Source: Bacteroidales bacterium
Lineage (GTDB): Bacteria > Bacteroidota > Bacteroidia > Bacteroidales > P3
Length of the DNA: 64,000 bases
Direction of reading: 5' to 3'
Assembly: GCA_017451385.1 (NCBI GenBank)
Contig: JAFSPS010000042.1
Location: 1-64,000 of the forward strand
Within the stretch, counting starts at the first letter, position 1; each line of letters opens with the position of its first letter. Below, piece after piece: positions 1 through 64,000 of the stretch. Below the pieces are notes generated by a model that had not been told where the DNA came from, did no database searches, and saw nothing but the letters and a program-made list of their open reading frames with translations. A program made the translations under genes and the position numbers.

Positions 1-2967
1 ACCGTGATGGTGACGAATAGCATCCGCGACAGTCTCGCCGCTGTGAACGTTGCAATCGCAGGTAAAGCTGATGCAGCTGACCTCGACAACTATGCCACGA
101 AGGCAAAAGTCAATGCCGATAGCGTAGCACTCGCTACCAAGATGGTTGCCGACAGTACGACCCTCGCTACAGCAATCTCCCACAAGGTAGATACGGCAAT
201 GGTGGCGACGAGCATCCATGACAGTCTCGCTGCTGTGAACACTGCAATCGCCGGCAAGGCTGATGCTGCCGACCTCGACAGCTATGCCACTAAGGCAAAG
301 GTCAATGCCGACAGCGTTACTCTCGCTACCAAGATGGTTGCCGACAGCGTTGCTCTCGCTACTGCAATCGCTCACAAGGTTGACACCGTGATGGTGACGA
401 ATAGCATCCGCGACAGTCTCGCCGCTGTGAACGTTGCAATCGCAGGTAAAGCTGATGCAGCTGACCTCGACAACTATGCCACGAAGGCAAAAGTCAATGC
501 CGACAGCATTGCTCTCGCTTCTGCTATCTCCCATAAGGTTGATACGGCAATGGTTGCAACGAGCATCCATGACAGTCTCACCGCTGTGAACACAGCAATC
601 GCAGGTAAAGCAGATGCTGCAGACCTCGACAACTATGCCACGAAGGCAAAAGTCAATGCCGACAGCACTGCTCTCGCTACTGCAATCGCTCACAAGGTTG
701 ACACCGTGATGGTGACGACGAGCATCCACGACAGTCTCGCCGCTGTGAACACTGCAATCGCCGGCAAGGCTGACGCTGCCGACCTCGACAGCTATGCCAC
801 GAAGGCAAAGGTGAACGCCGACAGCACTGTTCTCGCTGCAGCAATCGCCCATAAGGTTGACACCGTGATGGTGACGACGAGCATCCACGACAGTCTCGCC
901 GCTGTGAACGTTGCAATCGCAGGTAAAGCTGATGCTGCAGACCTCGACAGCTATGCCACTAAGGCAAAGGTCAATGCCGATAGCGCTGCTCTCGCTACTG
1001 CAATCGCCAACAAGGTTGATACGGCAATGGTTTCAACGAGCATCCACGACAGTCTCGCCGCTGTGAACACTGCAATAGCCGGTAAGGCTGATGCTGCTGA
1101 CCTCGACAGCTATGCCACGAAGGCAAAAGTGAACACCGACAGCACTGCTCTCGCTGCAGCAATCGCCCATAAGGTTGACACCGTGATGGTGACGACGAGC
1201 ATCCACGACAGTCTCGCCGCTGTGAACGTTGCAATCGCTGGCAAGGCTGATGCTGCCGACCTTGATAACTATGCCACGAAGGCAAAGGTGAACGCCGACA
1301 GTACCGCCCTCGCCACAGCAATCTCCCACAAGGTTGACACCGTGATGGTGACGAAGAGCATCCACGATAGTCTCGCTGCAGTGAACACCGCTCTCAATGG
1401 CAAGGCCGACACTGCTACGGTGAATGCCAAAGCCAGCACTGCCTTGGTAACGTCCCTTGTAGAATCCCTCACTGCTGCCATCAATGCAAAAGCAGACACC
1501 TCTGTGGTGAATAATATTAGAGATGCACTTATTGGATTCATCAACTCCAAGGCCGACACTGTGGTGGTGAACTCTAAGGTTGACACCGCTATGGTCACTA
1601 CGAGCATCCATGACAGCCTACTCGCTGTGAACACGGCCATCAACGGCAAGGCCGACACCGTTACAGTCAATGGCAAGGCCGACACGGCATGGGTGAAAGC
1701 CAAGATTGCTGCCAATACGCCGCCAGCACAGGGTCTTGCCAGCGTGCTGACGGAGAGCAACGATGGTGGTGCCCAGCAGGTGAAGAACATTGCAGATGCC
1801 ACAGACCCTCAGGATGCCGTCACGCTGAAGCAGATGAGAGAGGAGGTGCATGACAGCATCCAGTGGAACCTCGACACCAATGTCTATACGCTCTACTTCT
1901 CGTTCGACAGTTTGCGCGCTTATTATGACTCTTTATTGGCTGAATTGCAAGCCACGGTGGGCCTCCTTACTGCTGCCACAAGTTCTATGAAAATGATGGA
2001 TGGCTGTGCATGTACATATACTTCGCCTGCTGTTCATGGTGCATTGCCAGGTGAATTCTCAGTGTCTGCCACACGTAAGATCAGATTCTCTATGGGTAAC
2101 CTTCAGTATAACTCCACTGGTACGCACCATTGTGCCGACGGTAGTGCTGGAAAAGGTACGTTCCGTTTTGCTGAACATCAGTGTCATTATGTCGGTTCTA
2201 ACAACCAGTATGCTTCCGAAACCTTCACTGGATGGGTTGATTTCTTTGGTTGGGGAACCTCAGGCTATCATAATCCTGATGATGCACACAACCTATATTA
2301 TTCACCTTGGGTAATGACAAAATCAACAAACCTCTATTCTGACAACTACGATGGCTATGGTCCCTCATGGGGATATGAGTGGCCAGTTGACATGAGTGGT
2401 GCAAGTGTCTACTACGATTGGGGTGTATATAACGCCATATTGAATGGCGGCAATCAGCCCGGACTATGGCGTACGATGACCTTCGATGAATACGATTATA
2501 TGATGAAGCAGCGTCCCGGTGTAACCATTGGCGCCACAAACAACGTGCGCTTCTGCTTCGCTACTGTTGCTGAGATAAAAGGTATTGTTATCTTCCCCGA
2601 TGATTATGTGGATCCGTTATCCTTGGATTCCATCAAAAATCCGAACACGAGTAAAGGCAAGGCTGGCGATAATGAATTTACGGAAGAACAATGGATTCCT
2701 ATGGAGGTGGCAGGTGCGGTGTTCATTGCTGCCGCAGGCTATGCCGAGAAGGAAGGCACTATCCTCCAGATCAATTCGCACGGCAACTACTGGTTAAGTT
2801 CTCGTTCGAGTACTATAAACGAAGGTGGTGCCGGAAAGAACACCTACGTTATGCAATTCGCCACAGATGCAGACCAGATGCTTGGAATATTTGGTACCAA
2901 GTCTAATGGCCTACGTCCTGCATCACGCAGCTACTCCGTCCGTCTCGTACAGGATGTGACAGAATAA
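1..2967 (+). CDS. Repeat-rich fibre/stalk-like surface protein, 5' partial
   Basis: The frame is open from base 1, so the true start lies outside the window; about 988 codons are visible. Residues 1 to about 460 are a tandem array of a roughly 53-residue unit (159-bp period) with recurring KVDT, SIHDSLAAVN, GKADAADL and YATKAKVN blocks. Shorter, degenerate units continue to about residue 575. The regular alanine, valine and aspartate spacing suggests an extended stalk. Residues about 685 to 988 are a globular domain with the motifs ATRKIRFSMGNLQ, GWGTSG and GLRPASR, which I recognise from C-terminal domains of secreted Bacteroidetes proteins. No T9SS tail is visible. A terminator follows 24 bases after the stop. 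The repeat and domain description is directly seen; the surface or adhesin role is inferred. Confidence 0.8.
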   Translation, partial: TVMVTNSIRDSLAAVNVAIAGKADAADLDNYATKAKVNADSVALATKMVADSTTLATAISHKVDTAMVATSIHDSLAAVNTAIAGKADAADLDSYATKAKVNADSVTLATKMVADSVALATAIAHKVDTVMVTNSIRDSLAAVNVAIAGKADAADLDNYATKAKVNADSIALASAISHKVDTAMVATSIHDSLTAVNTAIAGKADAADLDNYATKAKVNADSTALATAIAHKVDTVMVTTSIHDSLAAVNTAIAGKADAADLDSYATKAKVNADSTVLAAAIAHKVDTVMVTTSIHDSLAAVNVAIAGKADAADLDSYATKAKVNADSAALATAIANKVDTAMVSTSIHDSLAAVNTAIAGKADAADLDSYATKAKVNTDSTALAAAIAHKVDTVMVTTSIHDSLAAVNVAIAGKADAADLDNYATKAKVNADSTALATAISHKVDTVMVTKSIHDSLAAVNTALNGKADTATVNAKASTALVTSLVESLTAAINAKADTSVVNNIRDALIGFINSKADTVVVNSKVDTAMVTTSIHDSLLAVNTAINGKADTVTVNGKADTAWVKAKIAANTPPAQGLASVLTESNDGGAQQVKNIADATDPQDAVTLKQMREEVHDSIQWNLDTNVYTLYFSFDSLRAYYDSLLAELQATVGLLTAATSSMKMMDGCACTYTSPAVHGALPGEFSVSATRKIRFSMGNLQYNSTGTHHCADGSAGKGTFRFAEHQCHYVGSNNQYASETFTGWVDFFGWGTSGYHNPDDAHNLYYSPWVMTKSTNLYSDNYDGYGPSWGYEWPVDMSGASVYYDWGVYNAILNGGNQPGLWRTMTFDEYDYMMKQRPGVTIGATNNVRFCFATVAEIKGIVIFPDDYVDPLSLDSIKNPNTSKGKAGDNEFTEEQWIPMEVAGAVFIAAAGYAEKEGTILQINSHGNYWLSSRSSTINEGGAGKNTYVMQFATDADQMLGIFGTKSNGLRPASRSYSVRLVQDVTE

Positions 2968-2990
2968 CATGATGTCCTGACACACGCTCA

Positions 2991-3026
2991 ACGAGGGGTC
3001 CCTTAAGGGATGCCCTCGTTTTTTTT
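2991..3026 (+). terminator. Rho-independent terminator after the repeat protein
   Basis: An ACGAGGG arm and a CCCTCGT arm enclose a short loop that itself contains a CCCTTAAGGG palindrome. A run of eight T follows. It ends transcription of the repeat-protein gene. Confidence 0.85.
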
Positions 3027-3092
3027 ATGATTGCATATCTACGGAGGCAGATTTCTCCTTTACGATACATAGCAAACGAAGATTGTGATATT

Positions 3093-3126
3093 TATCTTTG
3101 CAACTAATGAAAAAATAGTATCTTTG
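3093..3126 (+). promoter_or_regulatory. Bacteroidetes-type promoter for the vWA/tubulin cluster
   Basis: A TATCTTTG -7 box at 3119-3126 is preceded, 18 bases upstream, by TTTG at 3097-3100. That TTTG is itself part of a second TATCTTTG box at 3093-3100, so two start sites are possible. The predicted start is about 70 bases before the ATG at 3202. Confidence 0.7.
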
Positions 3127-3201
3127 CATATTGTTTTGTTGCCGTGGTGCAATGTTTTTTTTCTTGTTTGTTTCAATCTTAAATATTGCAAAGTGGATAG
3201 T

Positions 3202-4212
3202 ATGAAAAAGATTGTTTTATGTCTGATAGCTATCTTATTGTCATCGCTTATGATGGCGCAGAATAGTTTTAAGACCATGCGTATCACTTATCTGTGGGAT
3301 GTGACGTTGTCTATGAAAGGATATAAGGGAGGAAGTCCAGATATCTACGATAAGGTGGTGAATGTGCTTGTGGACGATATCAACAGCATCCATGACGAGC
3401 GCACCGAGATAGTTGTAGTCCCTTTTCAGGACAAGGTTTGCGACATGTGGCGGGCGAGAGCTACCGCCGACGGCAAGAAGTCTATGATAGATAAAATACA
3501 AAACTACGATAACAACCTTGTCACCAATACGTGTATCTCGTTGCCGTTGCAGTATGCTATCGACAACATCTTCACGACAGACCGTGTGGACATCATGAAG
3601 CTGATGACCGACGGCAAGGATAATGTCAATGTGCCGCGTCTCAACGCTGTGCTGGATAAGTGGTGCGACATGGCAAGACATAAAGATGTCTATGGCTATT
3701 ACATCCTGCTCACCGAGGCGGCAAAGGATGGCGATTTGTCGCTGAAACTAAAACAGATATGCAACTTTGAGTCTGTAGATGTCAGCGACAACCTGTCGGG
3801 CATCAACGAGATAGTGCAGCTCACGGCGCGTGGCGGTGATGCGGTGCGTCTCAACCTCAGGGGAGAGTATAATATGCCGAAACGTTTGGAGTTTGTCCAG
3901 TATCTTGGCGAGACGGCACCGGAAGGTTTCAAGATTCATTTCAAAGTGCGCGACAATGCCTATATAAAGCTCGATGAGACTGTCGAGCTGCGTGGCGACA
4001 ATTCTGTAGAGTTGCATCCTACATTCCTTGTGTCGCAGGAGTCGCTGACGCTGATGCCGGAGTCGGTCTTGGACTTTGGTATATGGGTGGACTATGAGCC
4101 GGATGCGTCTATGGCATCGGGGCGTTTTGCCTATACACGCCTGCTGAGCAATGCCTTCAAAATACTCTTTGTGAACAAGCCGGAGAAGACTGTGCGCATT
4201 TATGTGAAATAG
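3202..4212 (+). CDS. Secreted von Willebrand factor A domain protein
   Basis: I chose the ATG at 3202 because it begins a clear signal peptide (MKKIVLCLIAILLSSLMMAQ, cleavage near residue 20) and lies downstream of the promoter; the frame stays open upstream to 3085. The mature protein starts with a vWA fold: the metal-site motif D33-V-T-L-S37, and a later MTDGKDN strand end. The vWA part spans about residues 28 to 210. The remaining 130 residues are beta-rich and not recognised. It is the first gene of a four-gene co-directional cluster with a lipoprotein, a tubulin-like GTPase and a papain-like protease. A role as a periplasmic binding or assembly partner is inferred. Confidence 0.75.
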   Translation: MKKIVLCLIAILLSSLMMAQNSFKTMRITYLWDVTLSMKGYKGGSPDIYDKVVNVLVDDINSIHDERTEIVVVPFQDKVCDMWRARATADGKKSMIDKIQNYDNNLVTNTCISLPLQYAIDNIFTTDRVDIMKLMTDGKDNVNVPRLNAVLDKWCDMARHKDVYGYYILLTEAAKDGDLSLKLKQICNFESVDVSDNLSGINEIVQLTARGGDAVRLNLRGEYNMPKRLEFVQYLGETAPEGFKIHFKVRDNAYIKLDETVELRGDNSVELHPTFLVSQESLTLMPESVLDFGIWVDYEPDASMASGRFAYTRLLSNAFKILFVNKPEKTVRIYVK

Positions 4213-4309
4213 GCTTCGTGCGGACTGCCGAAAGAAAGCATCGTAGTAGTCTCCGACAGAAACCTTACATGTATGATTGTTGTGTAGAATCAACGAAAAA
4301 AATGTCGTT

Positions 4310-5245
4310 ATGAGAACAAAAATAAAAAAAATGTTTTATGCTGTTGCCTTGGTTATGATTATGGTGGGCGTAGCGGGATGTGGTGGCGAGCAACGGTCAG
4401 GAGCCTATTCGTGGGGCAAGAGTACGGCCTACGACAACTTCCTTTGGTCTAAATATGTGCCCGACACGTTGTGCCATGCCATAGGGTTTGAGTTCAACAA
4501 CGATGCCCGTCAGCACATGGACAAGCCTCTGCGTCTGGCACTCTTCGAGCGTGACGAGAACGGCGGCGTGGGGCATAAGGTAGAGAGTACGGAGGCCGAG
4601 CTGTTCGTAGATGGGATACGTGCTGAGAACAATGAGATAAGCGTCATGCCTACCACCACGGAGGTGATGCTGGGCATTGTTTTCTCGCCCAAGGCTGCGG
4701 CGGGTGTGCGCTATTGGTACCTGCGCCCTGTGGACGACGGCGGCCTCGACCTCATCAACGACAGGGTTGTCGCCGACTACGACGATGACGCTATTATGGA
4801 AATCAGTGCTAAGCTGTCGCACAAGATGAATCCTTTGGCGCAGGAACTGCTCGTGGCGCTCATAGTGCTGGTGGTTCTGCTCGTGGTGTGGCTTCTGATG
4901 TTGAAGCCGTTGCTTTACCCCTCATTTCGCGTCAAGCGTCTCTCGCTTATAGGTCCTGAGCCGTACTCTGCCATGTTGCAAATCAAGGGCTGTCGCCGGC
5001 TGGTGCTCACCGCTAAGCCCTGCCGGCAGGGATGGCTGAACCGCCTGCTGACGGGCGAGGTGAAATACTGTGTCAATCAGATGTGGACAGCCGACGTGGT
5101 GTTCGAGCCCAAGGACAAGCGTAGCATACGCATCAAGCCCGACAGGCAGACCTATATGACCGACGGGATGATAATGAGCATACACGAAGAGTATGTGCTG
5201 GAGAACCTCAATACCAAAACAAAGACCATAATGTCCATATCATAG
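4310..5245 (+). CDS. Lipoprotein with a C-terminal membrane segment, unknown family
   Basis: The ATG at 4310 gives a basic start (MRTKIKKMF), a hydrophobic stretch and a lipobox VAGC, so the product should be lipid-anchored; the frame is open to 4277. Residues about 25 to 180 form an extracytoplasmic domain. A strongly hydrophobic helix (about residues 184 to 208) then leads to a 100-residue C-terminal domain rich in basic residues. A protein that is both lipidated and membrane-spanning would link the periplasm to the cytoplasm. I recognise no family. It sits 97 bases after the vWA gene and before the tubulin-like gene, suggesting it connects the two. Confidence 0.7.
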   Translation: MRTKIKKMFYAVALVMIMVGVAGCGGEQRSGAYSWGKSTAYDNFLWSKYVPDTLCHAIGFEFNNDARQHMDKPLRLALFERDENGGVGHKVESTEAELFVDGIRAENNEISVMPTTTEVMLGIVFSPKAAAGVRYWYLRPVDDGGLDLINDRVVADYDDDAIMEISAKLSHKMNPLAQELLVALIVLVVLLVVWLLMLKPLLYPSFRVKRLSLIGPEPYSAMLQIKGCRRLVLTAKPCRQGWLNRLLTGEVKYCVNQMWTADVVFEPKDKRSIRIKPDRQTYMTDGMIMSIHEEYVLENLNTKTKTIMSIS

Positions 5246-5427
5246 CGAAAGCAGTGTCGTGGACACGCGATGGCAAGATGGCATAGACGCAGGACCAACA
5301 GAAAAAAAAACAGAAATACCCCCGTATGAGGATTGAAAAAAATAAATGACAGATAGTCAATATTTCAACCACTAAGAGGGTTGCATATAAAATCAAATTT
5401 ATTAGAAACTACCTAAAACAAAATAAT

Positions 5428-8172
5428 ATGGCTACAAAGATTAAACGTTGTCTCTATGTGGGACTTGGTGGAACGGGTATGAATGCTTTGCTGCATACCA
5501 AGAAGACTTTTATCGACACCTACGGCGAGGTGCCGCCAATGATAGGTTTCTTAGGCATAGACACCGACAGCGGTGCCTACAAGAAGACGCTCCTCTCGGT
5601 GCGTGGCGAGGACATCCGTCTCGACCCTAACGAGCAGATGCCCATCCTCTGTGCCGAGCCCCGTCCCATCTATAGTGTTCATAAGGACGAGTTCTCGTGG
5701 CTGCCGGAGAAGAACCTCTATGCCCTTGACGGCATGACGCTCGGTGCCGGCCAGGTGCGCACCAACGGGCGTTTTGCCTTCACGGTGAACTATGTCGATG
5801 TCTGTGCCAAGGTGCGCAGTATGCTCAACCAGATAACCAATGCTCGCATAGTGGACAATGACCGCTACGAACTGCTCAGCACCAACACCGAGATACACAT
5901 GGTCTTCTCCGTCTGTGGCGGCACGGGGTGTGGCACGTTCCTCAATATGGCCTACCTCTTGCGGCAGGAGGCTCCGCAGTGCAAGCTGACGGGCTATGCC
6001 GTGCTTCCCGACATCTTCAAATCCATGTCGCACGGCGGCATGTCGCGCGTGGCCCCCAATGCCTATGGCGCCATAGTGGACCTTGACTATCTGATGCACC
6101 TTAGCATCGGCAGCAAGCCTTTCAAGTTGGAATATATCAACGACAGCGTGGAGATAAACAGCCGTCCCTTCGACTCGGTACTCTTCATAGACAACAGGAA
6201 TGAGCAGGGCGACACCTACACGCAGATAGAACAGGTGTCCGAGATGATTTCGCTGGCACTCGTCACGTCGGCAGGCGAGCTGAGCAGTGCTTCGGCTTCG
6301 GTGAGCGACAACCTCTCCAAGAACATCACCGAGGGCACTATGGACATAGAGAACAAGAAGGCGTGGGCTGCCGGCATGGGCATCTGCGAGCTGGTCTATC
6401 GCAACCACGATTTGAGCATGATTTATGCCACCAAGGCGGCTCATGCGCTCATAGAGCGTCTGTTCAATTCTGTCGCCGACGTGGACACCATAGCCGACGC
6501 TTGGATTGACGCGCCCGAGGTGAACATACGCGAGAATAACAACAGCGACCATGTGATAGACTTTGTTGCCGACAAGCGTCCCAAGTATGAAATCTCTATC
6601 AACGAGTATGCCAACCCCATGCCTGAGGTGGAGCAGTACTTGCAGGTGAACAAGATAAATGATGAGGATGTCACGGTCAAAGTTCGTGAGCTGACAACGC
6701 GTGTTCGTGGCGAGTTGCGCAAGCTGCTCGTGAAGCATATCAATGCCGAAGGCGGTGTCACCACCTGCTTCAACCTCCTTGAGAACATTGCGTCGCAGGT
6801 TGATGTCTTCATGGGCGAGATGGTGAACGAGAAGACGGAGTTCAACGACAAGATGCCGCGCTATCGCACCACGCTCGACGCTATGGTGGCCGACCTTAAG
6901 GCCTACGATGGCAAGATAGCAATCTTCAAGACCAAGTCGAAGATGGAGGAGCACGAGAACAATGTCATTGATGCCGCACGTGCTTTGTGTGTATGCCAGC
7001 GCGAGATAGTGCGCCGTGATGCTGCCATACAGGTGTTCAATAGCGTCAAAGCCATGCTCGAAGAAGCCAAGGCGAAAATCAAGGCCATCCAAGACGTCCT
7101 GCTGGCTGTCAAACAGATACTCTCCGACCGTCTGGCACGCCTGCAGAACGGGGTGGGCAGGAGCTCGCAGATATTCCAGATAGACCTCTCGCAGAATATG
7201 GCGAAGACGCTGAAGGTCAACCTCGACGAGGTGCTGGTGAGTGAGTTCGTGAAGACCCTCTCGGGCGACAAGAAACTGTATGAGCTGGCAGAGTATTCTT
7301 CCGACGAGGTAGATGCGTTCATAATGAGCTACACTACGGGCCTGCATACGGCGCGCCAGATAGCGGCAACAACCATCGATGATGTCGTCAATAAGCTTAG
7401 CGACGAGGAGTTTGAGCGTACGCTGAAGCTGGCCATCAGCAAGTCTATGCCGCTGTTCCGCTACAACTATCGCGGTCACATGCCCAAGGAGCAGCCGCAC
7501 GACAGCTACTATATCGGCGTGCCAGACAAGAAGGTGAGCCGCCTCTGTGCGGACGATGCCTTCAAGGGCATGATTCCCAATACAGCCGATTGCGATTTCT
7601 CGTCGATAGGCGTCACCGACAAGATTATCATCTATCGCCAGATAGGCGTGGTGCCGGCATACGCTATAGCCGGCATCAACGACTATCACAACGAGTATGA
7701 TGACTGCAACGCCAACTGCCACATAGACTATAACCTCCAGATGCGTATGGAGCGCGAGGATTTTGACTTGCAGCCCAAGCGTACCACCGACGACGACCTG
7801 CTGGACTTGTGGGTCAAGGGCTTCATCTTCGGTCTGGTGAAGAACGAGGATGGCGAATACATGTTCCAGAGCGAGGAGCATGGCGACGCGCTCGATGACT
7901 ATTGGGTGTCGTTGGGCAACTACCGCGACGAGGCTTTCGACAAGTTCCGTTCCTTCAAACACTCCGTGCGTAAGGAGTTCAACGAAAGGCTGGAGGCTAT
8001 AGCCAACAGCAGGGGTGCCGATGCCATCAACGCCTTGCTGAGCGAGGTCCGTGCTGCCTATCTCGAGAAGTTCTCGCAGATAAACATGACGCGAGATGAA
8101 ATCAAGAAGAAAGGCTTTGAGAAAATCCGCCAGCTGATAACCGATGAGCTGACGCTGGCCAAGAAGTTGTAA
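5428..8172 (+). CDS. Tubulin/FtsZ-like GTPase (Tubulin_2-type), 914 aa
   Basis: The N-terminus has the nucleotide-binding glycine loop VGLGGTG (residues 11-17). The tubulin signature loop is present as CGGTGCGTF starting at residue 163. This spacing matches tubulin/FtsZ folds, but the protein is far longer than FtsZ (about 380 aa). The extra 550 residues are largely helical, with a coiled-coil-like stretch around residues 480 to 580 and another at the C-terminus. It resembles the large bacterial tubulin-like families (Pfam Tubulin_2) proposed to act in membrane remodelling together with vWA proteins; Makarova and Koonin described such families in 2010. GTP binding is strongly supported; polymerisation is inferred. 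It lies between a membrane lipoprotein gene and a membrane-anchored protease gene. Confidence 0.8.
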   Translation: MATKIKRCLYVGLGGTGMNALLHTKKTFIDTYGEVPPMIGFLGIDTDSGAYKKTLLSVRGEDIRLDPNEQMPILCAEPRPIYSVHKDEFSWLPEKNLYALDGMTLGAGQVRTNGRFAFTVNYVDVCAKVRSMLNQITNARIVDNDRYELLSTNTEIHMVFSVCGGTGCGTFLNMAYLLRQEAPQCKLTGYAVLPDIFKSMSHGGMSRVAPNAYGAIVDLDYLMHLSIGSKPFKLEYINDSVEINSRPFDSVLFIDNRNEQGDTYTQIEQVSEMISLALVTSAGELSSASASVSDNLSKNITEGTMDIENKKAWAAGMGICELVYRNHDLSMIYATKAAHALIERLFNSVADVDTIADAWIDAPEVNIRENNNSDHVIDFVADKRPKYEISINEYANPMPEVEQYLQVNKINDEDVTVKVRELTTRVRGELRKLLVKHINAEGGVTTCFNLLENIASQVDVFMGEMVNEKTEFNDKMPRYRTTLDAMVADLKAYDGKIAIFKTKSKMEEHENNVIDAARALCVCQREIVRRDAAIQVFNSVKAMLEEAKAKIKAIQDVLLAVKQILSDRLARLQNGVGRSSQIFQIDLSQNMAKTLKVNLDEVLVSEFVKTLSGDKKLYELAEYSSDEVDAFIMSYTTGLHTARQIAATTIDDVVNKLSDEEFERTLKLAISKSMPLFRYNYRGHMPKEQPHDSYYIGVPDKKVSRLCADDAFKGMIPNTADCDFSSIGVTDKIIIYRQIGVVPAYAIAGINDYHNEYDDCNANCHIDYNLQMRMEREDFDLQPKRTTDDDLLDLWVKGFIFGLVKNEDGEYMFQSEEHGDALDDYWVSLGNYRDEAFDKFRSFKHSVRKEFNERLEAIANSRGADAINALLSEVRAAYLEKFSQINMTRDEIKKKGFEKIRQLITDELTLAKKL

Positions 8173-8316
8173 AACTACGATTGGCGAATGGCAGGCCTTG
8201 CATCGGCAACGCGTGCCATTCGCCCAATTACTATTGCGGATGGGAGGCTAACGGCTTACAACACTACTGCAGACATTACATATCACAACACACACACTAC
8301 CCACAACATACTGCTT

Positions 8317-11300
8317 ATGAGGCATACGGTACATATCATGCTCGGCAAGGGTGTCGAGCAGACGGTTTGTGACATCAAACGTTATGTGATAAAATATGGC
8401 GATGGCGGCGAGTCCCACTATTTCAACGCTCTGCACTATGTGGAGGAGAACGGACGTGCCCTCCTGCGCCGTGCCGAGCCCAAGGAGGATGATGTGTCGG
8501 TGTTCACCGCAGGGCTGGAGAATCTCTTCGTCATGGAGCTGCGCGACTATTATGTCATCCCCAGCGAGCGGCGTGATGTGTATATGATGGATTTCCTCTC
8601 GTCGCTCTACAACAGCACTATCACCATCAACGACCAAGGCGACAGCGCCGCCTTGCATATATGCCTCTACGTGCCGCTCTACGACGGTCGCAGCTGGCAG
8701 GTGGCATCGGAGATGCTGCATGCCGCCGATGCTGTCAAGCAGCGTTTCAACATTGACCTCTTTATGATGTCGGCGGACATGGCGTTCCTCTTTGACGATG
8801 ATGCGGCATCGCTGCCCGAGCGCATGAAAGGCTATCAGCATGCCACGGCGGAGACAATCCGTCAGGTCATGGCGGCTAAGGCGCAGTGTGCGTCGCTGGC
8901 GCATCTGGTGCTGATGCAGAATAGCAACGGCAACGGGCTCTCGCTCGACCTCTCGCTCGATTCCTTTGCTCGTATCGCTGGCGAATATGCGGTGTTGTCG
9001 GTAGATAACTACAATGATATTTTCAACCCTGCCATGCGCGACAACGAGCGTCCGTTGTATGCCCTCGGCCTCTCGGTGTTGAGCTTCGACCGCTACTATT
9101 TCGTCCAATACTTGCTGCATAAGACCTACATTCACCTCCTCGACCGTGAGCAGGTGCTGCAGTCTGCAGTGGATGTCAACAAGGTGTCGCAGATAGTGCA
9201 GGCCACGCTGGCGGGGAATATAAACATCTTTACGCGCTTCTATGCGGCGAGCGTGCAGCCGCGCCTCGACAAGAACATGGACCACGACACCATCATCAGC
9301 GAGGTGCAGCCCGAACTGGACGACGCAATAGCGCAGCTCACTGCCGAATGTCAGCGTTTCATTGACAGAGGCGACCTCTCGTTGCCCGAGAAGAAAGCCA
9401 CGCTGTCGCAGTTGCTCGGCGAGGACGACGAACTGCTGACGGGCAACCTCTTCATGCACGACCAGTTGGTGATAGACGACAGTAGCCGCGAGCCACTTGA
9501 TTATTTCGTCAGCGCCAACAATAGTCTTGTGGCTCTCTACAGCACTATGCGCAGCGACGACAGTGAGGCGGAGAAACGCAGCAAGCGTGAGCGAAACGAC
9601 ATTGCTTCGTATGGCGTGCTGAGCGACGCCTCCCATGCTCTGGTGACGCTGCCGAGTCGGCTGCTTGACGACATCAAGCAGATAAAAATCCGTATGCGCG
9701 AATCGACCAACTACATACGCAGCAAGGCTAAGGAACTGGCCGACCTCGATGTGCAGATGCAGGAAAACATTGACTCGCAGAAACGCCTTACGGCTGAAGG
9801 CTTCCTCTTCGAAGGGCATACCTTCCGTCTGCAGAAGGATATCGTGGAGGACCCTTTTGATGATGACTACAAAGCGCACGAGAACACGCAGGTGAAAGTC
9901 GATTTGCGGCACTACTTCACCCCCGTCAAGAATCAGGGCTCTATGGGTGCATGCTCCGCCTTCGCTATGGTGGGCATCTACGAGTATATCTTGAAGCGCG
10001 ATGGCGACGGCGAATCCGACTTGAGCGAGTATTTTGTTTACTACAATGTGCGCAAGCGCAAAGGCAAGGAGCACGAGGACACGGGCAGCTCGATGCACGA
10101 CATCATTGTCACTATGGGCAGTGAGGGCGTGTGCACAGAGCCGTTATGCCCCTACAGCGACAGCGACTTCTTCGTGCCGAGTGACGAGGCCTATGCCGAT
10201 GGCGCCGGCAGGCGTGTGCTCAAAGCCCTTAACGTCAAGCCTACGGTGGACGACATCAAGTCGGCAGTAGCCGACGGCTATCCTGTGGCGGTGTCCTTGC
10301 GCATATTCGACTCGTTCACGCCGCGCAACGGCTTCGTGCCGCGTCCGACGGATGAGGAGGTGGCTGCCAATGATTACGGCTATCATGCCATGATAGTGTG
10401 CGGATACAGCGACAATGAGCATATATTCATCGTGCGCAATTCGTGGGGGACGTCGTTTGGCGAGGGCGGCTATTGCTATATCCCGTACTCCTATTTCGAG
10501 GATTTCCTCAACTCGGCGTGCATCATCACCGAGGTGAGCAAAGGCGTCTTCCATGCCGGCGGCTACGACACTAAGACTACCATATCCTTCGATGTCACCA
10601 ATTCGCAAATCAAGGCTGAGTTGCTGCGCATACTCATTGAGGAGGAGAAGCACCGCCTTGCCGCCGCCGACCGCCGCCTGCAGATGCTGGAGCGCGACTA
10701 CAACCAGCTCTTCCAGCGGCTGGGCAACAACTCCGTGCGGACCACTCTCTGCGAGGGCACTCGCAAACGCCTTGAGATGGAAAAGGCTGCTCTGCTGTGC
10801 ACGAAGCAGGATTTGGAGAAGCAGCGTCAGGAGGCTTTGGCGCTGTTCGACAAGGAGAGCCTCCGTGGCAGAATACGGTTTGCGGCATCGGTGGTTGTCT
10901 TTGTCCTTATCTATGCCATCCTGCTGTGGGCTGGCGTCTCGGCGGATGTCCTCTTCTTCAACACCTTCAGCTATATAGTCTATGGCCTGCTTGGCATCGG
11001 CGTGCTGTGTTTTGTCATCTGGAACAGCATGCGCCATCACAAACGCGTTGACCTTGACGAGGACTACAAGATGCGTACGGAACGCTGCGCGCGCGACATC
11101 AAGCATCGCGACGACCTCCTGCTGGTCAATAAGCTGAAGACGCATGTGGCAGGTATGGTGATAGACTCGCTTGCCAAGCTGTTCCACGACCTGCACTCCA
11201 AAAACAATGGTATGCGCTCCTTCCTCGGCAACCTTCGCACATGGCGCGACGAGGAAGAGAAGTCAAGCCGTATGTCCGACCTTGTGCATACGCCATTCCT

Positions 11301-11835
11301 GTCGCTCGTTTCCAATCCATGCCTCGACAATTATTTCGATACGTTCAAGGACGACATCACGAAGGACATCAGCCTGTGCGATATGTTCAAGGACTTGTAT
11401 GTCATCGACGAACAGCAGATTGTGCTTTTTAAGAACCACTTGAAGCAGATGCTCGTGGAGACATTGATGAGCAAGCTGAAAGGCTTCTCTATCTACTCCA
11501 GCGTGGTGATGGAAAATGCCTATCCTTACGTCGATAGGCGGTATGTGAACCTTGACAGCCTGTTGCAGAGCATGGATGCCAAATCGACGCATTTCGTGCC
11601 TACGCGGGTCACGGGCTATGACGAGGCGGCAAAAAATAGCAGCTGCAAGCTGCTCCTGCTCTATTCGGACGACAACGATGCGGCAACGCAGCTGGATGAT
11701 AAAATCAGACAAAACTTCCAAATCCCGCCTACGTTCTGCCCGTCGCCATCGCCCTACAAGCTGACCATAGTCCAGATGAACTGTTTCTCGCCTCAAGACG
11801 TAGAACTGCTGGCAGAAGAGACTGGTGAGGTGTGA
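8317..11835 (+). CDS. Membrane-anchored papain-like (C1A) cysteine protease, multidomain
   Basis: I prefer the ATG at 8317 (MRHTVHIMLGKGVEQ, 1172 aa). The frame opens at 8188, but the added 43 residues come from low-complexity CA-rich DNA. Residues 1 to about 500 are an unrecognised alpha/beta region. The papain domain follows, with all catalytic positions kept: Q540, C546 in QGSMGACSAF, H690 in YGYHAMIV, and N708 in RNSWG. A coiled coil (about 765 to 850) and two membrane helices (about 855-875 and 882-905) follow, then a 260-residue C-terminal domain. It should be an active cysteine protease tethered to a membrane. It is the last gene of the vWA, lipoprotein, tubulin-like cluster. The final codons are part of a GTGA-rich repeat that supplies the stop. 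Confidence 0.8.
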   Translation: MRHTVHIMLGKGVEQTVCDIKRYVIKYGDGGESHYFNALHYVEENGRALLRRAEPKEDDVSVFTAGLENLFVMELRDYYVIPSERRDVYMMDFLSSLYNSTITINDQGDSAALHICLYVPLYDGRSWQVASEMLHAADAVKQRFNIDLFMMSADMAFLFDDDAASLPERMKGYQHATAETIRQVMAAKAQCASLAHLVLMQNSNGNGLSLDLSLDSFARIAGEYAVLSVDNYNDIFNPAMRDNERPLYALGLSVLSFDRYYFVQYLLHKTYIHLLDREQVLQSAVDVNKVSQIVQATLAGNINIFTRFYAASVQPRLDKNMDHDTIISEVQPELDDAIAQLTAECQRFIDRGDLSLPEKKATLSQLLGEDDELLTGNLFMHDQLVIDDSSREPLDYFVSANNSLVALYSTMRSDDSEAEKRSKRERNDIASYGVLSDASHALVTLPSRLLDDIKQIKIRMRESTNYIRSKAKELADLDVQMQENIDSQKRLTAEGFLFEGHTFRLQKDIVEDPFDDDYKAHENTQVKVDLRHYFTPVKNQGSMGACSAFAMVGIYEYILKRDGDGESDLSEYFVYYNVRKRKGKEHEDTGSSMHDIIVTMGSEGVCTEPLCPYSDSDFFVPSDEAYADGAGRRVLKALNVKPTVDDIKSAVADGYPVAVSLRIFDSFTPRNGFVPRPTDEEVAANDYGYHAMIVCGYSDNEHIFIVRNSWGTSFGEGGYCYIPYSYFEDFLNSACIITEVSKGVFHAGGYDTKTTISFDVTNSQIKAELLRILIEEEKHRLAAADRRLQMLERDYNQLFQRLGNNSVRTTLCEGTRKRLEMEKAALLCTKQDLEKQRQEALALFDKESLRGRIRFAASVVVFVLIYAILLWAGVSADVLFFNTFSYIVYGLLGIGVLCFVIWNSMRHHKRVDLDEDYKMRTERCARDIKHRDDLLLVNKLKTHVAGMVIDSLAKLFHDLHSKNNGMRSFLGNLRTWRDEEEKSSRMSDLVHTPFLSLVSNPCLDNYFDTFKDDITKDISLCDMFKDLYVIDEQQIVLFKNHLKQMLVETLMSKLKGFSIYSSVVMENAYPYVDRRYVNLDSLLQSMDAKSTHFVPTRVTGYDEAAKNSSCKLLLLYSDDNDAATQLDDKIRQNFQIPPTFCPSPSPYKLTIVQMNCFSPQDVELLAEETGEV

Positions 11836-11991
11836 ATGGTGAATAGTGAATGGTGAATAGTGAATGGTGAATAGTGAATGGTGAATAGTGAATGGTGAAT
11901 GGTGAGAAGTGAGGTGAATAGTGAGAAGTGAGGTGTGAGGAGTGAATTGTGAATGGTGAGGAGTGAATTGTGAATGGTGAGGAGTGAGGTG
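11829..11991. repeat. GTGAATG/GTGAATA heptamer tandem repeat
   Basis: About 160 bases consist of heptamers related to GTGAATG and GTGAATA, first in strict 14-base alternation and then degenerating to GTGAGAA and GTGAGGA. The array begins inside the last codons of the protease gene and supplies its TGA stop. A related stretch ends the gene at 49884-50447. Confidence 0.9.
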
Positions 11992-12475
11992 ATGCCCATC
12001 CGCCTTTCTGCGTTTCTTTACGTCGTAGGCGTTACATATCAATAGAAGCGGCAGAACTGTTGCCGTATTTCAACCCTGTAAGGCTTGCATATAAATCCAA
12101 AGGCAATAGACCTTTGCCGACAGCGTTGCCTCCCCCCCCCTTGTATAGCATAGATGTATTGTTTCATATCCACCTTGCTAATTTCTATTTTTTTCTTTAT
12201 TATTGTAATGTCTTGGAAATCAATTACAAAGATGTGGTTTTCTCTTCTTTTTTTATATGTTCAAAATATTAAAAATCAATGATATATGTTTTTTTTTACG
12301 CAATTTCCTCTCTAAATATCAATATCGTTAAAACTTGTTTTTCATTATTACTAAATGTATTTAATCATCAAATATTTATACGCTGAAAGTAAAAAAAAAC
12401 ATAAGTAATAATTTGATTTACCGCATACTTACAAACAGACCTTATCTTGAAAGGCATCCGTATTGAAAAAAAATG
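11992..12475. other. AT-rich gene-free stretch
   Basis: I see no credible gene here. The stretch contains a run of ten C near 12131 and many poly-A and poly-T tracts. It separates the protease cluster from the structured RNA at 12490. Confidence 0.6.
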
Positions 12476-12483
12476 TATATTTG
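12476..12483 (+). promoter_or_regulatory. -7 box (TATATTTG) of the first structured RNA
   Basis: TATATTTG followed by C matches the Bacteroidetes TAnnTTTG box. No good TTTG was found at the usual upstream distance. The predicted start is near 12490, just before the conserved 5' hairpin. Confidence 0.5.
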
Positions 12484-12489
12484 CATTTG

Positions 12490-12738
12490 ATTTCCAGCGA
12501 GAGTTTATGCTGGACGATGCGAAAAAAGCATTTGTTATTGGTCCGCTCTTTAAAGTTCGCCAAATTTTAACCTAAGGACAACAATACTGATGCCTTTTGC
12601 TTGCCTTTATGGATGGTTTTTGTTGCCATCAAACATACTGGAGGCATAGGATAAGGTTCAAATTTGTTTTACTTAGGGAAGGCGTTTGGCGATGCCTAAA
12701 GAGCGTAGAACAAACAACGCGAGTTCTATGCTTTTTTG
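12490..12738 (+). ncRNA. Structured non-coding RNA, copy 1 (possibly Bacteroidales-1-like)
   Basis: This stretch and 59546-59786 are homologous and both non-coding. Shared blocks include GATGCG, AAGCATTTGT, CGCCAAA, AGGAC, TGATGCC/TAATGCC, GCATAGGATAAGGTTC and GGCGATGCCTAAAG. Base pairs are kept while the sequence changes. The 5' hairpin is CCAGC/GCTGG here and TTTCGAC/GTCGAAA in the other copy. TCGCCAAA can pair with TTTGGCGA over a long range. The 3' hairpin is a terminator. Length is about 249 nt, with its own promoter box and terminator, so it is probably a free RNA rather than a leader, although it lies 70 bases before the phosphatase gene. The family name is a guess based on the phylum-specific promoter, terminator and size. 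Confidence 0.75.
12702..12737 (+). terminator. Terminator hairpin of structured RNA copy 1
   Basis: AGCGTAGAAC pairs with GTTCTATGCT across a short loop, followed by six T. The equivalent stem in copy 2 keeps most of its pairing with compensatory and G-U changes. Confidence 0.8.
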
Positions 12739-12809
12739 CATACATCTTAGGTATTTAGTTAGAAAAATTTAATCATTAAGAACTCAGGAACGATAAAACA
12801 AAAAAAAAT

Positions 12810-14264
12810 ATGCCATCCCTTAAAAAAATTTTTAAAGGCATTATTGATGCTTTCGATTTTGAGAAAACAACAAGAAGCAATGATAATGTAGTATTGAAAA
12901 ACGATGACAGCACATCATTGCCACATGATGATGGCACATCATCGCGCAAAAAAGATGATTCTACTCTTTTTGCTGAAAACAATATTGGTAAAAAGGAGTC
13001 TGTCATACAATGCATCCGAAAGAGGAGTTATGAAATAAATGAGCAAGACATTCCTCGCTTCATAGAAGAGTTGAAACCTTTTTTGATTTCTAATAAAAAT
13101 GGTGACTACCTGAACGACTATGTATGCGACGATTATTATCGTTTCATTGACCTTCGGAAACATCCCGACTGTCGCGTAGTGGTCATAGGTGACATCCATT
13201 GCGACTATAAATCGCTCGCTGCTATACTTCTGAAACTCACAGTATCTGAGTACGATTATTTTGAGAAAGCATACTTTGTATTTATGGGTGACTATCTTGA
13301 CCGAGGCAGTGCATTATGTGAACCTCTTTTGCTATTAATGGATTTGAAGCAAATACTTGGAGAACGGTTAATAATGCTCCGCGGCAACCATGAACTAATC
13401 TCGTATAATGCTGAAAAAGAGATAATAGAGTCACGAGTGCTTCCTCAGCAGAGTGGTCCTACCCTAAACGAATATTGCGGCAATGACAAAGAATTTCTCC
13501 ATGCTTTTGCCGATTTTTTCAGAACGTTGCCCACTTACGTATATTTAAAAACCGATAAAGATAATATACTACTAACTCATGCGTCCGTACCTCGCCAAAT
13601 ATTCTTTGACACTTTTTATTATGACCAAAATACTGGCTCCATTGAATATGAGCACGGCTTTCTCTACGAGCAGGGGAAAAAAGCTGAGGAGAGCATATCT
13701 GACGACTCCCTTAAATCGAAAACAGAGAAGATGAATAACTCTCTTCTTACCATAAGAAATAAAATCCTTTTCGATATGATTTGGGGCGACCCTGTCCATG
13801 CTAAAGAAAAATACCAAGTATCAGGACGTTTTGAGTTCGGAAGCGACCAATACAATGCATACGCTAAAAAGAATAATATTACAAGGTTTTTTCGTAGCCA
13901 TGTGCCATTAGAATATGGTTATGAGGCATTCTTTGACAACCGACTATGGAGCATTTTTTCCTCTGGCGGAGCCGCCAATGAGCAAGCCGGATATGCGGGC
14001 ATTGAACCAGCATTCGCCATTATCAAGGACGACGGCTCATATTCAATAGAAAACAGCTATATCTATCGCGTTAGAATATGCCGTGGCGTGGTTGTCACGT
14101 GCAACATCTATTCCGGCGAACTGGTTGACGAGAATATGAACAAATACATGCTGAATAAAGAATTCACATGTTCTGGAGACGTCGCCATGCACATTGACAA
14201 CCTTTTTTCTGATATCAATGCTGGTTTCGCTACAGAGAATGACGATAATAAGTCCGAAGAATAA
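12810..14264 (+). CDS. PPP-family Ser/Thr protein phosphatase (metallophosphoesterase)
   Basis: All metal-site motifs of the PPP phosphatases are present: GDIHC at residues 127-131 (GDxHG with a final Cys), GDYLDRG from 160, RGNHE with N193, H194 and E195, H257 in LLTHASVP, and H364 in RSHVP. It should dephosphorylate Ser or Thr residues using two metal ions. The first 65 residues are a charged, repetitive tail (DDST, HDDGTSS and DDST again) outside the catalytic fold. No signal peptide is visible, so it is cytoplasmic. It heads a fifteen-gene co-directional array and is followed after 31 bases by a vWA gene and then a kinase. The likely substrates are the neighbouring vWA, kinase or FHA-binding proteins (inference). 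Confidence 0.85.
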   Translation: MPSLKKIFKGIIDAFDFEKTTRSNDNVVLKNDDSTSLPHDDGTSSRKKDDSTLFAENNIGKKESVIQCIRKRSYEINEQDIPRFIEELKPFLISNKNGDYLNDYVCDDYYRFIDLRKHPDCRVVVIGDIHCDYKSLAAILLKLTVSEYDYFEKAYFVFMGDYLDRGSALCEPLLLLMDLKQILGERLIMLRGNHELISYNAEKEIIESRVLPQQSGPTLNEYCGNDKEFLHAFADFFRTLPTYVYLKTDKDNILLTHASVPRQIFFDTFYYDQNTGSIEYEHGFLYEQGKKAEESISDDSLKSKTEKMNNSLLTIRNKILFDMIWGDPVHAKEKYQVSGRFEFGSDQYNAYAKKNNITRFFRSHVPLEYGYEAFFDNRLWSIFSSGGAANEQAGYAGIEPAFAIIKDDGSYSIENSYIYRVRICRGVVVTCNIYSGELVDENMNKYMLNKEFTCSGDVAMHIDNLFSDINAGFATENDDNKSEE

Positions 14265-14295
14265 TAACAATATTAACCAAAAAAAAACATAAATT

Positions 14296-14970
14296 ATGAG
14301 TTTACAAAAAAATGCGCAACAAATCAAATGCAAAGGCGTTGCAGATATTGTATTCTGCTTTGACTGCACAGGTTCCATGACAGAGATTATCGATTCTGTC
14401 AAAGAGAATGTTGAAGAGCTTGTTAAAGGATTTGGCGAAAACAATGTTATTCTTGACTGGCGTGCCCGTGTTATGGGTTATCGTGACTTCGATGTAGATG
14501 ATGAGTATCTTATCAATGACAGACCATTCGTATCAACTAAAGAAGAACTTAAAGAGCAGATTGACGGAATGAACGCCTTAGAGGGGTCAGGGGGGGACGA
14601 CCCAGAATCCACGCTTGATGCAATATGGTATGCTGCTAAAAAAAGTCCATGGCGGTCAAACTGCCATAAGGTTGTTGTTGTTTTCACCGATGCAGCGGCA
14701 AAGAGTGTTAATGAAAAAACTCTGGCAGATGTCAGCGGTTCCGATGGAGATTTGGATGTTCTAATTCAGGAACTAAATGTTCAGCATATCAAATTATTCT
14801 TATGGGGCATGAAGGATCCGATGTACGATGCAATGAAAACCATACCTCGTGCAGATATCTGCCAGTTTGAAAATCCCGAAGAGGAATACAAGCATTTAGA
14901 CTTCTCAAAACTCATGACTACAATTGGGAAAACAGTTTCCGACATAGCCACTAGCGGAACAGAAGCATAA
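14296..14970 (+). CDS. Cytoplasmic vWA domain protein (TerY-like), first paralog
   Basis: The whole 224-residue protein is a single vWA domain without signal peptide or membrane helix. The metal-ion site is D23-C-T-G-S27, followed by a PESTLDAI segment and the VVVVFTDA strand, both standard vWA positions. It resembles TerY-type vWA proteins, which in other bacteria are encoded with a kinase and a phosphatase. A closely related paralog is at 16213-16881, with the same DCTGSM and PESTLDAI segments. It lies between the phosphatase gene (31 bases upstream) and the kinase gene (20 bases downstream). A scaffold or phosphorylation-target role is inferred. Confidence 0.85.
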   Translation: MSLQKNAQQIKCKGVADIVFCFDCTGSMTEIIDSVKENVEELVKGFGENNVILDWRARVMGYRDFDVDDEYLINDRPFVSTKEELKEQIDGMNALEGSGGDDPESTLDAIWYAAKKSPWRSNCHKVVVVFTDAAAKSVNEKTLADVSGSDGDLDVLIQELNVQHIKLFLWGMKDPMYDAMKTIPRADICQFENPEEEYKHLDFSKLMTTIGKTVSDIATSGTEA

Positions 14971-14990
14971 CTGACAAATATATTTAGAGT

Positions 14991-16151
14991 ATGGACGCTA
15001 TACATGGTTACGAGATTGTAGAAGAAATCAATAAAGGTGGATTCTGCGATGCTTACAAAGTAAAAAAAGGCGGGAATACCTATTTCCTGAAACAATACAA
15101 AGACCCTACACCCATGTGTGACTACTATAGGGCTTTCATGGAAAATCAGACGACAATGATTCCGCTACTCAAGGCTTTAGGTGGACTTACGGAGACAATC
15201 ATTGAAGACTTCGAGGACAATGGACGCTATCATCAGGTCAAAGAGTTTATACCAGGTTCGACGAATCTTAGAGACTGGATGGAAACCAATGAAAATTATG
15301 ATGAGCGCCTTGATGCTGCCATTCAGTTCTGCGAAATCCTCAAAGCAGTCCATGAGAAAAAAATCATTCATCAGGACCTAAAGCCGGAACAGGTGATGAC
15401 AGTCAAAGACCCATCAAAAAAAGCGGGAATCAGACTGATTCTAACAGATTTTGATTGGTCTGTGCCTAATGGCAGAGAGGTGAAACGTGTCAATACTCCT
15501 GGCTATGGCAATATCGATGCCACATTGAGCTACAAGTCAGACATCTTCACGACAGGCATAATACTCTGTGAGCTCCTTACTGGCTGCAATCCCTACAATA
15601 TGCCAGAACTGGGCGAGAGAATATTCGAGCCGACACTATGGGTAGAGTGGGTGAAAAAACGCGATTATCTATCTCCCGTGAAAATCAATACCGATTTGCC
15701 CAAATATTTAAATGACATCATAACAAAATGTCTCGAGCCTAATGCCGAAGATCGTCCCACGATAGATGCCATTATCGATGCACTAAAAGGCAAGGTCTCC
15801 CGTATGAAAGCCAAACTGCGCTCTGCAAGTGGAGACATGATGATTATGGTTCCGGGTATGGCCTATGGACGCAAACACTTCAAGGAGTTGTTCGGCAGAA
15901 CAACTGACGAGGATGCCAACGAGATATACAAGTACCTCGACAAAACCTATGCAATACTTGATGTTGTACAAGAAGGAGATAAACTACTAATTAGCTGTCC
16001 AGCCTATGGCATGGCCAAGAATAAAATTTTGCTCCGTGGGGAAGAACTTACAGATGTTCCCACGCAAGCAAGGGATGGCGATACCTTAAGCATTTTCAGC
16101 ACCTCTAAGGACAAAGAGATTTGCTCACTATCATTGGAGATAAAGCAATAA
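14991..16151 (+). CDS. Ser/Thr protein kinase with C-terminal FHA-like domain
   Basis: Residues about 8 to 265 are a eukaryotic-type protein kinase: a glycine-rich loop INKGGFCDAY, K34 in YFLKQY, a catalytic loop H127-Q-D129-LKPEQ, and a metal loop D153-F-D155 (DFD in place of DFG). Later KSDIFTTGIILCELLTG matches the helix F region. HQD for HRD and DFD for DFG are unusual, but the Lys and both Asp residues are kept, so activity is plausible. The final 100 residues fit an FHA-like fold (GRKHFKEL, then NKILLRGEEL and RDGDTLSI), which would bind phosphothreonine. The phosphatase and two vWA genes flank it. With them it forms a phosphorylation module like the TerY-P triad, with a PPP phosphatase in place of PP2C. 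Confidence 0.85.
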   Translation: MDAIHGYEIVEEINKGGFCDAYKVKKGGNTYFLKQYKDPTPMCDYYRAFMENQTTMIPLLKALGGLTETIIEDFEDNGRYHQVKEFIPGSTNLRDWMETNENYDERLDAAIQFCEILKAVHEKKIIHQDLKPEQVMTVKDPSKKAGIRLILTDFDWSVPNGREVKRVNTPGYGNIDATLSYKSDIFTTGIILCELLTGCNPYNMPELGERIFEPTLWVEWVKKRDYLSPVKINTDLPKYLNDIITKCLEPNAEDRPTIDAIIDALKGKVSRMKAKLRSASGDMMIMVPGMAYGRKHFKELFGRTTDEDANEIYKYLDKTYAILDVVQEGDKLLISCPAYGMAKNKILLRGEELTDVPTQARDGDTLSIFSTSKDKEICSLSLEIKQ

Positions 16152-16212
16152 TCTTACAACACTAACATCGCACAAATAAATCATTTAATAATAAACTAAA
16201 ATAAATCATATT

Positions 16213-16881
16213 ATGGGTATTCAATTCAAAAGTGGTGTTTCAAACGTAATGAAAACAAAGGCTGTGGCCGACGTGGTATTCTGTTTCGATTGTACTGGCT
16301 CTATGGATTCAGTCATCGAAAATGTGAAGAACAATGTAAATAGATTCGTTGAAGGACTCAATGCCGACCAAAGCGTAATCATTGATTGGCGTATGCGTGC
16401 TGTAGGCTATGGTGATTTGGAATGTGGCGAAGAAATGCAGAACAGCAACGACTTTGTAAGCACCGTCCCCGAATTTCAAAAACAGGTGGCCGGAATCAGG
16501 ATGTGTGGCGGTGGCGATGAACCGGAATCAACCCTTGATGCCATATTAGTAGCTGCGAAGACATCAAAATGGCGTCGCGCTCACAAGATTATCGTCGTAT
16601 TCACAGATGCCCACACAAAAAACCTTCATCCTTCCACAAGCAAAAAATTTGCTGTAAACACCTTCGAGGAATTCAAACAAAGTCTGGCGGACGATCATAT
16701 CAAGCTATTCCTTTGGGGGGCCAACGACGAAAAATACAGCGGACTTAAATTGCTCCCCAATGCAGAGATTAATGAGATGGATAAACCACACGAGACGCTA
16801 TCATCGGGAGCCGACATGCGCTCTCTGCTCGAACTTATGGGCAAAACAGTGTCATCATTTGCTGGTTCAGAGGTACTGTAA
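16213..16881 (+). CDS. Cytoplasmic vWA domain protein (TerY-like), second paralog
   Basis: A single 222-residue vWA domain with metal site D26-C-T-G-S30, the DEPESTLDAI segment and IIVVFTDAH strand. It aligns along its length with the protein at 14296-14970, and the two genes flank the kinase gene, so they probably arose by duplication. No signal peptide is present. It precedes the LIM-DA1 peptidase gene by about 100 bases. Having two vWA partners could give one bound to the kinase or phosphatase and one to the peptidase (inference). Confidence 0.85.
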   Translation: MGIQFKSGVSNVMKTKAVADVVFCFDCTGSMDSVIENVKNNVNRFVEGLNADQSVIIDWRMRAVGYGDLECGEEMQNSNDFVSTVPEFQKQVAGIRMCGGGDEPESTLDAILVAAKTSKWRRAHKIIVVFTDAHTKNLHPSTSKKFAVNTFEEFKQSLADDHIKLFLWGANDEKYSGLKLLPNAEINEMDKPHETLSSGADMRSLLELMGKTVSSFAGSEVL

Positions 16882-16982
16882 GACTACCGACACACTACAA
16901 CATCATTCAACTATTCACTCTCGCCGAAGCCTATACACTATAGACTTGCCATCCCAACCACTATAATACAATAGGTATTATC

Positions 16983-17930
16983 ATGTCCATACACATCTGC
17001 ACTAAATGCGGCAAATTCATTAAAGGCAGTAAAACTCCCTATGGTGGAAAATACTACCATAGGGAGTGTATGGTCTGTGCTTACTGTGGTGGTGAACTAC
17101 ACGGCCGGATAGCAACTTTCAATGGTGATTTGTACCATCCTGAATGCAACCCTGCCTCTGGCAAGAAGATATGTGCCTACTGTCGCAAAGAAATCAACCA
17201 GTCTCATTATATAGTGGGCGACAAACGGTATCACAAAGAATGTTACCACAATCATATTCAGAAAAGGTGCGTGATATGCGGACAATCCATTACGGGTCCC
17301 TATGTTACTGACTATTGGGGTAATAGTGCTCACACATTGCATAACGGTGAAAAATCACAATTATGTTTTTCGTGCGGACGTTTCGTCTCAGCCCATCCTA
17401 CATATTTAGCACCCAACATAGCATTGTGCGAAATCTGTTCTTCCACAGCTATCACCACAGACTCTCAGGTAGAGGAATGTCGCTCAAAAGTACTTCAGAT
17501 ATTCCAATCGCGAAATGTCACGGGGATACCAGAAAAAATACCTGTTGTGTTAAAAAACAAAGAGTATTTGGGCAATGCTACGGGCAGAATAAAATACTCT
17601 ATATTCAACATACTTGGTGCCAGCGACTTCGTAATCGAGATGACCTATGGATTGCCAGAGCTTCATTTCCAAGGAGTGTTAGCACACGAGATGCTTCATT
17701 CTTGGCTTGCACTATACGCACGCAGCATGTCAAAAGAGGAGAACGAAGGTTTTTGTAATCTCGGCAGTGCTTTTGTCTATCAACACTTCGATACGCCACA
17801 CGCAAGTTATCTGTTAAAAAGCCTCTATAAAAGCACTGATGCCGTCTATGGTGACGGCTATAGGCAGATGAAAGAACGCTATGAGCATCTGGGATGGCTC
17901 GGACTGCTGGAATCTTTAAAGAGAAAATAG
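16983..17930 (+). CDS. LIM-domain plus DA1-type zinc metallopeptidase
   Basis: The N-terminus is a nearly perfect LIM domain: C6, C9, H26 and C29 for the first zinc, then C32, C35, H52 and C55 for the second. A second treble-clef set follows (C64, C67, H84, C87, C96, C99), and a further pair of CxxC motifs near residues 130 and 155. The C-terminal half contains H235-E-M-L-H239-SW and E255 in NEGFCN. This is the pattern of DA1 peptidases, known from plants as LIM-containing proteases that act on ubiquitin-pathway regulators. The whole protein is 315 residues and cytoplasmic. The start follows a 100-base gap after the second vWA gene, and the stop is one base before livH. It is probably the effector protease of the operon (inference). 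Confidence 0.85.
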   Translation: MSIHICTKCGKFIKGSKTPYGGKYYHRECMVCAYCGGELHGRIATFNGDLYHPECNPASGKKICAYCRKEINQSHYIVGDKRYHKECYHNHIQKRCVICGQSITGPYVTDYWGNSAHTLHNGEKSQLCFSCGRFVSAHPTYLAPNIALCEICSSTAITTDSQVEECRSKVLQIFQSRNVTGIPEKIPVVLKNKEYLGNATGRIKYSIFNILGASDFVIEMTYGLPELHFQGVLAHEMLHSWLALYARSMSKEENEGFCNLGSAFVYQHFDTPHASYLLKSLYKSTDAVYGDGYRQMKERYEHLGWLGLLESLKRK

Positions 17931-17931
17931 T

Positions 17932-18801
17932 ATGATATGGCAATTTATTGTTAACGGCATTATCTCTGGCACACTATATTCTCTGCTGGCCATAGGCTTT
18001 GCACTGGTGTACAACACTACCAAGCTGTTTCATATCACCGCTGCAGCCATCTATGTTTTTGCTGCCTATATGTTCTATCTTTTTTCTGTTGTCATCAATC
18101 TGCCCGTACTACTGGCCGCTACGGTAGCCATATCCTTAACGATGGCTTTGAGCCTCCTGACCGACGTGTCTGTCTATCGCCCGCTCAAACGTCGTAAGGC
18201 ATCTAACAACGTGGCCATGATTGCCTCTATAGGCATGATGACCGTGATTGTTAACCTGCTGGCCATGTTTTTCGGCAACGAGACCAAAGTCATCGACAAC
18301 ACCATACATCGCACCTTCGCCTATGGCAGCATTATCATCACTACTCCCCAGATGTGGCAGCTCGTTGTTGGCGGGATAGTGATAGCCTCCTTCCTGCTTT
18401 TCATCACGAAGAGTCAGTGGGGCATCCGTTTCCGAGCCCTGAGTGCCAACAGCACACTCTACGAGACATTGGGATATAGCACCACTCATGCCCGCATTTT
18501 TGTTTTTTTGTTGAGCGGACTCTTTATAGCTGTTGCGTCATGTCTGACCGTATATGATATTGGCCTCGACCCGCACATGGGCATGACCGTTCTCATCAAC
18601 GCCATGGTGGCCATGATTATTGGCGGCGTAGGGCGTTTCGGCACCTGTGTAGTCGGCGGCCTCGTCCTCGGTGTGATTCAGGCTCTGACGGTGTGGCAGT
18701 TCTCGTCCAACTGGCAGAACGCCGTCACCTTCGTCCTCCTGCTCATCCTGTTATTCATCCGTCCGCAGGGCATCGCGGGCTATAAACAACGCGCAATATA
18801 A
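17932..18801 (+). CDS. livH: Branched-chain amino acid-type ABC permease LivH
   Basis: A 289-residue hydrophobic protein with about eight membrane helices that begins IVNGIISGTLYSLLAIGFALV, typical of LivH, and contains the permease signature region with AMVAMIIGGVGRFG. It forms one half of the membrane channel of a Liv-type importer. Its start is one base after the LIM-DA1 stop, and its last base is the first base of livM, so the genes are almost certainly co-transcribed and translationally coupled. The substrate may be a branched-chain amino acid or a related small molecule; this subfamily also takes up amides and urea, so the substrate is not certain. Confidence 0.9.
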   Translation: MIWQFIVNGIISGTLYSLLAIGFALVYNTTKLFHITAAAIYVFAAYMFYLFSVVINLPVLLAATVAISLTMALSLLTDVSVYRPLKRRKASNNVAMIASIGMMTVIVNLLAMFFGNETKVIDNTIHRTFAYGSIIITTPQMWQLVVGGIVIASFLLFITKSQWGIRFRALSANSTLYETLGYSTTHARIFVFLLSGLFIAVASCLTVYDIGLDPHMGMTVLINAMVAMIIGGVGRFGTCVVGGLVLGVIQALTVWQFSSNWQNAVTFVLLLILLFIRPQGIAGYKQRAI

Positions 18802-19676
18802 TGGAATACCTGCTACACTTAGGAATAATGCTGTGCATCTATGTCATCTTGGTCCTCAGCACCAATCTGACGGTAGGCATGGCCAACCTGCTGACGATGT
18901 GCCAAGCAGCCTTCTACGGTATCGGCGCCTATGTAGGTACCTACTTCTTGATGCAGTTCAATCTGCCGTTCATTGCCATAGCACTGATAGTGATGGCTGC
19001 CACAGGACTCACGAGCCTTCTCGTCTCTTATGCCTCTGTGAAGCTGAAGGGCGATTACTTTATCCTTGCCACACTCGGCTTTCAAATGATAATATTCACC
19101 ATCCTCTATAACTGGATTAGCGTCACGCGAGGACCTTACGGCATTCCCGGCATACCCAGCATCAAGCTGTTTGCAATCTGGAACCTTAATGGCATCTACC
19201 CATATTTCTTCTTCTCGTTGCTGACGGCCGCCTTGGTTGTCTGGATTATCAGCCGTCTGCAGCACTCGCCCTATGGGCGTATGCTCAAAGCCATACGCAC
19301 CGACGAACTGTCGGCGCAGGCCTTGGGACGTGACACCACTCGGCTGAAGTCATGGGCGTTCTTCATCTCGGCAGCCTTTGCCGGACTGGCAGGCACCATC
19401 TACGCCTCTTATGTTAGCTATATTGACCCCACCAGCTTCACCCTCGACGAGAGCATCTTCATCATTACCGCTCTCTTCATCGGTGGCACGGGCAGCCGCA
19501 TATGGGGGGCTATTGCTGGTGCCGCCGTGGTGGTACTCCTGCCCGAACTACTGCGCTTCGTCGGCCTGCCAGATGCCGTAGCTGCCAACCTCAGACAGAT
19601 AATCTACGGCCTCGTTCTGATAGTGTTGATGTTTGCCAAACCTCAAGGTCTGTTCGGCGATGCCAGTATTAAGTGA
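18801..19676 (+). CDS. livM: Branched-chain amino acid-type ABC permease LivM
   Basis: A 291-residue multi-helix permease with the LivM-type TNLTVGMANLLTMCQAAFYGIGAY start and the conserved EAA-like loop AIRTDELSAQALGRD, where the ATPase docks, and a FIGGTGSRIWGAIAG segment. It overlaps livH by one base (TAATG) and is followed by the two ATPase genes. It is the second permease subunit of the importer. Confidence 0.9.
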   Translation: MEYLLHLGIMLCIYVILVLSTNLTVGMANLLTMCQAAFYGIGAYVGTYFLMQFNLPFIAIALIVMAATGLTSLLVSYASVKLKGDYFILATLGFQMIIFTILYNWISVTRGPYGIPGIPSIKLFAIWNLNGIYPYFFFSLLTAALVVWIISRLQHSPYGRMLKAIRTDELSAQALGRDTTRLKSWAFFISAAFAGLAGTIYASYVSYIDPTSFTLDESIFIITALFIGGTGSRIWGAIAGAAVVVLLPELLRFVGLPDAVAANLRQIIYGLVLIVLMFAKPQGLFGDASIK

Positions 19677-19704
19677 ACTGTGATATGTGAAAAGAGAAAC
19701 AAGG

Positions 19705-20490
19705 ATGATTTTAGAACTCGAAGATATCAGGATGAGCTACACTAATGCCCGCAAAGAGGTTTTCAACCTTCTCAACGGAGTCAATCTATCCGTCGAAAGC
19801 GGCAAGGTGACAGCCCTTATTGGCGGCAACGGCGCAGGCAAGACAACGCTCTTCAACATCATCTCTGGTTTTGAGCGAGGCTTCAGCGGTCATGTCCGCT
19901 TGGGGGGACGCGACATCTCTCGCCTACCGGCATATCGCATCTCGACCATGGGTCTCGGCAGACTATTCCAGGGCCGCCAGCTGATGGCCGACCTCACACT
20001 GATGGAGAACATGAAGATTGCCAGCGACGACATCATGGGCGAGTCACCCCTCGACTGCTTCTTTCGCACAAAACGAGTACGCTGCAGCGAAAACGACAAA
20101 GAGCGGCGCGCCGTGGAGATACTTACAAAGGTCTTCGGACACGACAATAAATATCTCGGGATGTTAGACCACAAGGCTTCCGAATTCTCCTACGGCGAGC
20201 AACGTCTCATAGCCATGGCGCGGCTCCTCATGGGCAACGACCGGCTCCTGCTGCTTGACGAACCTACCAGCGGAGTCAACCCACGATATAATGATGCCTT
20301 CCGCACAATCATACGCGACATGGTGGAACAGGACGGACAGACAGTCCTCCTGATAGAACACAACATGAACTTCGTGCGCAGTGTGGCTGACATTTGCCAC
20401 TACCTATCAGACGGAAAAATCATCAAGAGCGGTTCTACTGCCGACGTACTCGATGACCTTGAAATACGAAAAAACTATCTTGGGCTATGA
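19705..20490 (+). CDS. livG: ABC transporter ATPase LivG
   Basis: Contains a Walker A loop GGNGAGKTT, a signature SYGEQR (in place of the canonical LSGGQ, as is common in LivG), a Walker B LLLLDEPTSG and a switch histidine in LLIEHNM. The length of about 260 residues and the long insertion after the Q-loop match LivG. I chose the ATG at 19705; an in-frame GTG lies at 19687, and the AGAGAAACAAGG between them could be a ribosome site. It overlaps the next gene by four bases. It powers the Liv-type importer. Confidence 0.88.
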   Translation: MILELEDIRMSYTNARKEVFNLLNGVNLSVESGKVTALIGGNGAGKTTLFNIISGFERGFSGHVRLGGRDISRLPAYRISTMGLGRLFQGRQLMADLTLMENMKIASDDIMGESPLDCFFRTKRVRCSENDKERRAVEILTKVFGHDNKYLGMLDHKASEFSYGEQRLIAMARLLMGNDRLLLLDEPTSGVNPRYNDAFRTIIRDMVEQDGQTVLLIEHNMNFVRSVADICHYLSDGKIIKSGSTADVLDDLEIRKNYLGL

Positions 20491-21281
20491 ACACACTGCT
20501 GGAAATAAATGGGCTCTATGGCGGCTACGAGAGAGGGGTGAACATCCTGCAAGGCATAGACCTCTCTGTTGTCGAAGGAGAAGCCTTGGGGATAATCGGA
20601 CTCAATGGCAGCGGCAAATCCACGCTGGGCAAGGCGGTGATGAATCTTCTCCCCTACCGTAGCGGACACATAACCTTCGACGGACAAGACATCACTGGCA
20701 GAACATCTAACGAACTGTCACGGCTTGGCATCGCCATCATGCACCAAGGCGGGACAGTGTTCCCCAACCTGTCAGTACTTGAAAACATACAATTAGCCAT
20801 CGGCAACACACGCCTGTCAGACTTCGCCTCTCGATACTCCGACATTATACCTTTGCTGAAAAAGAGTCGGAGAGAACTCTCCAACACCATGGCAGACAAA
20901 CTCTCTGGTGGTCAGCGCCACGAGTTGGCGTTAGCCATGACCCTCTCACACCGCCCTCGTCTCCTGATATTAGACGAGCCGAGTGCCGGACTCTCGCCCA
21001 AAGCCGTAGAAGAGATGTACACAATGCTGAATAAAATAAGAGATTTATTTGGCACTACCATCATGCTGATAGAGCAGAATATAGCGCGAGCTGTAGAGTT
21101 CTGCTGTACCAATACATTACATACCATAACCAACGGACAAGACGGCGAGCCTGTCGTACTGTCAAGACAAAAACCACCGGGTCGCTGCGTAATGCTTAGC
21201 CAAGGCAATATAGGCTATGACTCAAAAGAAGACAACGAATTAAATATATCAAAAATAGAAAGTTTAATGTTTAAAAATTAA
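20487..21281 (+). CDS. livF: ABC transporter ATPase LivF
   Basis: Walker A GLNGSGKST, signature LSGGQRHELALAM, Walker B LLILDEPSAGLSP and the LIEQN switch region are all present. It overlaps livG by ATGA (20487-20490). It carries about 40 more residues than usual at its C-terminus, after the ATPase core; this tail includes KPPGRCVMLSQGN and is lysine, asparagine and serine rich toward the end. The binding-protein gene begins five bases after the stop. It is the second ATPase of the importer. Confidence 0.88.
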   Translation: MNTLLEINGLYGGYERGVNILQGIDLSVVEGEALGIIGLNGSGKSTLGKAVMNLLPYRSGHITFDGQDITGRTSNELSRLGIAIMHQGGTVFPNLSVLENIQLAIGNTRLSDFASRYSDIIPLLKKSRRELSNTMADKLSGGQRHELALAMTLSHRPRLLILDEPSAGLSPKAVEEMYTMLNKIRDLFGTTIMLIEQNIARAVEFCCTNTLHTITNGQDGEPVVLSRQKPPGRCVMLSQGNIGYDSKEDNELNISKIESLMFKN

Positions 21282-21285
21282 AATC

Positions 21286-22404
21286 ATGAAAAGAATAAAA
21301 ATTATTGCAATCGTTTTTTTTGTCTTATGCACATTAGGTAGCTGTAAAACAAACAATCAAAACGAAACAATTAAAATTGGCGCATTGCTCTCTTTAACAG
21401 GCGACAATGCTCAACAAGGAAATTTAGCACAAAATGGAATTCTAGTTGCTGTTGATAAAATCAACGAGGAGGGTGGAATAAATGGGAAAAAAATAAAATT
21501 AGTAATAGAAGACACCAGAACAGATGCAAATGGAACAATTACTGCCATGAATAAGATTGCCAAATTAGATAAAGTTAGTGGAATCATAGTCACAGGTGAC
21601 ACAGAACTTCCCATTGTAAATCAACTCGCTGACAACTATGGAATTCCAATAATTGCGACCATATGTACTGGTATGATTGATAAAAATCGAAGCGACTTAG
21701 TTTTTCGCTATTGCTACAATGAAGAGCAAGAGGACAGATATATGATGCGTTTCATAAAACAAGATTTAAACATATCTAAAATGGCTTTGATATATCCAAA
21801 CTCTACCGCAGGACAAGCGTTTTATTCCTATTCAAAAAAATACATAGATGCAAATGAAATTAAAATAGTGGCAGACATTCCTTATGACATACAAACGTCA
21901 AACATACAACGTGAAAACGCAATAAAAATCATTACGGCAAAACCTGAAATTATTTGCGCAAGAGGTTTTGGTTCATCCTTAGATGCACTGTTAAAACACA
22001 TAAGCGAATTGGGGTATCGCGGACGAATCATTGGAGATCTCTCCCTTTCAGTTCCTTCCGCTGTAAAAAACACTAATGGTATTTTGAATGGTGCATATAT
22101 TGTAGCTTCAGATTTGGATCTAAAATCCGAAAACAAAGAGATTGCCACATATGCTTCATTGTATAAAACAAAATATGGAATTGACCCATGTTTTTGGGAT
22201 GCAATCGCTTATGATAGTTTTATTTATTTATGTTACGCTCTCAATAGAAGTGAAAAGGAGTCCATTCCTTTCAAAGATGCTATTTTTTCAACCAAGCCGA
22301 ACAATTTGTTATTGGGTAATAATTGGTTTGATTCTGGAAATGATGTAAACTTTCAAATGCATATGTTCGAGATGACCAACGGTGAACTAACACGGATAAA
22401 ATAA
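21286..22404 (+). CDS. livK: Periplasmic-binding lipoprotein of the Liv importer (LivK-like)
   Basis: A signal peptide with a lipobox LGSC gives a lipid-anchored protein. The mature part is a type I periplasmic-binding fold (Peripla_BP_6): ETIKIGALLSLTGDNAQQG, then LVIEDTRTD and the hinge-region GIIVTGDTE, over 372 residues. It should capture the small-molecule ligand and deliver it to LivHMGF. In other systems such proteins also serve as receptors for sensor kinases, and the next gene is a histidine-kinase-like protein, so it may also be the sensor (inference). Base composition becomes clearly more AT-rich from this gene onward. Confidence 0.88.
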   Translation: MKRIKIIAIVFFVLCTLGSCKTNNQNETIKIGALLSLTGDNAQQGNLAQNGILVAVDKINEEGGINGKKIKLVIEDTRTDANGTITAMNKIAKLDKVSGIIVTGDTELPIVNQLADNYGIPIIATICTGMIDKNRSDLVFRYCYNEEQEDRYMMRFIKQDLNISKMALIYPNSTAGQAFYSYSKKYIDANEIKIVADIPYDIQTSNIQRENAIKIITAKPEIICARGFGSSLDALLKHISELGYRGRIIGDLSLSVPSAVKNTNGILNGAYIVASDLDLKSENKEIATYASLYKTKYGIDPCFWDAIAYDSFIYLCYALNRSEKESIPFKDAIFSTKPNNLLLGNNWFDSGNDVNFQMHMFEMTNGELTRIK

Positions 22405-22408
22405 TATA

Positions 22409-25400
22409 ATGCCTGAGACCATGCGCGATAATGAATTATCCATTGATAATCTTGATGATACCATTCATCAATATATGTCAAAAATTTCACAGATTATCAC
22501 CCAAGATATAAATGTGTACTCTTTAGAAAAATATGCTGAAGCCTTCTTAAAAGGATTCAGCATTGACAAGCATAACATTCTGAAAGAAAATGAAAACGGA
22601 ATACTATGCTATGACTTAATGATATGCCAGAACCCGTTGGAGATAGAAAAAAAACAGTTTTTTTTTACTTTTTTCTCCACCCAAAATGTCTTTAATCAGA
22701 AAAAAAAATTAGCCAATTTATATCAAAAATATCTTGATGACTATCCTGAATATCATATTGATACCATGTTACAAATATGTTATTCTGATAAATATCAAGA
22801 TACCACCATACAGAATGGTTTTTGTCTTAAATTTGATAATGATAGTTGCCAAATAGTTTCTCTAACAGGAAATCAATTGTCCATTTTTCATTTAGACCCC
22901 GAAAGAAACAATATATACAACACGATTCTTGAAAAGCGACAAAATGGATCAGACGAACTTCTCATTAGAGAGATTGAGGGGAAAATTGACGAATTCAATT
23001 CTAAAGAATCCGACGAAGATTCAAATTATACTAGTTATAGTGATGCTTTTCTTAATATCCCATCACCTGGAACAAGTAAAAATCGCCTCAAAAAAAAGCA
23101 AATTGCAAAGAATGTTTATCGTGTTGCATTTATAAATGAAATTGCAGTGCCTGGCATTAAACGCATGTATTTTATTCCCATTCCATTCCCTAATAAGAGC
23201 CAAATCGGTCATTTTGTCTTGTCCACTAATGGTAACGATTTGGACAAAGATTTAGACTATATCAAAAAATTTAAAGCCCTATCTTTTGTCCTATTATTTC
23301 CAGTTTCGCAAATCAATCTGTCATCTATTTACATCAATAAAGCAAGATTTGAAGCCATCAAATCTGCCAAAGCCGCCATTATGTCTCGCAATATGAGTCA
23401 TAATTTGGGTAGTCATGTGATGTTTTATATCAAGCAACGTTTGCAGTCGGTAGAGAAAATTATCGGGACCGGCGCATTGAAAGATTTGGTGGCAGCGAAC
23501 TCTATTGAGGAAATAGATGCAAGTAAATTCGGAGACACGGAGATGCCTTTTCTTGTTGGATTAGGACGATTTATTAACTATCTACAGGAACGACAGGATT
23601 TCATTGCTACTATTGCCACAAATTACATACCTTATTTTGCCACGATAAACTTTAAAGATGCCATCTACGATGAACTAAAACCAGAAAAGAAAGCCATTCG
23701 ACATAATCAAGAAAAGGGACAGAAAGCCGCCAACCTCTTGTTGGCTTACATCGCCAATTCGGAGGGATTTACCAAGAGTGATGACATTAACCTTTACTGG
23801 GAAGACACATTCTTTGGAGATGGCAACGTACCTGATGACCTCAGAACATTCAATATCGCACTCCCCGGTGGCAACTTGGGACGACAGGCATTTTTTTCTA
23901 TCATGGAAAACATCATACGCAATACGGCAAAACATGACGGAAAGAATGCAACAGGAAATAAATTGGTATTCCAATTCGACATCATCGAACCAAATGATAT
24001 TGATAGAACGATTAACAACAAGGAGATTTTTAAATACAGCCTATGCAAAGGGCAGAAAGAAAAAGACGGAAGCATTATCCCCCCCATACCTAACGATTGT
24101 TATTCAAAGACCAAGGACGACTTGTTTTATCTCGGCATCACTGTCAAAATAAAGCAGAATAACGTAGAAAAAACCATTGAAAAAATTGGCGAAGGCTTAG
24201 TTCGCAATTATTTGACCGACAATGACGAAATGGACGACGAATGTAAGGGGATAAAAGAGATGCGTATCTCAGCCGCATGGCTTAGAGGATGGAACATCGA
24301 CACAGATATAACAGAAGATAAAACTCCGGCTGTCGCCGTAAGGAAAAATGGAGATTATGTGCAATACATCATCGGTCTTCCGAAACCGAAAAGGGTTGCC
24401 ATTGTATCAGAGAAAAAAGAAGACAAAGAGATGTATCATGAACGTGGATGCATGGTGTTCCGTCCAGCGTCAGATGAAAGCGAAATAAAAAAAATCAACA
24501 GATATGACTTAATTGTCTATGATGGGGAAGAGGACGATGCTGAATACCAAAATATTAAGTACAAATTACATTCGAGAATTTTCGCTGAAACACTTGATGA
24601 TGAATGGATTAAAAAGATTGATGAATTATACAAAAAATGGATAGAAAAACTATTCCCGATAAGCAGTAACACAAAAATAAGTATTATCGACGACAAAGTA
24701 GAAGAATCAGTCAATATCTCTAATGACGTTAAGGGAAAAATATATTCAAAAAAAGACACCAGCGAAACCAATAGAGTGTATTACGAAGGCAACATTGTAT
24801 TCAACACTCACTATGCTGGACAAGCAAGTCCAAATCTAAAAGGGGACAAGTCATTATTTTCAACTGCCCGTTTTGTTGAAGCGATATCTGGCGGGAACTC
24901 AACAGACAGGCTAATCCGACATGACGAACGCAACATGTTATGGTATTGTAAACATATCGCCACCGGCTTAACAAAGATTGCCATATTCGATGAACGTTTG
25001 TATAAGCTTACAACCGACGGAAAGAACGGAATAGACAAAGAACTAACTATAGATAAAGATAGGATTAGCGAATTTCTAAAAACAGAATCTAAGGAATCGT
25101 GTTCCCTAATAAGGCTCCTTCAAAAAATGACTGCCAAGTTTCACTTTAGCACCATTATGAATGATATATATGGATTTTTGAAAACAAAAGAAATAAATGC
25201 AGACAACTTCTTAGATGCTTTCCGCTCGATAAATAAGGATTACTCTGAGACATGGAGATATATTGAAAAAGGCATTTGGACATTCAATATAATAATAGCA
25301 AAAATTGAGGAGAAAAGTATAATAAAGATTATCGGATATAATTATGCACCAACGGAGAATGGACGTATCGGACTATACAGCGACAAGACATGCGAAGAAA

Positions 25401-25816
25401 CAATTGCACATATAATAAAAAAAGAAGACGATAAGATCGAGGTCAACCTGATGAATGACGACTTCCATGGGAAGTTCGATTTTATCACCATACACCAAGG
25501 ATTGCTTGACAAGATATATGGTGCTTTAGGCATTGATAGCGAGAACGTAGAAGGACGCGAATCCGTCACAAAGGCATTATTCGATGCTTTTTCGAGAAAG
25601 ACAGAAGAATCCAAAGGTATTGAATATAAAATCAATGGCAAAGGCCACAAAGGGTATTTCCTACCACAGTTTGTTGTCCATTCCGGCCGGTCGAAACCGA
25701 ATCATAAAGACATGCCTCAACACCTGCCATTCCTTCAATTTACGGCAGTGGACCATGCTTTGAGAGATTGCAAATACATATTAACAGAACTATTATATTC
25801 CGCACATTATGAGTGA
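22409..25816 (+). CDS. Large histidine-kinase-like protein with divergent H and N boxes
   Basis: The 1135-residue protein has no signal peptide or clear membrane helix. A phosphoacceptor-like H-box is at SRNMSHNLGSHV with H331. A GHKL ATPase N-box follows at E500-N-I-I-R-N505-T-A-K-H509. A glycine-rich strand GEGLVRNYLTD and an RISAAWLRG segment could be degenerate G boxes. The N-terminal 320 residues and the C-terminal 480 residues are not recognised. The C-terminal part may be an output domain. The H-to-N spacing is longer than in standard kinases. It overlaps the next gene by eight bases. A receiver protein is encoded two genes later, so the two may form a divergent two-component pair. Catalysis is unproven. 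Confidence 0.7.
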   Translation: MPETMRDNELSIDNLDDTIHQYMSKISQIITQDINVYSLEKYAEAFLKGFSIDKHNILKENENGILCYDLMICQNPLEIEKKQFFFTFFSTQNVFNQKKKLANLYQKYLDDYPEYHIDTMLQICYSDKYQDTTIQNGFCLKFDNDSCQIVSLTGNQLSIFHLDPERNNIYNTILEKRQNGSDELLIREIEGKIDEFNSKESDEDSNYTSYSDAFLNIPSPGTSKNRLKKKQIAKNVYRVAFINEIAVPGIKRMYFIPIPFPNKSQIGHFVLSTNGNDLDKDLDYIKKFKALSFVLLFPVSQINLSSIYINKARFEAIKSAKAAIMSRNMSHNLGSHVMFYIKQRLQSVEKIIGTGALKDLVAANSIEEIDASKFGDTEMPFLVGLGRFINYLQERQDFIATIATNYIPYFATINFKDAIYDELKPEKKAIRHNQEKGQKAANLLLAYIANSEGFTKSDDINLYWEDTFFGDGNVPDDLRTFNIALPGGNLGRQAFFSIMENIIRNTAKHDGKNATGNKLVFQFDIIEPNDIDRTINNKEIFKYSLCKGQKEKDGSIIPPIPNDCYSKTKDDLFYLGITVKIKQNNVEKTIEKIGEGLVRNYLTDNDEMDDECKGIKEMRISAAWLRGWNIDTDITEDKTPAVAVRKNGDYVQYIIGLPKPKRVAIVSEKKEDKEMYHERGCMVFRPASDESEIKKINRYDLIVYDGEEDDAEYQNIKYKLHSRIFAETLDDEWIKKIDELYKKWIEKLFPISSNTKISIIDDKVEESVNISNDVKGKIYSKKDTSETNRVYYEGNIVFNTHYAGQASPNLKGDKSLFSTARFVEAISGGNSTDRLIRHDERNMLWYCKHIATGLTKIAIFDERLYKLTTDGKNGIDKELTIDKDRISEFLKTESKESCSLIRLLQKMTAKFHFSTIMNDIYGFLKTKEINADNFLDAFRSINKDYSETWRYIEKGIWTFNIIIAKIEEKSIIKIIGYNYAPTENGRIGLYSDKTCEETIAHIIKKEDDKIEVNLMNDDFHGKFDFITIHQGLLDKIYGALGIDSENVEGRESVTKALFDAFSRKTEESKGIEYKINGKGHKGYFLPQFVVHSGRSKPNHKDMPQHLPFLQFTAVDHALRDCKYILTELLYSAHYE

Positions 25817-26642
25817 TTCAAAAGAAAAAACAAAGGTCGTGATAATAACACGATCAGGAGAGTATATAGAAGAAAACAACAAGTCTAAAAAAGGACGAGA
25901 ATGTTATGGGAACGCGATAAATGACAATACCTATTTCCCCGAAAAATCAATTATACGGGAGATAATTTGCAATGTAATCGCAGAAAGAAACCTAAATAAT
26001 TGGGATGAAGAAGACCTTTATAGTATGGCTGAAAACGAGGGCATTAATATTCCAGACGATGAAAAATATCTAGAACTTAATAATGCTCGTAATTTTGTAT
26101 TTGAAGAATTGGCAGAGAGAGTGAAAGAGAAAGTGAAAAATAGCACAAGCCTCGAAAAATTCTACAGTAGTTTTTCAAAGCAAAAAGATGGTAAAACATA
26201 CGATATAACTATGCTTCTTTGGGATAAATTACTTCCTTGGAACGAATTAAAAATAAACAAACCTGGGGATATTAAGATAACAAAGATGGATGAGTTTATT
26301 ACTGAATTGTGCAAGGATTTAGAAATAGTAGCAATAGATAATGGGGGAGATGCCATACTATATGTTCATGACAAACAAATCGGGCATAATGGCGACCAAA
26401 TAATAATCGATGCAGAAAATTCTACGGATGACAAAACGAATACTTCCGGATATGAAATAATGAAAAAATATTTTAAGTATGTTGCAGCGTTTGCTCATGG
26501 AGCAACGGGAGGAATTTTTCAGGATAATATTTTAAAGTTTGAATTTGGACCACCTATCGCAGAAAAAATATCAAAAAAAGAGCCTGACGCAAAAATGTTC
26601 CGTCATCTGCGAGAGGAATCTGACAAAATATTAAATGAATAA
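25809..26642 (+). CDS. Conserved-context protein of unknown function
   Basis: A 277-residue soluble, acidic and lysine-rich protein with no signal peptide. Its start overlaps the kinase-like gene by eight bases, which argues for translational coupling. The C-terminal half contains DNGGDAILYVHDK and AAFAHGATGGIF segments that look like parts of an alpha/beta fold, but I do not recognise a family. It lies between the kinase-like and receiver-like genes, so it may be an adaptor in that pathway (inference). Confidence 0.65.
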   Translation: MSDSKEKTKVVIITRSGEYIEENNKSKKGRECYGNAINDNTYFPEKSIIREIICNVIAERNLNNWDEEDLYSMAENEGINIPDDEKYLELNNARNFVFEELAERVKEKVKNSTSLEKFYSSFSKQKDGKTYDITMLLWDKLLPWNELKINKPGDIKITKMDEFITELCKDLEIVAIDNGGDAILYVHDKQIGHNGDQIIIDAENSTDDKTNTSGYEIMKKYFKYVAAFAHGATGGIFQDNILKFEFGPPIAEKISKKEPDAKMFRHLREESDKILNE

Positions 26643-26683
26643 TCAGAATTAGTAATAGTTATTGATATAAAAAGGGGAGCACT

Positions 26684-28615
26684 ATGGATGATAAATTTTC
26701 TGCCGTAATAGAAATAAATAGAACGGGATGGCACTATCCTAAAAATATTTACAATCCAATTGAGAATTACTTGAATAATAGTCTTTTAAAAGGATTTAAA
26801 ATTGCAGGGACAGACACACCGATACAATTTCAAATTATTTATCACAGGATAAAGGACATCTATGGAGGCGACTGGTTGGGAGGGTTTGAATCATCTGAAC
26901 AGCTTTACCCAACACCAACAGTACACCTAACTCTTTATGATATTTTCCATCACAATGTAGATAAACTTCCACCTCCCAAAAGATATTGTAAAATCATAGA
27001 TAGCAATATCTGGAATTATTATGTGCCATTAGAAACTGCCAGAGATGCAGATTGGAAATATGATGATAACTACGCATTATTCACTCGGATTATAAAAGAG
27101 ATTGCACACAATACAAAAAAAGGGCTCTACAACCTATCCGTAACACATGAACATGCTGACCTAAATGCACGTTTGGCAAAACAGTCTTATCTATCTGGTA
27201 GTCACAAAGCCATCTCGCCATTTCTTTTTCATTCCGAAAATGAGATGAAAGGTAAAATCGATGACTTCGAGAATGAAGAAAACCATGAAGTCACAATAAA
27301 AACTATCCGTAAATACAAATGGAGGGTCCTGTTACTTGACGACAAGTGTATTGAACCTATGTCTAAAGACGAAAGTAGCAACACTACTGTATATATCAAC
27401 AAACTACAGATTATCGCCAACAGTATAAGTCGTATTCTGCATTTTGACGAAGATAAAATATGGTTTAGACAATTTCACTTCAAAGAAAACAAATTTGAAG
27501 AATCTCTTAATGATTTCGACAAGGATTCATACGGCAACATAAAAACCTATCGGAGAAAGGGTGATTCTGATGACAAGGCGGAATTAGATATTAAGTATGA
27601 TTTATACCAAGTTCAGAATAGTAATTTTACAAATGGACAATATAAGTGTTGGCGGGAAACACATATATCGACTGATGATATCCAAATTGTCATTGACTGC
27701 GTTGAGACCATCGACGAGGCAGAGTACTGCCTAAAAAAATACAAATACGAAATAGTGCTGTTGGATTATCTTCTTGAAGAAAAGAACGACAAGACAAGAT
27801 ATGGCTATGAACTGCTTGAAAAGATACATAAGTGGCATATAGACAAAAAGAAACGTAAGAAAAACAACAGCAGTGACGAAAAACGTGACAGCGGAGACGA
27901 AGAACTTGACAGGCTCTATATGCCAGGTCCAAACAATCGTTTTTTTATCATGTTCATCTCTGCCTTTCAGACCGCCGTACACGAACGCATGCTCGAAAAA
28001 GGCTTTGCCCGAACCGAGAGAGAGCTTTGGCATATCGGCAATGGCGCCTGTCCGACCAATACACCTTATCTATTCTCACATCAGCTGATGCAGCTGATGC
28101 GTCACAGAATCCATGATTTAAAGAAAGATAAAGAGGGTGGAAAGATGAGCATCATCGACCTATTGGAATGTATCTACGTGAAGACCGAGAATGGGGTACA
28201 GGATATTCGGGAGGATGCCTACAAGTACTTTAACAACCTGCTTTTCATGCGTGAGAAATATAAAAAACTGGAGAACGACTTAAGCCGCGACGACGAATGG
28301 TACATGATAGATAATCCCAACGACGCTAAATACCTAATGGGAATGAAGAGTTCTCTTTTGCTATGGTCGGCATTTAAAGTGGTACACCATTTCTCGGGAG
28401 CATTCTTTGACCACCTACAGCATCTGGTATATCTAACCGCCTTCGGCACTATACGACAGTGGCAGGAAATGTGGGAGGAGTATGTCTTTGTCTATAAAGA
28501 GTTATGCGAGTACGACAAATACGTGGACGATGAGGGATGTGAGCAAAAAAGAGGAAGAAAGATTAGCGACGCTATACAACAATACATAATCAGTCTAAAA
28601 GAGCATAACGACTAA
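26684..28615 (+). CDS. Receiver-domain (response-regulator-like) protein with a large insertion
   Basis: A 643-residue soluble protein. The middle carries a receiver-like core: the acidic pair in VLLLDDK (D219, D220), the candidate phosphoacceptor D361 in EIVLLDYLL, then RYGYELLEKI and IMFISAFQ, which match strands 3 to 4 of a receiver. The distance from the acidic pair to the phosphoacceptor is about 140 residues instead of about 45, so roughly 90 residues are inserted between strands 1 and 3. The N-terminal 210 and C-terminal 200 residues are unrecognised; no DNA-binding helix-turn-helix is evident. The stop overlaps the start of the following membrane-protein gene (TAATG). It is probably the phosphorylation partner of the kinase-like protein at 22409. 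Confidence 0.65.
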   Translation: MDDKFSAVIEINRTGWHYPKNIYNPIENYLNNSLLKGFKIAGTDTPIQFQIIYHRIKDIYGGDWLGGFESSEQLYPTPTVHLTLYDIFHHNVDKLPPPKRYCKIIDSNIWNYYVPLETARDADWKYDDNYALFTRIIKEIAHNTKKGLYNLSVTHEHADLNARLAKQSYLSGSHKAISPFLFHSENEMKGKIDDFENEENHEVTIKTIRKYKWRVLLLDDKCIEPMSKDESSNTTVYINKLQIIANSISRILHFDEDKIWFRQFHFKENKFEESLNDFDKDSYGNIKTYRRKGDSDDKAELDIKYDLYQVQNSNFTNGQYKCWRETHISTDDIQIVIDCVETIDEAEYCLKKYKYEIVLLDYLLEEKNDKTRYGYELLEKIHKWHIDKKKRKKNNSSDEKRDSGDEELDRLYMPGPNNRFFIMFISAFQTAVHERMLEKGFARTERELWHIGNGACPTNTPYLFSHQLMQLMRHRIHDLKKDKEGGKMSIIDLLECIYVKTENGVQDIREDAYKYFNNLLFMREKYKKLENDLSRDDEWYMIDNPNDAKYLMGMKSSLLLWSAFKVVHHFSGAFFDHLQHLVYLTAFGTIRQWQEMWEEYVFVYKELCEYDKYVDDEGCEQKRGRKISDAIQQYIISLKEHND

Positions 28616-30450
28616 TGAATCACGGCCGTTTTTTTGAGTTTGATTTTGAGAGCTCCCTACTGCAAAAAGGAGTTACCGTTTTCAACTACCGATGGCTGAA
28701 GCACGACCTGATACATAAGGGGATAAAAACACCGCATTATCCAATCTATGTAAGCGTCTCTCCGGAGGTCATCAGTTTCAAACTACACTATATTGAAGAC
28801 AACGAAACGGACAGTAAAAACTCATTTGTCAAGCACTATCATAACACCATCATCGAACTACGTCTATCCCAAAATATTGAAGTGTCAGAGGGACTGGCAG
28901 AAGTGCTAAACAATACTTATTGGGCTCAGTTCCCGGTGAATGAAAATACACAACTACGCAAGACTATTGAAAAATCATTCGAAAATCAAGACTGCGAGGA
29001 ATATGGCTTCGCCGACTTCCCATGCTTCGCTCCGGAAGGGAAAGAGCGATATATAACAACCAGCAATAATCCAAAGACACATTTCCTTAGGAAGCTGATA
29101 CTTGACTTCCTCTTCGACTTTGAGTTTACCGATGTATTCAAAAACGCAGCCTATTACTACGCATTGTCCGTCAAACTAAAAGAAAACTACCTATTCAACG
29201 CACTGATAAACAAGACTCGCTATTACTACTATCGTACAGAATTGTGTCAAAGAGAGGTCGTTGAGAGGTGCTATGGCGCAACTGATACAAAAAAATGCGA
29301 ACAGTCGCTTATTTCTTTCTTTGAACTGTACTCCAAAACCGAGTGCAAATGGATGGAGTCAATTCTGGATGAACGAGCAGTACATGCATTCCACAACTCT
29401 CCATGGTTCAACGAGGTGAGCGAAGAATTGGAACAAGTATATTTTTCCAATAGGCTGAAACACTGGAAAAAGAATGATGACCATAAAGCAAGGGTAATCC
29501 CAGCTGTGGGAAAAAGTGACAGCATCGTCTCCGTCGTCGAATCTGTCCGTAAAAGAAATGCGTGGAAAACATATCTAAAACGAATAGGGGCTACTGACGA
29601 CAGTTTTCAACTGACGGTAAGCAACCTGCTTAGCTTGATTAGACGTAGGTACTACAAAGATAAGAAAACACGCAAGACCAAGAAATCCGAATTCCATAAC
29701 GCCGTGTACGGCCACAGCAATACCGCAAAAAAAGCAGCTGCATGGGAAGTGAGCCATTACCATTTTATCGGACTTTGGCGATTGTGGTTCGGCGACACGG
29801 CTACAATGTGGTGGTCGGTAATAGCGTTAGGGCTAATGTTTGGAATAATCTTTTTTGCTTCATGCATTTTGCATGAAAGTCCAAATCTATCGGCATACTG
29901 GTTCATCATCCCAGCATCAACAGTTACCTCATTGTTTGTGCTCTCAACCTATATTGTACGACGTCATTATCGTAGCACATGGGGCATTGGCGGCATGGCG
30001 GTAATTCTCCCTCGACTATTGGCTGCCGTAATTGCAGCATGGTTTACCATGGGAATGAGCGAAGACCTGTTCAGAAACTTTTATGATATATCTTGCCTAA
30101 ACCCAGCTGTCACTATTATTATCAGCATCGTAACACTATTCTTTGTATTCTACGAGGCTCGACAGATAAACCCCTTTGACGGTTTTAAACACCAAATCAC
30201 ATCATCCTTGATTGTCATTCTAATGGCGTATGTTTATTCATTTATTGTGGGGATAATGGTTTATGAATATTTTGGCGTGCAGGTGCTTAACGGTATGAAA
30301 ACAAGTGGCGGGATATGCTGTTGTTCTCATTCGATAACTAACGGAGAGAATAACTGGTGGTTTATTGCTCAGTTTTCATTTTTTGCAACCTTCATCGGCA
30401 TATTCCTACAACTAATGTTTCAAGGAAAATCTGTAACAGCATCAAAATAA
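28615..30450 (+). CDS. Six-helix membrane protein of unknown function
   Basis: Residues 1 to about 390 form a soluble domain with several Tyr-rich stretches and no recognised motif. Residues about 395 to 605 contain six strongly hydrophobic helices, beginning with MWWSVIALGLMFGIIFFASC. A cluster of three Cys (ICCC) lies in the last loop. It begins within the stop of the receiver-protein gene. The topology suggests a cytoplasmic domain attached to a membrane pore or anchor, which could be the output channel or membrane platform of the system (inference). Confidence 0.65.
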   Translation: MNHGRFFEFDFESSLLQKGVTVFNYRWLKHDLIHKGIKTPHYPIYVSVSPEVISFKLHYIEDNETDSKNSFVKHYHNTIIELRLSQNIEVSEGLAEVLNNTYWAQFPVNENTQLRKTIEKSFENQDCEEYGFADFPCFAPEGKERYITTSNNPKTHFLRKLILDFLFDFEFTDVFKNAAYYYALSVKLKENYLFNALINKTRYYYYRTELCQREVVERCYGATDTKKCEQSLISFFELYSKTECKWMESILDERAVHAFHNSPWFNEVSEELEQVYFSNRLKHWKKNDDHKARVIPAVGKSDSIVSVVESVRKRNAWKTYLKRIGATDDSFQLTVSNLLSLIRRRYYKDKKTRKTKKSEFHNAVYGHSNTAKKAAAWEVSHYHFIGLWRLWFGDTATMWWSVIALGLMFGIIFFASCILHESPNLSAYWFIIPASTVTSLFVLSTYIVRRHYRSTWGIGGMAVILPRLLAAVIAAWFTMGMSEDLFRNFYDISCLNPAVTIIISIVTLFFVFYEARQINPFDGFKHQITSSLIVILMAYVYSFIVGIMVYEYFGVQVLNGMKTSGGICCCSHSITNGENNWWFIAQFSFFATFIGIFLQLMFQGKSVTASK

Positions 30451-30475
30451 AACAATAATAAAATAATCAATAAAA

Positions 30476-31111
30476 ATGGAAAGGTTACAAGAAAATCAGA
30501 ACAGGGAAAGTTCATCAACCCTTGAAGGCATTAAAAAAAACTATCAATTTTACACAACCGTCTCGTGCGGTGTGTTTGTTTGGTCAATGGTACTCTCCAT
30601 AGCTTTTTCTTTCAAAACAAACGAATGGAGTTTCGGGGTTATCCTCATGTTGTTTCTCAATCTTATTCTCGCTGTTCTCTCAATCATATCTCTTGTGGCA
30701 ATGTACAGAGAATTGAGCCGCCTACATGAAAAAGAACAAACAATAAAAAAGATATGCGAAGACTTTACAAACGAAACACAAAAAAGGATTAATAATTTGG
30801 AAGATAAATGCAAAGACTTTGCAAATGAAACACAAACAAGGATTAATAATTTGGAAGATAAATGCAAAACAATAGAAGAAAAATGCAAAGACTTTGCAAA
30901 CGAAACACAAAAAAGGATTAATAATTTGGAAGGTAAATACAAAACAATAGAAGAAAAATGCAAAGACTTTGCAAACGAAACACAAAAAAGGATTAATAAT
31001 TTGGAAGATAAATGCAAAACAATAGAAGAAAAATGCAAAGACTTTGCAAATGAAACACAAACAAGGATTAAAGGATTGGAAGAGGAACTAAAAAAAACTG
31101 ACGATGAATGA
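30476..31111 (+). CDS. Membrane-anchored coiled-coil protein with 25-residue repeats
   Basis: Two hydrophobic segments (about residues 25 to 45 and 50 to 75) form a membrane hairpin. The rest is a charged coiled coil made of about four 25-residue repeats (75-bp DNA period), with the recurring parts KDFANETQ, RINNLEDKCKTI and EEKC. One unit is shortened to 18 residues. The near-identical DNA repeats suggest recent expansion and length variation. It is the last gene of the operon. A spacer or oligomerisation role at the membrane is inferred. Confidence 0.7.
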   Translation: MERLQENQNRESSSTLEGIKKNYQFYTTVSCGVFVWSMVLSIAFSFKTNEWSFGVILMLFLNLILAVLSIISLVAMYRELSRLHEKEQTIKKICEDFTNETQKRINNLEDKCKDFANETQTRINNLEDKCKTIEEKCKDFANETQKRINNLEGKYKTIEEKCKDFANETQKRINNLEDKCKTIEEKCKDFANETQTRIKGLEEELKKTDDE

Positions 31112-31248
31112 CAACCCGAGCCAAGAGGGATAAATCAAGAAATCCACTAAAACATTTTTAATGATGACCACAGAATCTTTTTCAGGCAACGATGCACGAG
31201 AATCAGGTCGTGGATTCAACTATCAAGTGCAACACTATTGCAAAAAAA
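31112..31248. other. Gene-free stretch after the operon
   Basis: No gene, promoter box or terminator is seen. With the repeat at 31249-31345 and the 67 bases before 31413, it makes up the 300-base gap between the signalling operon and the BspA-like array. Confidence 0.6.
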
Positions 31249-31345
31249 AAGTAACTGTCCAATATTGTTATACATCATAATACAATAATCAATTATACTA
31301 TCAATAAATCATACTACATAACTGTAGGTTAGATTGCTCACTTAC
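31249..31345. repeat. ~100-bp repeat, copy 1 (MITE-like)
   Basis: A core of about 57 bases (including TTATACATCATAATACAATA) is shared with 42169-42273. The ends are imperfect inverted repeats: AAGTAACTGTCCAAT at the left, ATTGCTCACTTAC at the right. It lies just before the first BspA-like gene. Confidence 0.6.
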
Positions 31346-31412
31346 CCAACAATTCGTATTTTGGACGAACAGACTGAGATATACAATCTTATTTTTTTAT
31401 AGAATATAGAAA

Positions 31413-33050
31413 ATGAACCATATCATGAAACAATTTTTACGCATTCTCCCTTTTGTGCTGCTTCTATGTGGCATCGTTGCGGGCAAGTCTGTATATGCCC
31501 AGCAGGGTGTGGCCTACGATTTCTCCTCCGCCGCGCCTACGGGCCAGATGCTGTACTATAAGATAACCAGCGGCAACAGCGTCTGTGTGACGCATCCGAA
31601 TAATGGTAGTCAGGGATGGTATGGTTATGCAAAGCCAGTTGGAAATCTTGTCATTCCCGATGAGGTGGTCTATGACGAACAGACTTATAATGTGACAACA
31701 ATTGGGGGAAACGCATTTGGTGGTCTTCCACTGACGAGCATAGAGCTACCCTCAAGCCTAACCTCTATTGGGGGCTATGCGTTTGAAGGCTGCAGTTCGC
31801 TGACGAGCATAGAGATACCCTCAGGAGTAACCTCTATTGGGGAAAGTGCGTTTCGGGACTGCAGTTCGCTGACGAGCGTAGTGCTACCCTCAAGCCTAAT
31901 CTCTATCGGGGAGAGTGCGTTTTATGGCTGCAGTTCGCTGACGAGCATAGAGCTACCCTCAAGCCTAACTGGTATTGGGAACCATGCGTTTCGCGGCTGC
32001 AGTTCGCTGACGAGCATGGAGTTGCCCTCTGGAGTATCCTCTATTGGATGGTATGCATTTTCTGGCTGCAGTTCGCTGACGAGCATAGAGATACCCTCCG
32101 GCGTAACCGAGATTGAGTATGGTGCGTTTTCTGGCTGCAGTTCACTGACGAGTATAGAGCTCTCCTCCGGCGTAACCTATATAGCTGCATCTGCATTTGC
32201 GGGTTGCAGTCGGCTCAACCCTTTGGTTGTCCCTAATACCGTGACAGAGATAGGAGAGAACGCTTTTGCTGGTGTTCCAAATGTAATTTATAGTGGTGCA
32301 GCAATAGGCAGTCCGTGGGGAGCCAACAATATTGCTGCGGACATCTGCGATGCCATCAGTATTGTTGGCGACACCATTGCAATATCGAATGAAAATTTTT
32401 TGTGGCATGGTGCTTCTTACTCCTCCTCGGGCGACTACCAGTATGCCTATACCGCAGCCAACGGATGCGACAGTATCGTGACTCTGCACCTCTCCATCAA
32501 GCACAGCATTGTTACAACCGACAGCCAGACGTCGTGCGACAGCTACGAGTGGCACGGCACTACTTACACCGAGAGTACCAACGAGCCTACTTACACGACT
32601 ACCAATGCCGCAGGGTGCGACAGCGTGGTGACGCTCGACCTCACCGTCAATCATAGCACGACGGGTACGGATGTCATAACCTCCGAGGAGCCTATCGTGT
32701 GGATTGACGGCAACACCTACGGCGTGAGCGACAGCACGGCATCCTATACCATAGAGGGCGGCAATGCCGCAGGGTGCGACAGCGTGGTGACACTCCACCT
32801 CACCATCAGTGGTACGACTGAAGGTATTGCCAGTACCCTGCCGGCAGAGGTTAAAGTCTATGCTGCCGCTCGTCAGGTGGTGGTGGAAGGCAGCGAGGGG
32901 CAGACGGTGATGCTGTACGACCTGCAGGGGCGTGTCCTCACCATGCGTCGCGACAGCTGCCAGCCCGTCCGCTTCGACGTGCCAGCAGCAGGCGTCTATA
33001 TGGTCAAGGTGGCTGACTATGCCGCCAAGAAGGTGACGGTGATGAGATGA
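31413..33050 (+). CDS. BspA-like leucine-rich repeat surface protein with T9SS tail (1)
   Basis: A signal peptide ends near residue 30 (VYAQQ). An alternative start is the ATG at 31425. A YDFSSAAPTGQMLYYKI module follows, then about nine LRR_5/BspA-type repeats of 23 residues (SSLTSIELPSGVTSIG with an AF-x-GC end), residues about 95 to 290. A DSYEWHGTTYTES beta-repeat region comes next. The last 70 residues are a type A T9SS sorting domain (VKVYAAARQVVVEG, LYDLQGRVL, GVYMVKVADYAAKKVTVMR). The product should be exported to the cell surface and cleaved. BspA-type repeats bind host matrix or other cells in known cases; the ligand here is unknown. It is the first of four tandem genes. Confidence 0.9.
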   Translation: MNHIMKQFLRILPFVLLLCGIVAGKSVYAQQGVAYDFSSAAPTGQMLYYKITSGNSVCVTHPNNGSQGWYGYAKPVGNLVIPDEVVYDEQTYNVTTIGGNAFGGLPLTSIELPSSLTSIGGYAFEGCSSLTSIEIPSGVTSIGESAFRDCSSLTSVVLPSSLISIGESAFYGCSSLTSIELPSSLTGIGNHAFRGCSSLTSMELPSGVSSIGWYAFSGCSSLTSIEIPSGVTEIEYGAFSGCSSLTSIELSSGVTYIAASAFAGCSRLNPLVVPNTVTEIGENAFAGVPNVIYSGAAIGSPWGANNIAADICDAISIVGDTIAISNENFLWHGASYSSSGDYQYAYTAANGCDSIVTLHLSIKHSIVTTDSQTSCDSYEWHGTTYTESTNEPTYTTTNAAGCDSVVTLDLTVNHSTTGTDVITSEEPIVWIDGNTYGVSDSTASYTIEGGNAAGCDSVVTLHLTISGTTEGIASTLPAEVKVYAAARQVVVEGSEGQTVMLYDLQGRVLTMRRDSCQPVRFDVPAAGVYMVKVADYAAKKVTVMR

Positions 33051-33171
33051 TGAACAATGATGGATGATGCAGATAACAGGCCACAGATAACGTTTCACAT
33101 CAAAATAGCTCACTGTGAATAAATCTAAGACAATAGAAAAAAACAATTAGTAATCCAAAAATATTCAAACG
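33051..33171. repeat. 121-base spacer repeat, copy 1
   Basis: This spacer is almost identical to 35524-35644 and 38177-38297, all exactly 121 bases. Shared segments include GATGCAGATAACAGGCCAC, GTTTCACATCAAAATAGC and CTGTGAATAAATCTAAGAC. Homology continues into the flanking tail and signal peptide codons. Confidence 0.9.
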
Positions 33172-35523
33172 ATGAAAGGTATTCTACGTTCTTTATGTGT
33201 CCTTCTGCTTATGGCATATCTCGCCGCCAACGGTGAGGTATATGCCCAACAAGGTGTGGCCTACGACTTCTCCGCCGCCGCCCCTACGGGCCAGATGCTG
33301 TATTATAAGATAACCGGCGGCAATAATGTGGAGGTGACATATCCGAACAACGCATTATATTATCATAAATGGTATGGCTATGCCGAGCCAGATGGAGACC
33401 TTGTCATCCCTGCAGAAGTTGTATATGACTGCCAGACGTATTATGTAACAGCTATTGGGAGTCATACGTTTGAATGGTGCAGTTCGCTGACAAGCATTGC
33501 GTTGCCTACTGGTATAACAATTTTGGGTGAGTATGCGTTTTGGAATTGCAGTTCGTTGACGAGCATAGAGCTACCCTCAAGTCTAACCTCTATTGGGGAG
33601 TCTGCGTTTGATGGCTGCAGTTCGCTGACGAGCATAGAGATACCCTCCGGCGTAACCTCTATCGGGAAAGTTGTGTTTAGAGGCTGCAGTTCGCTGACGA
33701 GCATAGAGCTCCCCTCCGGCCTAACCTCTATTGGAGATGGTGCGTTTGTCAATTGCAGTTCGCTGACGAGCATAGAGATACCCTCAGGAGTAACCACTAT
33801 CGGGGAATATGCATTTTATGAGTGCAGTTCGCTGACGAGCATAGAGTTGCCATCTGACGTAACCTCTATTGAGGATGGTACGTTTGCAGGCTGCAGTTCG
33901 CTGACGAGCATAGAGTTACCCTCTGGCGTAACCTTCGTTGATGACTATGCGTTTGCAAATTGCAGTTCTCTGACGAGCATAGAGTTGCCCTCTGACGTAA
34001 CCTCTATTGAGGATGGTACGTTTTATGGCTGCAGTTCGCTGACGAGCATAGAGATACCATCCAGCGTAACCACTATCGGGAATTATGCGTTTGAAGACTG
34101 CAGATCGCTGACGAGCATAGAGTTGCCCTCAGGAGTAACCTCTATCGGGAAAGTTGCGTTTAGAGGCTGCAGTTCGCTGACGAGCATAGAGATTCCCTCT
34201 GGAGTATCCTCTATTGGGAACTATGCGTTTTCTGGTTGCAGTTCGCTGACGAGCATGGAACTCCCCTCCGGCGTAACCTCTATTGGGGGTGAGGCGTTTA
34301 GAGATTGCAGTTCGCTGACGAGCATAGAGCTACCCTCAAGCCTAACCTCTATTGGGGACGAGGCGTTTTTTGGCTGCAGTTCGCTTGACCCGCTGGTTGT
34401 TCCTAATTCGGTGACGGAGATAGGTACTTGTGCCTTTAGTGGTATTCCGAACATAGTGTACAGCGGCACGGCATCGGGTAGTCCGTGGTGTGCTGACAAC
34501 ATTGCTGCAGACATCTGCGATCTCTTTAGTATCAGTGGCGACACTGTTGCAATATCGAATGATTATTTCTCATGGCATGGTGCTACTTACACCTCTTCGG
34601 GCGACTATCAGCACGCTTATACTGCTGCCAACGGATGCGACAGCGTGGTAACCTTGCATCTGACAGTACAAGTTTTAGTTGTTGACCAGCAAACCGCCTG
34701 CAATAACTACACATGGATAGATGGTGTAACCTACACCGAGAGCAACAATACTGCGACCTTTATCATCGAGGGAAGTGCCTCCAACGGCAACGACAGCATT
34801 GTTACACTGAACCTCACTATCAATCATAGTACGAGCGGTGAGGAAACCGTGACGGCGTGCGACAGCTACGAGTGGCACGGCACTACATATACCGAGAGTA
34901 CCGATGTGCCGACCTACACGACTACTAATGCCGCAGGGTGCGACAGCGTGGTGACGCTCGACCTTACCATCAAGCACAGCAGTACCAGTATCGATAACCA
35001 AACGGCGTGCGACAGTTACGAGTGGCATGGCACTACTTACACCGAGAGTACCAATGAGCCTACTTACACGACCTCTAACGCCGCAGGGTGCGACAGCGTG
35101 GTGACACTCGACCTCACCGTCAATCATAGCACGACGGGTACGGATGTCATAACCTCCGAGGAGCCTATCGTGTGGATTGACGGCAACACATACGGCGTGA
35201 GTGACAGCACGGCATCCTACACCATAGAGGGCGGCAACGCCGCAGGGTGCGACAGCGTGGTGACGCTCTACCTCACTATCAACGGTACGACCGAGGGTAT
35301 TGCCAATACCATGCCGGCAGAGATGAAGGTCTATGCCGCTGCTCGTCAGGTGGTGGTGGAAGGCAGCGAGGGGCAGACGGTGACGCTGTACGACCTACAG
35401 GGGCGCGTCCTCGCCATGCGTCGCGACAGCTACCAGCCCGTCCGCTTCGACGTGCCAGCCGCAGGCATCTATATGGTCAAGGTGGCTGACTATGCCGCCA
35501 ATAAGGTGACGGTGATGAGATGA
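33172..35523 (+). CDS. BspA-like leucine-rich repeat surface protein with T9SS tail (2)
   Basis: A 783-residue paralog of the previous gene. The signal peptide (MKGILRSLCVLLLMAYLAA) is nearly identical to those of copies 3 and 4, and different from copy 1. About fourteen 23-residue LRR_5 repeats follow, then three or more DSYEWHGTTYTES-type units of about 50 residues, and the same T9SS type A tail. The repeat number differs from its neighbours, fitting repeat expansion and contraction by recombination. It should be surface-exposed. Confidence 0.9.
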   Translation: MKGILRSLCVLLLMAYLAANGEVYAQQGVAYDFSAAAPTGQMLYYKITGGNNVEVTYPNNALYYHKWYGYAEPDGDLVIPAEVVYDCQTYYVTAIGSHTFEWCSSLTSIALPTGITILGEYAFWNCSSLTSIELPSSLTSIGESAFDGCSSLTSIEIPSGVTSIGKVVFRGCSSLTSIELPSGLTSIGDGAFVNCSSLTSIEIPSGVTTIGEYAFYECSSLTSIELPSDVTSIEDGTFAGCSSLTSIELPSGVTFVDDYAFANCSSLTSIELPSDVTSIEDGTFYGCSSLTSIEIPSSVTTIGNYAFEDCRSLTSIELPSGVTSIGKVAFRGCSSLTSIEIPSGVSSIGNYAFSGCSSLTSMELPSGVTSIGGEAFRDCSSLTSIELPSSLTSIGDEAFFGCSSLDPLVVPNSVTEIGTCAFSGIPNIVYSGTASGSPWCADNIAADICDLFSISGDTVAISNDYFSWHGATYTSSGDYQHAYTAANGCDSVVTLHLTVQVLVVDQQTACNNYTWIDGVTYTESNNTATFIIEGSASNGNDSIVTLNLTINHSTSGEETVTACDSYEWHGTTYTESTDVPTYTTTNAAGCDSVVTLDLTIKHSSTSIDNQTACDSYEWHGTTYTESTNEPTYTTSNAAGCDSVVTLDLTVNHSTTGTDVITSEEPIVWIDGNTYGVSDSTASYTIEGGNAAGCDSVVTLYLTINGTTEGIANTMPAEMKVYAAARQVVVEGSEGQTVTLYDLQGRVLAMRRDSYQPVRFDVPAAGIYMVKVADYAANKVTVMR

Positions 35524-35644
35524 TGAATGGTGATGGATGATGCAGATAACAGGCCACAGATAACGTTTCACATCAAAATAGCTTACTGTGAATAAATCTA
35601 AGACAATATATATATACAATTAGTTATCCAAAAATATTCAAACA
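35524..35644. repeat. 121-base spacer repeat, copy 2
   Basis: Near-identical to the spacers at 33051 and 38177. It differs mainly by TATATATA in place of TAGAAAAA before the final ATTAGT block. Confidence 0.9.
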
Positions 35645-38176
35645 ATGAAAGGTCTCCTACGTTCTTTATGTGTCCTTCTGCTTATGGCATATCTCGCCGC
35701 CAACGGTGAGGTATATGCAGAAGGATACCCCGATTTCCACGCCGCCGCGCCCACGGGACAGATTCTATTTTATAAGATAACTGACGGCAACAACGTCTGT
35801 GTTGTGCGTAACAGTTATGGTCCATATGCCGCTTATGGTGGTTACGATCCCCCATCTGGCGACGTCGTAGTCCCTGATGTGGTTGTCTGGGACGGACAGA
35901 CTTATCATGTAACCTCTATTGGGGAAGAAGCATTTTATGACGACCAAGTGGCGTGTGGGCTCGGAGGCCACGGTCTGACGAGTATAGTGCTGCCCTCAGG
36001 AGTAACTTCTATTGGAGATGGTGCGTTTAGATATTGTCGTTCGCTGACGAGCATAGAGCTACCCTCAAGCCTAATCTCTATTGGGGATTATGCGTTTTAT
36101 TGGTGCAGGTCGCTGACGAGCATAGAGATACATCAACCATCAAGTCTAACCTCTATTGGGAAGTCTGCGTTTGAACGCTGCAGTTCGCTGACGAGCATAG
36201 AGCTACCCTCAAGTCTAACCTCTATTGGGGAGGGTGCGTTTTCTTACTGCAGTTCGCTGACGAGCATAGTGTTACCCTTCTGCGTAACCTCTATTGGGGA
36301 GGCTGCGTTTTATGGCTGCAGTTCGCTGACGAGCATAGTGTTACCCACAAGCCTAACTGATATTGGGAAAGGGACGTTTTATGACTGCAGTTCGCTGACG
36401 AGCATAGTGTTACCCTCCTGCGTAACCTCTATTGGGGGTTGGGCGTTTTCTGGTTGCAGTTCACTGACGAGCATAGAGCTCTCCGGCGTAACCTCTATTG
36501 GGGATTGGGCGTTTCAAGACTGCAGTTCGCTGACGAGCATAGAGCTCCCCTCAGGCGTCACCGAGATTGATTCGGGTGTGTTTTCTGGCTGCAGTTCGCT
36601 GACGAGCATAGAGATACCCTCCGGCGTAACCTCTATTGGGGGTTGGGCGTTTCAAGACTGCAGTTCGCTGACGAGCATAGAGATACCCTCAAGCCTAACC
36701 TCTATTGGGGAGTCTGCGTTTCGGGGCTGCAGTTCGCTTGACCCGCTGGTTGTTCCTAATTCGGTGACCGAGATAGGTACTTGTGCCTTTGGTGGTATTT
36801 CGAACATAGTGTATAGCGGCACGGCATCGGGTAGGACATGGTGCGCTCGTAATATTGTTGCGCACATCTGCGATCTCTTTAGTATCAGTGGCGACACTGT
36901 TGCAATATCGAATGATTATTTCTCATGGCATGGTGCTACATACACCTCCTCAGGCGACTACCAGCACGCTTATACTGCTGCCAACGGCTGTGACAGCGTG
37001 GTAACCTTGCATCTGACAGTACAAGTTTTAGTTGTTGACCAGCAAACCGCCTGTAATAACTACACATGGATAGATGGTGTAACCTACACCGAGAGCAACA
37101 ATACCGCGACCTTTATCATTGAGGGAGGTGCCTCCAACGGCAACGACAGCTTTGTTACACTGAACCTCACTATCAATCATGGCACGAGCGGCGTGGAGAC
37201 CGTGACTGCGTGCGACAGCTACGAGTGGCACGGCACTACATATACAGAGAGTACCGATGAGCCGACCTACGCGACCACCAATGCCGCAGGGTGCGACAGC
37301 ACGGTGACGCTCGACCTTACCATTAATTACAGCAGTACCAGCACCGACAGCCAGACTGCGTGCGATAGTTATGAGTGGCACGGCACTACCTATACCGAGA
37401 GTACCAACGAGCAAACCTATACGACTACCAATGCCGCAGGATGCGACAGCGTGGTGACGTTGCATCTCTCCATCAATCACAGCATTGTTACAACAGACAA
37501 CCAGACTGCGTGCGACAGCTACGAGTGGCATGGCACTACTTACACCGAGAGTACCAATGAGCCTACCTACACGACCATCAATGCCACAGGGTGCGACAGC
37601 GTGGTGACGCTCATTCTTACTGTCAATCATAGCACGACGGGTACCGATAACCAGACGGCGTGCGACAGCTACGAATGGCATGGCACTACATATACCGAGA
37701 GTACCGATGAGCCGACATACACCACTACCAATGCCGTAGGGTGCGACAGCGTGGTGACGCTCGACCTCACCGTCAATCATAGCACGACGGGTACGGATGT
37801 CATAACCTCCGAGGAGCCTATCGTGTGGATTGACGGCAACACCTACGGCGTGAGCGACAGCACGGCATCCTACACCATAGAGGGCGGCAACGCCGCAGGG
37901 TGCGACAGCGTGGTGACGCTCCACCTCACCATCAACGGTACGACCGAGGGTATTGCCAGTACCCTGCCGGCAGAGGTGAAGGTCTATGCCGCTGCTCGTC
38001 AGGTGGTGGTGGAAGGCAGCGAGGGGCAGACGGTGATGCTGTACGACCTGCAGGGGCGCGTCCTCGCCATGCGTCGCGACAGCTACCAGCCCGTCCGCTT
38101 CGACGTGCCAGCCGCAGGCGTCTATATGGTCAAGGTGGCTGACTACGCTGCCAAGAAAGTGACGGTGATGAGATGA
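35645..38176 (+). CDS. BspA-like leucine-rich repeat surface protein with T9SS tail (3)
   Basis: An 843-residue paralog with the shared signal peptide (MKGLLRSLCVLLLM), a more divergent first module (GYPDFHAAAPTGQILFYKI), about thirteen LRR_5 repeats and the longest run of DSYEWHGTTYTES units, about five, each near 50 residues. The T9SS tail (last 70 residues) matches copies 1, 2 and 4. One LRR unit has a two-residue insertion (EIHQPSSL). Function as for the family: export and surface binding. Confidence 0.9.
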   Translation: MKGLLRSLCVLLLMAYLAANGEVYAEGYPDFHAAAPTGQILFYKITDGNNVCVVRNSYGPYAAYGGYDPPSGDVVVPDVVVWDGQTYHVTSIGEEAFYDDQVACGLGGHGLTSIVLPSGVTSIGDGAFRYCRSLTSIELPSSLISIGDYAFYWCRSLTSIEIHQPSSLTSIGKSAFERCSSLTSIELPSSLTSIGEGAFSYCSSLTSIVLPFCVTSIGEAAFYGCSSLTSIVLPTSLTDIGKGTFYDCSSLTSIVLPSCVTSIGGWAFSGCSSLTSIELSGVTSIGDWAFQDCSSLTSIELPSGVTEIDSGVFSGCSSLTSIEIPSGVTSIGGWAFQDCSSLTSIEIPSSLTSIGESAFRGCSSLDPLVVPNSVTEIGTCAFGGISNIVYSGTASGRTWCARNIVAHICDLFSISGDTVAISNDYFSWHGATYTSSGDYQHAYTAANGCDSVVTLHLTVQVLVVDQQTACNNYTWIDGVTYTESNNTATFIIEGGASNGNDSFVTLNLTINHGTSGVETVTACDSYEWHGTTYTESTDEPTYATTNAAGCDSTVTLDLTINYSSTSTDSQTACDSYEWHGTTYTESTNEQTYTTTNAAGCDSVVTLHLSINHSIVTTDNQTACDSYEWHGTTYTESTNEPTYTTINATGCDSVVTLILTVNHSTTGTDNQTACDSYEWHGTTYTESTDEPTYTTTNAVGCDSVVTLDLTVNHSTTGTDVITSEEPIVWIDGNTYGVSDSTASYTIEGGNAAGCDSVVTLHLTINGTTEGIASTLPAEVKVYAAARQVVVEGSEGQTVMLYDLQGRVLAMRRDSYQPVRFDVPAAGVYMVKVADYAAKKVTVMR

Positions 38177-38297
38177 TGAACAATGATGGATGATGCAGAT
38201 AACAGGCCACAGATAACGTTTCACATCAAAATAGCTCACTGTGAATAAATCTAAGACAATAGAAAAAAACAATTAGTAATCCAAAAATAGTCAAACA
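38177..38297. repeat. 121-base spacer repeat, copy 3
   Basis: Near-identical to the spacer at 33051 along its whole length, including TAAGACAATAGAAAAAAAC. It marks the third junction of the tandem array. Confidence 0.9.
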
Positions 38298-41200
38298 ATG
38301 AAAGGTATTCTACGTTCTTTTTGTGTCCTTCTGCTTATGGCATATCTCGCCGCCAACTGTGAGGTATTTGCCCAGCAGGGTGTGGCCTACGACTTCTCCG
38401 CCGCCGCCCCCACGGGCCAGATGCTGTACTATAAGATAACTGGCGGCAACAACGTGCAGGTGACATATCCGAACAACGCATTATATTATTATAAGACATG
38501 GAATGGCTATGTCGAGCCAACTGGTGACCTCGTCATCCCCAATGAAGTTGTCTATGACTGCCAGACCTATCATGTAACCTCTATTGGGAGCAGGGCGTTT
38601 TATGGATGCAACTCGCTGACGAGCATTGCGGCACCCTCCGGCGTAACCACTATTGAAAATAGTGCTTTTTATGATTGTAGTTCGCTGGCGAGTATAGAGT
38701 TGCCCTCTGGCTTAACCTCTATTGGGGAAAGTACGTTTTCTGGCTGCAGTTCGCTGGCGAGCATAGAGTTGCCCTCTGGCTTAACCTCTATTGGGAAAAG
38801 TACGTTTTCTGGCTGCAGTTCGCTGACGAGCGTTGCTTTACCTTCAGGAGTAACCGCTGTTGAAGACTCTGTGTTTTATAATTGCATTTCGCTTACGAGC
38901 ATTGCTTTGCCTTCCAGCGTAACCTCTATTGGGAATTCGGCATTTGAACTTTGTCGTTCATTAATGAGCATAGAGTTGCACTCCGGCATAATAACAATTG
39001 GGGAACAGGCGTTTCGGGATTGTAGCACTTTGACGAGCATAGAGTTGCCATCCGGTTTGACCTCTATTGAGTCTATGACGTTTTATAACTGTGGTTCGCT
39101 GACGAGCATCGAGCTACCCTCCAGCGTAACCTCTATTGATGGCTATGCGTTTGGGGAATGCAGTTCGCTGACGAGCATAGAGTTGCCCTCTGGAGTAACC
39201 TCTATTTGGGATGGCGCGTTTGCAGGCTGCAGTTCGCTGACGAGCATAGAATGGCCATCCAGTATAACCTATATTGAGTGGTGTATGTTTGCTGGTTGTA
39301 GTTCTCTGACGAGCATAACGTTGCCATCTGGGCTAATTGCTATTGGGAGATATGCGTTTGATGCTTGCAGTTCTTTGACGAGCATAGATTTGCCATCTGG
39401 CCTAACCTATATCGAACTTGGGGCGTTTCAAAATTGTGTTTCTTTGACAAACATTGTACTACCATCAGGTCTAATGTCTATTGGATTCGAAGCATTTGCG
39501 GACTGCAGTAATCTTAATCCGTTGGTCGTTCCTAATTCGGTGACGGAGATAGGTGAATTTGCTTTTAGAAATGTCCCTAATGTAGTGTATAATGGTACGG
39601 CGACAGGAAGTCCATGGGGGGCCGGCACCAGCAGTACCAGCATCAGTATTACGACGAACTACGACTTCTCAGCCGTGGCATCGTCAGGGCAGACACTTTA
39701 TTACAAGATAAGTTCAGGCAATACTGTTGCGGTAGTACCTCCCAATGTTTCGTCAGATAGTTATGATTGGTATGGTTTCCCCATGCCGTCTGGCAACCTT
39801 GTTGTCCCTGATGATGTAGAATACAATGGCACGATATACCATGTAACCTCCATTGCGGATATGGCGTTTGAAGACTGTAGTTCTTTGGAGAGCATTACAT
39901 TGCCCTCTGGCGTAACATCAATTGGTTATAGAAGTTTTTGGGCTTGTAGTGCACTGTCGAGCATAGAATTACCCTCCAGCTTAAACTCTATTGGAATCAA
40001 TGCGTTTGCAAATTGTCGTGCTCTGACGAGTATAGATTTGCCATATAATGTAACTTCTATTGGCGATTGGGCTTTTTTTAACTGTTGTTCTCTAAAAAGT
40101 ATCGCCTTGCCCTCTGGCATAACCTCAATTGGAGAGAAAATGTTTTCTAAATGTAGTTCTTTGATGAGTATAACATTGCCATCCGGCGTAACTTCAATTG
40201 GCGACTGGGCTTTTGAGAAGTGTAGTTCGCTGACGAGCATCGTTTTGCCCTCAGGCGTAACCTCTATTGGGATAGAAGCGTTTTTGCTTTGCAGTTCTTT
40301 GACGAATGTCATTCTATCCTCTGGAGTAACTTCAATAAGTCGCGGAGCGTTTGTTTCCTGCAGTTCTCTGAGGCGTATAGTTTTGCCATCAGATGTAAAT
40401 ACTATTGGGGATTATGCGTTTTCAGGCTGCCAACGTCTCGACCCACTGATTATCCCTAATACGGTAACGGAAATAGCAGAGGATGCTTTTCGTGATGTCC
40501 CAACTGTAGTATATGGTGGAAGTGCAACTGGAAGTCCGTGGGGTGCCGGCAATGTTGTTGCGAATATTGGTGACGTTGTATGTCGGTGGGGTGACACTAT
40601 TGCGATGGCAATCAGCAACTTTTCGTGGCACAACGAGACATATAATGTTTCTGGTGAGTATAAGCATGTATATACTGCCGCCAACGGATGCGACAGCGTA
40701 GTGACGCTGCATTTAACGATAGAAGCTGGAAGCGTTGACCAGCAAACCGCTTGCAACAACTACACATGGATAGATGGCACCACTTACACCGAGAGCAACA
40801 ATACCGCGACTTATACTATAGAGGGCGGTGCCGCCAACGGCTGCGATAGCATTGTGATTCTCAATCTCACTATTAATGCCGCAACAAATGGGTCAGACAT
40901 CCAGACGGCGTGCGACAGCTATGAGTGGCACGGCACTACATATACCGAGAGTACCAATGAGCCTACTTACACGACTACAAATGCTGCAGGGTGCGACAGC
41001 GTGGTGACGCTGCACCTCTCCATCAAGCACAGCACGACGGGTACGGATGTCATAACCTCCGAGGAGCCTATCGTGTGGATTGACGGCAACACCTACGGCG
41101 TGAGCGACAGCACTGCATCCTACACCATAGAGGGCGGCAACGCCGCAGGGTGCGACAGCGTGGTGACGCTCCACCTCACTATCAACGGTACTACCGAAGG

Positions 41201-41426
41201 AATTGCCAATACCATGCCGGCAGAGATGAAGGTCTATGCCGCTGCTCGTCAGGTAGTGGTGGAAGGCAGCGAGGGGCAGACGGTGATGCTGTACGACCTG
41301 CAGGGGCGCGTCCTCGCCATGCGTCGCGACAGCTACCAGCCCGTCCGCTTCGACGTGCCAGCCGCAGGCGTCTATATGGTCAAGGTGGCTGACTATGCCG
41401 CCAAGAAGGTGACGGTGATGAGATAA
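38298..41426 (+). CDS. BspA-like surface protein with two leucine-rich repeat blocks and T9SS tail (4)
   Basis: A 1042-residue paralog. It has the shared signal peptide, a YDFSAAAPTGQMLYYKI module, and a first block of about sixteen LRR_5 repeats. A second YDFSAVASSGQTLYYKI module starts near residue 453 and is followed by a second block of about ten repeats. Two beta-repeat units and the T9SS tail end the protein. The second block is more diverged in DNA sequence than the first, so the fusion is probably older than the tandem duplication of the array. It should be exported and surface-exposed. Confidence 0.9.
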   Translation: MKGILRSFCVLLLMAYLAANCEVFAQQGVAYDFSAAAPTGQMLYYKITGGNNVQVTYPNNALYYYKTWNGYVEPTGDLVIPNEVVYDCQTYHVTSIGSRAFYGCNSLTSIAAPSGVTTIENSAFYDCSSLASIELPSGLTSIGESTFSGCSSLASIELPSGLTSIGKSTFSGCSSLTSVALPSGVTAVEDSVFYNCISLTSIALPSSVTSIGNSAFELCRSLMSIELHSGIITIGEQAFRDCSTLTSIELPSGLTSIESMTFYNCGSLTSIELPSSVTSIDGYAFGECSSLTSIELPSGVTSIWDGAFAGCSSLTSIEWPSSITYIEWCMFAGCSSLTSITLPSGLIAIGRYAFDACSSLTSIDLPSGLTYIELGAFQNCVSLTNIVLPSGLMSIGFEAFADCSNLNPLVVPNSVTEIGEFAFRNVPNVVYNGTATGSPWGAGTSSTSISITTNYDFSAVASSGQTLYYKISSGNTVAVVPPNVSSDSYDWYGFPMPSGNLVVPDDVEYNGTIYHVTSIADMAFEDCSSLESITLPSGVTSIGYRSFWACSALSSIELPSSLNSIGINAFANCRALTSIDLPYNVTSIGDWAFFNCCSLKSIALPSGITSIGEKMFSKCSSLMSITLPSGVTSIGDWAFEKCSSLTSIVLPSGVTSIGIEAFLLCSSLTNVILSSGVTSISRGAFVSCSSLRRIVLPSDVNTIGDYAFSGCQRLDPLIIPNTVTEIAEDAFRDVPTVVYGGSATGSPWGAGNVVANIGDVVCRWGDTIAMAISNFSWHNETYNVSGEYKHVYTAANGCDSVVTLHLTIEAGSVDQQTACNNYTWIDGTTYTESNNTATYTIEGGAANGCDSIVILNLTINAATNGSDIQTACDSYEWHGTTYTESTNEPTYTTTNAAGCDSVVTLHLSIKHSTTGTDVITSEEPIVWIDGNTYGVSDSTASYTIEGGNAAGCDSVVTLHLTINGTTEGIANTMPAEMKVYAAARQVVVEGSEGQTVMLYDLQGRVLAMRRDSYQPVRFDVPAAGVYMVKVADYAAKKVTVMR

Positions 41427-41553
41427 GGGTAGAGTCATAAATCCCTCATCAGGAGTTTGTAAAAAAAAGCAAATACCAGATATTCGGATTTCAGGCTTCT
41501 ATTGTCGCAATAAATCAGTTTATAGTATTTTTCTAATTTTCTAAATTCAAAAA

Positions 41554-42150
41554 ATGGCAAAGAATAAAAAAACTTTCTTTTTCAAGCGTTGGATGAACGG
41601 CTTGAGCAACTTGTTGGAGGACTGGCTCTTCCCTGCTGCGGTAGAGAACGAGACCACTGTCTCTAAGTCTTTCTGGTACTGCCTGCTGTCTGGTTTTTGT
41701 GGCGGTATCATAATGATGATAGTGATGATGGTGAATGGCGAAGCCAAAGGAGGCAAAGTGGATAACATCGGGTCGTATATGCCGATAATTATAGCGGCTG
41801 TTCTGTCTTTGGTGTTCATCGTTCTCCATATTGTGAAGAGTCTGCCGCAGTATGAGGATGCCAAGTCCAAGATACTGCGTGGCGTATTCGTGTTCTTCTG
41901 GTGCCTTATAGGCTTCGGTCTTGGTGTCCTGCTGGGCTATATGGCCTTCATCGCAATTATTCTTCTCATCATCATCTGGGTTATCTGGAATCTTATTTTT
42001 GGCTCTAACGGCAGCAGCGGTCGCAAATGGAAACTGGATAATGGCGACGAGGTGAGCGAGAAGAAAGGTCTCCTTGGCGAAAAATATTATGAAAGCAAGG
42101 AGGGAAAAGAATACGAGAAAGTGGATGATAACACTTTTGAAGAGAAATAA
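41554..42150 (+). CDS. Small three-helix membrane protein, unknown
   Basis: A 198-residue protein with a basic N-terminus (MAKNKKTFFFKRW). It has three hydrophobic helices at about residues 45-62, 74-93 and 108-150, the last long enough to be two. A charged C-terminal tail repeats KYYESKEGKEYEKV. I do not recognise a family. It lies between the BspA array and the second copy of the 100-base repeat. Confidence 0.65.
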   Translation: MAKNKKTFFFKRWMNGLSNLLEDWLFPAAVENETTVSKSFWYCLLSGFCGGIIMMIVMMVNGEAKGGKVDNIGSYMPIIIAAVLSLVFIVLHIVKSLPQYEDAKSKILRGVFVFFWCLIGFGLGVLLGYMAFIAIILLIIIWVIWNLIFGSNGSSGRKWKLDNGDEVSEKKGLLGEKYYESKEGKEYEKVDDNTFEEK

Positions 42151-42168
42151 AAATGAACTATGAAAACA

Positions 42169-42273
42169 AAGTGAGTAATTGTTCAAAATTGTTATACATC
42201 ATAATACAATAATCAATTAGACTATCAATAATTTTTATTAAACAACATTGCAAATTAAAATTGCCCACTTACT
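42169..42273. repeat. ~100-bp repeat, copy 2 (MITE-like)
   Basis: Shares about 57 core bases with 31249-31345. Its ends AAGTGAGTAATTG and AATTGCCCACTT are imperfect inverted repeats. The two copies are in the same orientation and bracket the BspA array. Confidence 0.6.
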
Positions 42274-42397
42274 AAAGACTGTTTTAGATAGTATTTAGTT
42301 TGTTGTGGTTTTTAGCACAATGCAGACGGAAGTTGTCCCGACTAATTCCCCGCTTGCATTGTACATCACGAGAGGTGTAGGAATAACAAATATGCCT

Positions 42398-42522
42398 ATT
42401 CCTCTCGTTTTTGTCAAAATATTGCGAGTTATTCCTCTTGATTTTGTCAAAATAAGATGTGTTATTCCTCTTTGTTTTATCAAAATAATGCAGTTTATTC
42501 CTCTTGATTTTATTAAAAAATG
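42398..42522. repeat. 33-bp tandem repeat, four units
   Basis: Units start at 42398, 42431, 42464 and 42497, each exactly 33 bases, with the form ATTCCTCTTGATTTTGTCAA followed by a variable end. A partial inverted copy (CGAGAGG and GGAATA) lies just upstream at 42369-42387. The frame is open in both directions across it, but I do not call a gene. Confidence 0.85.
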
Positions 42523-42754
42523 TTTGTTTTTTTCTTCTTCGTTAAAAAAAGCTTACTTTGATAGTATAGTAACAGATTAAATGAAACATAGGAACGATGA
42601 AATAATAACATGTAATGATAAAACTGATTAATCGTTTTTTTTTGTAATTACTATGGGGTTGAAGGATTTGAATTCTAAATAGTTGCTATTCAGATGCAGC
42701 CACTAACGGGGTTCACTTCAGCGAGGCACCCTCTTCGTATAGAGTGATTGCTCT
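42523..42754. other. AT-rich gene-free stretch
   Basis: No gene or clear regulatory site is seen between the 33-bp repeat and the stop of the nuclease gene on the other strand. Confidence 0.6.
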
Positions 42755-43429
42755 TTACCACCATGTGGAGGAGAACTGTTTGCGGCAGTGGTCGATGTAT
42801 GGGCATGGGTAGGGAATGGTGCAGTGGTCGCCTACGGCTATGACGGGTTCTGCACCTTCGAGCAGCTGCTTGAAATGAGAGATATTGGCGGCAATGGTGG
42901 GTTCCTCCTCTTGGCAATAGGCGAGGATGTCGGTAACGACGAAGCCGCCGTTGCCGTCGTTGTTGACGATGTTGAATGAGCGTATGCCGCTGATGCAGTG
43001 TGATATGACGTAGTGCTGCACGGCGGCGTCATGGCGGAAGACTTCCTTCAGCTCGCTGTTGTTCTTGACCTCGAAGATGTCGTAGGTGCCGTCGGCGTTC
43101 TTGCGTAGCACGTCGGCCAGCACCAGCACGTCGTCATAGAGGAATCCGGCCTCGAAGAGCACCACCTCGCCCTCATCCCGCAGCAGTTCGGCGGTGCGTT
43201 GCGGGTATTTATCCACCTCGCGGCGCAGCAGCTGGTCTATAGCTATGCCGTTAGTGAAGGTCGCCTTGTAGGAGGCCTCAAACTCGCGCCCGGCACGGAA
43301 GCGTACGAGGGTCTCTTTGTCGTAGCGTGCCAGATGGGAGCAATAGACATCGTAGTAGAGGGCTTTCTCGCACTGCAAGCCTCGTATGTATTTGCTCTTG
43401 GAGAGCAGGTGCTTCTTGTTGTGTGGCAT
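42755..43429 (-). CDS. Stand-alone Cas4/RecB-like PD-(D/E)XK nuclease
   Basis: A 224-residue protein with the nuclease motifs: a helix with FRAGREFE, the aspartate in VLADVL, EVK in DIFEVKN, and a QHYV helix. It also has a Cys in GLQC near the N-terminus and a cluster of three Cys (CTIPYPCPYIDHC) near the C-terminus. This matches a Cas4-type iron-sulfur site. The LSKSKYIRGLQC start is typical of DUF2779-like proteins, which are usually much longer, so this may be the nuclease part alone. No CRISPR array or cas genes are nearby. It probably acts in DNA repair or processing. Confidence 0.75.
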   Translation of the reverse strand: MPHNKKHLLSKSKYIRGLQCEKALYYDVYCSHLARYDKETLVRFRAGREFEASYKATFTNGIAIDQLLRREVDKYPQRTAELLRDEGEVVLFEAGFLYDDVLVLADVLRKNADGTYDIFEVKNNSELKEVFRHDAAVQHYVISHCISGIRSFNIVNNDGNGGFVVTDILAYCQEEEPTIAANISHFKQLLEGAEPVIAVGDHCTIPYPCPYIDHCRKQFSSTWW

Positions 43430-43560
43430 TTTTTTATTATTGGTGATCTCTATATTCAGTGGTTAGGTGCAACTCCTAACGAGGTTGAGGAAGTCTGAAT
43501 ATCTGATGCTTGCTATTTGTATGCGACTCTTGAGTTTTTTTATAAAAGTCCCTTAAAGAA

Positions 43561-43606
43561 GGCATCTATGATAAAACCTCGTAGGCGAGGTATATCCATA
43601 GATGCC
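43561..43606. other. Long nested hairpin between nuclease and transketolase genes
   Basis: GGCATCTATG (43561-43570) pairs exactly with CATAGATGCC (43597-43606), and inside them ACCTCG pairs with CGAGGT. No direct T-run follows on either strand, so it is a weak terminator candidate for the reverse-strand transketolase operon. Confidence 0.55.
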
Positions 43607-43687
43607 GTTTGATTGTCGGATTATCTATTCCGCCGCGGATGCATGAAAAGGATGGATAGCAATCGTCGGACAACACTGTGCCGCTTG

Positions 43688-44641
43688 CTATTTGCGTTTA
43701 AGCACGGCGTGCACCTTGTCAATGATGTTCGTGGCGCGGAGGCCGTAGTTGGTGAGCATCTCGTCGGGGGTGCCGCTCTCGCCGAAGCGGTCGTTGACAG
43801 CCACATACTCCATAGGTGTGGGGCAGTGGAGGGCGAGGGTCTGTGCCACGCTGTCGCCCAAGCCGCCGTTGAAGAGGTGTTCCTCGCAGGTCACGATGGC
43901 GCGCGTCTTGCGTGCTGTGGCGAGGATGGCGTCGGTGTCGAGGGGTTTGATGGTGTGCATGTTGATGACCTCGGCGCTGATGCCTTCGGCTTCGAGGGCG
44001 CGAGCAGCCTCTATGGCTTCCCACACGAGGTGTCCGCAGGCGATGATGGAGACATCTGTGCCTTCGTTGAGGAGCTGCGCCTTGCCGATGACGAAGGTGT
44101 CGTTGTCATCGGTGAAGTTGGGCATCTTGGAGCGTCCGAGACGCAGATAGACGGGACCGTTGAGGCGTGCCGCCGCGAGGGTGGCGAGGCGTGCCTGGTT
44201 GTAGTCGCATGGCACGAGGACCGTCATGTTGGGCAGAGCCTTCATGAGGGCTATGTCCTCCATAGTCTGGTGGGTGGCGCCGTCCTCGCCGAGCGAGATG
44301 CCGGCATGGGAGCCGCATATCTTGACGTTCTTGTTGCTGTAGGCCACGACTTGGCGTATCTGGTCATAGACACGGCCTGTGACAAATTCGGCGAAGCCGC
44401 CGAGGAAGGGTATCTTGCCGCAGAGGGAGAGTCCGGCGGCGATGCCTATCATGTTGGCCTCGGCGATGCCGCACTGCACGAAGCGGTCGGGGAACTCTTT
44501 GGCAAAGGCGTCAATCTTCACCGAGCCGCAGACGTCGGCGGTGAGGGCCACCACGTTGCTGTCGTTGCGGCCAGCCTCTACAAGGCCTGCGCCAAAACCG
44601 GAACGGAGTTCTTTGGATTGTTTATTTTCGTAGTGTTTCAT
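43688..44641 (-). CDS. Transketolase C-terminal subunit
   Basis: A 317-residue protein of the pyrimidine-binding and C-terminal transketolase domains. It has the ALTADV strand start, the FVQCGIAEANMIGIAAGL motif for cofactor binding, the HAGISLGEDGATHQ substrate loop and the INMHTIKPLD segment of the C-terminal domain. It pairs with the N-terminal subunit at 46128-46979 to form a thiamine diphosphate enzyme moving two-carbon units in the pentose phosphate pathway. Split transketolases are known in several phyla, but here a vWA gene lies between the halves on the same strand. Confidence 0.9.
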   Translation of the reverse strand: MKHYENKQSKELRSGFGAGLVEAGRNDSNVVALTADVCGSVKIDAFAKEFPDRFVQCGIAEANMIGIAAGLSLCGKIPFLGGFAEFVTGRVYDQIRQVVAYSNKNVKICGSHAGISLGEDGATHQTMEDIALMKALPNMTVLVPCDYNQARLATLAAARLNGPVYLRLGRSKMPNFTDDNDTFVIGKAQLLNEGTDVSIIACGHLVWEAIEAARALEAEGISAEVINMHTIKPLDTDAILATARKTRAIVTCEEHLFNGGLGDSVAQTLALHCPTPMEYVAVNDRFGESGTPDEMLTNYGLRATNIIDKVHAVLKRK

Positions 44642-44702
44642 ATCGTGATTATTTTTTATTTCTTGATGGTTGTTAGACTTTGATGGTGAGAGTGGCTGTA
44701 TG

Positions 44703-46103
44703 CTATAGGGCTATATGTTTCAGCTCGGCGGCTCTCAGGGTGATGCGGAAGGAGCGCACGTCGGCGTAGGAGCTTTTTGCCGTAGGCCTGCTGATGAGCA
44801 GGTAGTCGCCCGGCATGAGGATGAGGCGTTCGCTCTGCACGCTGCCGTCGAGGTCGCAGACCCATGCAAGCCGTCCGCCGTAGAGGGAGAAGAGGCTGGA
44901 TTGTTGCTTGATTTTGGGTTTGCTGACGGTGAGCATGGCGGGGGTGGGCAGCGAGAGGTCGGTGGTGGCGTCGCCACGCACTTCGACGTCGCGCAGGGTA
45001 GTGGGGGGCACCGTCATGACCTCCACATCGTAGCGTCCGGCGAGGTAGGTCACGCGGTCGCCCACATGCTGGCGGTTGATGATGGCGTCCTGCCCGTGCT
45101 GCCGCACGGTGATGTCATAGCTCGGTATGCTCCATGTGGTGCGCTGACTGTCGAAATGGATGCTGAGCCGTCCCTGGTCTATCTGTAGGTTGATGACGGA
45201 CACTTGGTTGGCAGGGAAGGTCTGGCGCGTCAGCGTGGTCTCGGGTTTGGTGAAGAGGCGCACATCGTAGGTGAGCAGAGGGTCGATGACGAGGGTGTCT
45301 GCCACCGCCTGTGGGGCGTTGGTGTAGATGGTGGTGTGGCGCGGCAGGTCGGTGGCGGCATCGTAGAAGACTATGGGCATGGCGGTCTCGTAGGCCATGC
45401 CTTCGCTGTCGGTGATGTTGACCACCACGCGTGCCGTCTCGGCGGCTTGACGCAGGATGTCGAAGAGTGCGTCGGTGTAACGCTCCTCGGTGGTGAGGGC
45501 GGTGTAGCGTCCGGCGCAGGAGAGCAGCGGACGCTGTGCCTCGCTCTGCGTGCCGATGCCGAGGATGAAGGTCTGCACCACGGAGCCGTCCTGCTGCACT
45601 TGGCGTGCCATGTCGCAGATGTCGCCGCTGCAGTCGTCCACGCCGTCGGTAATCATCAGTATGATGTTGCGGTCGTTGGGGTGCTGTGCGAAGTCGTCCA
45701 CCACGCCGCCCAGTGCCGAGGCAGCATCGCAGTTGCCTTCGGGCACGAGGGTGCGCAGCTTGCCGAGCAGACGGTAGTAGTTGTCGTCGCCGAAAGGCAC
45801 CTCCAGACGCGAGGCCAGCGAGCCGTCGTTCTTATGGCCGAAGACGCGCAGTGCCATGTCGAAGTCGCGGCGGCGGTCCACGCTGTCAATGAAGCGGCGC
45901 AGCACCTGCTGCGTGACTTTTATCTTCGACTCGCTCTGCCATGTCTCCCACATGCTGTGTGAGCAGTCGAGCACCAGAAGCAGGTGCGTCTGCGGGGCGC
46001 GGCGTGCGGGCTGCTGTTTCTTCTTCTGTGCCGCAAGGGGCAGGACGAGGAGCAGCAGGAGCAGCAGGGCTGTGAGGTGACGTGTATGGATGCTGGCTGT
46101 CAA
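44703..46103 (-). CDS. Secreted vWA domain protein between the transketolase halves
   Basis: A signal peptide (LLLLLLLVLPLAAQ) is followed by a vWA domain with metal site DCSHSM near residue 46 and the IILMITDGVDDC strand, spanning about residues 40 to 215. The 250-residue C-terminal part is beta-rich with three or so repeating units, and not recognised. It starts 24 bases after the transketolase N-terminal gene and ends 61 bases before the C-terminal gene, so all three are likely co-transcribed. The protein is exported while transketolase is cytoplasmic, so a shared function is not obvious. Confidence 0.8.
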   Translation of the reverse strand: MTASIHTRHLTALLLLLLLVLPLAAQKKKQQPARRAPQTHLLLVLDCSHSMWETWQSESKIKVTQQVLRRFIDSVDRRRDFDMALRVFGHKNDGSLASRLEVPFGDDNYYRLLGKLRTLVPEGNCDAASALGGVVDDFAQHPNDRNIILMITDGVDDCSGDICDMARQVQQDGSVVQTFILGIGTQSEAQRPLLSCAGRYTALTTEERYTDALFDILRQAAETARVVVNITDSEGMAYETAMPIVFYDAATDLPRHTTIYTNAPQAVADTLVIDPLLTYDVRLFTKPETTLTRQTFPANQVSVINLQIDQGRLSIHFDSQRTTWSIPSYDITVRQHGQDAIINRQHVGDRVTYLAGRYDVEVMTVPPTTLRDVEVRGDATTDLSLPTPAMLTVSKPKIKQQSSLFSLYGGRLAWVCDLDGSVQSERLILMPGDYLLISRPTAKSSYADVRSFRITLRAAELKHIAL

Positions 46104-46127
46104 AAGGATGTCAGATTGAGGGGTTTA

Positions 46128-46979
46128 TCAGTAGTCTTTCAGCTCGGTCTCTGGCAGTTGGGCGAGGGCGCGCGGCAGGTCGGCATCGCTCAGTACGGCA
46201 CCGTGGTATTTGTTGGTGTCCTGCATGAAGTCCACGCCGTAGCCCATCTTGGTGGTGAGGATGACTGCCACGGGGCTGCCGTTGCCGCTCATGGCCTTGG
46301 CTTGCGTCATGCCGTCGATGACCTGCTGCATGTCGTTGCCGTTGGCGATGACGACGACTTTCCATTTGAAAGCCTCGAATTTGGCGCGGAGGTCGCCGAG
46401 GTCCATGACTTGGTCTGTGCTGCCGTCAATCTGCTGGCGGTTGTAGTCTATGGTGGCGATAAGGTTGTCCACGCCCTTGTCGCCGGCAAACATGACGGCT
46501 TCCCAAATCTGCCCTTCTTCGAGCTCGCCGTCGCCGTGCATGGTGTAAACGAGGTGTTTGTCGCCCGTCATCTTCTTGCCGAGGGCGGCGCCGATGCCTA
46601 CGGAGAGGCCCTGGCCCAGCGAGCCGGAGGCCATGCGTATGCCGGGCAGACCGTGTGCCGTGGAGGGATGCCCCTGCAGGCGTGTGCCGAAGCGGCGGAA
46701 GGTGGCAAGCTCGCTGACGGGGAAGAAGCCGCGACGCGCCATGGTGCTATAGATGACGGGGGTGATGTGGCCCTGCGACACGAAGAGCATATCCTGCCCC
46801 TCGCCGCTCATGGTGAAATGGGCGGGGTCGTGGTCCATGAGGTTGAACTGCATGGCGGTGAACCATTCCGTGGTGCCCAGTGAGCCGCCAGGATGGCCTG
46901 ATTTGGCGGCAGTAGTCATGCGGAGGATGTCTCTACGCACCTGCGTAGCAATGGTTTGGAGTTCGTTTATCTCTTTCAT
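46128..46979 (-). CDS. Transketolase N-terminal subunit
   Basis: A 283-residue thiamine-diphosphate-binding subunit with SGHPGGSLG, LSVGIGAALG, the cofactor motif HGDGELEEGQIWEA, and NRQQIDG. It provides the diphosphate-binding half of the split transketolase; the other half is at 43688-44641. It is the first gene of the three-gene reverse-strand operon. Confidence 0.92.
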   Translation of the reverse strand: MKEINELQTIATQVRRDILRMTTAAKSGHPGGSLGTTEWFTAMQFNLMDHDPAHFTMSGEGQDMLFVSQGHITPVIYSTMARRGFFPVSELATFRRFGTRLQGHPSTAHGLPGIRMASGSLGQGLSVGIGAALGKKMTGDKHLVYTMHGDGELEEGQIWEAVMFAGDKGVDNLIATIDYNRQQIDGSTDQVMDLGDLRAKFEAFKWKVVVIANGNDMQQVIDGMTQAKAMSGNGSPVAVILTTKMGYGVDFMQDTNKYHGAVLSDADLPRALAQLPETELKDY

Positions 46980-47032
46980 GTATTTTTAATGCTGTGAGAA
47001 AGTTATTTGTAAAAAGTGGATTGACAAATGAT

Positions 47033-47443
47033 TTATTCGCCGAGTTTGAAGACATACTGGCGGCTGTTTTGGTCGATGGCGAAGAGCTCGTTGCCATGGC
47101 GTGTGCAGCTGACACTGAAGGTGTTCTCCTCCGAGTCGTGGATGACGCCGGTGCCGCTGTCGCCCGTCATGGTGACGTGTCCCCATACGGGGCCTTTCTG
47201 GTCGTAGGACGAGACATATATGGTCTCGCCTTTGGCGGCGGGCTTGTTCGCGCGTTGCACGGTGCGACGTGGCGCGGGCTGTGCAACGGGTTCAGGCTCT
47301 GCCGCCGGCTCTTCAACGGGTATTGCCACAACGGTGTCGAGCTGTGGCTCTGCGGGTTGCGAGGTAGAAGGGTCGTTCTGTTTGCAGGCCGCCAGCGTGA
47401 GGGCTACGAGGCCTATGGTGAGCAATAAATTAAATAATCTCAT
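47033..47443 (-). CDS. Small lipoprotein, unknown function
   Basis: I chose the ATG at 47443 because it begins the signal peptide MRLFNLLLTIGLVALTLAAC with lipobox LAAC; the frame is open further to 47476. A proline-rich linker (about residues 25 to 60) leads to a compact C-terminal domain that contains GHVTMTGDSGTG and ENTFSVSCTRHG. The family is not recognised. A -7 box (TACATTTG) lies upstream. Confidence 0.75.
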   Translation of the reverse strand: MRLFNLLLTIGLVALTLAACKQNDPSTSQPAEPQLDTVVAIPVEEPAAEPEPVAQPAPRRTVQRANKPAAKGETIYVSSYDQKGPVWGHVTMTGDSGTGVIHDSEENTFSVSCTRHGNELFAIDQNSRQYVFKLGE

Positions 47444-47489
47444 AACAATACCGTTTAGCATACGTTTGCTTGTCAAGTTAAATAAAATG

Positions 47490-47497
47490 CAAATGTA
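47490..47497 (-). promoter_or_regulatory. -7 box for the small lipoprotein
   Basis: On the reverse strand TACATTTG followed by C matches TAnnTTTG, with a weaker GTTG about 20 bases upstream. Confidence 0.5.
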
Positions 47498-47646
47498 CTA
47501 TTTTTTTTCGTAAGTAGGCAACTAATAGTGATGAGGCTGAAGCATGGGCATTGTCCGCTCAGTGGTGCGCCATGAGATAACAGTTCCATTGTGTTTTCTG
47601 ACATCAGTTGGCGTTGCCGTTGCCGCAAGAAAACAGCGATATTTTT

Positions 47647-47676
47647 TTTGGCATTGCTGTAGTTTTTTTATCTTTG
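47647..47676 (+). promoter_or_regulatory. Promoter of the FKBP gene
   Basis: TTTG at 47647-47650, 18 bases, then TATCTTTG at 47669-47676 followed by C; the predicted start is about 30 bases before the ATG at 47714. Confidence 0.75.
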
Positions 47677-47713
47677 CAGTTTCAAAAAAACGAACAATAA
47701 CAAATAAACAATC

Positions 47714-48322
47714 ATGGACAAGATTAGTTATGCACTGGGCCACAACATAGGCCATCAGCTCAAAGATATGGGCATGGATGATAATTTCAGCGTAGAGGAT
47801 TTTGCTGCTGGCGTTGCCGACACGCTTGGCGGCAAGGGACTGAAGATTGATGAGGACGAGCTGCACCATGTGCTGCATGAGTTCTTCGACAAGGTGGAGC
47901 AGCGCCAGCGTGCCGCCGCCGAGGAGCAGGGCAAGCAGGCTAAGGCCGATGGCGAGCGTTTCCTGGCAGAGAACGGCAAACGCAAGGAGGTGCACACCAC
48001 GCCGTCGGGGCTGCAGTATGAGGTGCTCAGCGAGGGCAACGGCCGTCAGCCCAAAGCATCGGACACAGTGCGCTGCCACTACCACGGCACACTGATAGAT
48101 GGCACGGTGTTCGACTCGTCCTATCAGCGTGGCGAGCCGCTGGATTTCGCTCTGCGTCAGGTGATAGCGGGATGGACCGAAGGCGTGCAGCTGATGAAGG
48201 AGGGAGCCAAATATCGTTTCTATATCCCCTACCATCTGGGCTACGGCGAGCAGGGCGCCGGCGGCGTGATACCGCCCTATGCCACGCTCGTGTTTGATGT
48301 GGAGCTGCTGGAGGTGAAATAG
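47714..48322 (+). CDS. FKBP-type peptidyl-prolyl isomerase (FklB/Mip-like)
   Basis: A 202-residue protein. Residues 1 to about 85 are a helical N-terminal dimerisation domain (SYALGHNIGHQLKDMG), and residues about 95 to 202 are the FKBP domain with HYHGTLIDGTVFDSSY, the VIAGWTEGVQLM core and YGEQGAGGVIPP. The active-site aromatic and Asp residues are kept. No signal peptide is present, so it acts in the cytoplasm, unlike FkpA. It speeds prolyl bond isomerisation in protein folding. It starts just after a clear promoter. Confidence 0.92.
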   Translation: MDKISYALGHNIGHQLKDMGMDDNFSVEDFAAGVADTLGGKGLKIDEDELHHVLHEFFDKVEQRQRAAAEEQGKQAKADGERFLAENGKRKEVHTTPSGLQYEVLSEGNGRQPKASDTVRCHYHGTLIDGTVFDSSYQRGEPLDFALRQVIAGWTEGVQLMKEGAKYRFYIPYHLGYGEQGAGGVIPPYATLVFDVELLEVK

Positions 48323-48341
48323 CAAACGCAAATGTGCTGCC

Positions 48342-48743
48342 ATGACGCGCTTGGGCTATTGGATAAAGGCTAAGACGCTCTATGACATCCACTCGCCATT
48401 CGTCTATGACCTCTGTCGCAATGTGTTGTATGCCAGAGCACCAGAGGAAGCGGTGGCGGCGAGGGATGGCCATACGCGCCGTTTTGCCACGTTGCTCTAT
48501 ATGCTGAAGGACTACCTCTCGCTCAGCGAGATGCGGAGTGAGGGGAATACCCTGCTGCTTGGCGGCAACGATACATGGGGGCGTGTGCTGATGGTAGATG
48601 CCCCTCACGCCGACAGGAAGGCAGAGCACCAATGGACGGCGTTGTGTGCCGACGAGGCCTACAGGGTGAGCATAGACCTCTATGATGTAGGTCTGCTCTT
48701 CACCAACAGCCATCTGCACAGGCAGCATTTCCTGCTGCGCTAA
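48342..48743 (+). CDS. Internally shortened methyltransferase-family protein
   Basis: A 133-residue protein whose first 30 residues (KAKTLYDIHSPFVYDL) and last 55 residues (RVLMVDAPHADRK, then RVSIDLYDVGLLF and QHFLLR) match both ends of a Bacteroidetes SAM-dependent methyltransferase family of about 260 residues. The middle, where the SAM-binding glycine motif and the catalytic core should be, is reduced to about 50 unrelated residues. It therefore cannot be a working methyltransferase. The frame is intact and starts 20 bases after the FKBP gene, so it may be expressed for another purpose or be a decaying gene. The family match rests on my memory. Confidence 0.65.
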   Translation: MTRLGYWIKAKTLYDIHSPFVYDLCRNVLYARAPEEAVAARDGHTRRFATLLYMLKDYLSLSEMRSEGNTLLLGGNDTWGRVLMVDAPHADRKAEHQWTALCADEAYRVSIDLYDVGLLFTNSHLHRQHFLLR

Positions 48744-48761
48744 ATGGTTAGATGCCACGAC

Positions 48762-48862
48762 ATGATGGTGGCACGCTTTTTCGCGGTTAGCCCATCGTGT
48801 CTGTTGCATCATTCACAAACAGTTCCCATGACAGTGGCACGCTTTTTTGCGGTTAGCCCATC
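48762..48862. repeat. 35-bp direct repeat pair
   Basis: Copies at 48762-48796 and 48828-48862 (66 bases apart) share about 32 of 35 bases, including GTGGCACGCTTTTT and GCGGTTAGCCCATC. They lie between the shortened methyltransferase and the CAP protein genes. Confidence 0.8.
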
Positions 48863-48948
48863 TGTAGTTCGATGATGTGTGGCCCTGCTCATAGATTGCT
48901 TTGCATTGCTTGGAAAAAATTTAGTATCTATTTAGTCTCCTTCTGAAT

Positions 48949-49866
48949 ATGAATGTTATATCCTTATTGCGAAAGGGTCTGGTGGCGTTGCTGTGCCTGC
49001 TGTATGGCGTGGCGGCATGCGCACAGGGCTGGACCGATGACGAGCTGCGGCGTGCCAACACCGCTGCTGGCGTGAAGTCTATGACTGTGGAGGAACGCGA
49101 GGTGGTGAAATATATCAACCTCGCGCGGCTCTATCCTCAGAAGTTCGCCGAGGTGGAGGTGGCTGACTATTATGGCGAGGAGAAGACGGGCTACCGCGTG
49201 CGCTTGTGCAACGACAGGCTGACGCTCATTGCCGAGCTGATGACGATGACGCCGCGCGAGCCGCTGACGTACAGCAAAGCCATGCAGGACGAGGCTCGCT
49301 GTCTCGTCGCCGAGCAGAGGGACAACGGCGAGGTGGGGCATGAGCGTCATAAGTGCAAAGGCACGCATGGTGGCGAGTGCTGCGGCTATGGACATGTGGC
49401 AGGCCGCGCAATAGCCCTGCAGCTGCTGATAGACGACGGCGTGGAGGGCGTAGGCCATCGTGCCAACCTGCTCAATGCCGGCTTCGGCACCATAGGCGTG
49501 GCGACGGACAACCACCCGACCTATGATTTTGGCACCGTAGTAGATTTGCAGTGGGGCGACGGACGGGCAAGCACCGAGTTGCGCTATACTAAGGTAGAGC
49601 AGCTGACGCAAGACGAACGGGCACGCTACCTCGCCATGATGACACGCGGCGTGGAACGCGACCTTGTAGAGCCTTTCCCTTCGGGGACGCCAGTGGTGGA
49701 TGTGCAGTTTGAAAGGGAGCGCAGCTCGCGGAGCGACGGCAGCTTCGTGCAGGTAAAGCGCGAGACGCGCCTGCATGCCGACGGTCGCAAACAGATTATA
49801 GAGACCACTACGACGATGGGCATCGACGGCTCGGGCGACACGAAGAGACGCGTGTGGGTGGAATGA
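48949..49866 (+). CDS. Secreted CAP-domain (SCP/PR1-like) protein
   Basis: A signal peptide (LVALLCLLYGVAACAQ) ends near residue 26. The CAP domain follows, with YINLARLYPQKFAE in its first helix, a central HERHKCKGTHGGECCGYGH segment that could bind a metal, and GHRANLLNAGFGTIGVA in the conserved HR-N motif region, spanning about residues 50 to 200. The last 90 residues are charged and possibly coiled. The product is secreted; the function of bacterial CAP proteins is mostly unknown. Confidence 0.8.
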   Translation: MNVISLLRKGLVALLCLLYGVAACAQGWTDDELRRANTAAGVKSMTVEEREVVKYINLARLYPQKFAEVEVADYYGEEKTGYRVRLCNDRLTLIAELMTMTPREPLTYSKAMQDEARCLVAEQRDNGEVGHERHKCKGTHGGECCGYGHVAGRAIALQLLIDDGVEGVGHRANLLNAGFGTIGVATDNHPTYDFGTVVDLQWGDGRASTELRYTKVEQLTQDERARYLAMMTRGVERDLVEPFPSGTPVVDVQFERERSSRSDGSFVQVKRETRLHADGRKQIIETTTTMGIDGSGDTKRRVWVE

Positions 49867-49883
49867 CGCTATGAACGGAGACT

Positions 49884-50447
49884 ATGGGAAGGCAGGATGA
49901 GGGTACACGCTTCATGACGCTGCGTCAGCTGATGGCGCAACGTATGGGCATGAGCGACGTGCGGCGGTGTGCTACGGCGGATGATGCCGCTCTGCTGCTG
50001 CGGTTGCTCTATGACGATGAGAAGCGCGTGGGCGACAATGCGGCATGGGTCATGACGCACGTGCTGCGGGGTGAAGCGGCGTGGCTGGAAGCACATAGGG
50101 ACCAGCTAATGGAATGTGCCATGCAGACAACGAGCCTGACGCAGCGACGCCTCGTGATGACGCTTTTGCTGGAATGTCCGATAGAGAAAGAACAACTCCG
50201 CAGCGACTTCATCGACCTATGTCTTGCCCTCATGGCAGATGGCGAGCAGCCTGCCGGATTGCGCTCTGTGGCTATCAAGCTGGCGTATAGGCAGTGCCGC
50301 CACTATCCCGAACTGCTCGGCGAGTTGCGTGATGGACTTCTGATGCTTGATCCGTCAGAGTTGCTGCCTGCCGTGCGCTGCTCGCGACAGAAGGTGCTGA
50401 AAGCAATGAGCACGGATGGAGGGGGAATGGTGAGGAGTGAATTGTGA
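49884..50447 (+). CDS. Helical repeat (HEAT-like) protein
   Basis: A 187-residue, entirely helical and leucine-rich protein without signal peptide. Repeated helix pairs (LLLRLLYDDEKRVGDNAAWVM and LVMTLLLECPIEKEQLRSDF type) suggest a HEAT/ARM solenoid. No catalytic motif is visible. The last seven codons fall in a GTGA-rich repeat related to the 11829 array, which also supplies the stop; the native C-terminus may have been changed by it. It begins 17 bases after the CAP gene. Confidence 0.7.
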   Translation: MGRQDEGTRFMTLRQLMAQRMGMSDVRRCATADDAALLLRLLYDDEKRVGDNAAWVMTHVLRGEAAWLEAHRDQLMECAMQTTSLTQRRLVMTLLLECPIEKEQLRSDFIDLCLALMADGEQPAGLRSVAIKLAYRQCRHYPELLGELRDGLLMLDPSELLPAVRCSRQKVLKAMSTDGGGMVRSEL

Positions 50448-50457
50448 ATAGTGTTTT
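50426..50457. repeat. GTGA-type repeat segment, second location
   Basis: Contains the same GGTGAGGAGTGAATTGTGAA segment found in the 11829-11991 array. It ends the gene at 50447. Confidence 0.8.
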
Positions 50458-50462
50458 TTATT

Positions 50463-50512
50463 CTCTGATTATTCTGATTATCCTGATTACTCTCCGATTA
50501 CTCTGATTACAT
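50463..50512. repeat. TCTGATTA-type short tandem repeat
   Basis: Several units of the form TCTGATTA(T/C) or CTGATTAT follow directly after the 50426 repeat. About 49 bases, imperfect. Confidence 0.7.
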
Positions 50513-50624
50513 AGTGGTGAATGGCGGTTTTATTCTACTGGTTACAATAGAAACTACTTTTTCAAATTATCAACAGGGTGAGGATTGCTTATAAAACCAA
50601 TTTACAGTACCTAATAAATAAATT

Positions 50625-51299
50625 ATGAATATCCAGAGCCGACTGTACGAATTGCGAGATGAGAGGTATGCCGACTTCCAGCGACGGCTGCTGCCCACGG
50701 TGAAGCCTGAAGCCGTCATCGGCGTGCGCACACCGATGTTGCGTCGATTCGCCAAGGAGCTGCGCCAGTCGGGCGAAGCACAGGTCTTTCTCGACGCATT
50801 GCCTCACCGTTTGTTTGACGAGAACCAGCTGCACGTGCTGATACTCTCTGCCGAGGGCGATTACGAGACGGCGTTGCGCGAGGTGGAGTGCTTCCTTCCC
50901 TACATCGACAACTGGGCCACATGCGACCAGCTGGTGCCCAAGGCCTTTGCACGCCATCGTGACAGGCTGTTCGGCGAGGTGGTGCGATGGACGAAGAGCG
51001 AGGCGGAATATACGATACGTTTTGGCATCAAGATGCTCATGAGCCATTACCTTGACGACATGTTCTGCCCCGAGATGCCGCACCTTGTGGCTGCGGTGCG
51101 CCGCGAAGAATACTACATACGCATGATGCAGGCATGGTATTTCGCCACGGCGTTAGCGAAGCAGTGGGAAGTGGCGATAGCCTTCTTTGAGACCCCTACG
51201 CTTGACGTCTGGACACACAACAAGGCCATTCAAAAAGCCATAGAGAGCTACCGCGTGAGCGATGACCATAAGTCCTACCTGCGGACGCTGAAAAGATAG
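50625..51299 (+). CDS. AlkD-like DNA alkylation repair family protein
   Basis: A 224-residue all-helical protein with the AlkD/DNA_alkylation pattern: an IGVRTPMLRRFAKEL helix pair, the central DNWATCDQLVPKAF motif, and WTKSEAEYTIRFGIKML followed by YIRMMQAWYFATAL near the C-terminus. AlkD-type proteins remove alkylated bases without flipping them. The DNWATCD Asp/Trp region is at the expected catalytic location. It is a stand-alone gene with a 177-base repeat-rich leader. Confidence 0.88.
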   Translation: MNIQSRLYELRDERYADFQRRLLPTVKPEAVIGVRTPMLRRFAKELRQSGEAQVFLDALPHRLFDENQLHVLILSAEGDYETALREVECFLPYIDNWATCDQLVPKAFARHRDRLFGEVVRWTKSEAEYTIRFGIKMLMSHYLDDMFCPEMPHLVAAVRREEYYIRMMQAWYFATALAKQWEVAIAFFETPTLDVWTHNKAIQKAIESYRVSDDHKSYLRTLKR

Positions 51300-51360
51300 C
51301 AGCATCTCAGCACACCATTCACTGCTTTTTTCCTCTATTTGAGATAAAATGCAATCGGAC

Positions 51361-51391
51361 TTTGCCAATTAGCGAAAAAGTTGTATTTTTG
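51361..51391 (+). promoter_or_regulatory. Promoter of tRNA-Ser
   Basis: TTTG at 51361-51364, a 19-base spacer, then TATTTTTG at 51384-51391 followed by C, 11 bases before the tRNA. Confidence 0.75.
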
Positions 51392-51402
51392 CATTCGTTT
51401 TT

Positions 51403-51487
51403 GGAGAGATGGCAGAGCGGTCGAATGCGGCGGTCTTGAAAACCGTTGACCTGCAAGGGTCCGGGGGTTCGAATCCCTCTCTCTCCG
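51403..51487 (+). tRNA. tRNA-Ser (anticodon UGA)
   Basis: An 85-base class II tRNA. The acceptor arms GGAGAGA and TCTCTCC pair exactly, with discriminator G. The anticodon loop CTTGAAA gives TGA (UGA), reading UCA serine codons. A long variable arm precedes the T loop TTCGAAT. The CCA end is not encoded. A terminator follows. Confidence 0.95.
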
Positions 51488-51490
51488 CTA

Positions 51491-51526
51491 AACGCAACCG
51501 ATAGTCAGTCGGTTGCGTTATTCTTT
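51491..51526 (+). terminator. Terminator after tRNA-Ser
   Basis: AACGCAACCGA pairs perfectly with TCGGTTGCGTT across a seven-base loop, followed by a T-rich stretch. The stem has no T-run as strong as in other terminators here. Confidence 0.8.
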
Positions 51527-51651
51527 CCCCTATCATTCCCAATTTGTTTTTTGCACGTTTTGGTATTATCTCGCGCATTTGTGCGTTTTGTAATGTTTTG
51601 ACGTTGTTTTTTGCCTCGATAACGAACTAAAATGAACAAGTTGTTTGGCGA

Positions 51652-51846
51652 CTACTTCGCATTTTTTTGTATGCGCTCGCCAGTCAGCCCGTAATTTTCG
51701 CAGAAAAGCATCAGCGCCTTATCCGTCCGCCGGCACTCCTTCAACAACCTTGCATCCTTCGTGAAAAAAAACTCCTTCTGCATCTTCGGCAGCCTGTAGG
51801 TGTGTCCTACCACGTCGTAATGCACATTTCGCACGCCGCCGACCAT
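51652..51846 (-). CDS. Small 64-residue protein downstream of hipA, unknown
   Basis: The reverse-strand frame begins with ATG at 51846, four bases after the hipA stop, and encodes MVGGVRNVHYDVVGHTYRL followed by a Lys- and Arg-rich helical tail. No known family; it may be a third gene of the hipBA operon or the remnant of a longer one. Confidence 0.4.
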   Translation of the reverse strand: MVGGVRNVHYDVVGHTYRLPKMQKEFFFTKDARLLKECRRTDKALMLFCENYGLTGERIQKNAK

Positions 51847-51850
51847 TGGA

Positions 51851-52972
51851 CTACATCTTGATAGTATAGCGAGTAAGGTCGTCACAGTTGTGGCTTACTT
51901 CATCAATGATTTCTCTGCATCGTTGCTCCTTGACCTTAATCTTAGTCCCTATAGCAATAAAATCGTTGATGGAAGGATGTCCTGTGCCGTTGACGGATGT
52001 GGCATGTTCGCCATTGTACCCTTCTGTACATAGGGTGAGGTCGTATGCAGGTGCGAGTTGCCACTTCCAGCTATTACCACTTCGGGTGACCATGAAACTG
52101 AAATTCTTGCAATGATCGTCCTTATTGTCGGTAAGGTAGTTGAATACCATGCGTCTAAACATTTCCTCTACGTCCATCGCATTCTGTGTGAGATAGCCTG
52201 TCAGTGCAAGCAGATTGCTATAATCGAGGACGGGATTGGAGAGTGATATGCAGAGTAGCCCTCCAGCTGTGGCGGTATGGATTCTGTTGCCTTCGGCATC
52301 TATGTCGAATCGTCGAGAAGCGAAATAGCGTCCGTTTATCAACTTAAAGTCTGGCACGTTGATACCGCATTGTCTGGCTACCTCATTATAATGGTACTCT
52401 TGTTGTCCCATGTCCTGTGAGTCGTATATGTGGCGAAACTTAACAAGCCAGTGCCCTTCATCGTCTGTAAAGATGGCTTTTGGGCGAGTGCCACCGCTAT
52501 TGCCGCTATTATAGAGTAGAAGTCCGGCATCATCGTCCTGCTTTTCTTTCAATACCTCAAGGGCTTTTTCTTGCAACAAGTCAAAGTCTGATACATCTGT
52601 CCCCTGTTTGATAGAGGTTTCTGGCTCAAAGGTCAAAGCTCCCATGCCACTACTGCCGACAATGCTTAGGCGGTCAAGCGCAGACAGTTTTAAGTCGTCG
52701 ATGCCTTCTTTTTGTAGCAGTTTGTGAAGCAGATAGCGTCCATACCCATCGGGTAAGCTGTCTTCAAAGATGCCAAAATTGCCAAAGAAAGGGGAGGGCT
52801 TCGCCAAGAACAGACCTGGGCGTAGCGGTAGTTCCAATGGTGATATGCTAAAGCCATCGGACAACCACGCTTTGTCATACTCAAAAGCGCACATCTTGTT
52901 ATCGGGGGTAAGTGATAGCCTCCCCACCATGCGGTCGTGGTATTTCACGTTGAGCAGGTCAATACTCATCAT
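51851..52972 (-). CDS. hipA: HipA-family Ser/Thr kinase toxin
   Basis: A 373-residue protein with the HipA fold: the N-subdomain 1 (residues 1 to about 100), an SGGTRPKA nucleotide-binding loop near residue 160, a catalytic region D282-N-K-D285-D286-H287-CKN and the metal-binding AYDLT (D311). In E. coli HipA phosphorylates glutamyl-tRNA synthetase and causes persistence. It overlaps the antitoxin gene by four bases (ATGA), so the pair is translationally coupled. The length is shorter than E. coli HipA (440 aa), as in several Bacteroidetes relatives. Confidence 0.9.
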   Translation of the reverse strand: MMSIDLLNVKYHDRMVGRLSLTPDNKMCAFEYDKAWLSDGFSISPLELPLRPGLFLAKPSPFFGNFGIFEDSLPDGYGRYLLHKLLQKEGIDDLKLSALDRLSIVGSSGMGALTFEPETSIKQGTDVSDFDLLQEKALEVLKEKQDDDAGLLLYNSGNSGGTRPKAIFTDDEGHWLVKFRHIYDSQDMGQQEYHYNEVARQCGINVPDFKLINGRYFASRRFDIDAEGNRIHTATAGGLLCISLSNPVLDYSNLLALTGYLTQNAMDVEEMFRRMVFNYLTDNKDDHCKNFSFMVTRSGNSWKWQLAPAYDLTLCTEGYNGEHATSVNGTGHPSINDFIAIGTKIKVKEQRCREIIDEVSHNCDDLTRYTIKM

Positions 52973-53307
52973 GCCTTATGTGCTTTTTTCTTGTTCTGAT
53001 TCTTGCGGATTTGTGTAAGCTCATCCATTGTGGAATATTTAGGTTGGGCGAACATGCTTTTTATCTCTGACGTGTAGCCCAGTGCAATGGCAATACCTAT
53101 AAGGTTTTTAAGTGAAATCAGACCCTTCTGTTCAAACCTTACAATATTGCTCACGGCCACTCCTGACAATTCGGCAACCTGCTCGCGTGTGAGATTCTTT
53201 TCTATGCGACGTTTGCGGAAATCATCAGCAATTTCTCTGGCTATATCATCTGGATTGATGAGCGTATAGTTGTCAAGAATGGATAATATATTGTTTGTTT
53301 CTGTCAT
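52969..53307 (-). CDS. hipB: HipB-like XRE-family antitoxin
   Basis: A 112-residue protein with a helix-turn-helix of the XRE type (residues about 33 to 85: LTREQVAELSGVAVSNIVRFEQKGLISL). A basic C-terminal tail (KNQNKKKAHKA) may enter the toxin. It should bind its own promoter and neutralise HipA. The gene overlaps hipA by four bases. A -7 box and a palindromic site lie in front. Confidence 0.88.
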   Translation of the reverse strand: MTETNNILSILDNYTLINPDDIAREIADDFRKRRIEKNLTREQVAELSGVAVSNIVRFEQKGLISLKNLIGIAIALGYTSEIKSMFAQPKYSTMDELTQIRKNQNKKKAHKA

Positions 53308-53316
53308 ATCTTTAGA

Positions 53317-53349
53317 GATAAGGATAATATCTTATCAGTTGCAAAATTA
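53317..53349 (-). promoter_or_regulatory. hipBA promoter and candidate operator
   Basis: The reverse-strand -7 box TAATTTTG is at 53342-53349. An inverted repeat GATAAG...CTTATC (53317-53336) lies right where transcription should begin. This is a likely site for autorepression by HipB. Confidence 0.6.
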
Positions 53350-53457
53350 TAAAAGAATGATGAAATAGACAAGTGTGATGTCTAATATTTTTACTATTAT
53401 GATGTTTCTACATGTCTGCATCGAGGTGGCAAAATGTCGTTATGTGAAAACTGTTGT

Positions 53458-53487
53458 TTTGATTATTGCGAAAAATGTTTACTTTTG
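53458..53487 (+). promoter_or_regulatory. Promoter of the M48-TerB gene
   Basis: TTTG at 53458-53461, 18 bases, then TACTTTTG at 53480-53487, about 23 bases before the ATG. Confidence 0.7.
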
Positions 53488-53509
53488 TATTGTTTAATAC
53501 TTAAAAAAC

Positions 53510-54781
53510 ATGACAGAGAATACAATGAATCAGTGGTGTCAGGAAGAGGCTGACAATAACAAGGTTACCAATCTGAATGGTCTTGCGCCGACAATAGAGC
53601 TTGAGCGGCATTTGGGTATGCAGATATATAACGCCCTGCAAGGGCCTGTTGTTGAGGAGGTGCTGCGTAAGACGAAGATTTACAGTGGCGACACCTACTG
53701 GCGTAGCAATATGGAAGGACACAGCCTCAACGTGCAGAAGGAGTTGCTGCCCGATTTCTACGCTCTCTGTCATGAGGTGAAGGAGAAACTGAACTTCACC
53801 GATGCCGTGGAGTTCTATGTCACGGGAGACTCGACGGTCAACGCTTTCTCGCTGGCAGCAGAGAGCAAAGACGAGCCACATATAGTGAATGTCAATTCGG
53901 CTCTGTTCGACTTGATGAGTACCGACGAGTTGCGTTTCGTCATAGGCCATGAGTTGGGACACCTTATCAATAAGGATACGGCTCTCGACCGCCTCATCGG
54001 CTTTGTGTTTCCGCCGCAGGTCAATATGCCTGTACTGCTGCATTATAAGGTGCATCTCCACCGCCAGCTGGCGGAACTTGTTGCCGACCGCTATGGCTTT
54101 ATCGCTACGGAGAACTTCGATGCCTGTGTGACGGCTTTTTTCAAGATGGCGTCAGGCTTGGACCTCAACAAGATGAATGTCAGTATTGATGCCTTGATTG
54201 CCGACAACAATCGTCGGTTGGAATATTTCATGCACGACAAGGGCATCAGTCGTGCCTCGCACCCCGTCAACCCAATACGCGTGCAGGCGCTGAATCTCTA
54301 TGCCCACGCGCAGAGCGAGGCAGAGCTGCAGACGGGCATGGAGGACCTCATTGCTATCTTGCTGAAGATTGGCGATGGCGAGATAGACGAGCACATGGCA
54401 CGTTTCATTGCCTCGGCAGGCCTGATAGTGATGAATGCCGACGGTGATGTGGCCAACGAGGAGGTCAACGACGTGATAGGTGCTCTGGCAGGCGTGAAGA
54501 TATTCCCACGCCAGTTCCTTGACGAGATGGCTAAGGGTGATGTTGTTAAAATATTCAACGATGCTGTGGGCAACATACTGAATATCAATCCGGGGATGCG
54601 CGAGGCGTTATTGGATTATGTTATCCATATCTCGTTGTCGGATAAGATAATAGCTGCTGACGAGGTGTCGCTCATCTATCAGTTTGGCGATAGCATTGGC
54701 CTCAGCGAGATAGAGATAGCCAACGCCATCGCTTCCGCCATACAGCAGAACTACGTGCCAAGCATTGAGGCTATCTGGTAG
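53510..54781 (+). CDS. M48-family metallopeptidase fused to a TerB-like domain
   Basis: Residues about 50 to 270 are an M48 zinc peptidase: H147-E-L-G-H151, the third ligand E189 in QLAELVADRYG, and a FSLAA segment before it. No membrane helices are seen, unlike HtpX. Residues about 280 to 420 match a TerB-like helical domain (NADGDVANEEVNDVIGAL, then IIAADEVSLIYQFGDSIGLS), from the tellurite-resistance and stress-response families. A peptidase-TerB fusion suggests a stress-linked protease, cytoplasmic. It has its own promoter. Confidence 0.82.
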   Translation: MTENTMNQWCQEEADNNKVTNLNGLAPTIELERHLGMQIYNALQGPVVEEVLRKTKIYSGDTYWRSNMEGHSLNVQKELLPDFYALCHEVKEKLNFTDAVEFYVTGDSTVNAFSLAAESKDEPHIVNVNSALFDLMSTDELRFVIGHELGHLINKDTALDRLIGFVFPPQVNMPVLLHYKVHLHRQLAELVADRYGFIATENFDACVTAFFKMASGLDLNKMNVSIDALIADNNRRLEYFMHDKGISRASHPVNPIRVQALNLYAHAQSEAELQTGMEDLIAILLKIGDGEIDEHMARFIASAGLIVMNADGDVANEEVNDVIGALAGVKIFPRQFLDEMAKGDVVKIFNDAVGNILNINPGMREALLDYVIHISLSDKIIAADEVSLIYQFGDSIGLSEIEIANAIASAIQQNYVPSIEAIW

Positions 54782-55028
54782 GTGCGCCTTGATGTTGCGT
54801 GATTATTTGGTTGCTTTCGCTTGATAGCAGAAGCGTGTGGGGCTGCTAAGTAGTTTTTTTGTAGCGTTGACATCATGCAGCATCGATAAGTCGATGTCTT
54901 GACACAAGGACAATAACATGGCAGAGACAATCCTACGGGGGTGTCTCTGCTGTATGATGGAGTAATGATAGAATAAACTTTGCGGCTGAGTCAGTACCGG
55001 CTCGGTAGCTTTCTGCCTCCGCAGGGGG

Positions 55029-56144
55029 TCAGTCCTTTGATGGGAAAGCAATCTCCGAGTGTCCAATGTCTGCAGACGTCGCTACGGCGATGCCGCGTTG
55101 CCCTTGTTGGTTGACAGCGCAGTAGAAGTGGTAGGTGGTGCCTTGCCAGTGGACGAGGTAGCTCTTGTGGGCATAGAGCGCATCGTACGGCTCGGAGGGA
55201 TAGATGAGGTCGTCACCTTGCCAGTCGTACCAGTGGACGAGGTCGCGGCTGCAAGCGAAGGTGTTGTAGGCTTTGTAGGGTCGCTCGGGGCTGAAGGCAC
55301 GGAAATAGAACATCACGTAGAGGTCGTTCACTTTCTGTATGTGTGCGTCGCCCGAAATGGTGCCTTCCTCCTCGTGAGCCACGACGGGGTTGCCCCCGTA
55401 GCGTGTCCAGTGCAGCATGTCGTCGCTGTAGGCTATGCCTATGCGCTCTGCGCCGATGCCGTTGGAGGGGTTGGTGCCGAAGGCGTTGTAGAACATCACG
55501 AAATCGTGGCCGAAGTGACGCTCCGTATCGCGAAACACTGCCGACTTATACTGTGTCTCCTTCTCGAACCATTGTGCTGTGCTGTCAAGGGGCGATAGCA
55601 CGGGGCTGCCCGTCTTGCTCCATGGTGCTATAAGCGAATCGGGCGAGGTGTACGCCATGCCTATGTGCAGTGGCTTGGTTTCGTAGCCTGTGAAATGTCC
55701 GCCGAGATAGGTCATCCAGACGCATCCGTTGTATGACTCCAAAGCGTAGCTGCCCCCCCACTCGATATCCACCAGTGCCGCATAGCCTGCTTGCTGGCTG
55801 ATGTCCCATTCGAGGTCGCCACCACCCAGTATTTGTACTTCCTGCTGTTGCCAGTGCAGCAAGTCGTCGCTCGTGGCGATACGGGTCGTATAACCCTGTC
55901 CGTCGAAGACAATGTAGGTCATATACCATCGTCCGTCGTGGCGGAAGACGGTGGGACTGTCCATCATGTGGTCGCCGTCCTGTGGCGCAATGACGAGGCC
56001 ATACTTGTATGGTGTCTTGACGGCTTCATACACTTGCTGCATCTCCTCCTGAGTGACGGGCGTATCTGCCAGAGGCTTCCGGTTGCAGCACAGCGCGAGG
56101 CCACACAACGCAACGATAGTCAGTGAGAAAAGAGTATTCTTCAT
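55029..56144 (-). CDS. Lipoprotein with five-bladed beta-propeller glycosidase fold
   Basis: I chose the ATG at 56144 (MKNTLFSLTIVALCGLALCC, with a Cys lipobox); an in-frame ATG lies two codons earlier. The mature protein is about 350 residues with repeated blade motifs such as DSPTVFRHDGRWYMTYI, YAALVDIEWGGSYALESY and IGIAYSDDMLHWTR. It belongs to the GH43/GH32/GH130 superfamily of five-bladed propellers. The DSP, GDAHI and related acidic residues are candidate catalytic positions. It probably cleaves or phosphorolyses a glycan at the cell surface; the substrate is unknown. Confidence 0.78.
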   Translation of the reverse strand: MKNTLFSLTIVALCGLALCCNRKPLADTPVTQEEMQQVYEAVKTPYKYGLVIAPQDGDHMMDSPTVFRHDGRWYMTYIVFDGQGYTTRIATSDDLLHWQQQEVQILGGGDLEWDISQQAGYAALVDIEWGGSYALESYNGCVWMTYLGGHFTGYETKPLHIGMAYTSPDSLIAPWSKTGSPVLSPLDSTAQWFEKETQYKSAVFRDTERHFGHDFVMFYNAFGTNPSNGIGAERIGIAYSDDMLHWTRYGGNPVVAHEEEGTISGDAHIQKVNDLYVMFYFRAFSPERPYKAYNTFACSRDLVHWYDWQGDDLIYPSEPYDALYAHKSYLVHWQGTTYHFYCAVNQQGQRGIAVATSADIGHSEIAFPSKD

Positions 56145-56202
56145 AATCATGTTTTTTTATAATAATGGGAGCGAAATACTATACGCTTGGTTGTTTTTGT
56201 CT

Positions 56203-56370
56203 CTACAAAACCTCCCAATGTCCGCCCTTGTCGGGACCCACACGGCGAACATACTGTTCGTTTTGCATCTCTCGCAATATCTTCTTGATGGTGGTGTGTC
56301 CTACACCTAAGGTGGATTCGAGGTGTGCGATAGTCACCATGTTATTGTCTTCGATGGCTTGTATTTTCAT
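56203..56370 (-). CDS. Small winged-helix protein or fragment
   Basis: The frame from ATG 56370 gives about 55 residues: MVTIAHLESTLGVGHTTIK followed by KILREMQ and RRVGPDKGGHWEVL. This is like the C-terminal winged helix of larger AlbA_2/Schlafen-type DNA-binding proteins. It may be a stand-alone protein or a C-terminal remnant; I cannot find the remaining part nearby. Confidence 0.5.
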   Translation of the reverse strand: MKIQAIEDNNMVTIAHLESTLGVGHTTIKKILREMQNEQYVRRVGPDKGGHWEVL

Positions 56371-56484
56371 CAGTAAAAAAAATCTTCTTTTAACGCTAAT
56401 GGTAAAAAATATATGCGAAAGTACAATTTTTTCAGAATGTAGAATCAAAAAAGTTTTTTTTCTCGTATCGAATGCCTTTGTCTG

Positions 56485-56796
56485 CTATTTCTTCTTTGCC
56501 GCCGACAGGGCATGATAGGTGGTGGCGACGAGTTTGGCGAGGTAGTCGTGGTCGTCTATGTCGTCAATGTAGAGGTACTCTTTTGCGCCCTCGTAAGGAG
56601 GTCGCATATCGACAGAGCGTAGCAGTGGGCGAGCGGCATCGGTGGGCTTGAGGTAGAGACGATTGTCGCAGATGAGCCCTACTATCAGACTGTTGCAGTA
56701 GAGGCCGTAGTCGCCGAACATCTTGCGCGTGCTGATGTCTCCGGCGGCAGAGCACTGGTCTGTGATGTACTGTACGATGTTTGTGTTGCAGGCCAT
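56485..56796 (-). CDS. TfoX N-terminal domain protein
   Basis: I chose ATG 56796 (MACNTNIVQYITDQ) and not the longer frame to 56991, because the upstream part overlaps the end of the phosphoesterase gene and reads as a shadow. The 103 residues match the TfoX-N fold (STRKMFGDYGLYC, then LICDNRLYLKPT). TfoX-type proteins regulate competence in some bacteria; here there is no TfoX C-terminal domain, so the role is unknown. Confidence 0.8.
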   Translation of the reverse strand: MACNTNIVQYITDQCSAAGDISTRKMFGDYGLYCNSLIVGLICDNRLYLKPTDAARPLLRSVDMRPPYEGAKEYLYIDDIDDHDYLAKLVATTYHALSAAKKK

Positions 56797-56824
56797 AAGT
56801 TTGTCGATGGGTATGATGTGTGGC

Positions 56825-57904
56825 TTATCTCTTCTCGTCCAGCACCATGTCGAACTGGTCGCATTTGCCGGTGCGGTGAGCGAGATGTTTGGTGGAGGGC
56901 GAAATGCCGAAGAGGGGCGAATAGGTGCGCACCTTGATAGTGCGTCCGTCGGGCATGAACTCGAGGATGCGCAGCCATCCGTCGCCGCCATTGCCTTCCC
57001 ATCCGCCGCCGAGAATCTGCACGTTGAACATCATCTGATGCACTGTTCGGCCGGCATTGTTCTTGTCGTTGCGGTAGGCTACGGCATCCTCAAAGTCGCC
57101 AGGGTGTCCTGTATGCCCGCAGATGACGAGGTCTATGTTGGCGGTCTGGCTGACGAGTTTGTCCCAGATGGCCTGTCCCCAGTTGGGGTTGGGAATCGTG
57201 TAGCCCTCTGTGACGATGCGTTCCGCCGTGCGCTCGCGTAGGAAGGAGTGCGTCATGAAGATGACGCGGCAGTCGGCGTAGGTCTTGCTCTCGCAGAGTC
57301 CTTTGGCCCACAGCAGCACCTCATCGCGTGGGGCGAACTCTGTGGTGATAATCAGCAGACGTCCCCAATGCTCATCGTTGAAGAGGTAGGCGGAGTTCTC
57401 AAGCGAGGCGAAGCCCTGCCGGTTGGGGAACTCAGCCACGAGGCAGTCGCGCAACTTGTTGTTGCGTTCGGCGGTGAAGTACTCGTTGAAGTGCGTGCTG
57501 CCGTTCTCCGCGCGGCGGTAGCCGTACTCGTGGTTGCCTGGCGAGATGATGTAAGGCACGAGGTTGTCGAGACGAGCGAAGGAGTGCGAGCCGGACTCGT
57601 ACATCTGACGGCTGGTCTGGTTGAGCATGCGGCGGTTGAGGGCGTTGTTGTCGTTCTGCTCCACGATGTCGCCAGTGCAGAGCACCGTCTTGATGCGCAG
57701 GTTGTCTATGTTGTCGGCTATCCATGCCGTGCAAAGCTCGAAGAGCGGCTGGTTGATGTCGTATTTAGTATAGCCCTGCGGGTCGCCCAACAGTATCATG
57801 CTGAATGAATTGGAGTCGCTAAGATGCTGCTGGTCGGCGCGGTGTTGTGCCATAGCCAAGAGGCAGCAGGCTGTCAGTGCGACTGATAGAAATATCTTTT
57901 TCAT
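56825..57904 (-). CDS. Secreted metallophosphoesterase
   Basis: A signal peptide (VALTACCLLAMAQ) ends near residue 20. Calcineurin-like motifs follow: LLGDPQ (D41, Q43 replaces the usual His), CTGDIVEQN, PGNHEYGY, an MTHSF and ICGHTGHPG. The fold spans residues about 35 to 300. It is likely a secreted phosphatase or nucleotide-hydrolysing enzyme of the metallophos family. The start is clear. The GDPQ variant is common in secreted Bacteroidetes members. Confidence 0.85.
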   Translation of the reverse strand: MKKIFLSVALTACCLLAMAQHRADQQHLSDSNSFSMILLGDPQGYTKYDINQPLFELCTAWIADNIDNLRIKTVLCTGDIVEQNDNNALNRRMLNQTSRQMYESGSHSFARLDNLVPYIISPGNHEYGYRRAENGSTHFNEYFTAERNNKLRDCLVAEFPNRQGFASLENSAYLFNDEHWGRLLIITTEFAPRDEVLLWAKGLCESKTYADCRVIFMTHSFLRERTAERIVTEGYTIPNPNWGQAIWDKLVSQTANIDLVICGHTGHPGDFEDAVAYRNDKNNAGRTVHQMMFNVQILGGGWEGNGGDGWLRILEFMPDGRTIKVRTYSPLFGISPSTKHLAHRTGKCDQFDMVLDEKR

Positions 57905-57961
57905 ATTACTTATATTTTGAATGGTGATTAAAAGCTGTTTAATATCTATTTGAACAATGAG

Positions 57962-58729
57962 CTAATCGTGTTCTACGCCGTAGCCGAAGAGTGCGAAGTC
58001 GCCTCGCAGGGGGTCGTCGGGGAACACGGTGGCGAGGGCTTCGGTGAGCCGTTGTGCGGTAGCCATAGATGCTGTGCGGCTGGCGAGGAGTCCGAGATGT
58101 TGGCCTTGTTGCAGCACGTGGGTGTCGAGGGGCATGATGAGTGTGCGGCGGTCTATGGCGTCAGCCCAGAGACCGAGGTCCACAGGCGAGCCGTCGCGCA
58201 CCATCCAGCGGAGGAACATGCAGACACGTTTGCATGCCGATGTGCAGTCCTTGGGTACTATGACGCTCACGCCCTGCGTGGCGAAGTAGTTGCATATAGC
58301 CGCTACGGCATCGAAGCCTGTGGCAGCATTTCGGCGGACAAAGTCGCCCAGAGTGCCGTACTGCTGCATGAGATGCTGGTAGGCACGAAGGAAATGGTGG
58401 AACATGTCAACCGTGTATAGGCGGTAGAGGCAGTCGGTGCATCCCTCGGGCAGGACGGCGGCGAAATCGCCATTGGCTATCCAGCGGTGCATCTCGCCGT
58501 CGCAGCATTGGCGCAGATGGTCTATCTTTGGCATGAACTGCTGGCGGCTGCCGTAGCTGAGGCATGAGGCAACGAAGGCCATGGCCTCGCGGTTGGCGTC
58601 GCCTCGCACCTGATGCATGAACCACGACGGGTCGCCGTTGATGAAGTCGCCCGTCTCGTAGCGGTCGGCGTTCTCTATCAGCATGTGGCGCACCGACTCA
58701 GGGATTTCTATTTGTGGTTGTTTTGTCAT
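57962..58729 (-). CDS. TIGR02757/DUF2400 family protein
   Basis: A 255-residue helical protein with FVASCLSYGSRQQFMPKI and the diagnostic CKRVCMFLRWMVRDGSPVDLG segment. The family is common in Bacteroidetes, and its helical fold resembles DNA glycosylases (helix-hairpin-helix), but the function is unknown. The start and stop are clean, and the length matches the family. Confidence 0.85.
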   Translation of the reverse strand: MTKQPQIEIPESVRHMLIENADRYETGDFINGDPSWFMHQVRGDANREAMAFVASCLSYGSRQQFMPKIDHLRQCCDGEMHRWIANGDFAAVLPEGCTDCLYRLYTVDMFHHFLRAYQHLMQQYGTLGDFVRRNAATGFDAVAAICNYFATQGVSVIVPKDCTSACKRVCMFLRWMVRDGSPVDLGLWADAIDRRTLIMPLDTHVLQQGQHLGLLASRTASMATAQRLTEALATVFPDDPLRGDFALFGYGVEHD

Positions 58730-58786
58730 ATTTTTTGAAACAATGATGGTTATAGCTGTCGTTTAAAAATGATTTATGTAAAAATG

Positions 58787-59324
58787 TTAATTTTTGAGAG
58801 ATAAATCTTTAAGTAGCCATCGCCAAACGGGCCGAATATTGATGGTGCCATGCTGGTCGGTGATTGAGCCTTCTTCATCGAGTGTGAGAACCAGTCGTTT
58901 GCAGCATGGTAGATGCTGTGGCAGTCTCTGTAGGGCTTCTACTTTTCTTTTGCGTGTTGATTCGTCGTGCAAGGTATAACACACCTGAATGGCTAATTCG
59001 TCGTCTGGAATATAGAAATCTATTTCGTATTTGTCGTTGTAGAAGAATACGCGGTCATTATTGGTGTCATGTCCGTATATGCGGAAGAGCTGTAGTGCTA
59101 CAAGGTTTTCCAGCAACATGGTGTCTTTGTTGATAAGGAAAAGCCCCAAAATGCCGTTGTCGATGAAATAATACTTGCAGTTACTCTCCTTTGCCTGCGC
59201 GCCGCACGCCAACAAGTACACGACAAGGAAATCCATCAAGTTGTACCGCTCTATCATTCACTACATAGCGTTCCACCTCTATTTGGTTTTCACGAAGTAT
59301 CTGCTTTAGTATCTGTTTGTCCAT
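58787..59324 (-). pseudogene. Decayed AAA/DUF4143-type ATPase with an internal deletion
   Basis: On the reverse strand from ATG 59324, the frame reads MDKQILKQILRENQIEVERY and continues through a Walker A-like VLVGVRRAGK, then hits a stop at 59181-59183. Just there the neighbouring frame begins an ESNCKYYFIDNGILGLFL segment and continues for about 130 residues to 58787 as a typical DUF4143 C-terminus (LLENLVALQLFRI, YEIDFYIPD). The family is usually about 380 residues; the AAA core between these parts has been lost and the reading frame shifted. This is direct evidence of an internal deletion. It is not a working gene. Confidence 0.75.
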
Positions 59325-59506
59325 TGTCCTTTATTATGTTGCATTGTTGTTACGTTTTATCGTATTTTCACGCAAGAAAGATGGTGCAAATATACGCATT
59401 ATTTATTCGGCTATCAACAAAATCATTTCTTTTATTTAATCGAGTAAACAAAATCATCTTATTCTTGTTTAGTGGCGTAAAAGGAGGCTGTTCGGCTTAC
59501 ATCTTT

Positions 59507-59539
59507 TTTGCGTTACTAACGGAAAAAAGTTTATCTTTG
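59507..59539 (+). promoter_or_regulatory. Promoter of structured RNA copy 2
   Basis: TTTG at 59507-59510, a 21-base spacer, then TATCTTTG at 59532-59539 followed by C, the standard Bacteroidetes arrangement. Predicted start near 59546. Confidence 0.75.
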
Positions 59540-59545
59540 CAAATG

Positions 59546-59786
59546 GTTTCGACGCGAGTAAGTCGAAAGATGCGATGAAAGCATTTGTATAGTCCAATCT
59601 TTAGAATCGCCAAAATTTTAACCAAAGGACTCTGATACTAATGCCTTTTTACTTTGTCAATGTTATGGCTTCGTGCCACAGCATAAGGTAAAGCATAGGA
59701 TAAGGTTCTATCAGCTTCTATTTTGGTGAGGCTTCTGGCGATGCCTAAAGATTGTAGGGCTGACAACACGAGTTCTATGCTTTTTC
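59546..59786 (+). ncRNA. Structured non-coding RNA, copy 2
   Basis: Homolog of 12490-12738 with the same order of conserved blocks, and compensatory changes in stems. The 5' hairpin is TTTCGAC/GTCGAAA, the AGTCC/GGACT stem, a TGGCTTCGTGCCA hairpin and the long-range ATCGCCA/TGGCGAT pairing. A terminator closes it. About 241 nt; it lies 227 bases before the repeat-protein gene at 60013, so it is likely a free RNA. See copy 1 for the family comment. Confidence 0.78.
59751..59785 (+). terminator. Terminator of structured RNA copy 2
   Basis: ATTGTAGGGCT pairs with AGTTCTATGCT through Watson-Crick and G-U pairs with one mismatch, followed by five T. Confidence 0.7.
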
Positions 59787-59900
59787 GTAATGTCTTACTT
59801 ATCACCCTGTTGTGAACTCGAGGGGAAAAGAAAAAAATGAGTGATTGAAAAAAAAACTCAAAGTGAAGAATAAGTGCAAGAAGGTTGCACAACAAGGTTG

Positions 59901-59908
59901 TACTTTTG
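59901..59908 (+). promoter_or_regulatory. -7 box before the repeat protein
   Basis: TACTTTTG followed by C, about 105 bases before the ATG at 60013. No good TTTG at the usual distance. Confidence 0.45.
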
Positions 59909-60012
59909 CAACAAAATTTATGACAAAAAAAATAATTGTATTCAAGCAATTCAAGTGTAACCTTCGTAAACCGAGATAAATCCATAATATCAACTTTCAA
60001 ATATTTAAAAGC

Positions 60013-60483
60013 ATGAAAAGCATTATCACAATTTTCGCCTTACTATCTGTTGCTACCACATTGTTTGCACAATACAATAGCACAACCACTACCTTTAAAA
60101 ATCAATACGGACAAACAATTGGAACGGCAACAACTTCTACTGACCCGTGGGGAAATACAAATACCACCTACCGCAATCAGTATGGACAAACGACAGGTAC
60201 ATCAACGTCAACTACTGATTATTGGGGCAACACGAATACGACTCACAAAAACCAGTATGGTCAGACAACTGGTACTTCAACGAGCTCAACCGATTACTGG
60301 GGCAACACGAATACGACTCACAAAAACCAGTATGGTCAGACAACTGGTACTTCAACGAGCTCAACCGATTATTGGGGCAATACAACGACAACCCATAAAA
60401 ATCAGTATGGACAAACGACAGGCACATCAACAACAACTACCGATTATTGGGGGAACACAACAACAACTTATCGTAGACGATAA
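60013..60483 (+). CDS. Secreted repeat protein with five 25-residue units
   Basis: A signal peptide (MKSIITIFALLSVATTLFAQ) ends near residue 20. The mature part is five tandem 25-residue units of the form NQYGQTTGTSTSTTDYWGN plus TNTTHK (75-bp period). Threonine, glycine, tyrosine and asparagine dominate, with no charged core. Units three and four are nearly identical in DNA, showing recent duplication. It is probably a secreted fibrous or beta-repeat protein; the function is unknown. Confidence 0.8.
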   Translation: MKSIITIFALLSVATTLFAQYNSTTTTFKNQYGQTIGTATTSTDPWGNTNTTYRNQYGQTTGTSTSTTDYWGNTNTTHKNQYGQTTGTSTSSTDYWGNTNTTHKNQYGQTTGTSTSSTDYWGNTTTTHKNQYGQTTGTSTTTTDYWGNTTTTYRRR

Positions 60484-60516
60484 TGTTTTTAACTAATTTT
60501 CGGAAATATAAAAGAT

Positions 60517-60807
60517 ATGTTAGAAAAATATAACAATGTTGTTGATAAAATGGTAGAATCATTCAAAATAAAAAAAACTATGAGTAAATTATCAAAACTG
60601 TTAATCACAATTGTTGTTGTTGTGATTTTTATCGCATTATTTGCCATTGTCGCAGGGATAAGCAGTGATGCTGGACGACATACCCCAGGCATTATTGGTT
60701 TAATCCTTTTTGCAGCAGTAATAGGTGCTGTACGTGCTATATGGAAAAGTGATGATAACGACAAGGAGGAGAAAAACGATAGCGATAAAGGTATTCTGCA
60801 AAAATAA
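60517..60807 (+). CDS. Small two-helix membrane protein
   Basis: A 96-residue protein with two hydrophobic helices (about residues 27 to 50 and 57 to 72) and a charged C-terminal tail (SDDNDKEEKNDSDK). It begins 34 bases after the repeat protein and is followed after three bases by a J-domain gene, so the two are likely co-expressed. An internal ATG at 60580 is an alternative start. No family recognised. Confidence 0.6.
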   Translation: MLEKYNNVVDKMVESFKIKKTMSKLSKLLITIVVVVIFIALFAIVAGISSDAGRHTPGIIGLILFAAVIGAVRAIWKSDDNDKEEKNDSDKGILQK

Positions 60808-60810
60808 AGA

Positions 60811-61299
60811 ATGGAATTCAAGGACTATTATGCTATTCTAAATATTTCATCAGATGCTACATTTGATGAAATTCGCTCTGCATACCGCAAGGCCTCGCAA
60901 CTATGGCATCCCGACCACAATCAAGGTCGGGATACTACAATGCAGATGCAAGACATAAACGAGGCTTATCTAATTCTAAAAAATATCCAGAAACGTGTTC
61001 GTTACGATGCCGAATATAAGAAATACAAAGCATCCTATACATCTTCGCATATTAGTGAAAAAGATACTTCTTGTTATGAGTACGATAATTATGAATACAC
61101 AGTATCTGACGATGAAGTATATAATGATATGCAAGCCGCTCGAAAGACAGCAAAAGACCTTGTTGAAGAATTTGTAAAAAACTTACGCAAGGATGGTCAC
61201 AATGCGGCAGTTGGAGCATGGGAGGAAATCAAGGGCTACCTCATCGGTGTCGTCATTCTCATGATAATAGGACTATTCTTTTTTTTATCTAAATATTAG
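60811..61299 (+). CDS. Membrane-anchored J-domain (DnaJ-like) protein
   Basis: Residues 1 to about 66 are a J domain (DYYAILNISSDATFDEIRSAYRKA, then LWHPDH with the HPD motif at about 33-35). The C-terminal 25 residues form one membrane helix (GYLIGVVILMIIGLFFFL). It would recruit and stimulate a DnaK ATPase at the membrane. The middle is charged and not recognised. It is the last gene of a short cluster with a small membrane protein. Confidence 0.85.
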   Translation: MEFKDYYAILNISSDATFDEIRSAYRKASQLWHPDHNQGRDTTMQMQDINEAYLILKNIQKRVRYDAEYKKYKASYTSSHISEKDTSCYEYDNYEYTVSDDEVYNDMQAARKTAKDLVEEFVKNLRKDGHNAAVGAWEEIKGYLIGVVILMIIGLFFFLSKY

Positions 61300-61514
61300 T
61301 TAGTTTGTCTCAATGTAAAAATAAGATGGAATATAACCATGTTCCATTTGTGGGTGTATTCCAGTGTGTACATCCCTGCTTTTTGAAATGGGTCTAACCT
61401 AATAATCTTTATGCTTGGATTGGCGGAATGCCAACCTAATGCTTTTGGTGGTTCAAACGTTTAGGTGGAAGTAGAGTCAGAGTATCATATAGTTCGGACC
61501 TAAATACAGATTAA

Positions 61515-61557
61515 GGCAGTTCCCCTTTCTTCCATTGGTAAGGGGAACTGCTTTTTT
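61515..61557 (+). terminator. Strong terminator
   Basis: GCAGTTCCCCTT pairs with AAGGGGAACTGC across a ten-base loop, followed by six T. It ends the transcript from the J-domain cluster or a small RNA. Confidence 0.85.
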
Positions 61558-61732
61558 GTTGAATGGACTAACAGAGATACTTCCTTGTCTTGTAGATGGG
61601 TGGGTGATACCGATAGCTTTGTCTTTTGTCCAGTGGTGTCAGGGATAGGTGATTTTATATGATTTTCGTTGCTCTTTTCGCTGTTTGCGTGTGGTGCGGC
61701 TTAATTTATTTTTATAATAGAGTAAAAAAATG

Positions 61733-61740
61733 TACTTTTG
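61733..61740 (+). promoter_or_regulatory. -7 box before the outer-membrane protein
   Basis: TACTTTTG about 90 bases before the ATG at 61830. Confidence 0.45.
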
Positions 61741-61829
61741 TATGTTTTTTTTGCGTGTGTCATGTTTTGTTTCGTACGCAGAAATGGGTATTGTAGAATC
61801 ATGCCCGCAACGAGGAAAATAAGATAGCT

Positions 61830-62519
61830 ATGAGAATGGAACATAAGATAGTATGCTTTGCGGTGATGTGCCTTTTCATTGGAGTGCAGGTCACGATGGC
61901 GCAACATCTGCGGCGTGTCACTTTTGCGCCCGGGGAGGCTGCTGATGTCAGCGACAGCCTGCGCCATGAGGCGGAAGCGGCTGACAGCATGTATTACGAA
62001 GATGAGCCACGCCTGCATGGGACCGTGGGCATCGGTGCCGGGTTCGGCAACGGATGGGGCATAGACGGTGGTTTCACCACCATAGGTGCCGACCTCTCGT
62101 ATCGTGTCAACGACAAGCTTACGCTGGGTGGAGGCTTCGGTGTGATGCGAGGCTTCGGCGACCGCGCCGTTCGCCTGCATGGAGGTCCTGAGCGCAGTCT
62201 CGTGCCGCGCAGTGCGCGTGCCACTGCCGCAATGCACGCCGAGGGCACCTATAAGGTTAACGACAGACTGACGGTGGCGGCATCGGTGATGTATATGCAG
62301 GGCAACATGATGCCTTTCCTCAGTCCCGATGGGCGCGACGGCTATGCTTTCGGTGCTTCGGCTGCTATGCGTTACCGCTTTGGCAACGACAACTATCTGT
62401 CGCTCTATGTGCAGTACTTGCGCAGCGAGCGTATGCCGCTTTACCCGTATCCCTACTCGTGGGGCGGATATGGCTCGCACCTGATGTGGTATGATGCACC
62501 CTATTGTGGCTTTTGGTAA
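61830..62519 (+). CDS. Outer-membrane beta-barrel protein
   Basis: A signal peptide (FAVMCLFIGVQVTMAQ) ends near residue 25, with an internal ATG at 61836 as alternative start. The mature part has alternating strands with Gly and aromatic residues (GTVGIGAGFGNGWGIDGG, LTLGGGFGVMRGFG) and an aromatic final residue W, as expected for a barrel. No family recognised. It precedes DUF4290 and murA. Confidence 0.7.
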   Translation: MRMEHKIVCFAVMCLFIGVQVTMAQHLRRVTFAPGEAADVSDSLRHEAEAADSMYYEDEPRLHGTVGIGAGFGNGWGIDGGFTTIGADLSYRVNDKLTLGGGFGVMRGFGDRAVRLHGGPERSLVPRSARATAAMHAEGTYKVNDRLTVAASVMYMQGNMMPFLSPDGRDGYAFGASAAMRYRFGNDNYLSLYVQYLRSERMPLYPYPYSWGGYGSHLMWYDAPYCGFW

Positions 62520-62585
62520 ACTGACGTTACCTCAATAGCATAAAAAAACTAAACTACCTAACATCTGAAAAAAACTTACCCACTA

Positions 62586-63191
62586 ATGGAATATAACACA
62601 CAGCGAGACAAAATAGTAATCATGGACTACGGGCGCAACGTGTATAAGCTTGTGCAGTATGCCAAAACGATAGAGGACCGCACGAAGCGCACACAGGTGG
62701 CGGAGGCCATAGTGAACGTCATGGCGCAGGTAAATCCCCATGTGCGAGACCAAGCCGACTACCGGCAGAAGCTCTGGGACCACCTCTTTATCCTTGCTGG
62801 TGGCGACCTTGATGTCGATACCCCTTTCGAGGTGCAGCATAACGAGTCGGTGCAGTTCGACCCCAGACAGATGACCTATAGCAACAGCAACATACGCTAT
62901 CGCCACTATGGACGCTACACCGAGAAGATGCTGATGAAGATAGCTGAATATCCCGAAGGGGAGGAGCGCGAAGCCCTCACCGACGAGGTGGCGCAGGACA
63001 TGAAACGCAAATATATGGCGTGGAACAACGACAGCATAGACGACAAGGTGATAAAGGACCAGATAGAACGCATGAGCCTGGGACGTGTGGTGATGGGTGA
63101 CGAACGCGAGATAGTGCTGCCTGCCATCACTGGCGCTCAGCCGCAGGACATGATGGACCGCCGCAAGAAGAAAAAGAAGAAGAATAAGTAG
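62586..63191 (+). CDS. DUF4290 family protein
   Basis: A 201-residue protein with MEYNTQRDKIVIMDYGRNVY, VNPHVRDQADYRQKLWDHL and RYHYGRYTEKM-like segments and a lysine-rich tail. It matches DUF4290, a family found in Bacteroidetes, typically just upstream of murA, as here. Function unknown; it may assist cell-wall or cell-division tasks. Confidence 0.88.
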   Translation: MEYNTQRDKIVIMDYGRNVYKLVQYAKTIEDRTKRTQVAEAIVNVMAQVNPHVRDQADYRQKLWDHLFILAGGDLDVDTPFEVQHNESVQFDPRQMTYSNSNIRYRHYGRYTEKMLMKIAEYPEGEEREALTDEVAQDMKRKYMAWNNDSIDDKVIKDQIERMSLGRVVMGDEREIVLPAITGAQPQDMMDRRKKKKKKNK

Positions 63192-63276
63192 TGTGTCGCG
63201 GCAGGCAACGAAGAAAGGCAGATCACAGCACCAGACAAAAAAACATATACTCTAATCACAAAACACTACAGATGAG

Positions 63277-64000
63277 ATGGCGTCATTTGAGATAACGGGA
63301 GGTTATCCGCTGAAAGGCGAGATAATGCCGCAGGGAGCCAAGAACGAGGCATTGCAGGTGCTTTGCGCCGTGCTGCTCACGAGCGAGAAGGTGGTGATAG
63401 AGAACGTGCCAGATATACGCGATGTCAACAAGCTGATAGACTTGCTGATGCTGCTTGGGGTGCGCGTGCGAGAACTCTATTCGGAGGTGCCTACCGACGA
63501 CCAGTGGAGTCATACCTACGAGTTTCAGACAGACCAGATAAATCTTGACCAGCTGAACACGATGGCTTTTGCCAAGCAAGCCTCTGAGTTGCGTGGCAGC
63601 ATCCTGCTCGTCGGTCCGTTGTTGTCGCGCTTCGGGCGTGCCATGGTGCCGCAACCGGGGGGCGACAAGATAGGCCGTCGCCGCCTTGACACGCATTTCT
63701 TCGGCATGGAGAAGCTGGGAGCCACGGTGGAGTTTAAGGACTATGGGCGTCGCGGGCGTGGTGCGGTGCGCATGACGGGCTATGAGGTGAAGGCCTCACG
63801 CCTCGACGGATGCTATATGTTGCTGGACGAGGCCAGCGTGACGGGCACCGCCAACATCATCATGGCTGCGGTGCTGGCACATGGCACCACGACTATCATG
63901 AATGCAGCCTGCGAGCCATACGTCTATCAGCTGTGCAAGATGCTCAACTCAATGGGTGCCAAGATTAGCGGCATAGGGTCCAACCTACTCACCATAGAGG
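63277..64000 (+). CDS. murA: UDP-N-acetylglucosamine 1-carboxyvinyltransferase MurA, 3' partial
   Basis: The frame from ATG 63277 ([16 protein letters not shown]) stays open to the end of the window, covering about 241 of an expected 430 codons. Catalytic-site motifs are visible: K22-N23 in GAKNE and the [14 protein letters not shown] loop. It transfers enolpyruvate from PEP to UDP-GlcNAc, the first committed step of peptidoglycan synthesis. The loop carries Asp (D130) where E. coli MurA has Cys115, the target of fosfomycin. It lies 85 bases after DUF4290. Confidence 0.93.

Follow-up and report, generated by a model that had tools for sequence, protein, structure and literature searches.

A fifteen-gene module joining a Liv-type importer to a histidine-kinase-like protein in a Bacteroidales genome

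The window, that is the whole stretch of 64,000 nucleotides analysed here from a Bacteroidales contig (JAFSPS010000042.1), carries fifteen open reading frames at 12810..31111, every one on the + strand. Intergenic distances within this module run from -8 to +101 bp; the preceding gene ends 974 bp upstream and the following gene lies 301 bp downstream. The layout agrees with the sequence-only reading, which had placed fifteen genes with overlaps or short gaps on one strand. The module opens with a 484-aa PPP-type (calcineurin-like) phosphatase (12810..14264; Pfam Metallophos, 5.4e-13) bearing the motifs GDxHxD, GDxxDRG and GNHE. Then come vWA protein 1 (vWA1, 14296..14970; 224 aa, Pfam VWA_4/VWA, MIDAS-like DCTGS), a 386-aa Ser/Thr kinase with HQDLKP and TDFD (14991..16151; Pkinase, 2.7e-18), a vWA1 paralogue of 222 aa (44%; vWA protein 2, 16213..16881, Pfam vWA) and a 315-aa LIM + DA1-like metallopeptidase (16983..17930). 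The transport genes encode LivH-type and LivM-type permeases (17932..18801 and 18801..19676; BPD_transp_2, 9.7e-27 and 5.8e-40), LivG-type and LivF-type ATPases (19687..20490 and 20487..21281; both ABC_tran) and a 372-aa LivK-type substrate-binding protein (21286..22404; Peripla_BP_6, 4.3e-38; PDB 4gnr, 2e-20), in which a regular expression finds a lipobox-like LGSC. The last five genes encode a soluble histidine-kinase-like protein of 1135 aa (HK, 22409..25816), a small soluble protein of 277 aa (25809..26642), a divergent receiver-like protein of 643 aa (26684..28615), a 611-aa membrane protein whose soluble N-terminal part precedes six hydrophobic segments (28615..30450), and a 211-aa protein with two predicted TM segments and coiled-coil-like 75-bp tandem repeats (30476..31111). 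Pfam at E<=0.01 returns no match for four of the proteins (the HK-like one, the receiver-like one and those of 277 and 611 aa), which are therefore assigned from motifs and by comparing them with their relatives.

Judged from sequence, a single transcription unit for the fifteen genes is plausible. The motif that we take to be the Bacteroidetes-type promoter consensus has no exact match on the + strand from 3127 to 47646. Between 11700 and 31500, the three terminator-like matches on the + strand all lie within genes, and sigma-70-type matches, counted on both strands, reach 70 where shuffled sequence gives 54.7 (sd 6.7). Rfam gave no match at gathering score in 1-45000, and a PHROGs search returned only families without assigned function.

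Some domain calls of the sequence-only reading needed revision. The C-terminal tail of the kinase, described there as FHA-like, gets no Pfam recognition. The LIM-DA1 call stands in part: LIM (3e-11) and DA1-like (1e-10) are both above the cut-off and the HExxH motif is present as HEMLH, but the DA1-like match spans only 42 of 213 model positions. The DA1 copy of the congener G034 is shorter, and the alignment starts only at residue 96, past the best LIM match. Moreover, the phosphatase, vWA and kinase genes, said to be rarely encoded alongside one another, are found as a trio on a Microvirga plasmid, of which the 28.7 kb examined contain neither Liv nor HK genes.

Comparison of the window's own genome (G000) with G034 shows that the fifteen genes are co-inherited. 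G034 carries same-strand counterparts of 13 of the 15 genes at 19-62% identity (43% for the phosphatase, 40% for the kinase, 25% for the 277-aa protein), and eight non-transport genes have a counterpart in its module. It has one vWA gene of the vWA1/vWA2 kind against two in the window, and the 211-aa protein is without a match in the 40 kb fetched from G034. Within the family, LivM is confined to this module and present in 2 of 190 genomes; vWA1 and the receiver-like gene each occur in 2 of 61 genomes. In all three cases the two genomes are G000 and G034, and vWA1 and LivM lie close to each other in both. Because the set recurs in G034 and these three genes are otherwise absent from the family and relatives' genomes searched, the association exceeds chance. 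As for the conservation of gene order, on which the sequence-only reading had staked its claim, the order of block A (LivHMGF-LivK-HK-small protein-receiver-membrane protein) is kept in G034 with a methyltransferase inserted, whereas blocks A and B (phosphatase, vWA, kinase and DA1) have changed places and block B is reordered. Because the contig ends where the window begins, the comparison of sites was confined to the right flank: 22 of 31 genomes gave a match, the own genome included, and none of the six fetched congener stretches carries module genes.

Two further signs were considered and set aside. LivK is 21% identical between G000 and G034 against 56-62% for LivH/LivM, a ratio of 0.35 that is the lowest among 55 pairs. 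We did not keep this divergence as a sign of a ligand switch, because ordinary Liv pairs come close (LivK 30-34% against 71-82%, ratio 0.41-0.42) and may in some cases have LivK partners that are not genuine orthologues. A foreign origin is not borne out by base composition either. The window module is richer in AT than its flanks, with the exception of LivHMGF; in G034, however, block B resembles its surroundings (GC 48-54%), and low values (34-48%) are limited to a part of block A.

The HK of the window presents an H-box MSHNLGSH (H331), an N-box ENIIRNTAKH (500) and, towards its C-terminus, FDER (860), IHQG (1028) and SGRS (1092), all motifs that recur at the other HK loci. By regular expression, the H-box (MSHN[IL]GSH or YAHNMGAH), whose position fits a phospho-acceptor, and the N-box (ENxIRN) are found at 6/6 HK loci, the G859 copy being counted from two open reading frames separated by a frameshift, over which the two boxes are spread. 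No G1 ATP-box is evident by eye in the window HK; Pfam finds no HATPase_c, HisKA or receiver domain in the window proteins and, at E<=1, no HATPase_c in four HK copies from other loci. The C-terminal 'DER...HxG/S...GR' motifs go unrecognised by Pfam, and profile comparison lends no support to a receiver identity for this segment. Unbroken copies measure 1135-1365 aa. Hydropathy shows no hydrophobic segment in the HK of the window, G034 or G805. A single borderline segment lies close to the N-box of the G616 copy, and another coincides with the artificial beginning of the second open reading frame in G859.

The receiver-like protein has LLLDD (216) and LLDYLL (D361); LLLDD and LDYLL are both present in G034, and D361 is invariant in 3/3 copies (window, G034 and the L008 genome). 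At the equivalent position, relatives encode proteins with Pfam receivers (G616, 2e-9; G805, 1e-15; G859, 8e-6, the latter below the cut-off). Profile comparisons give modest support to the putative kinase and receiver identities. The HK profile matches five E. coli histidine kinases, the match lying at the N-box (E 2.8e-4, probability 41%; other families gave 0.14-0.88); the receiver-like profile gives E 0.007 (probability 6%) with E. coli receivers and, in a poor alignment, E 0.041 (probability 1%) with those of the relatives. A HEPN identity for the C-terminal part of the window protein was tried and found unsupported, and a PDB sequence search with both profiles returned nothing usable.

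The core of the module (LivHMGFK, HK, receivers) recurs in three further genomes of the phylum sample, G616, G805 and G859, and, with the set in G034, this upholds the earlier claim that the genes belong together. Profile A2 of the HK matched 4 of 395 phylum-sample genomes, in all of which LivHMGFK lies upstream within the gene run of the HK; the HK-LivHMGFK pairs of this sample match by construction, and no additional genome matched. A search of viral_contigs with the HK profile gave a sixth HK locus, L064, on an IMG/VR contig. Ahead of this HK stand a binding protein of oligopeptide type and two permease-like genes, after it a receiver + sigma54-activator-type protein, and the run also includes a radical SAM gene. 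The importer type is thus exchanged and the importer-HK adjacency kept: an importer stands at 6/6 HK loci, of Liv type at 5/6. Five of the six also carry an enzyme cassette (a methyltransferase; a PLP enzyme and a methyltransferase, in G616; a B12 radical SAM; an SDR and a PLP enzyme; a radical SAM). The window is the HK locus without one, there being none between LivK and HK. BLAST with the window phosphatase, vWA1, kinase and DA1 found no match in the retrieved parts of G616, G805 and G859. Elsewhere, G894 has LivH, LivM, an ATPase, LivK and a methyltransferase up to a contig end, and L008, a MAG with a cut contig, has the receiver C-part and the membrane gene; no HK was found in either genome. 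We read the distribution as one of sporadic inheritance. Around these loci we also observed a PP2C gene upstream of LivH in G859 and, in G805, a LuxR-type response regulator directly upstream of LivH and a peptidase bearing a TerB domain.

Upstream of the module, an operon at 3085..11835 on the + strand encodes a 375-aa protein (weak Pfam VWA match of 0.0052, below the cut-off), a 322-aa membrane protein, a Tubulin_2/FtsZl1 protein (5428-8172; 1.5e-47) and a papain-like peptidase protein (8188-11835; Peptidase_C1, 3e-16). It is near the module in the window and in G805 and on separate contigs in G034 and G859. Tubulin_2 is above the cut-off in 8 of 61 genomes: G048 and seven from the genus, which is represented by 37 (among the seven are G000, G034 and G013, the last counted only with its neighbours in the frame). 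Two more genomes are below the cut-off, and G616 has none. We rejected this operon as a fixed part of the module; Tubulin_2 is also present in congeners without the module. It is a possible partner, and taken alone it is quite likely an independent neighbour.

That the core recurs, rearranged, in distant relatives indicates that the module is probably one working system. Our main reading, to which we give a probability of about 0.45, is that of an importer-fed cytosolic phospho-signalling system. The earlier proposal of envelope-linked small-molecule sensing fits the binding lipoprotein and importer beside a soluble kinase-like protein; the sensing itself we infer, like the ligand, the phosphotransfer, the direction of the signal and the output. 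The LivK-type lipoprotein would bind an amino-acid-like small molecule and LivHMGF would carry it into the cytoplasm, where the giant HK-like protein and its small partner would sense either the molecule itself or its transport, the HK then passing phosphate to the receiver-like protein. The Ser/Thr kinase, PPP phosphatase, vWA scaffolds and LIM-DA1 peptidase would form a second arm that, with the six-span membrane protein, might execute or gate the response. Most relatives encode, within the locus, one or two enzymes that might synthesise or alter the signal; as the window has none, its ligand would be supplied by a different gene or from an outside source.

A bolder extension, which we hold to be improbable, is an import-type chemical signalling class of which we found no description. 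Each locus would produce or modify its own small signal molecule by means of a swappable enzyme cassette, take it up again through a dedicated, swappable ABC importer and read it with a new family of soluble HKs with the C-terminal DER / HxG-S / GRG segment, the enzyme-less window copy being a listener to the signals of others. Should our main reading prove true, ABC importers would serve as input to cytosolic phospho-signalling in some bacteria, two-component and eukaryote-like Ser/Thr signalling would be united in one cassette, a kinase family would be escaping present domain libraries, and a concrete gene set would be at hand for seeking new small signal molecules.

The main rival, to which we give about one chance in four, is a conflict (anti-phage or abortive-response) system in which the HK/receiver and vWA/kinase proteins sense infection or a small second messenger, the effectors that stop growth being peptidases, HEPN-like domains or the six-span membrane protein. 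Its highly sporadic distribution, the low GC of the window module against its flanks, the TerB domain in G805 and the genes resembling (by eye) a type I R-M set beside the G616 module all point that way. Furthermore, the G616 and G859 receivers end in RNTVAH and RNEASH, of the Rx4H form known from HEPN RNases, with DUF4145 at 0.0016, below the cut-off, in G616; but these ends do not align with each other by profile, and the window receiver-like protein has no RNxxxH/RDxxxH motif. No known anti-phage system of PADLOC / NCBIfam gave a specific match: of 10 window proteins PADLOC models recognised just the kinase, and in a second set, made up of the 211-aa protein and nine locus proteins of relatives, just the coiled coil of the former; antiphage_MADS6 reached 71.8 bits against a cut-off of 460. 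The HK had no match on plasmids or, for the window HK, in phages, and a full uptake transporter would be atypical for defence. Receiver domains are counted among the effectors of vWA conflict systems in the relevant sections of two papers (PMC7159879, PMC8195603), whereas the former (PMC7159879) states that histidine kinase domains did not turn up among the vWA-associated effectors.

We consider it rather unlikely that the module is an ordinary nutrient uptake operon whose two-component-like pair merely regulates LivHMGFK expression. A regulator adjoining a transporter is a common arrangement, and the LuxR-type gene of G805 conforms to it. However, the window receiver-like protein has no recognised DNA-binding domain, the HK stays while the importer type changes in L064, and neither the eight non-transport counterparts in G034 nor the confinement of LivM in the family to this module is expected of such an operon. 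Two or three independent neighbouring modules (Liv-HK-receiver, PPP-vWA-kinase-DA1 and the FtsZl1 operon) would agree with the exchange of blocks A and B, the Microvirga trio, Tubulin_2 in congeners without the module and the distinct GC of LivHMGF in the window, but are an equally improbable account given that vWA1 and LivM are found in one and the same pair of genomes, each time at no great distance apart.

The importer-fed signalling system that we favour resembles several described systems in part. Operons of FtsZl1, vWA and protein kinase genes were described by Makarova & Koonin (2010, PMC2875224), and a reviewer's comment in that paper notes that an FtsZl1 gene of Arthrospira has as its neighbour a periplasmic component of a branched-chain amino acid ABC system. 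The likeness lies in the Tubulin_2 and vWA genes near the module in the window and G805; the corresponding sections of PMC2875224 describe no HK/receiver or LivHMGF module, and FtsZl1 is not always linked to ours. The transport part has the Pfam composition of a HAAT/Liv importer (two BPD_transp_2 permeases, two ATPases and a Peripla_BP_6 protein). TerY-P systems combine vWA, Ser/Thr kinase and PP2C phosphatase; the window has such a trio and the G805 locus a TerB domain, but the window phosphatase is of Metallophos/PPP type, and no Ter family matches the fifteen genes in Pfam at E<=0.01. In the RRNPP systems of Firmicutes, a peptide pheromone is imported via Opp and read by a TPR regulator. 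Here too the signal would enter by an ABC importer and be read in the cytoplasm, but the reader would be kinase-like, the importer is of Liv type at 5/6 loci, and enzymes rather than peptide genes lie nearby. Finally, BceAB-BceS, Pst-PhoR and LuxP-LuxQ are transporter-linked two-component systems, and in the module too an importer or binding protein gene stands beside histidine-kinase-like and receiver genes. Unlike the membrane-anchored kinases of the BceS/PhoR type, the HK of the window, G034 and G805 is predicted to be soluble, and it is of giant size with an unrecognised C-terminal segment; the module moreover joins a Liv-type or oligopeptide-type importer to Ser/Thr kinase, phosphatase, vWA and protease genes.

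The fifteen open reading frames that the sequence-only reading had joined into one operon are all present on the + strand at 12810..31111, and neighbouring ORFs are spaced by -8 to +101 bp. Pfam recognises the phosphatase, two vWA proteins, the kinase, the LIM-DA1 protein and all five parts of the Liv importer, and has no match for the histidine-kinase-like (HK-like; 22409..25816, 1135 aa), 277-aa, receiver-like (26684..28615, 643 aa) or 611-aa window proteins. Within the window, GC content sets the module apart as a unit: block B (PPP-vWA-kinase-vWA-DA1) and the stretch running from LivK through the 211-aa gene have 32-45%, and outside the module the values are 46-55% over 3085-11835, 48-53% in the four downstream LRR genes and 51% past 42 kb. 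Inside the module only LivHMGF differ, at 48-53%, and the GC marking is not reproduced in the congener G034, where block B has 48-54%. Exact matches to a Bacteroidetes-type promoter consensus number 7, versus 0.83 expected; on the + strand one lies at 3097 and the following one at 47647, a spacing that is weak evidence on the transcription unit, as many promoters deviate from the consensus.

In the 211-aa gene, tandem repeats of 54/75 bp at 30754-31071 encode a coiled-coil-like stretch after two hydrophobic segments, and the weak PADLOC matches of this protein (ZorA and others) stem from that stretch. Four BspA-type LRR_5 genes with C-terminal DUF6383 follow in series immediately downstream on the same strand (31413-41426); an LRR-like protein is also found near the G034 module (L007:12703-13560). 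The contig start (4-2967) encodes a strongly repetitive 987-aa protein.

G034, of the same genus, is the single other genome recovered with the receiver-like protein among 61 (own and relatives). Its contig carries, on one strand throughout and with gaps of up to about 310 bp, LivH-LivM-LivG-LivF-LivK-methyltransferase-HK-small protein-receiver-membrane protein-DA1-vWA-PPP-kinase. The gene set of the proposed operon recurs, but its order does not fully: the window has block B then block A (LivH to the 611-aa membrane protein), and G034 the reverse. Identities range from 19% (LivK) to 62% (LivM); the G034 DA1 copy is shorter, and the catalytic or metal motifs of PPP, vWA, kinase and DA1 are kept in both congeners. 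Neither the second vWA nor the 211-aa gene is matched by a gene of its own in the fetched G034 stretch. LivM (2 of 190 family genomes, E<=1e-10) and vWA1 (2 of 61, E<=1e-15) are confined to these same two genomes; members of both blocks are thus gained or lost together, in a comparison of mostly draft genomes (G034 is 68% complete) from a phylum sampled in part. A small protein near the G034 module (L007:11201-11581) has a 32% relative (4e-14) in the locus of the more distant genome G805 (L052:13552-13986).

Of the 395 genomes in a phylum sample, 24 have LivM at E<=1e-30. The LivM surroundings were fetched in 12 of the 23 besides the window genome, several ending at contig ends, and an HK-like gene follows LivHMGFK in three: G616, G805 and G859. 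In G894, LivH, LivM, an ATPase, LivK and a methyltransferase run to the contig end, and the HK profile has no match anywhere in that genome. With rows from the three relatives included, this profile matches them and the window genome (4/395), which holds by construction, the information being that no further genome appears; a two-row profile finds just the window genome in the order sample (1/393), and in the genus of G859 one genome of 65 matches. Viral contigs gave one confirmed locus, L064 on an IMG/VR contig, with a double ABC ATPase, a radical SAM protein, an SBP_bac_5 protein, two permease-like proteins, the HK and a receiver plus sigma54-activator-type protein; of its importer, the SBP alone was checked with Pfam, and the other parts come from sequence reading or BLAST. 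An importer is present at all six HK loci and an enzyme of a kind often acting on small molecules at five, the window being the exception. An Odoribacteraceae MAG (L008) has a receiver C-part and membrane gene, and no HK was found in its genome. Upstream of LivH in G616, at L041:1409-8330, lie what look like genes for type I restriction-modification.

The recurring theme is an importer with HK/receivers, whose partners vary. In place of PPP-vWA-kinase-DA1, the G805 locus encodes downstream of its HK a TerB-containing M48 peptidase together with a vWA protein and a Tubulin_2 protein; in G859 a PP2C gene is found upstream of LivH. A Tubulin_2 (FtsZl1) operon (3085-11835) adjoins the window module, and the G805 Tubulin_2 lies in the same gene run as the module; Tubulin_2 is on other contigs than the module in G034 and G859, absent from G616 and G894, and present in other congeners lacking the module. 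A link of this operon to the module is possible.

All six HK loci carry an MSHN[IL]GSH H-box (in G805, YAHNMGAH) and an ENxIRN N-box, and in the C-terminal part the motif series DER/DDR, IHxG/S (LHLS in L064) and [ST]GR[GS]; the L064 DER and LHLS are taken from its printed tail, and the G859 motifs spread over two ORFs. Hydrophobic segments are absent from the copies of the window, G034 and G805; G616 shows one borderline hit close to the N-box, and G859 one at the artificial start of its second ORF. Pfam finds no HATPase_c in the window protein or, at E<=1, in four other HK copies. In a comparison with profiles from five E. coli kinases, the HK core matches at the N-box with E 2.8e-4, against values of 0.14-0.88 for other families, which is suggestive of, not proof of, histidine kinase identity. 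Compared with a set of four receivers from E. coli, the window receiver reaches E 0.007, at 6% probability, on the strand bearing the acceptor Asp (decoys, 0.18-0.42), and E 0.041 with the relatives' receivers; at the equivalent position Pfam recognises receivers in G616 and G805, that of G859 falling slightly under the cut-off. The G616 protein (L051:10581-12422), which also has a sub-cut-off DUF4145 match (0.0016), ends in RNTVAH, and that of G859 (L053:8579-10366) in RNEASH, both of the Rx4H form known from HEPN RNases. Profile comparison gives no alignment between these two ends; they are possible RNase outputs.

We favour, with a probability of roughly 45%, an importer-fed cytosolic phospho-signalling system. 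This is close to the envelope-linked small-molecule sensing and response system first proposed, to which the present analysis adds the evidence of co-inheritance. That the module is instead a conflict system seems unlikely: its sporadic spread and the HEPN-like ends of two receivers would fit, and vWA conflict systems with receivers are described in PMC7159879 and PMC8195603, but PMC7159879 reports no histidine kinases among the effectors of such systems. Full-text searches found no publication on this gene combination, most subscription journals being outside their coverage. Four of the 17 plasmid records matching vWA1 were inspected (L092, L093, L094, L095): Microvirga has a vWA gene, then a kinase and a PPP phosphatase, on the same strand, Rhizobium and Herpetosiphon have vWA and kinase, and Tolypothrix has several vWA genes, FHA, PP2C and a kinase. 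The PPP-vWA-kinase trio is thus a set occurring elsewhere, joined here to block A.
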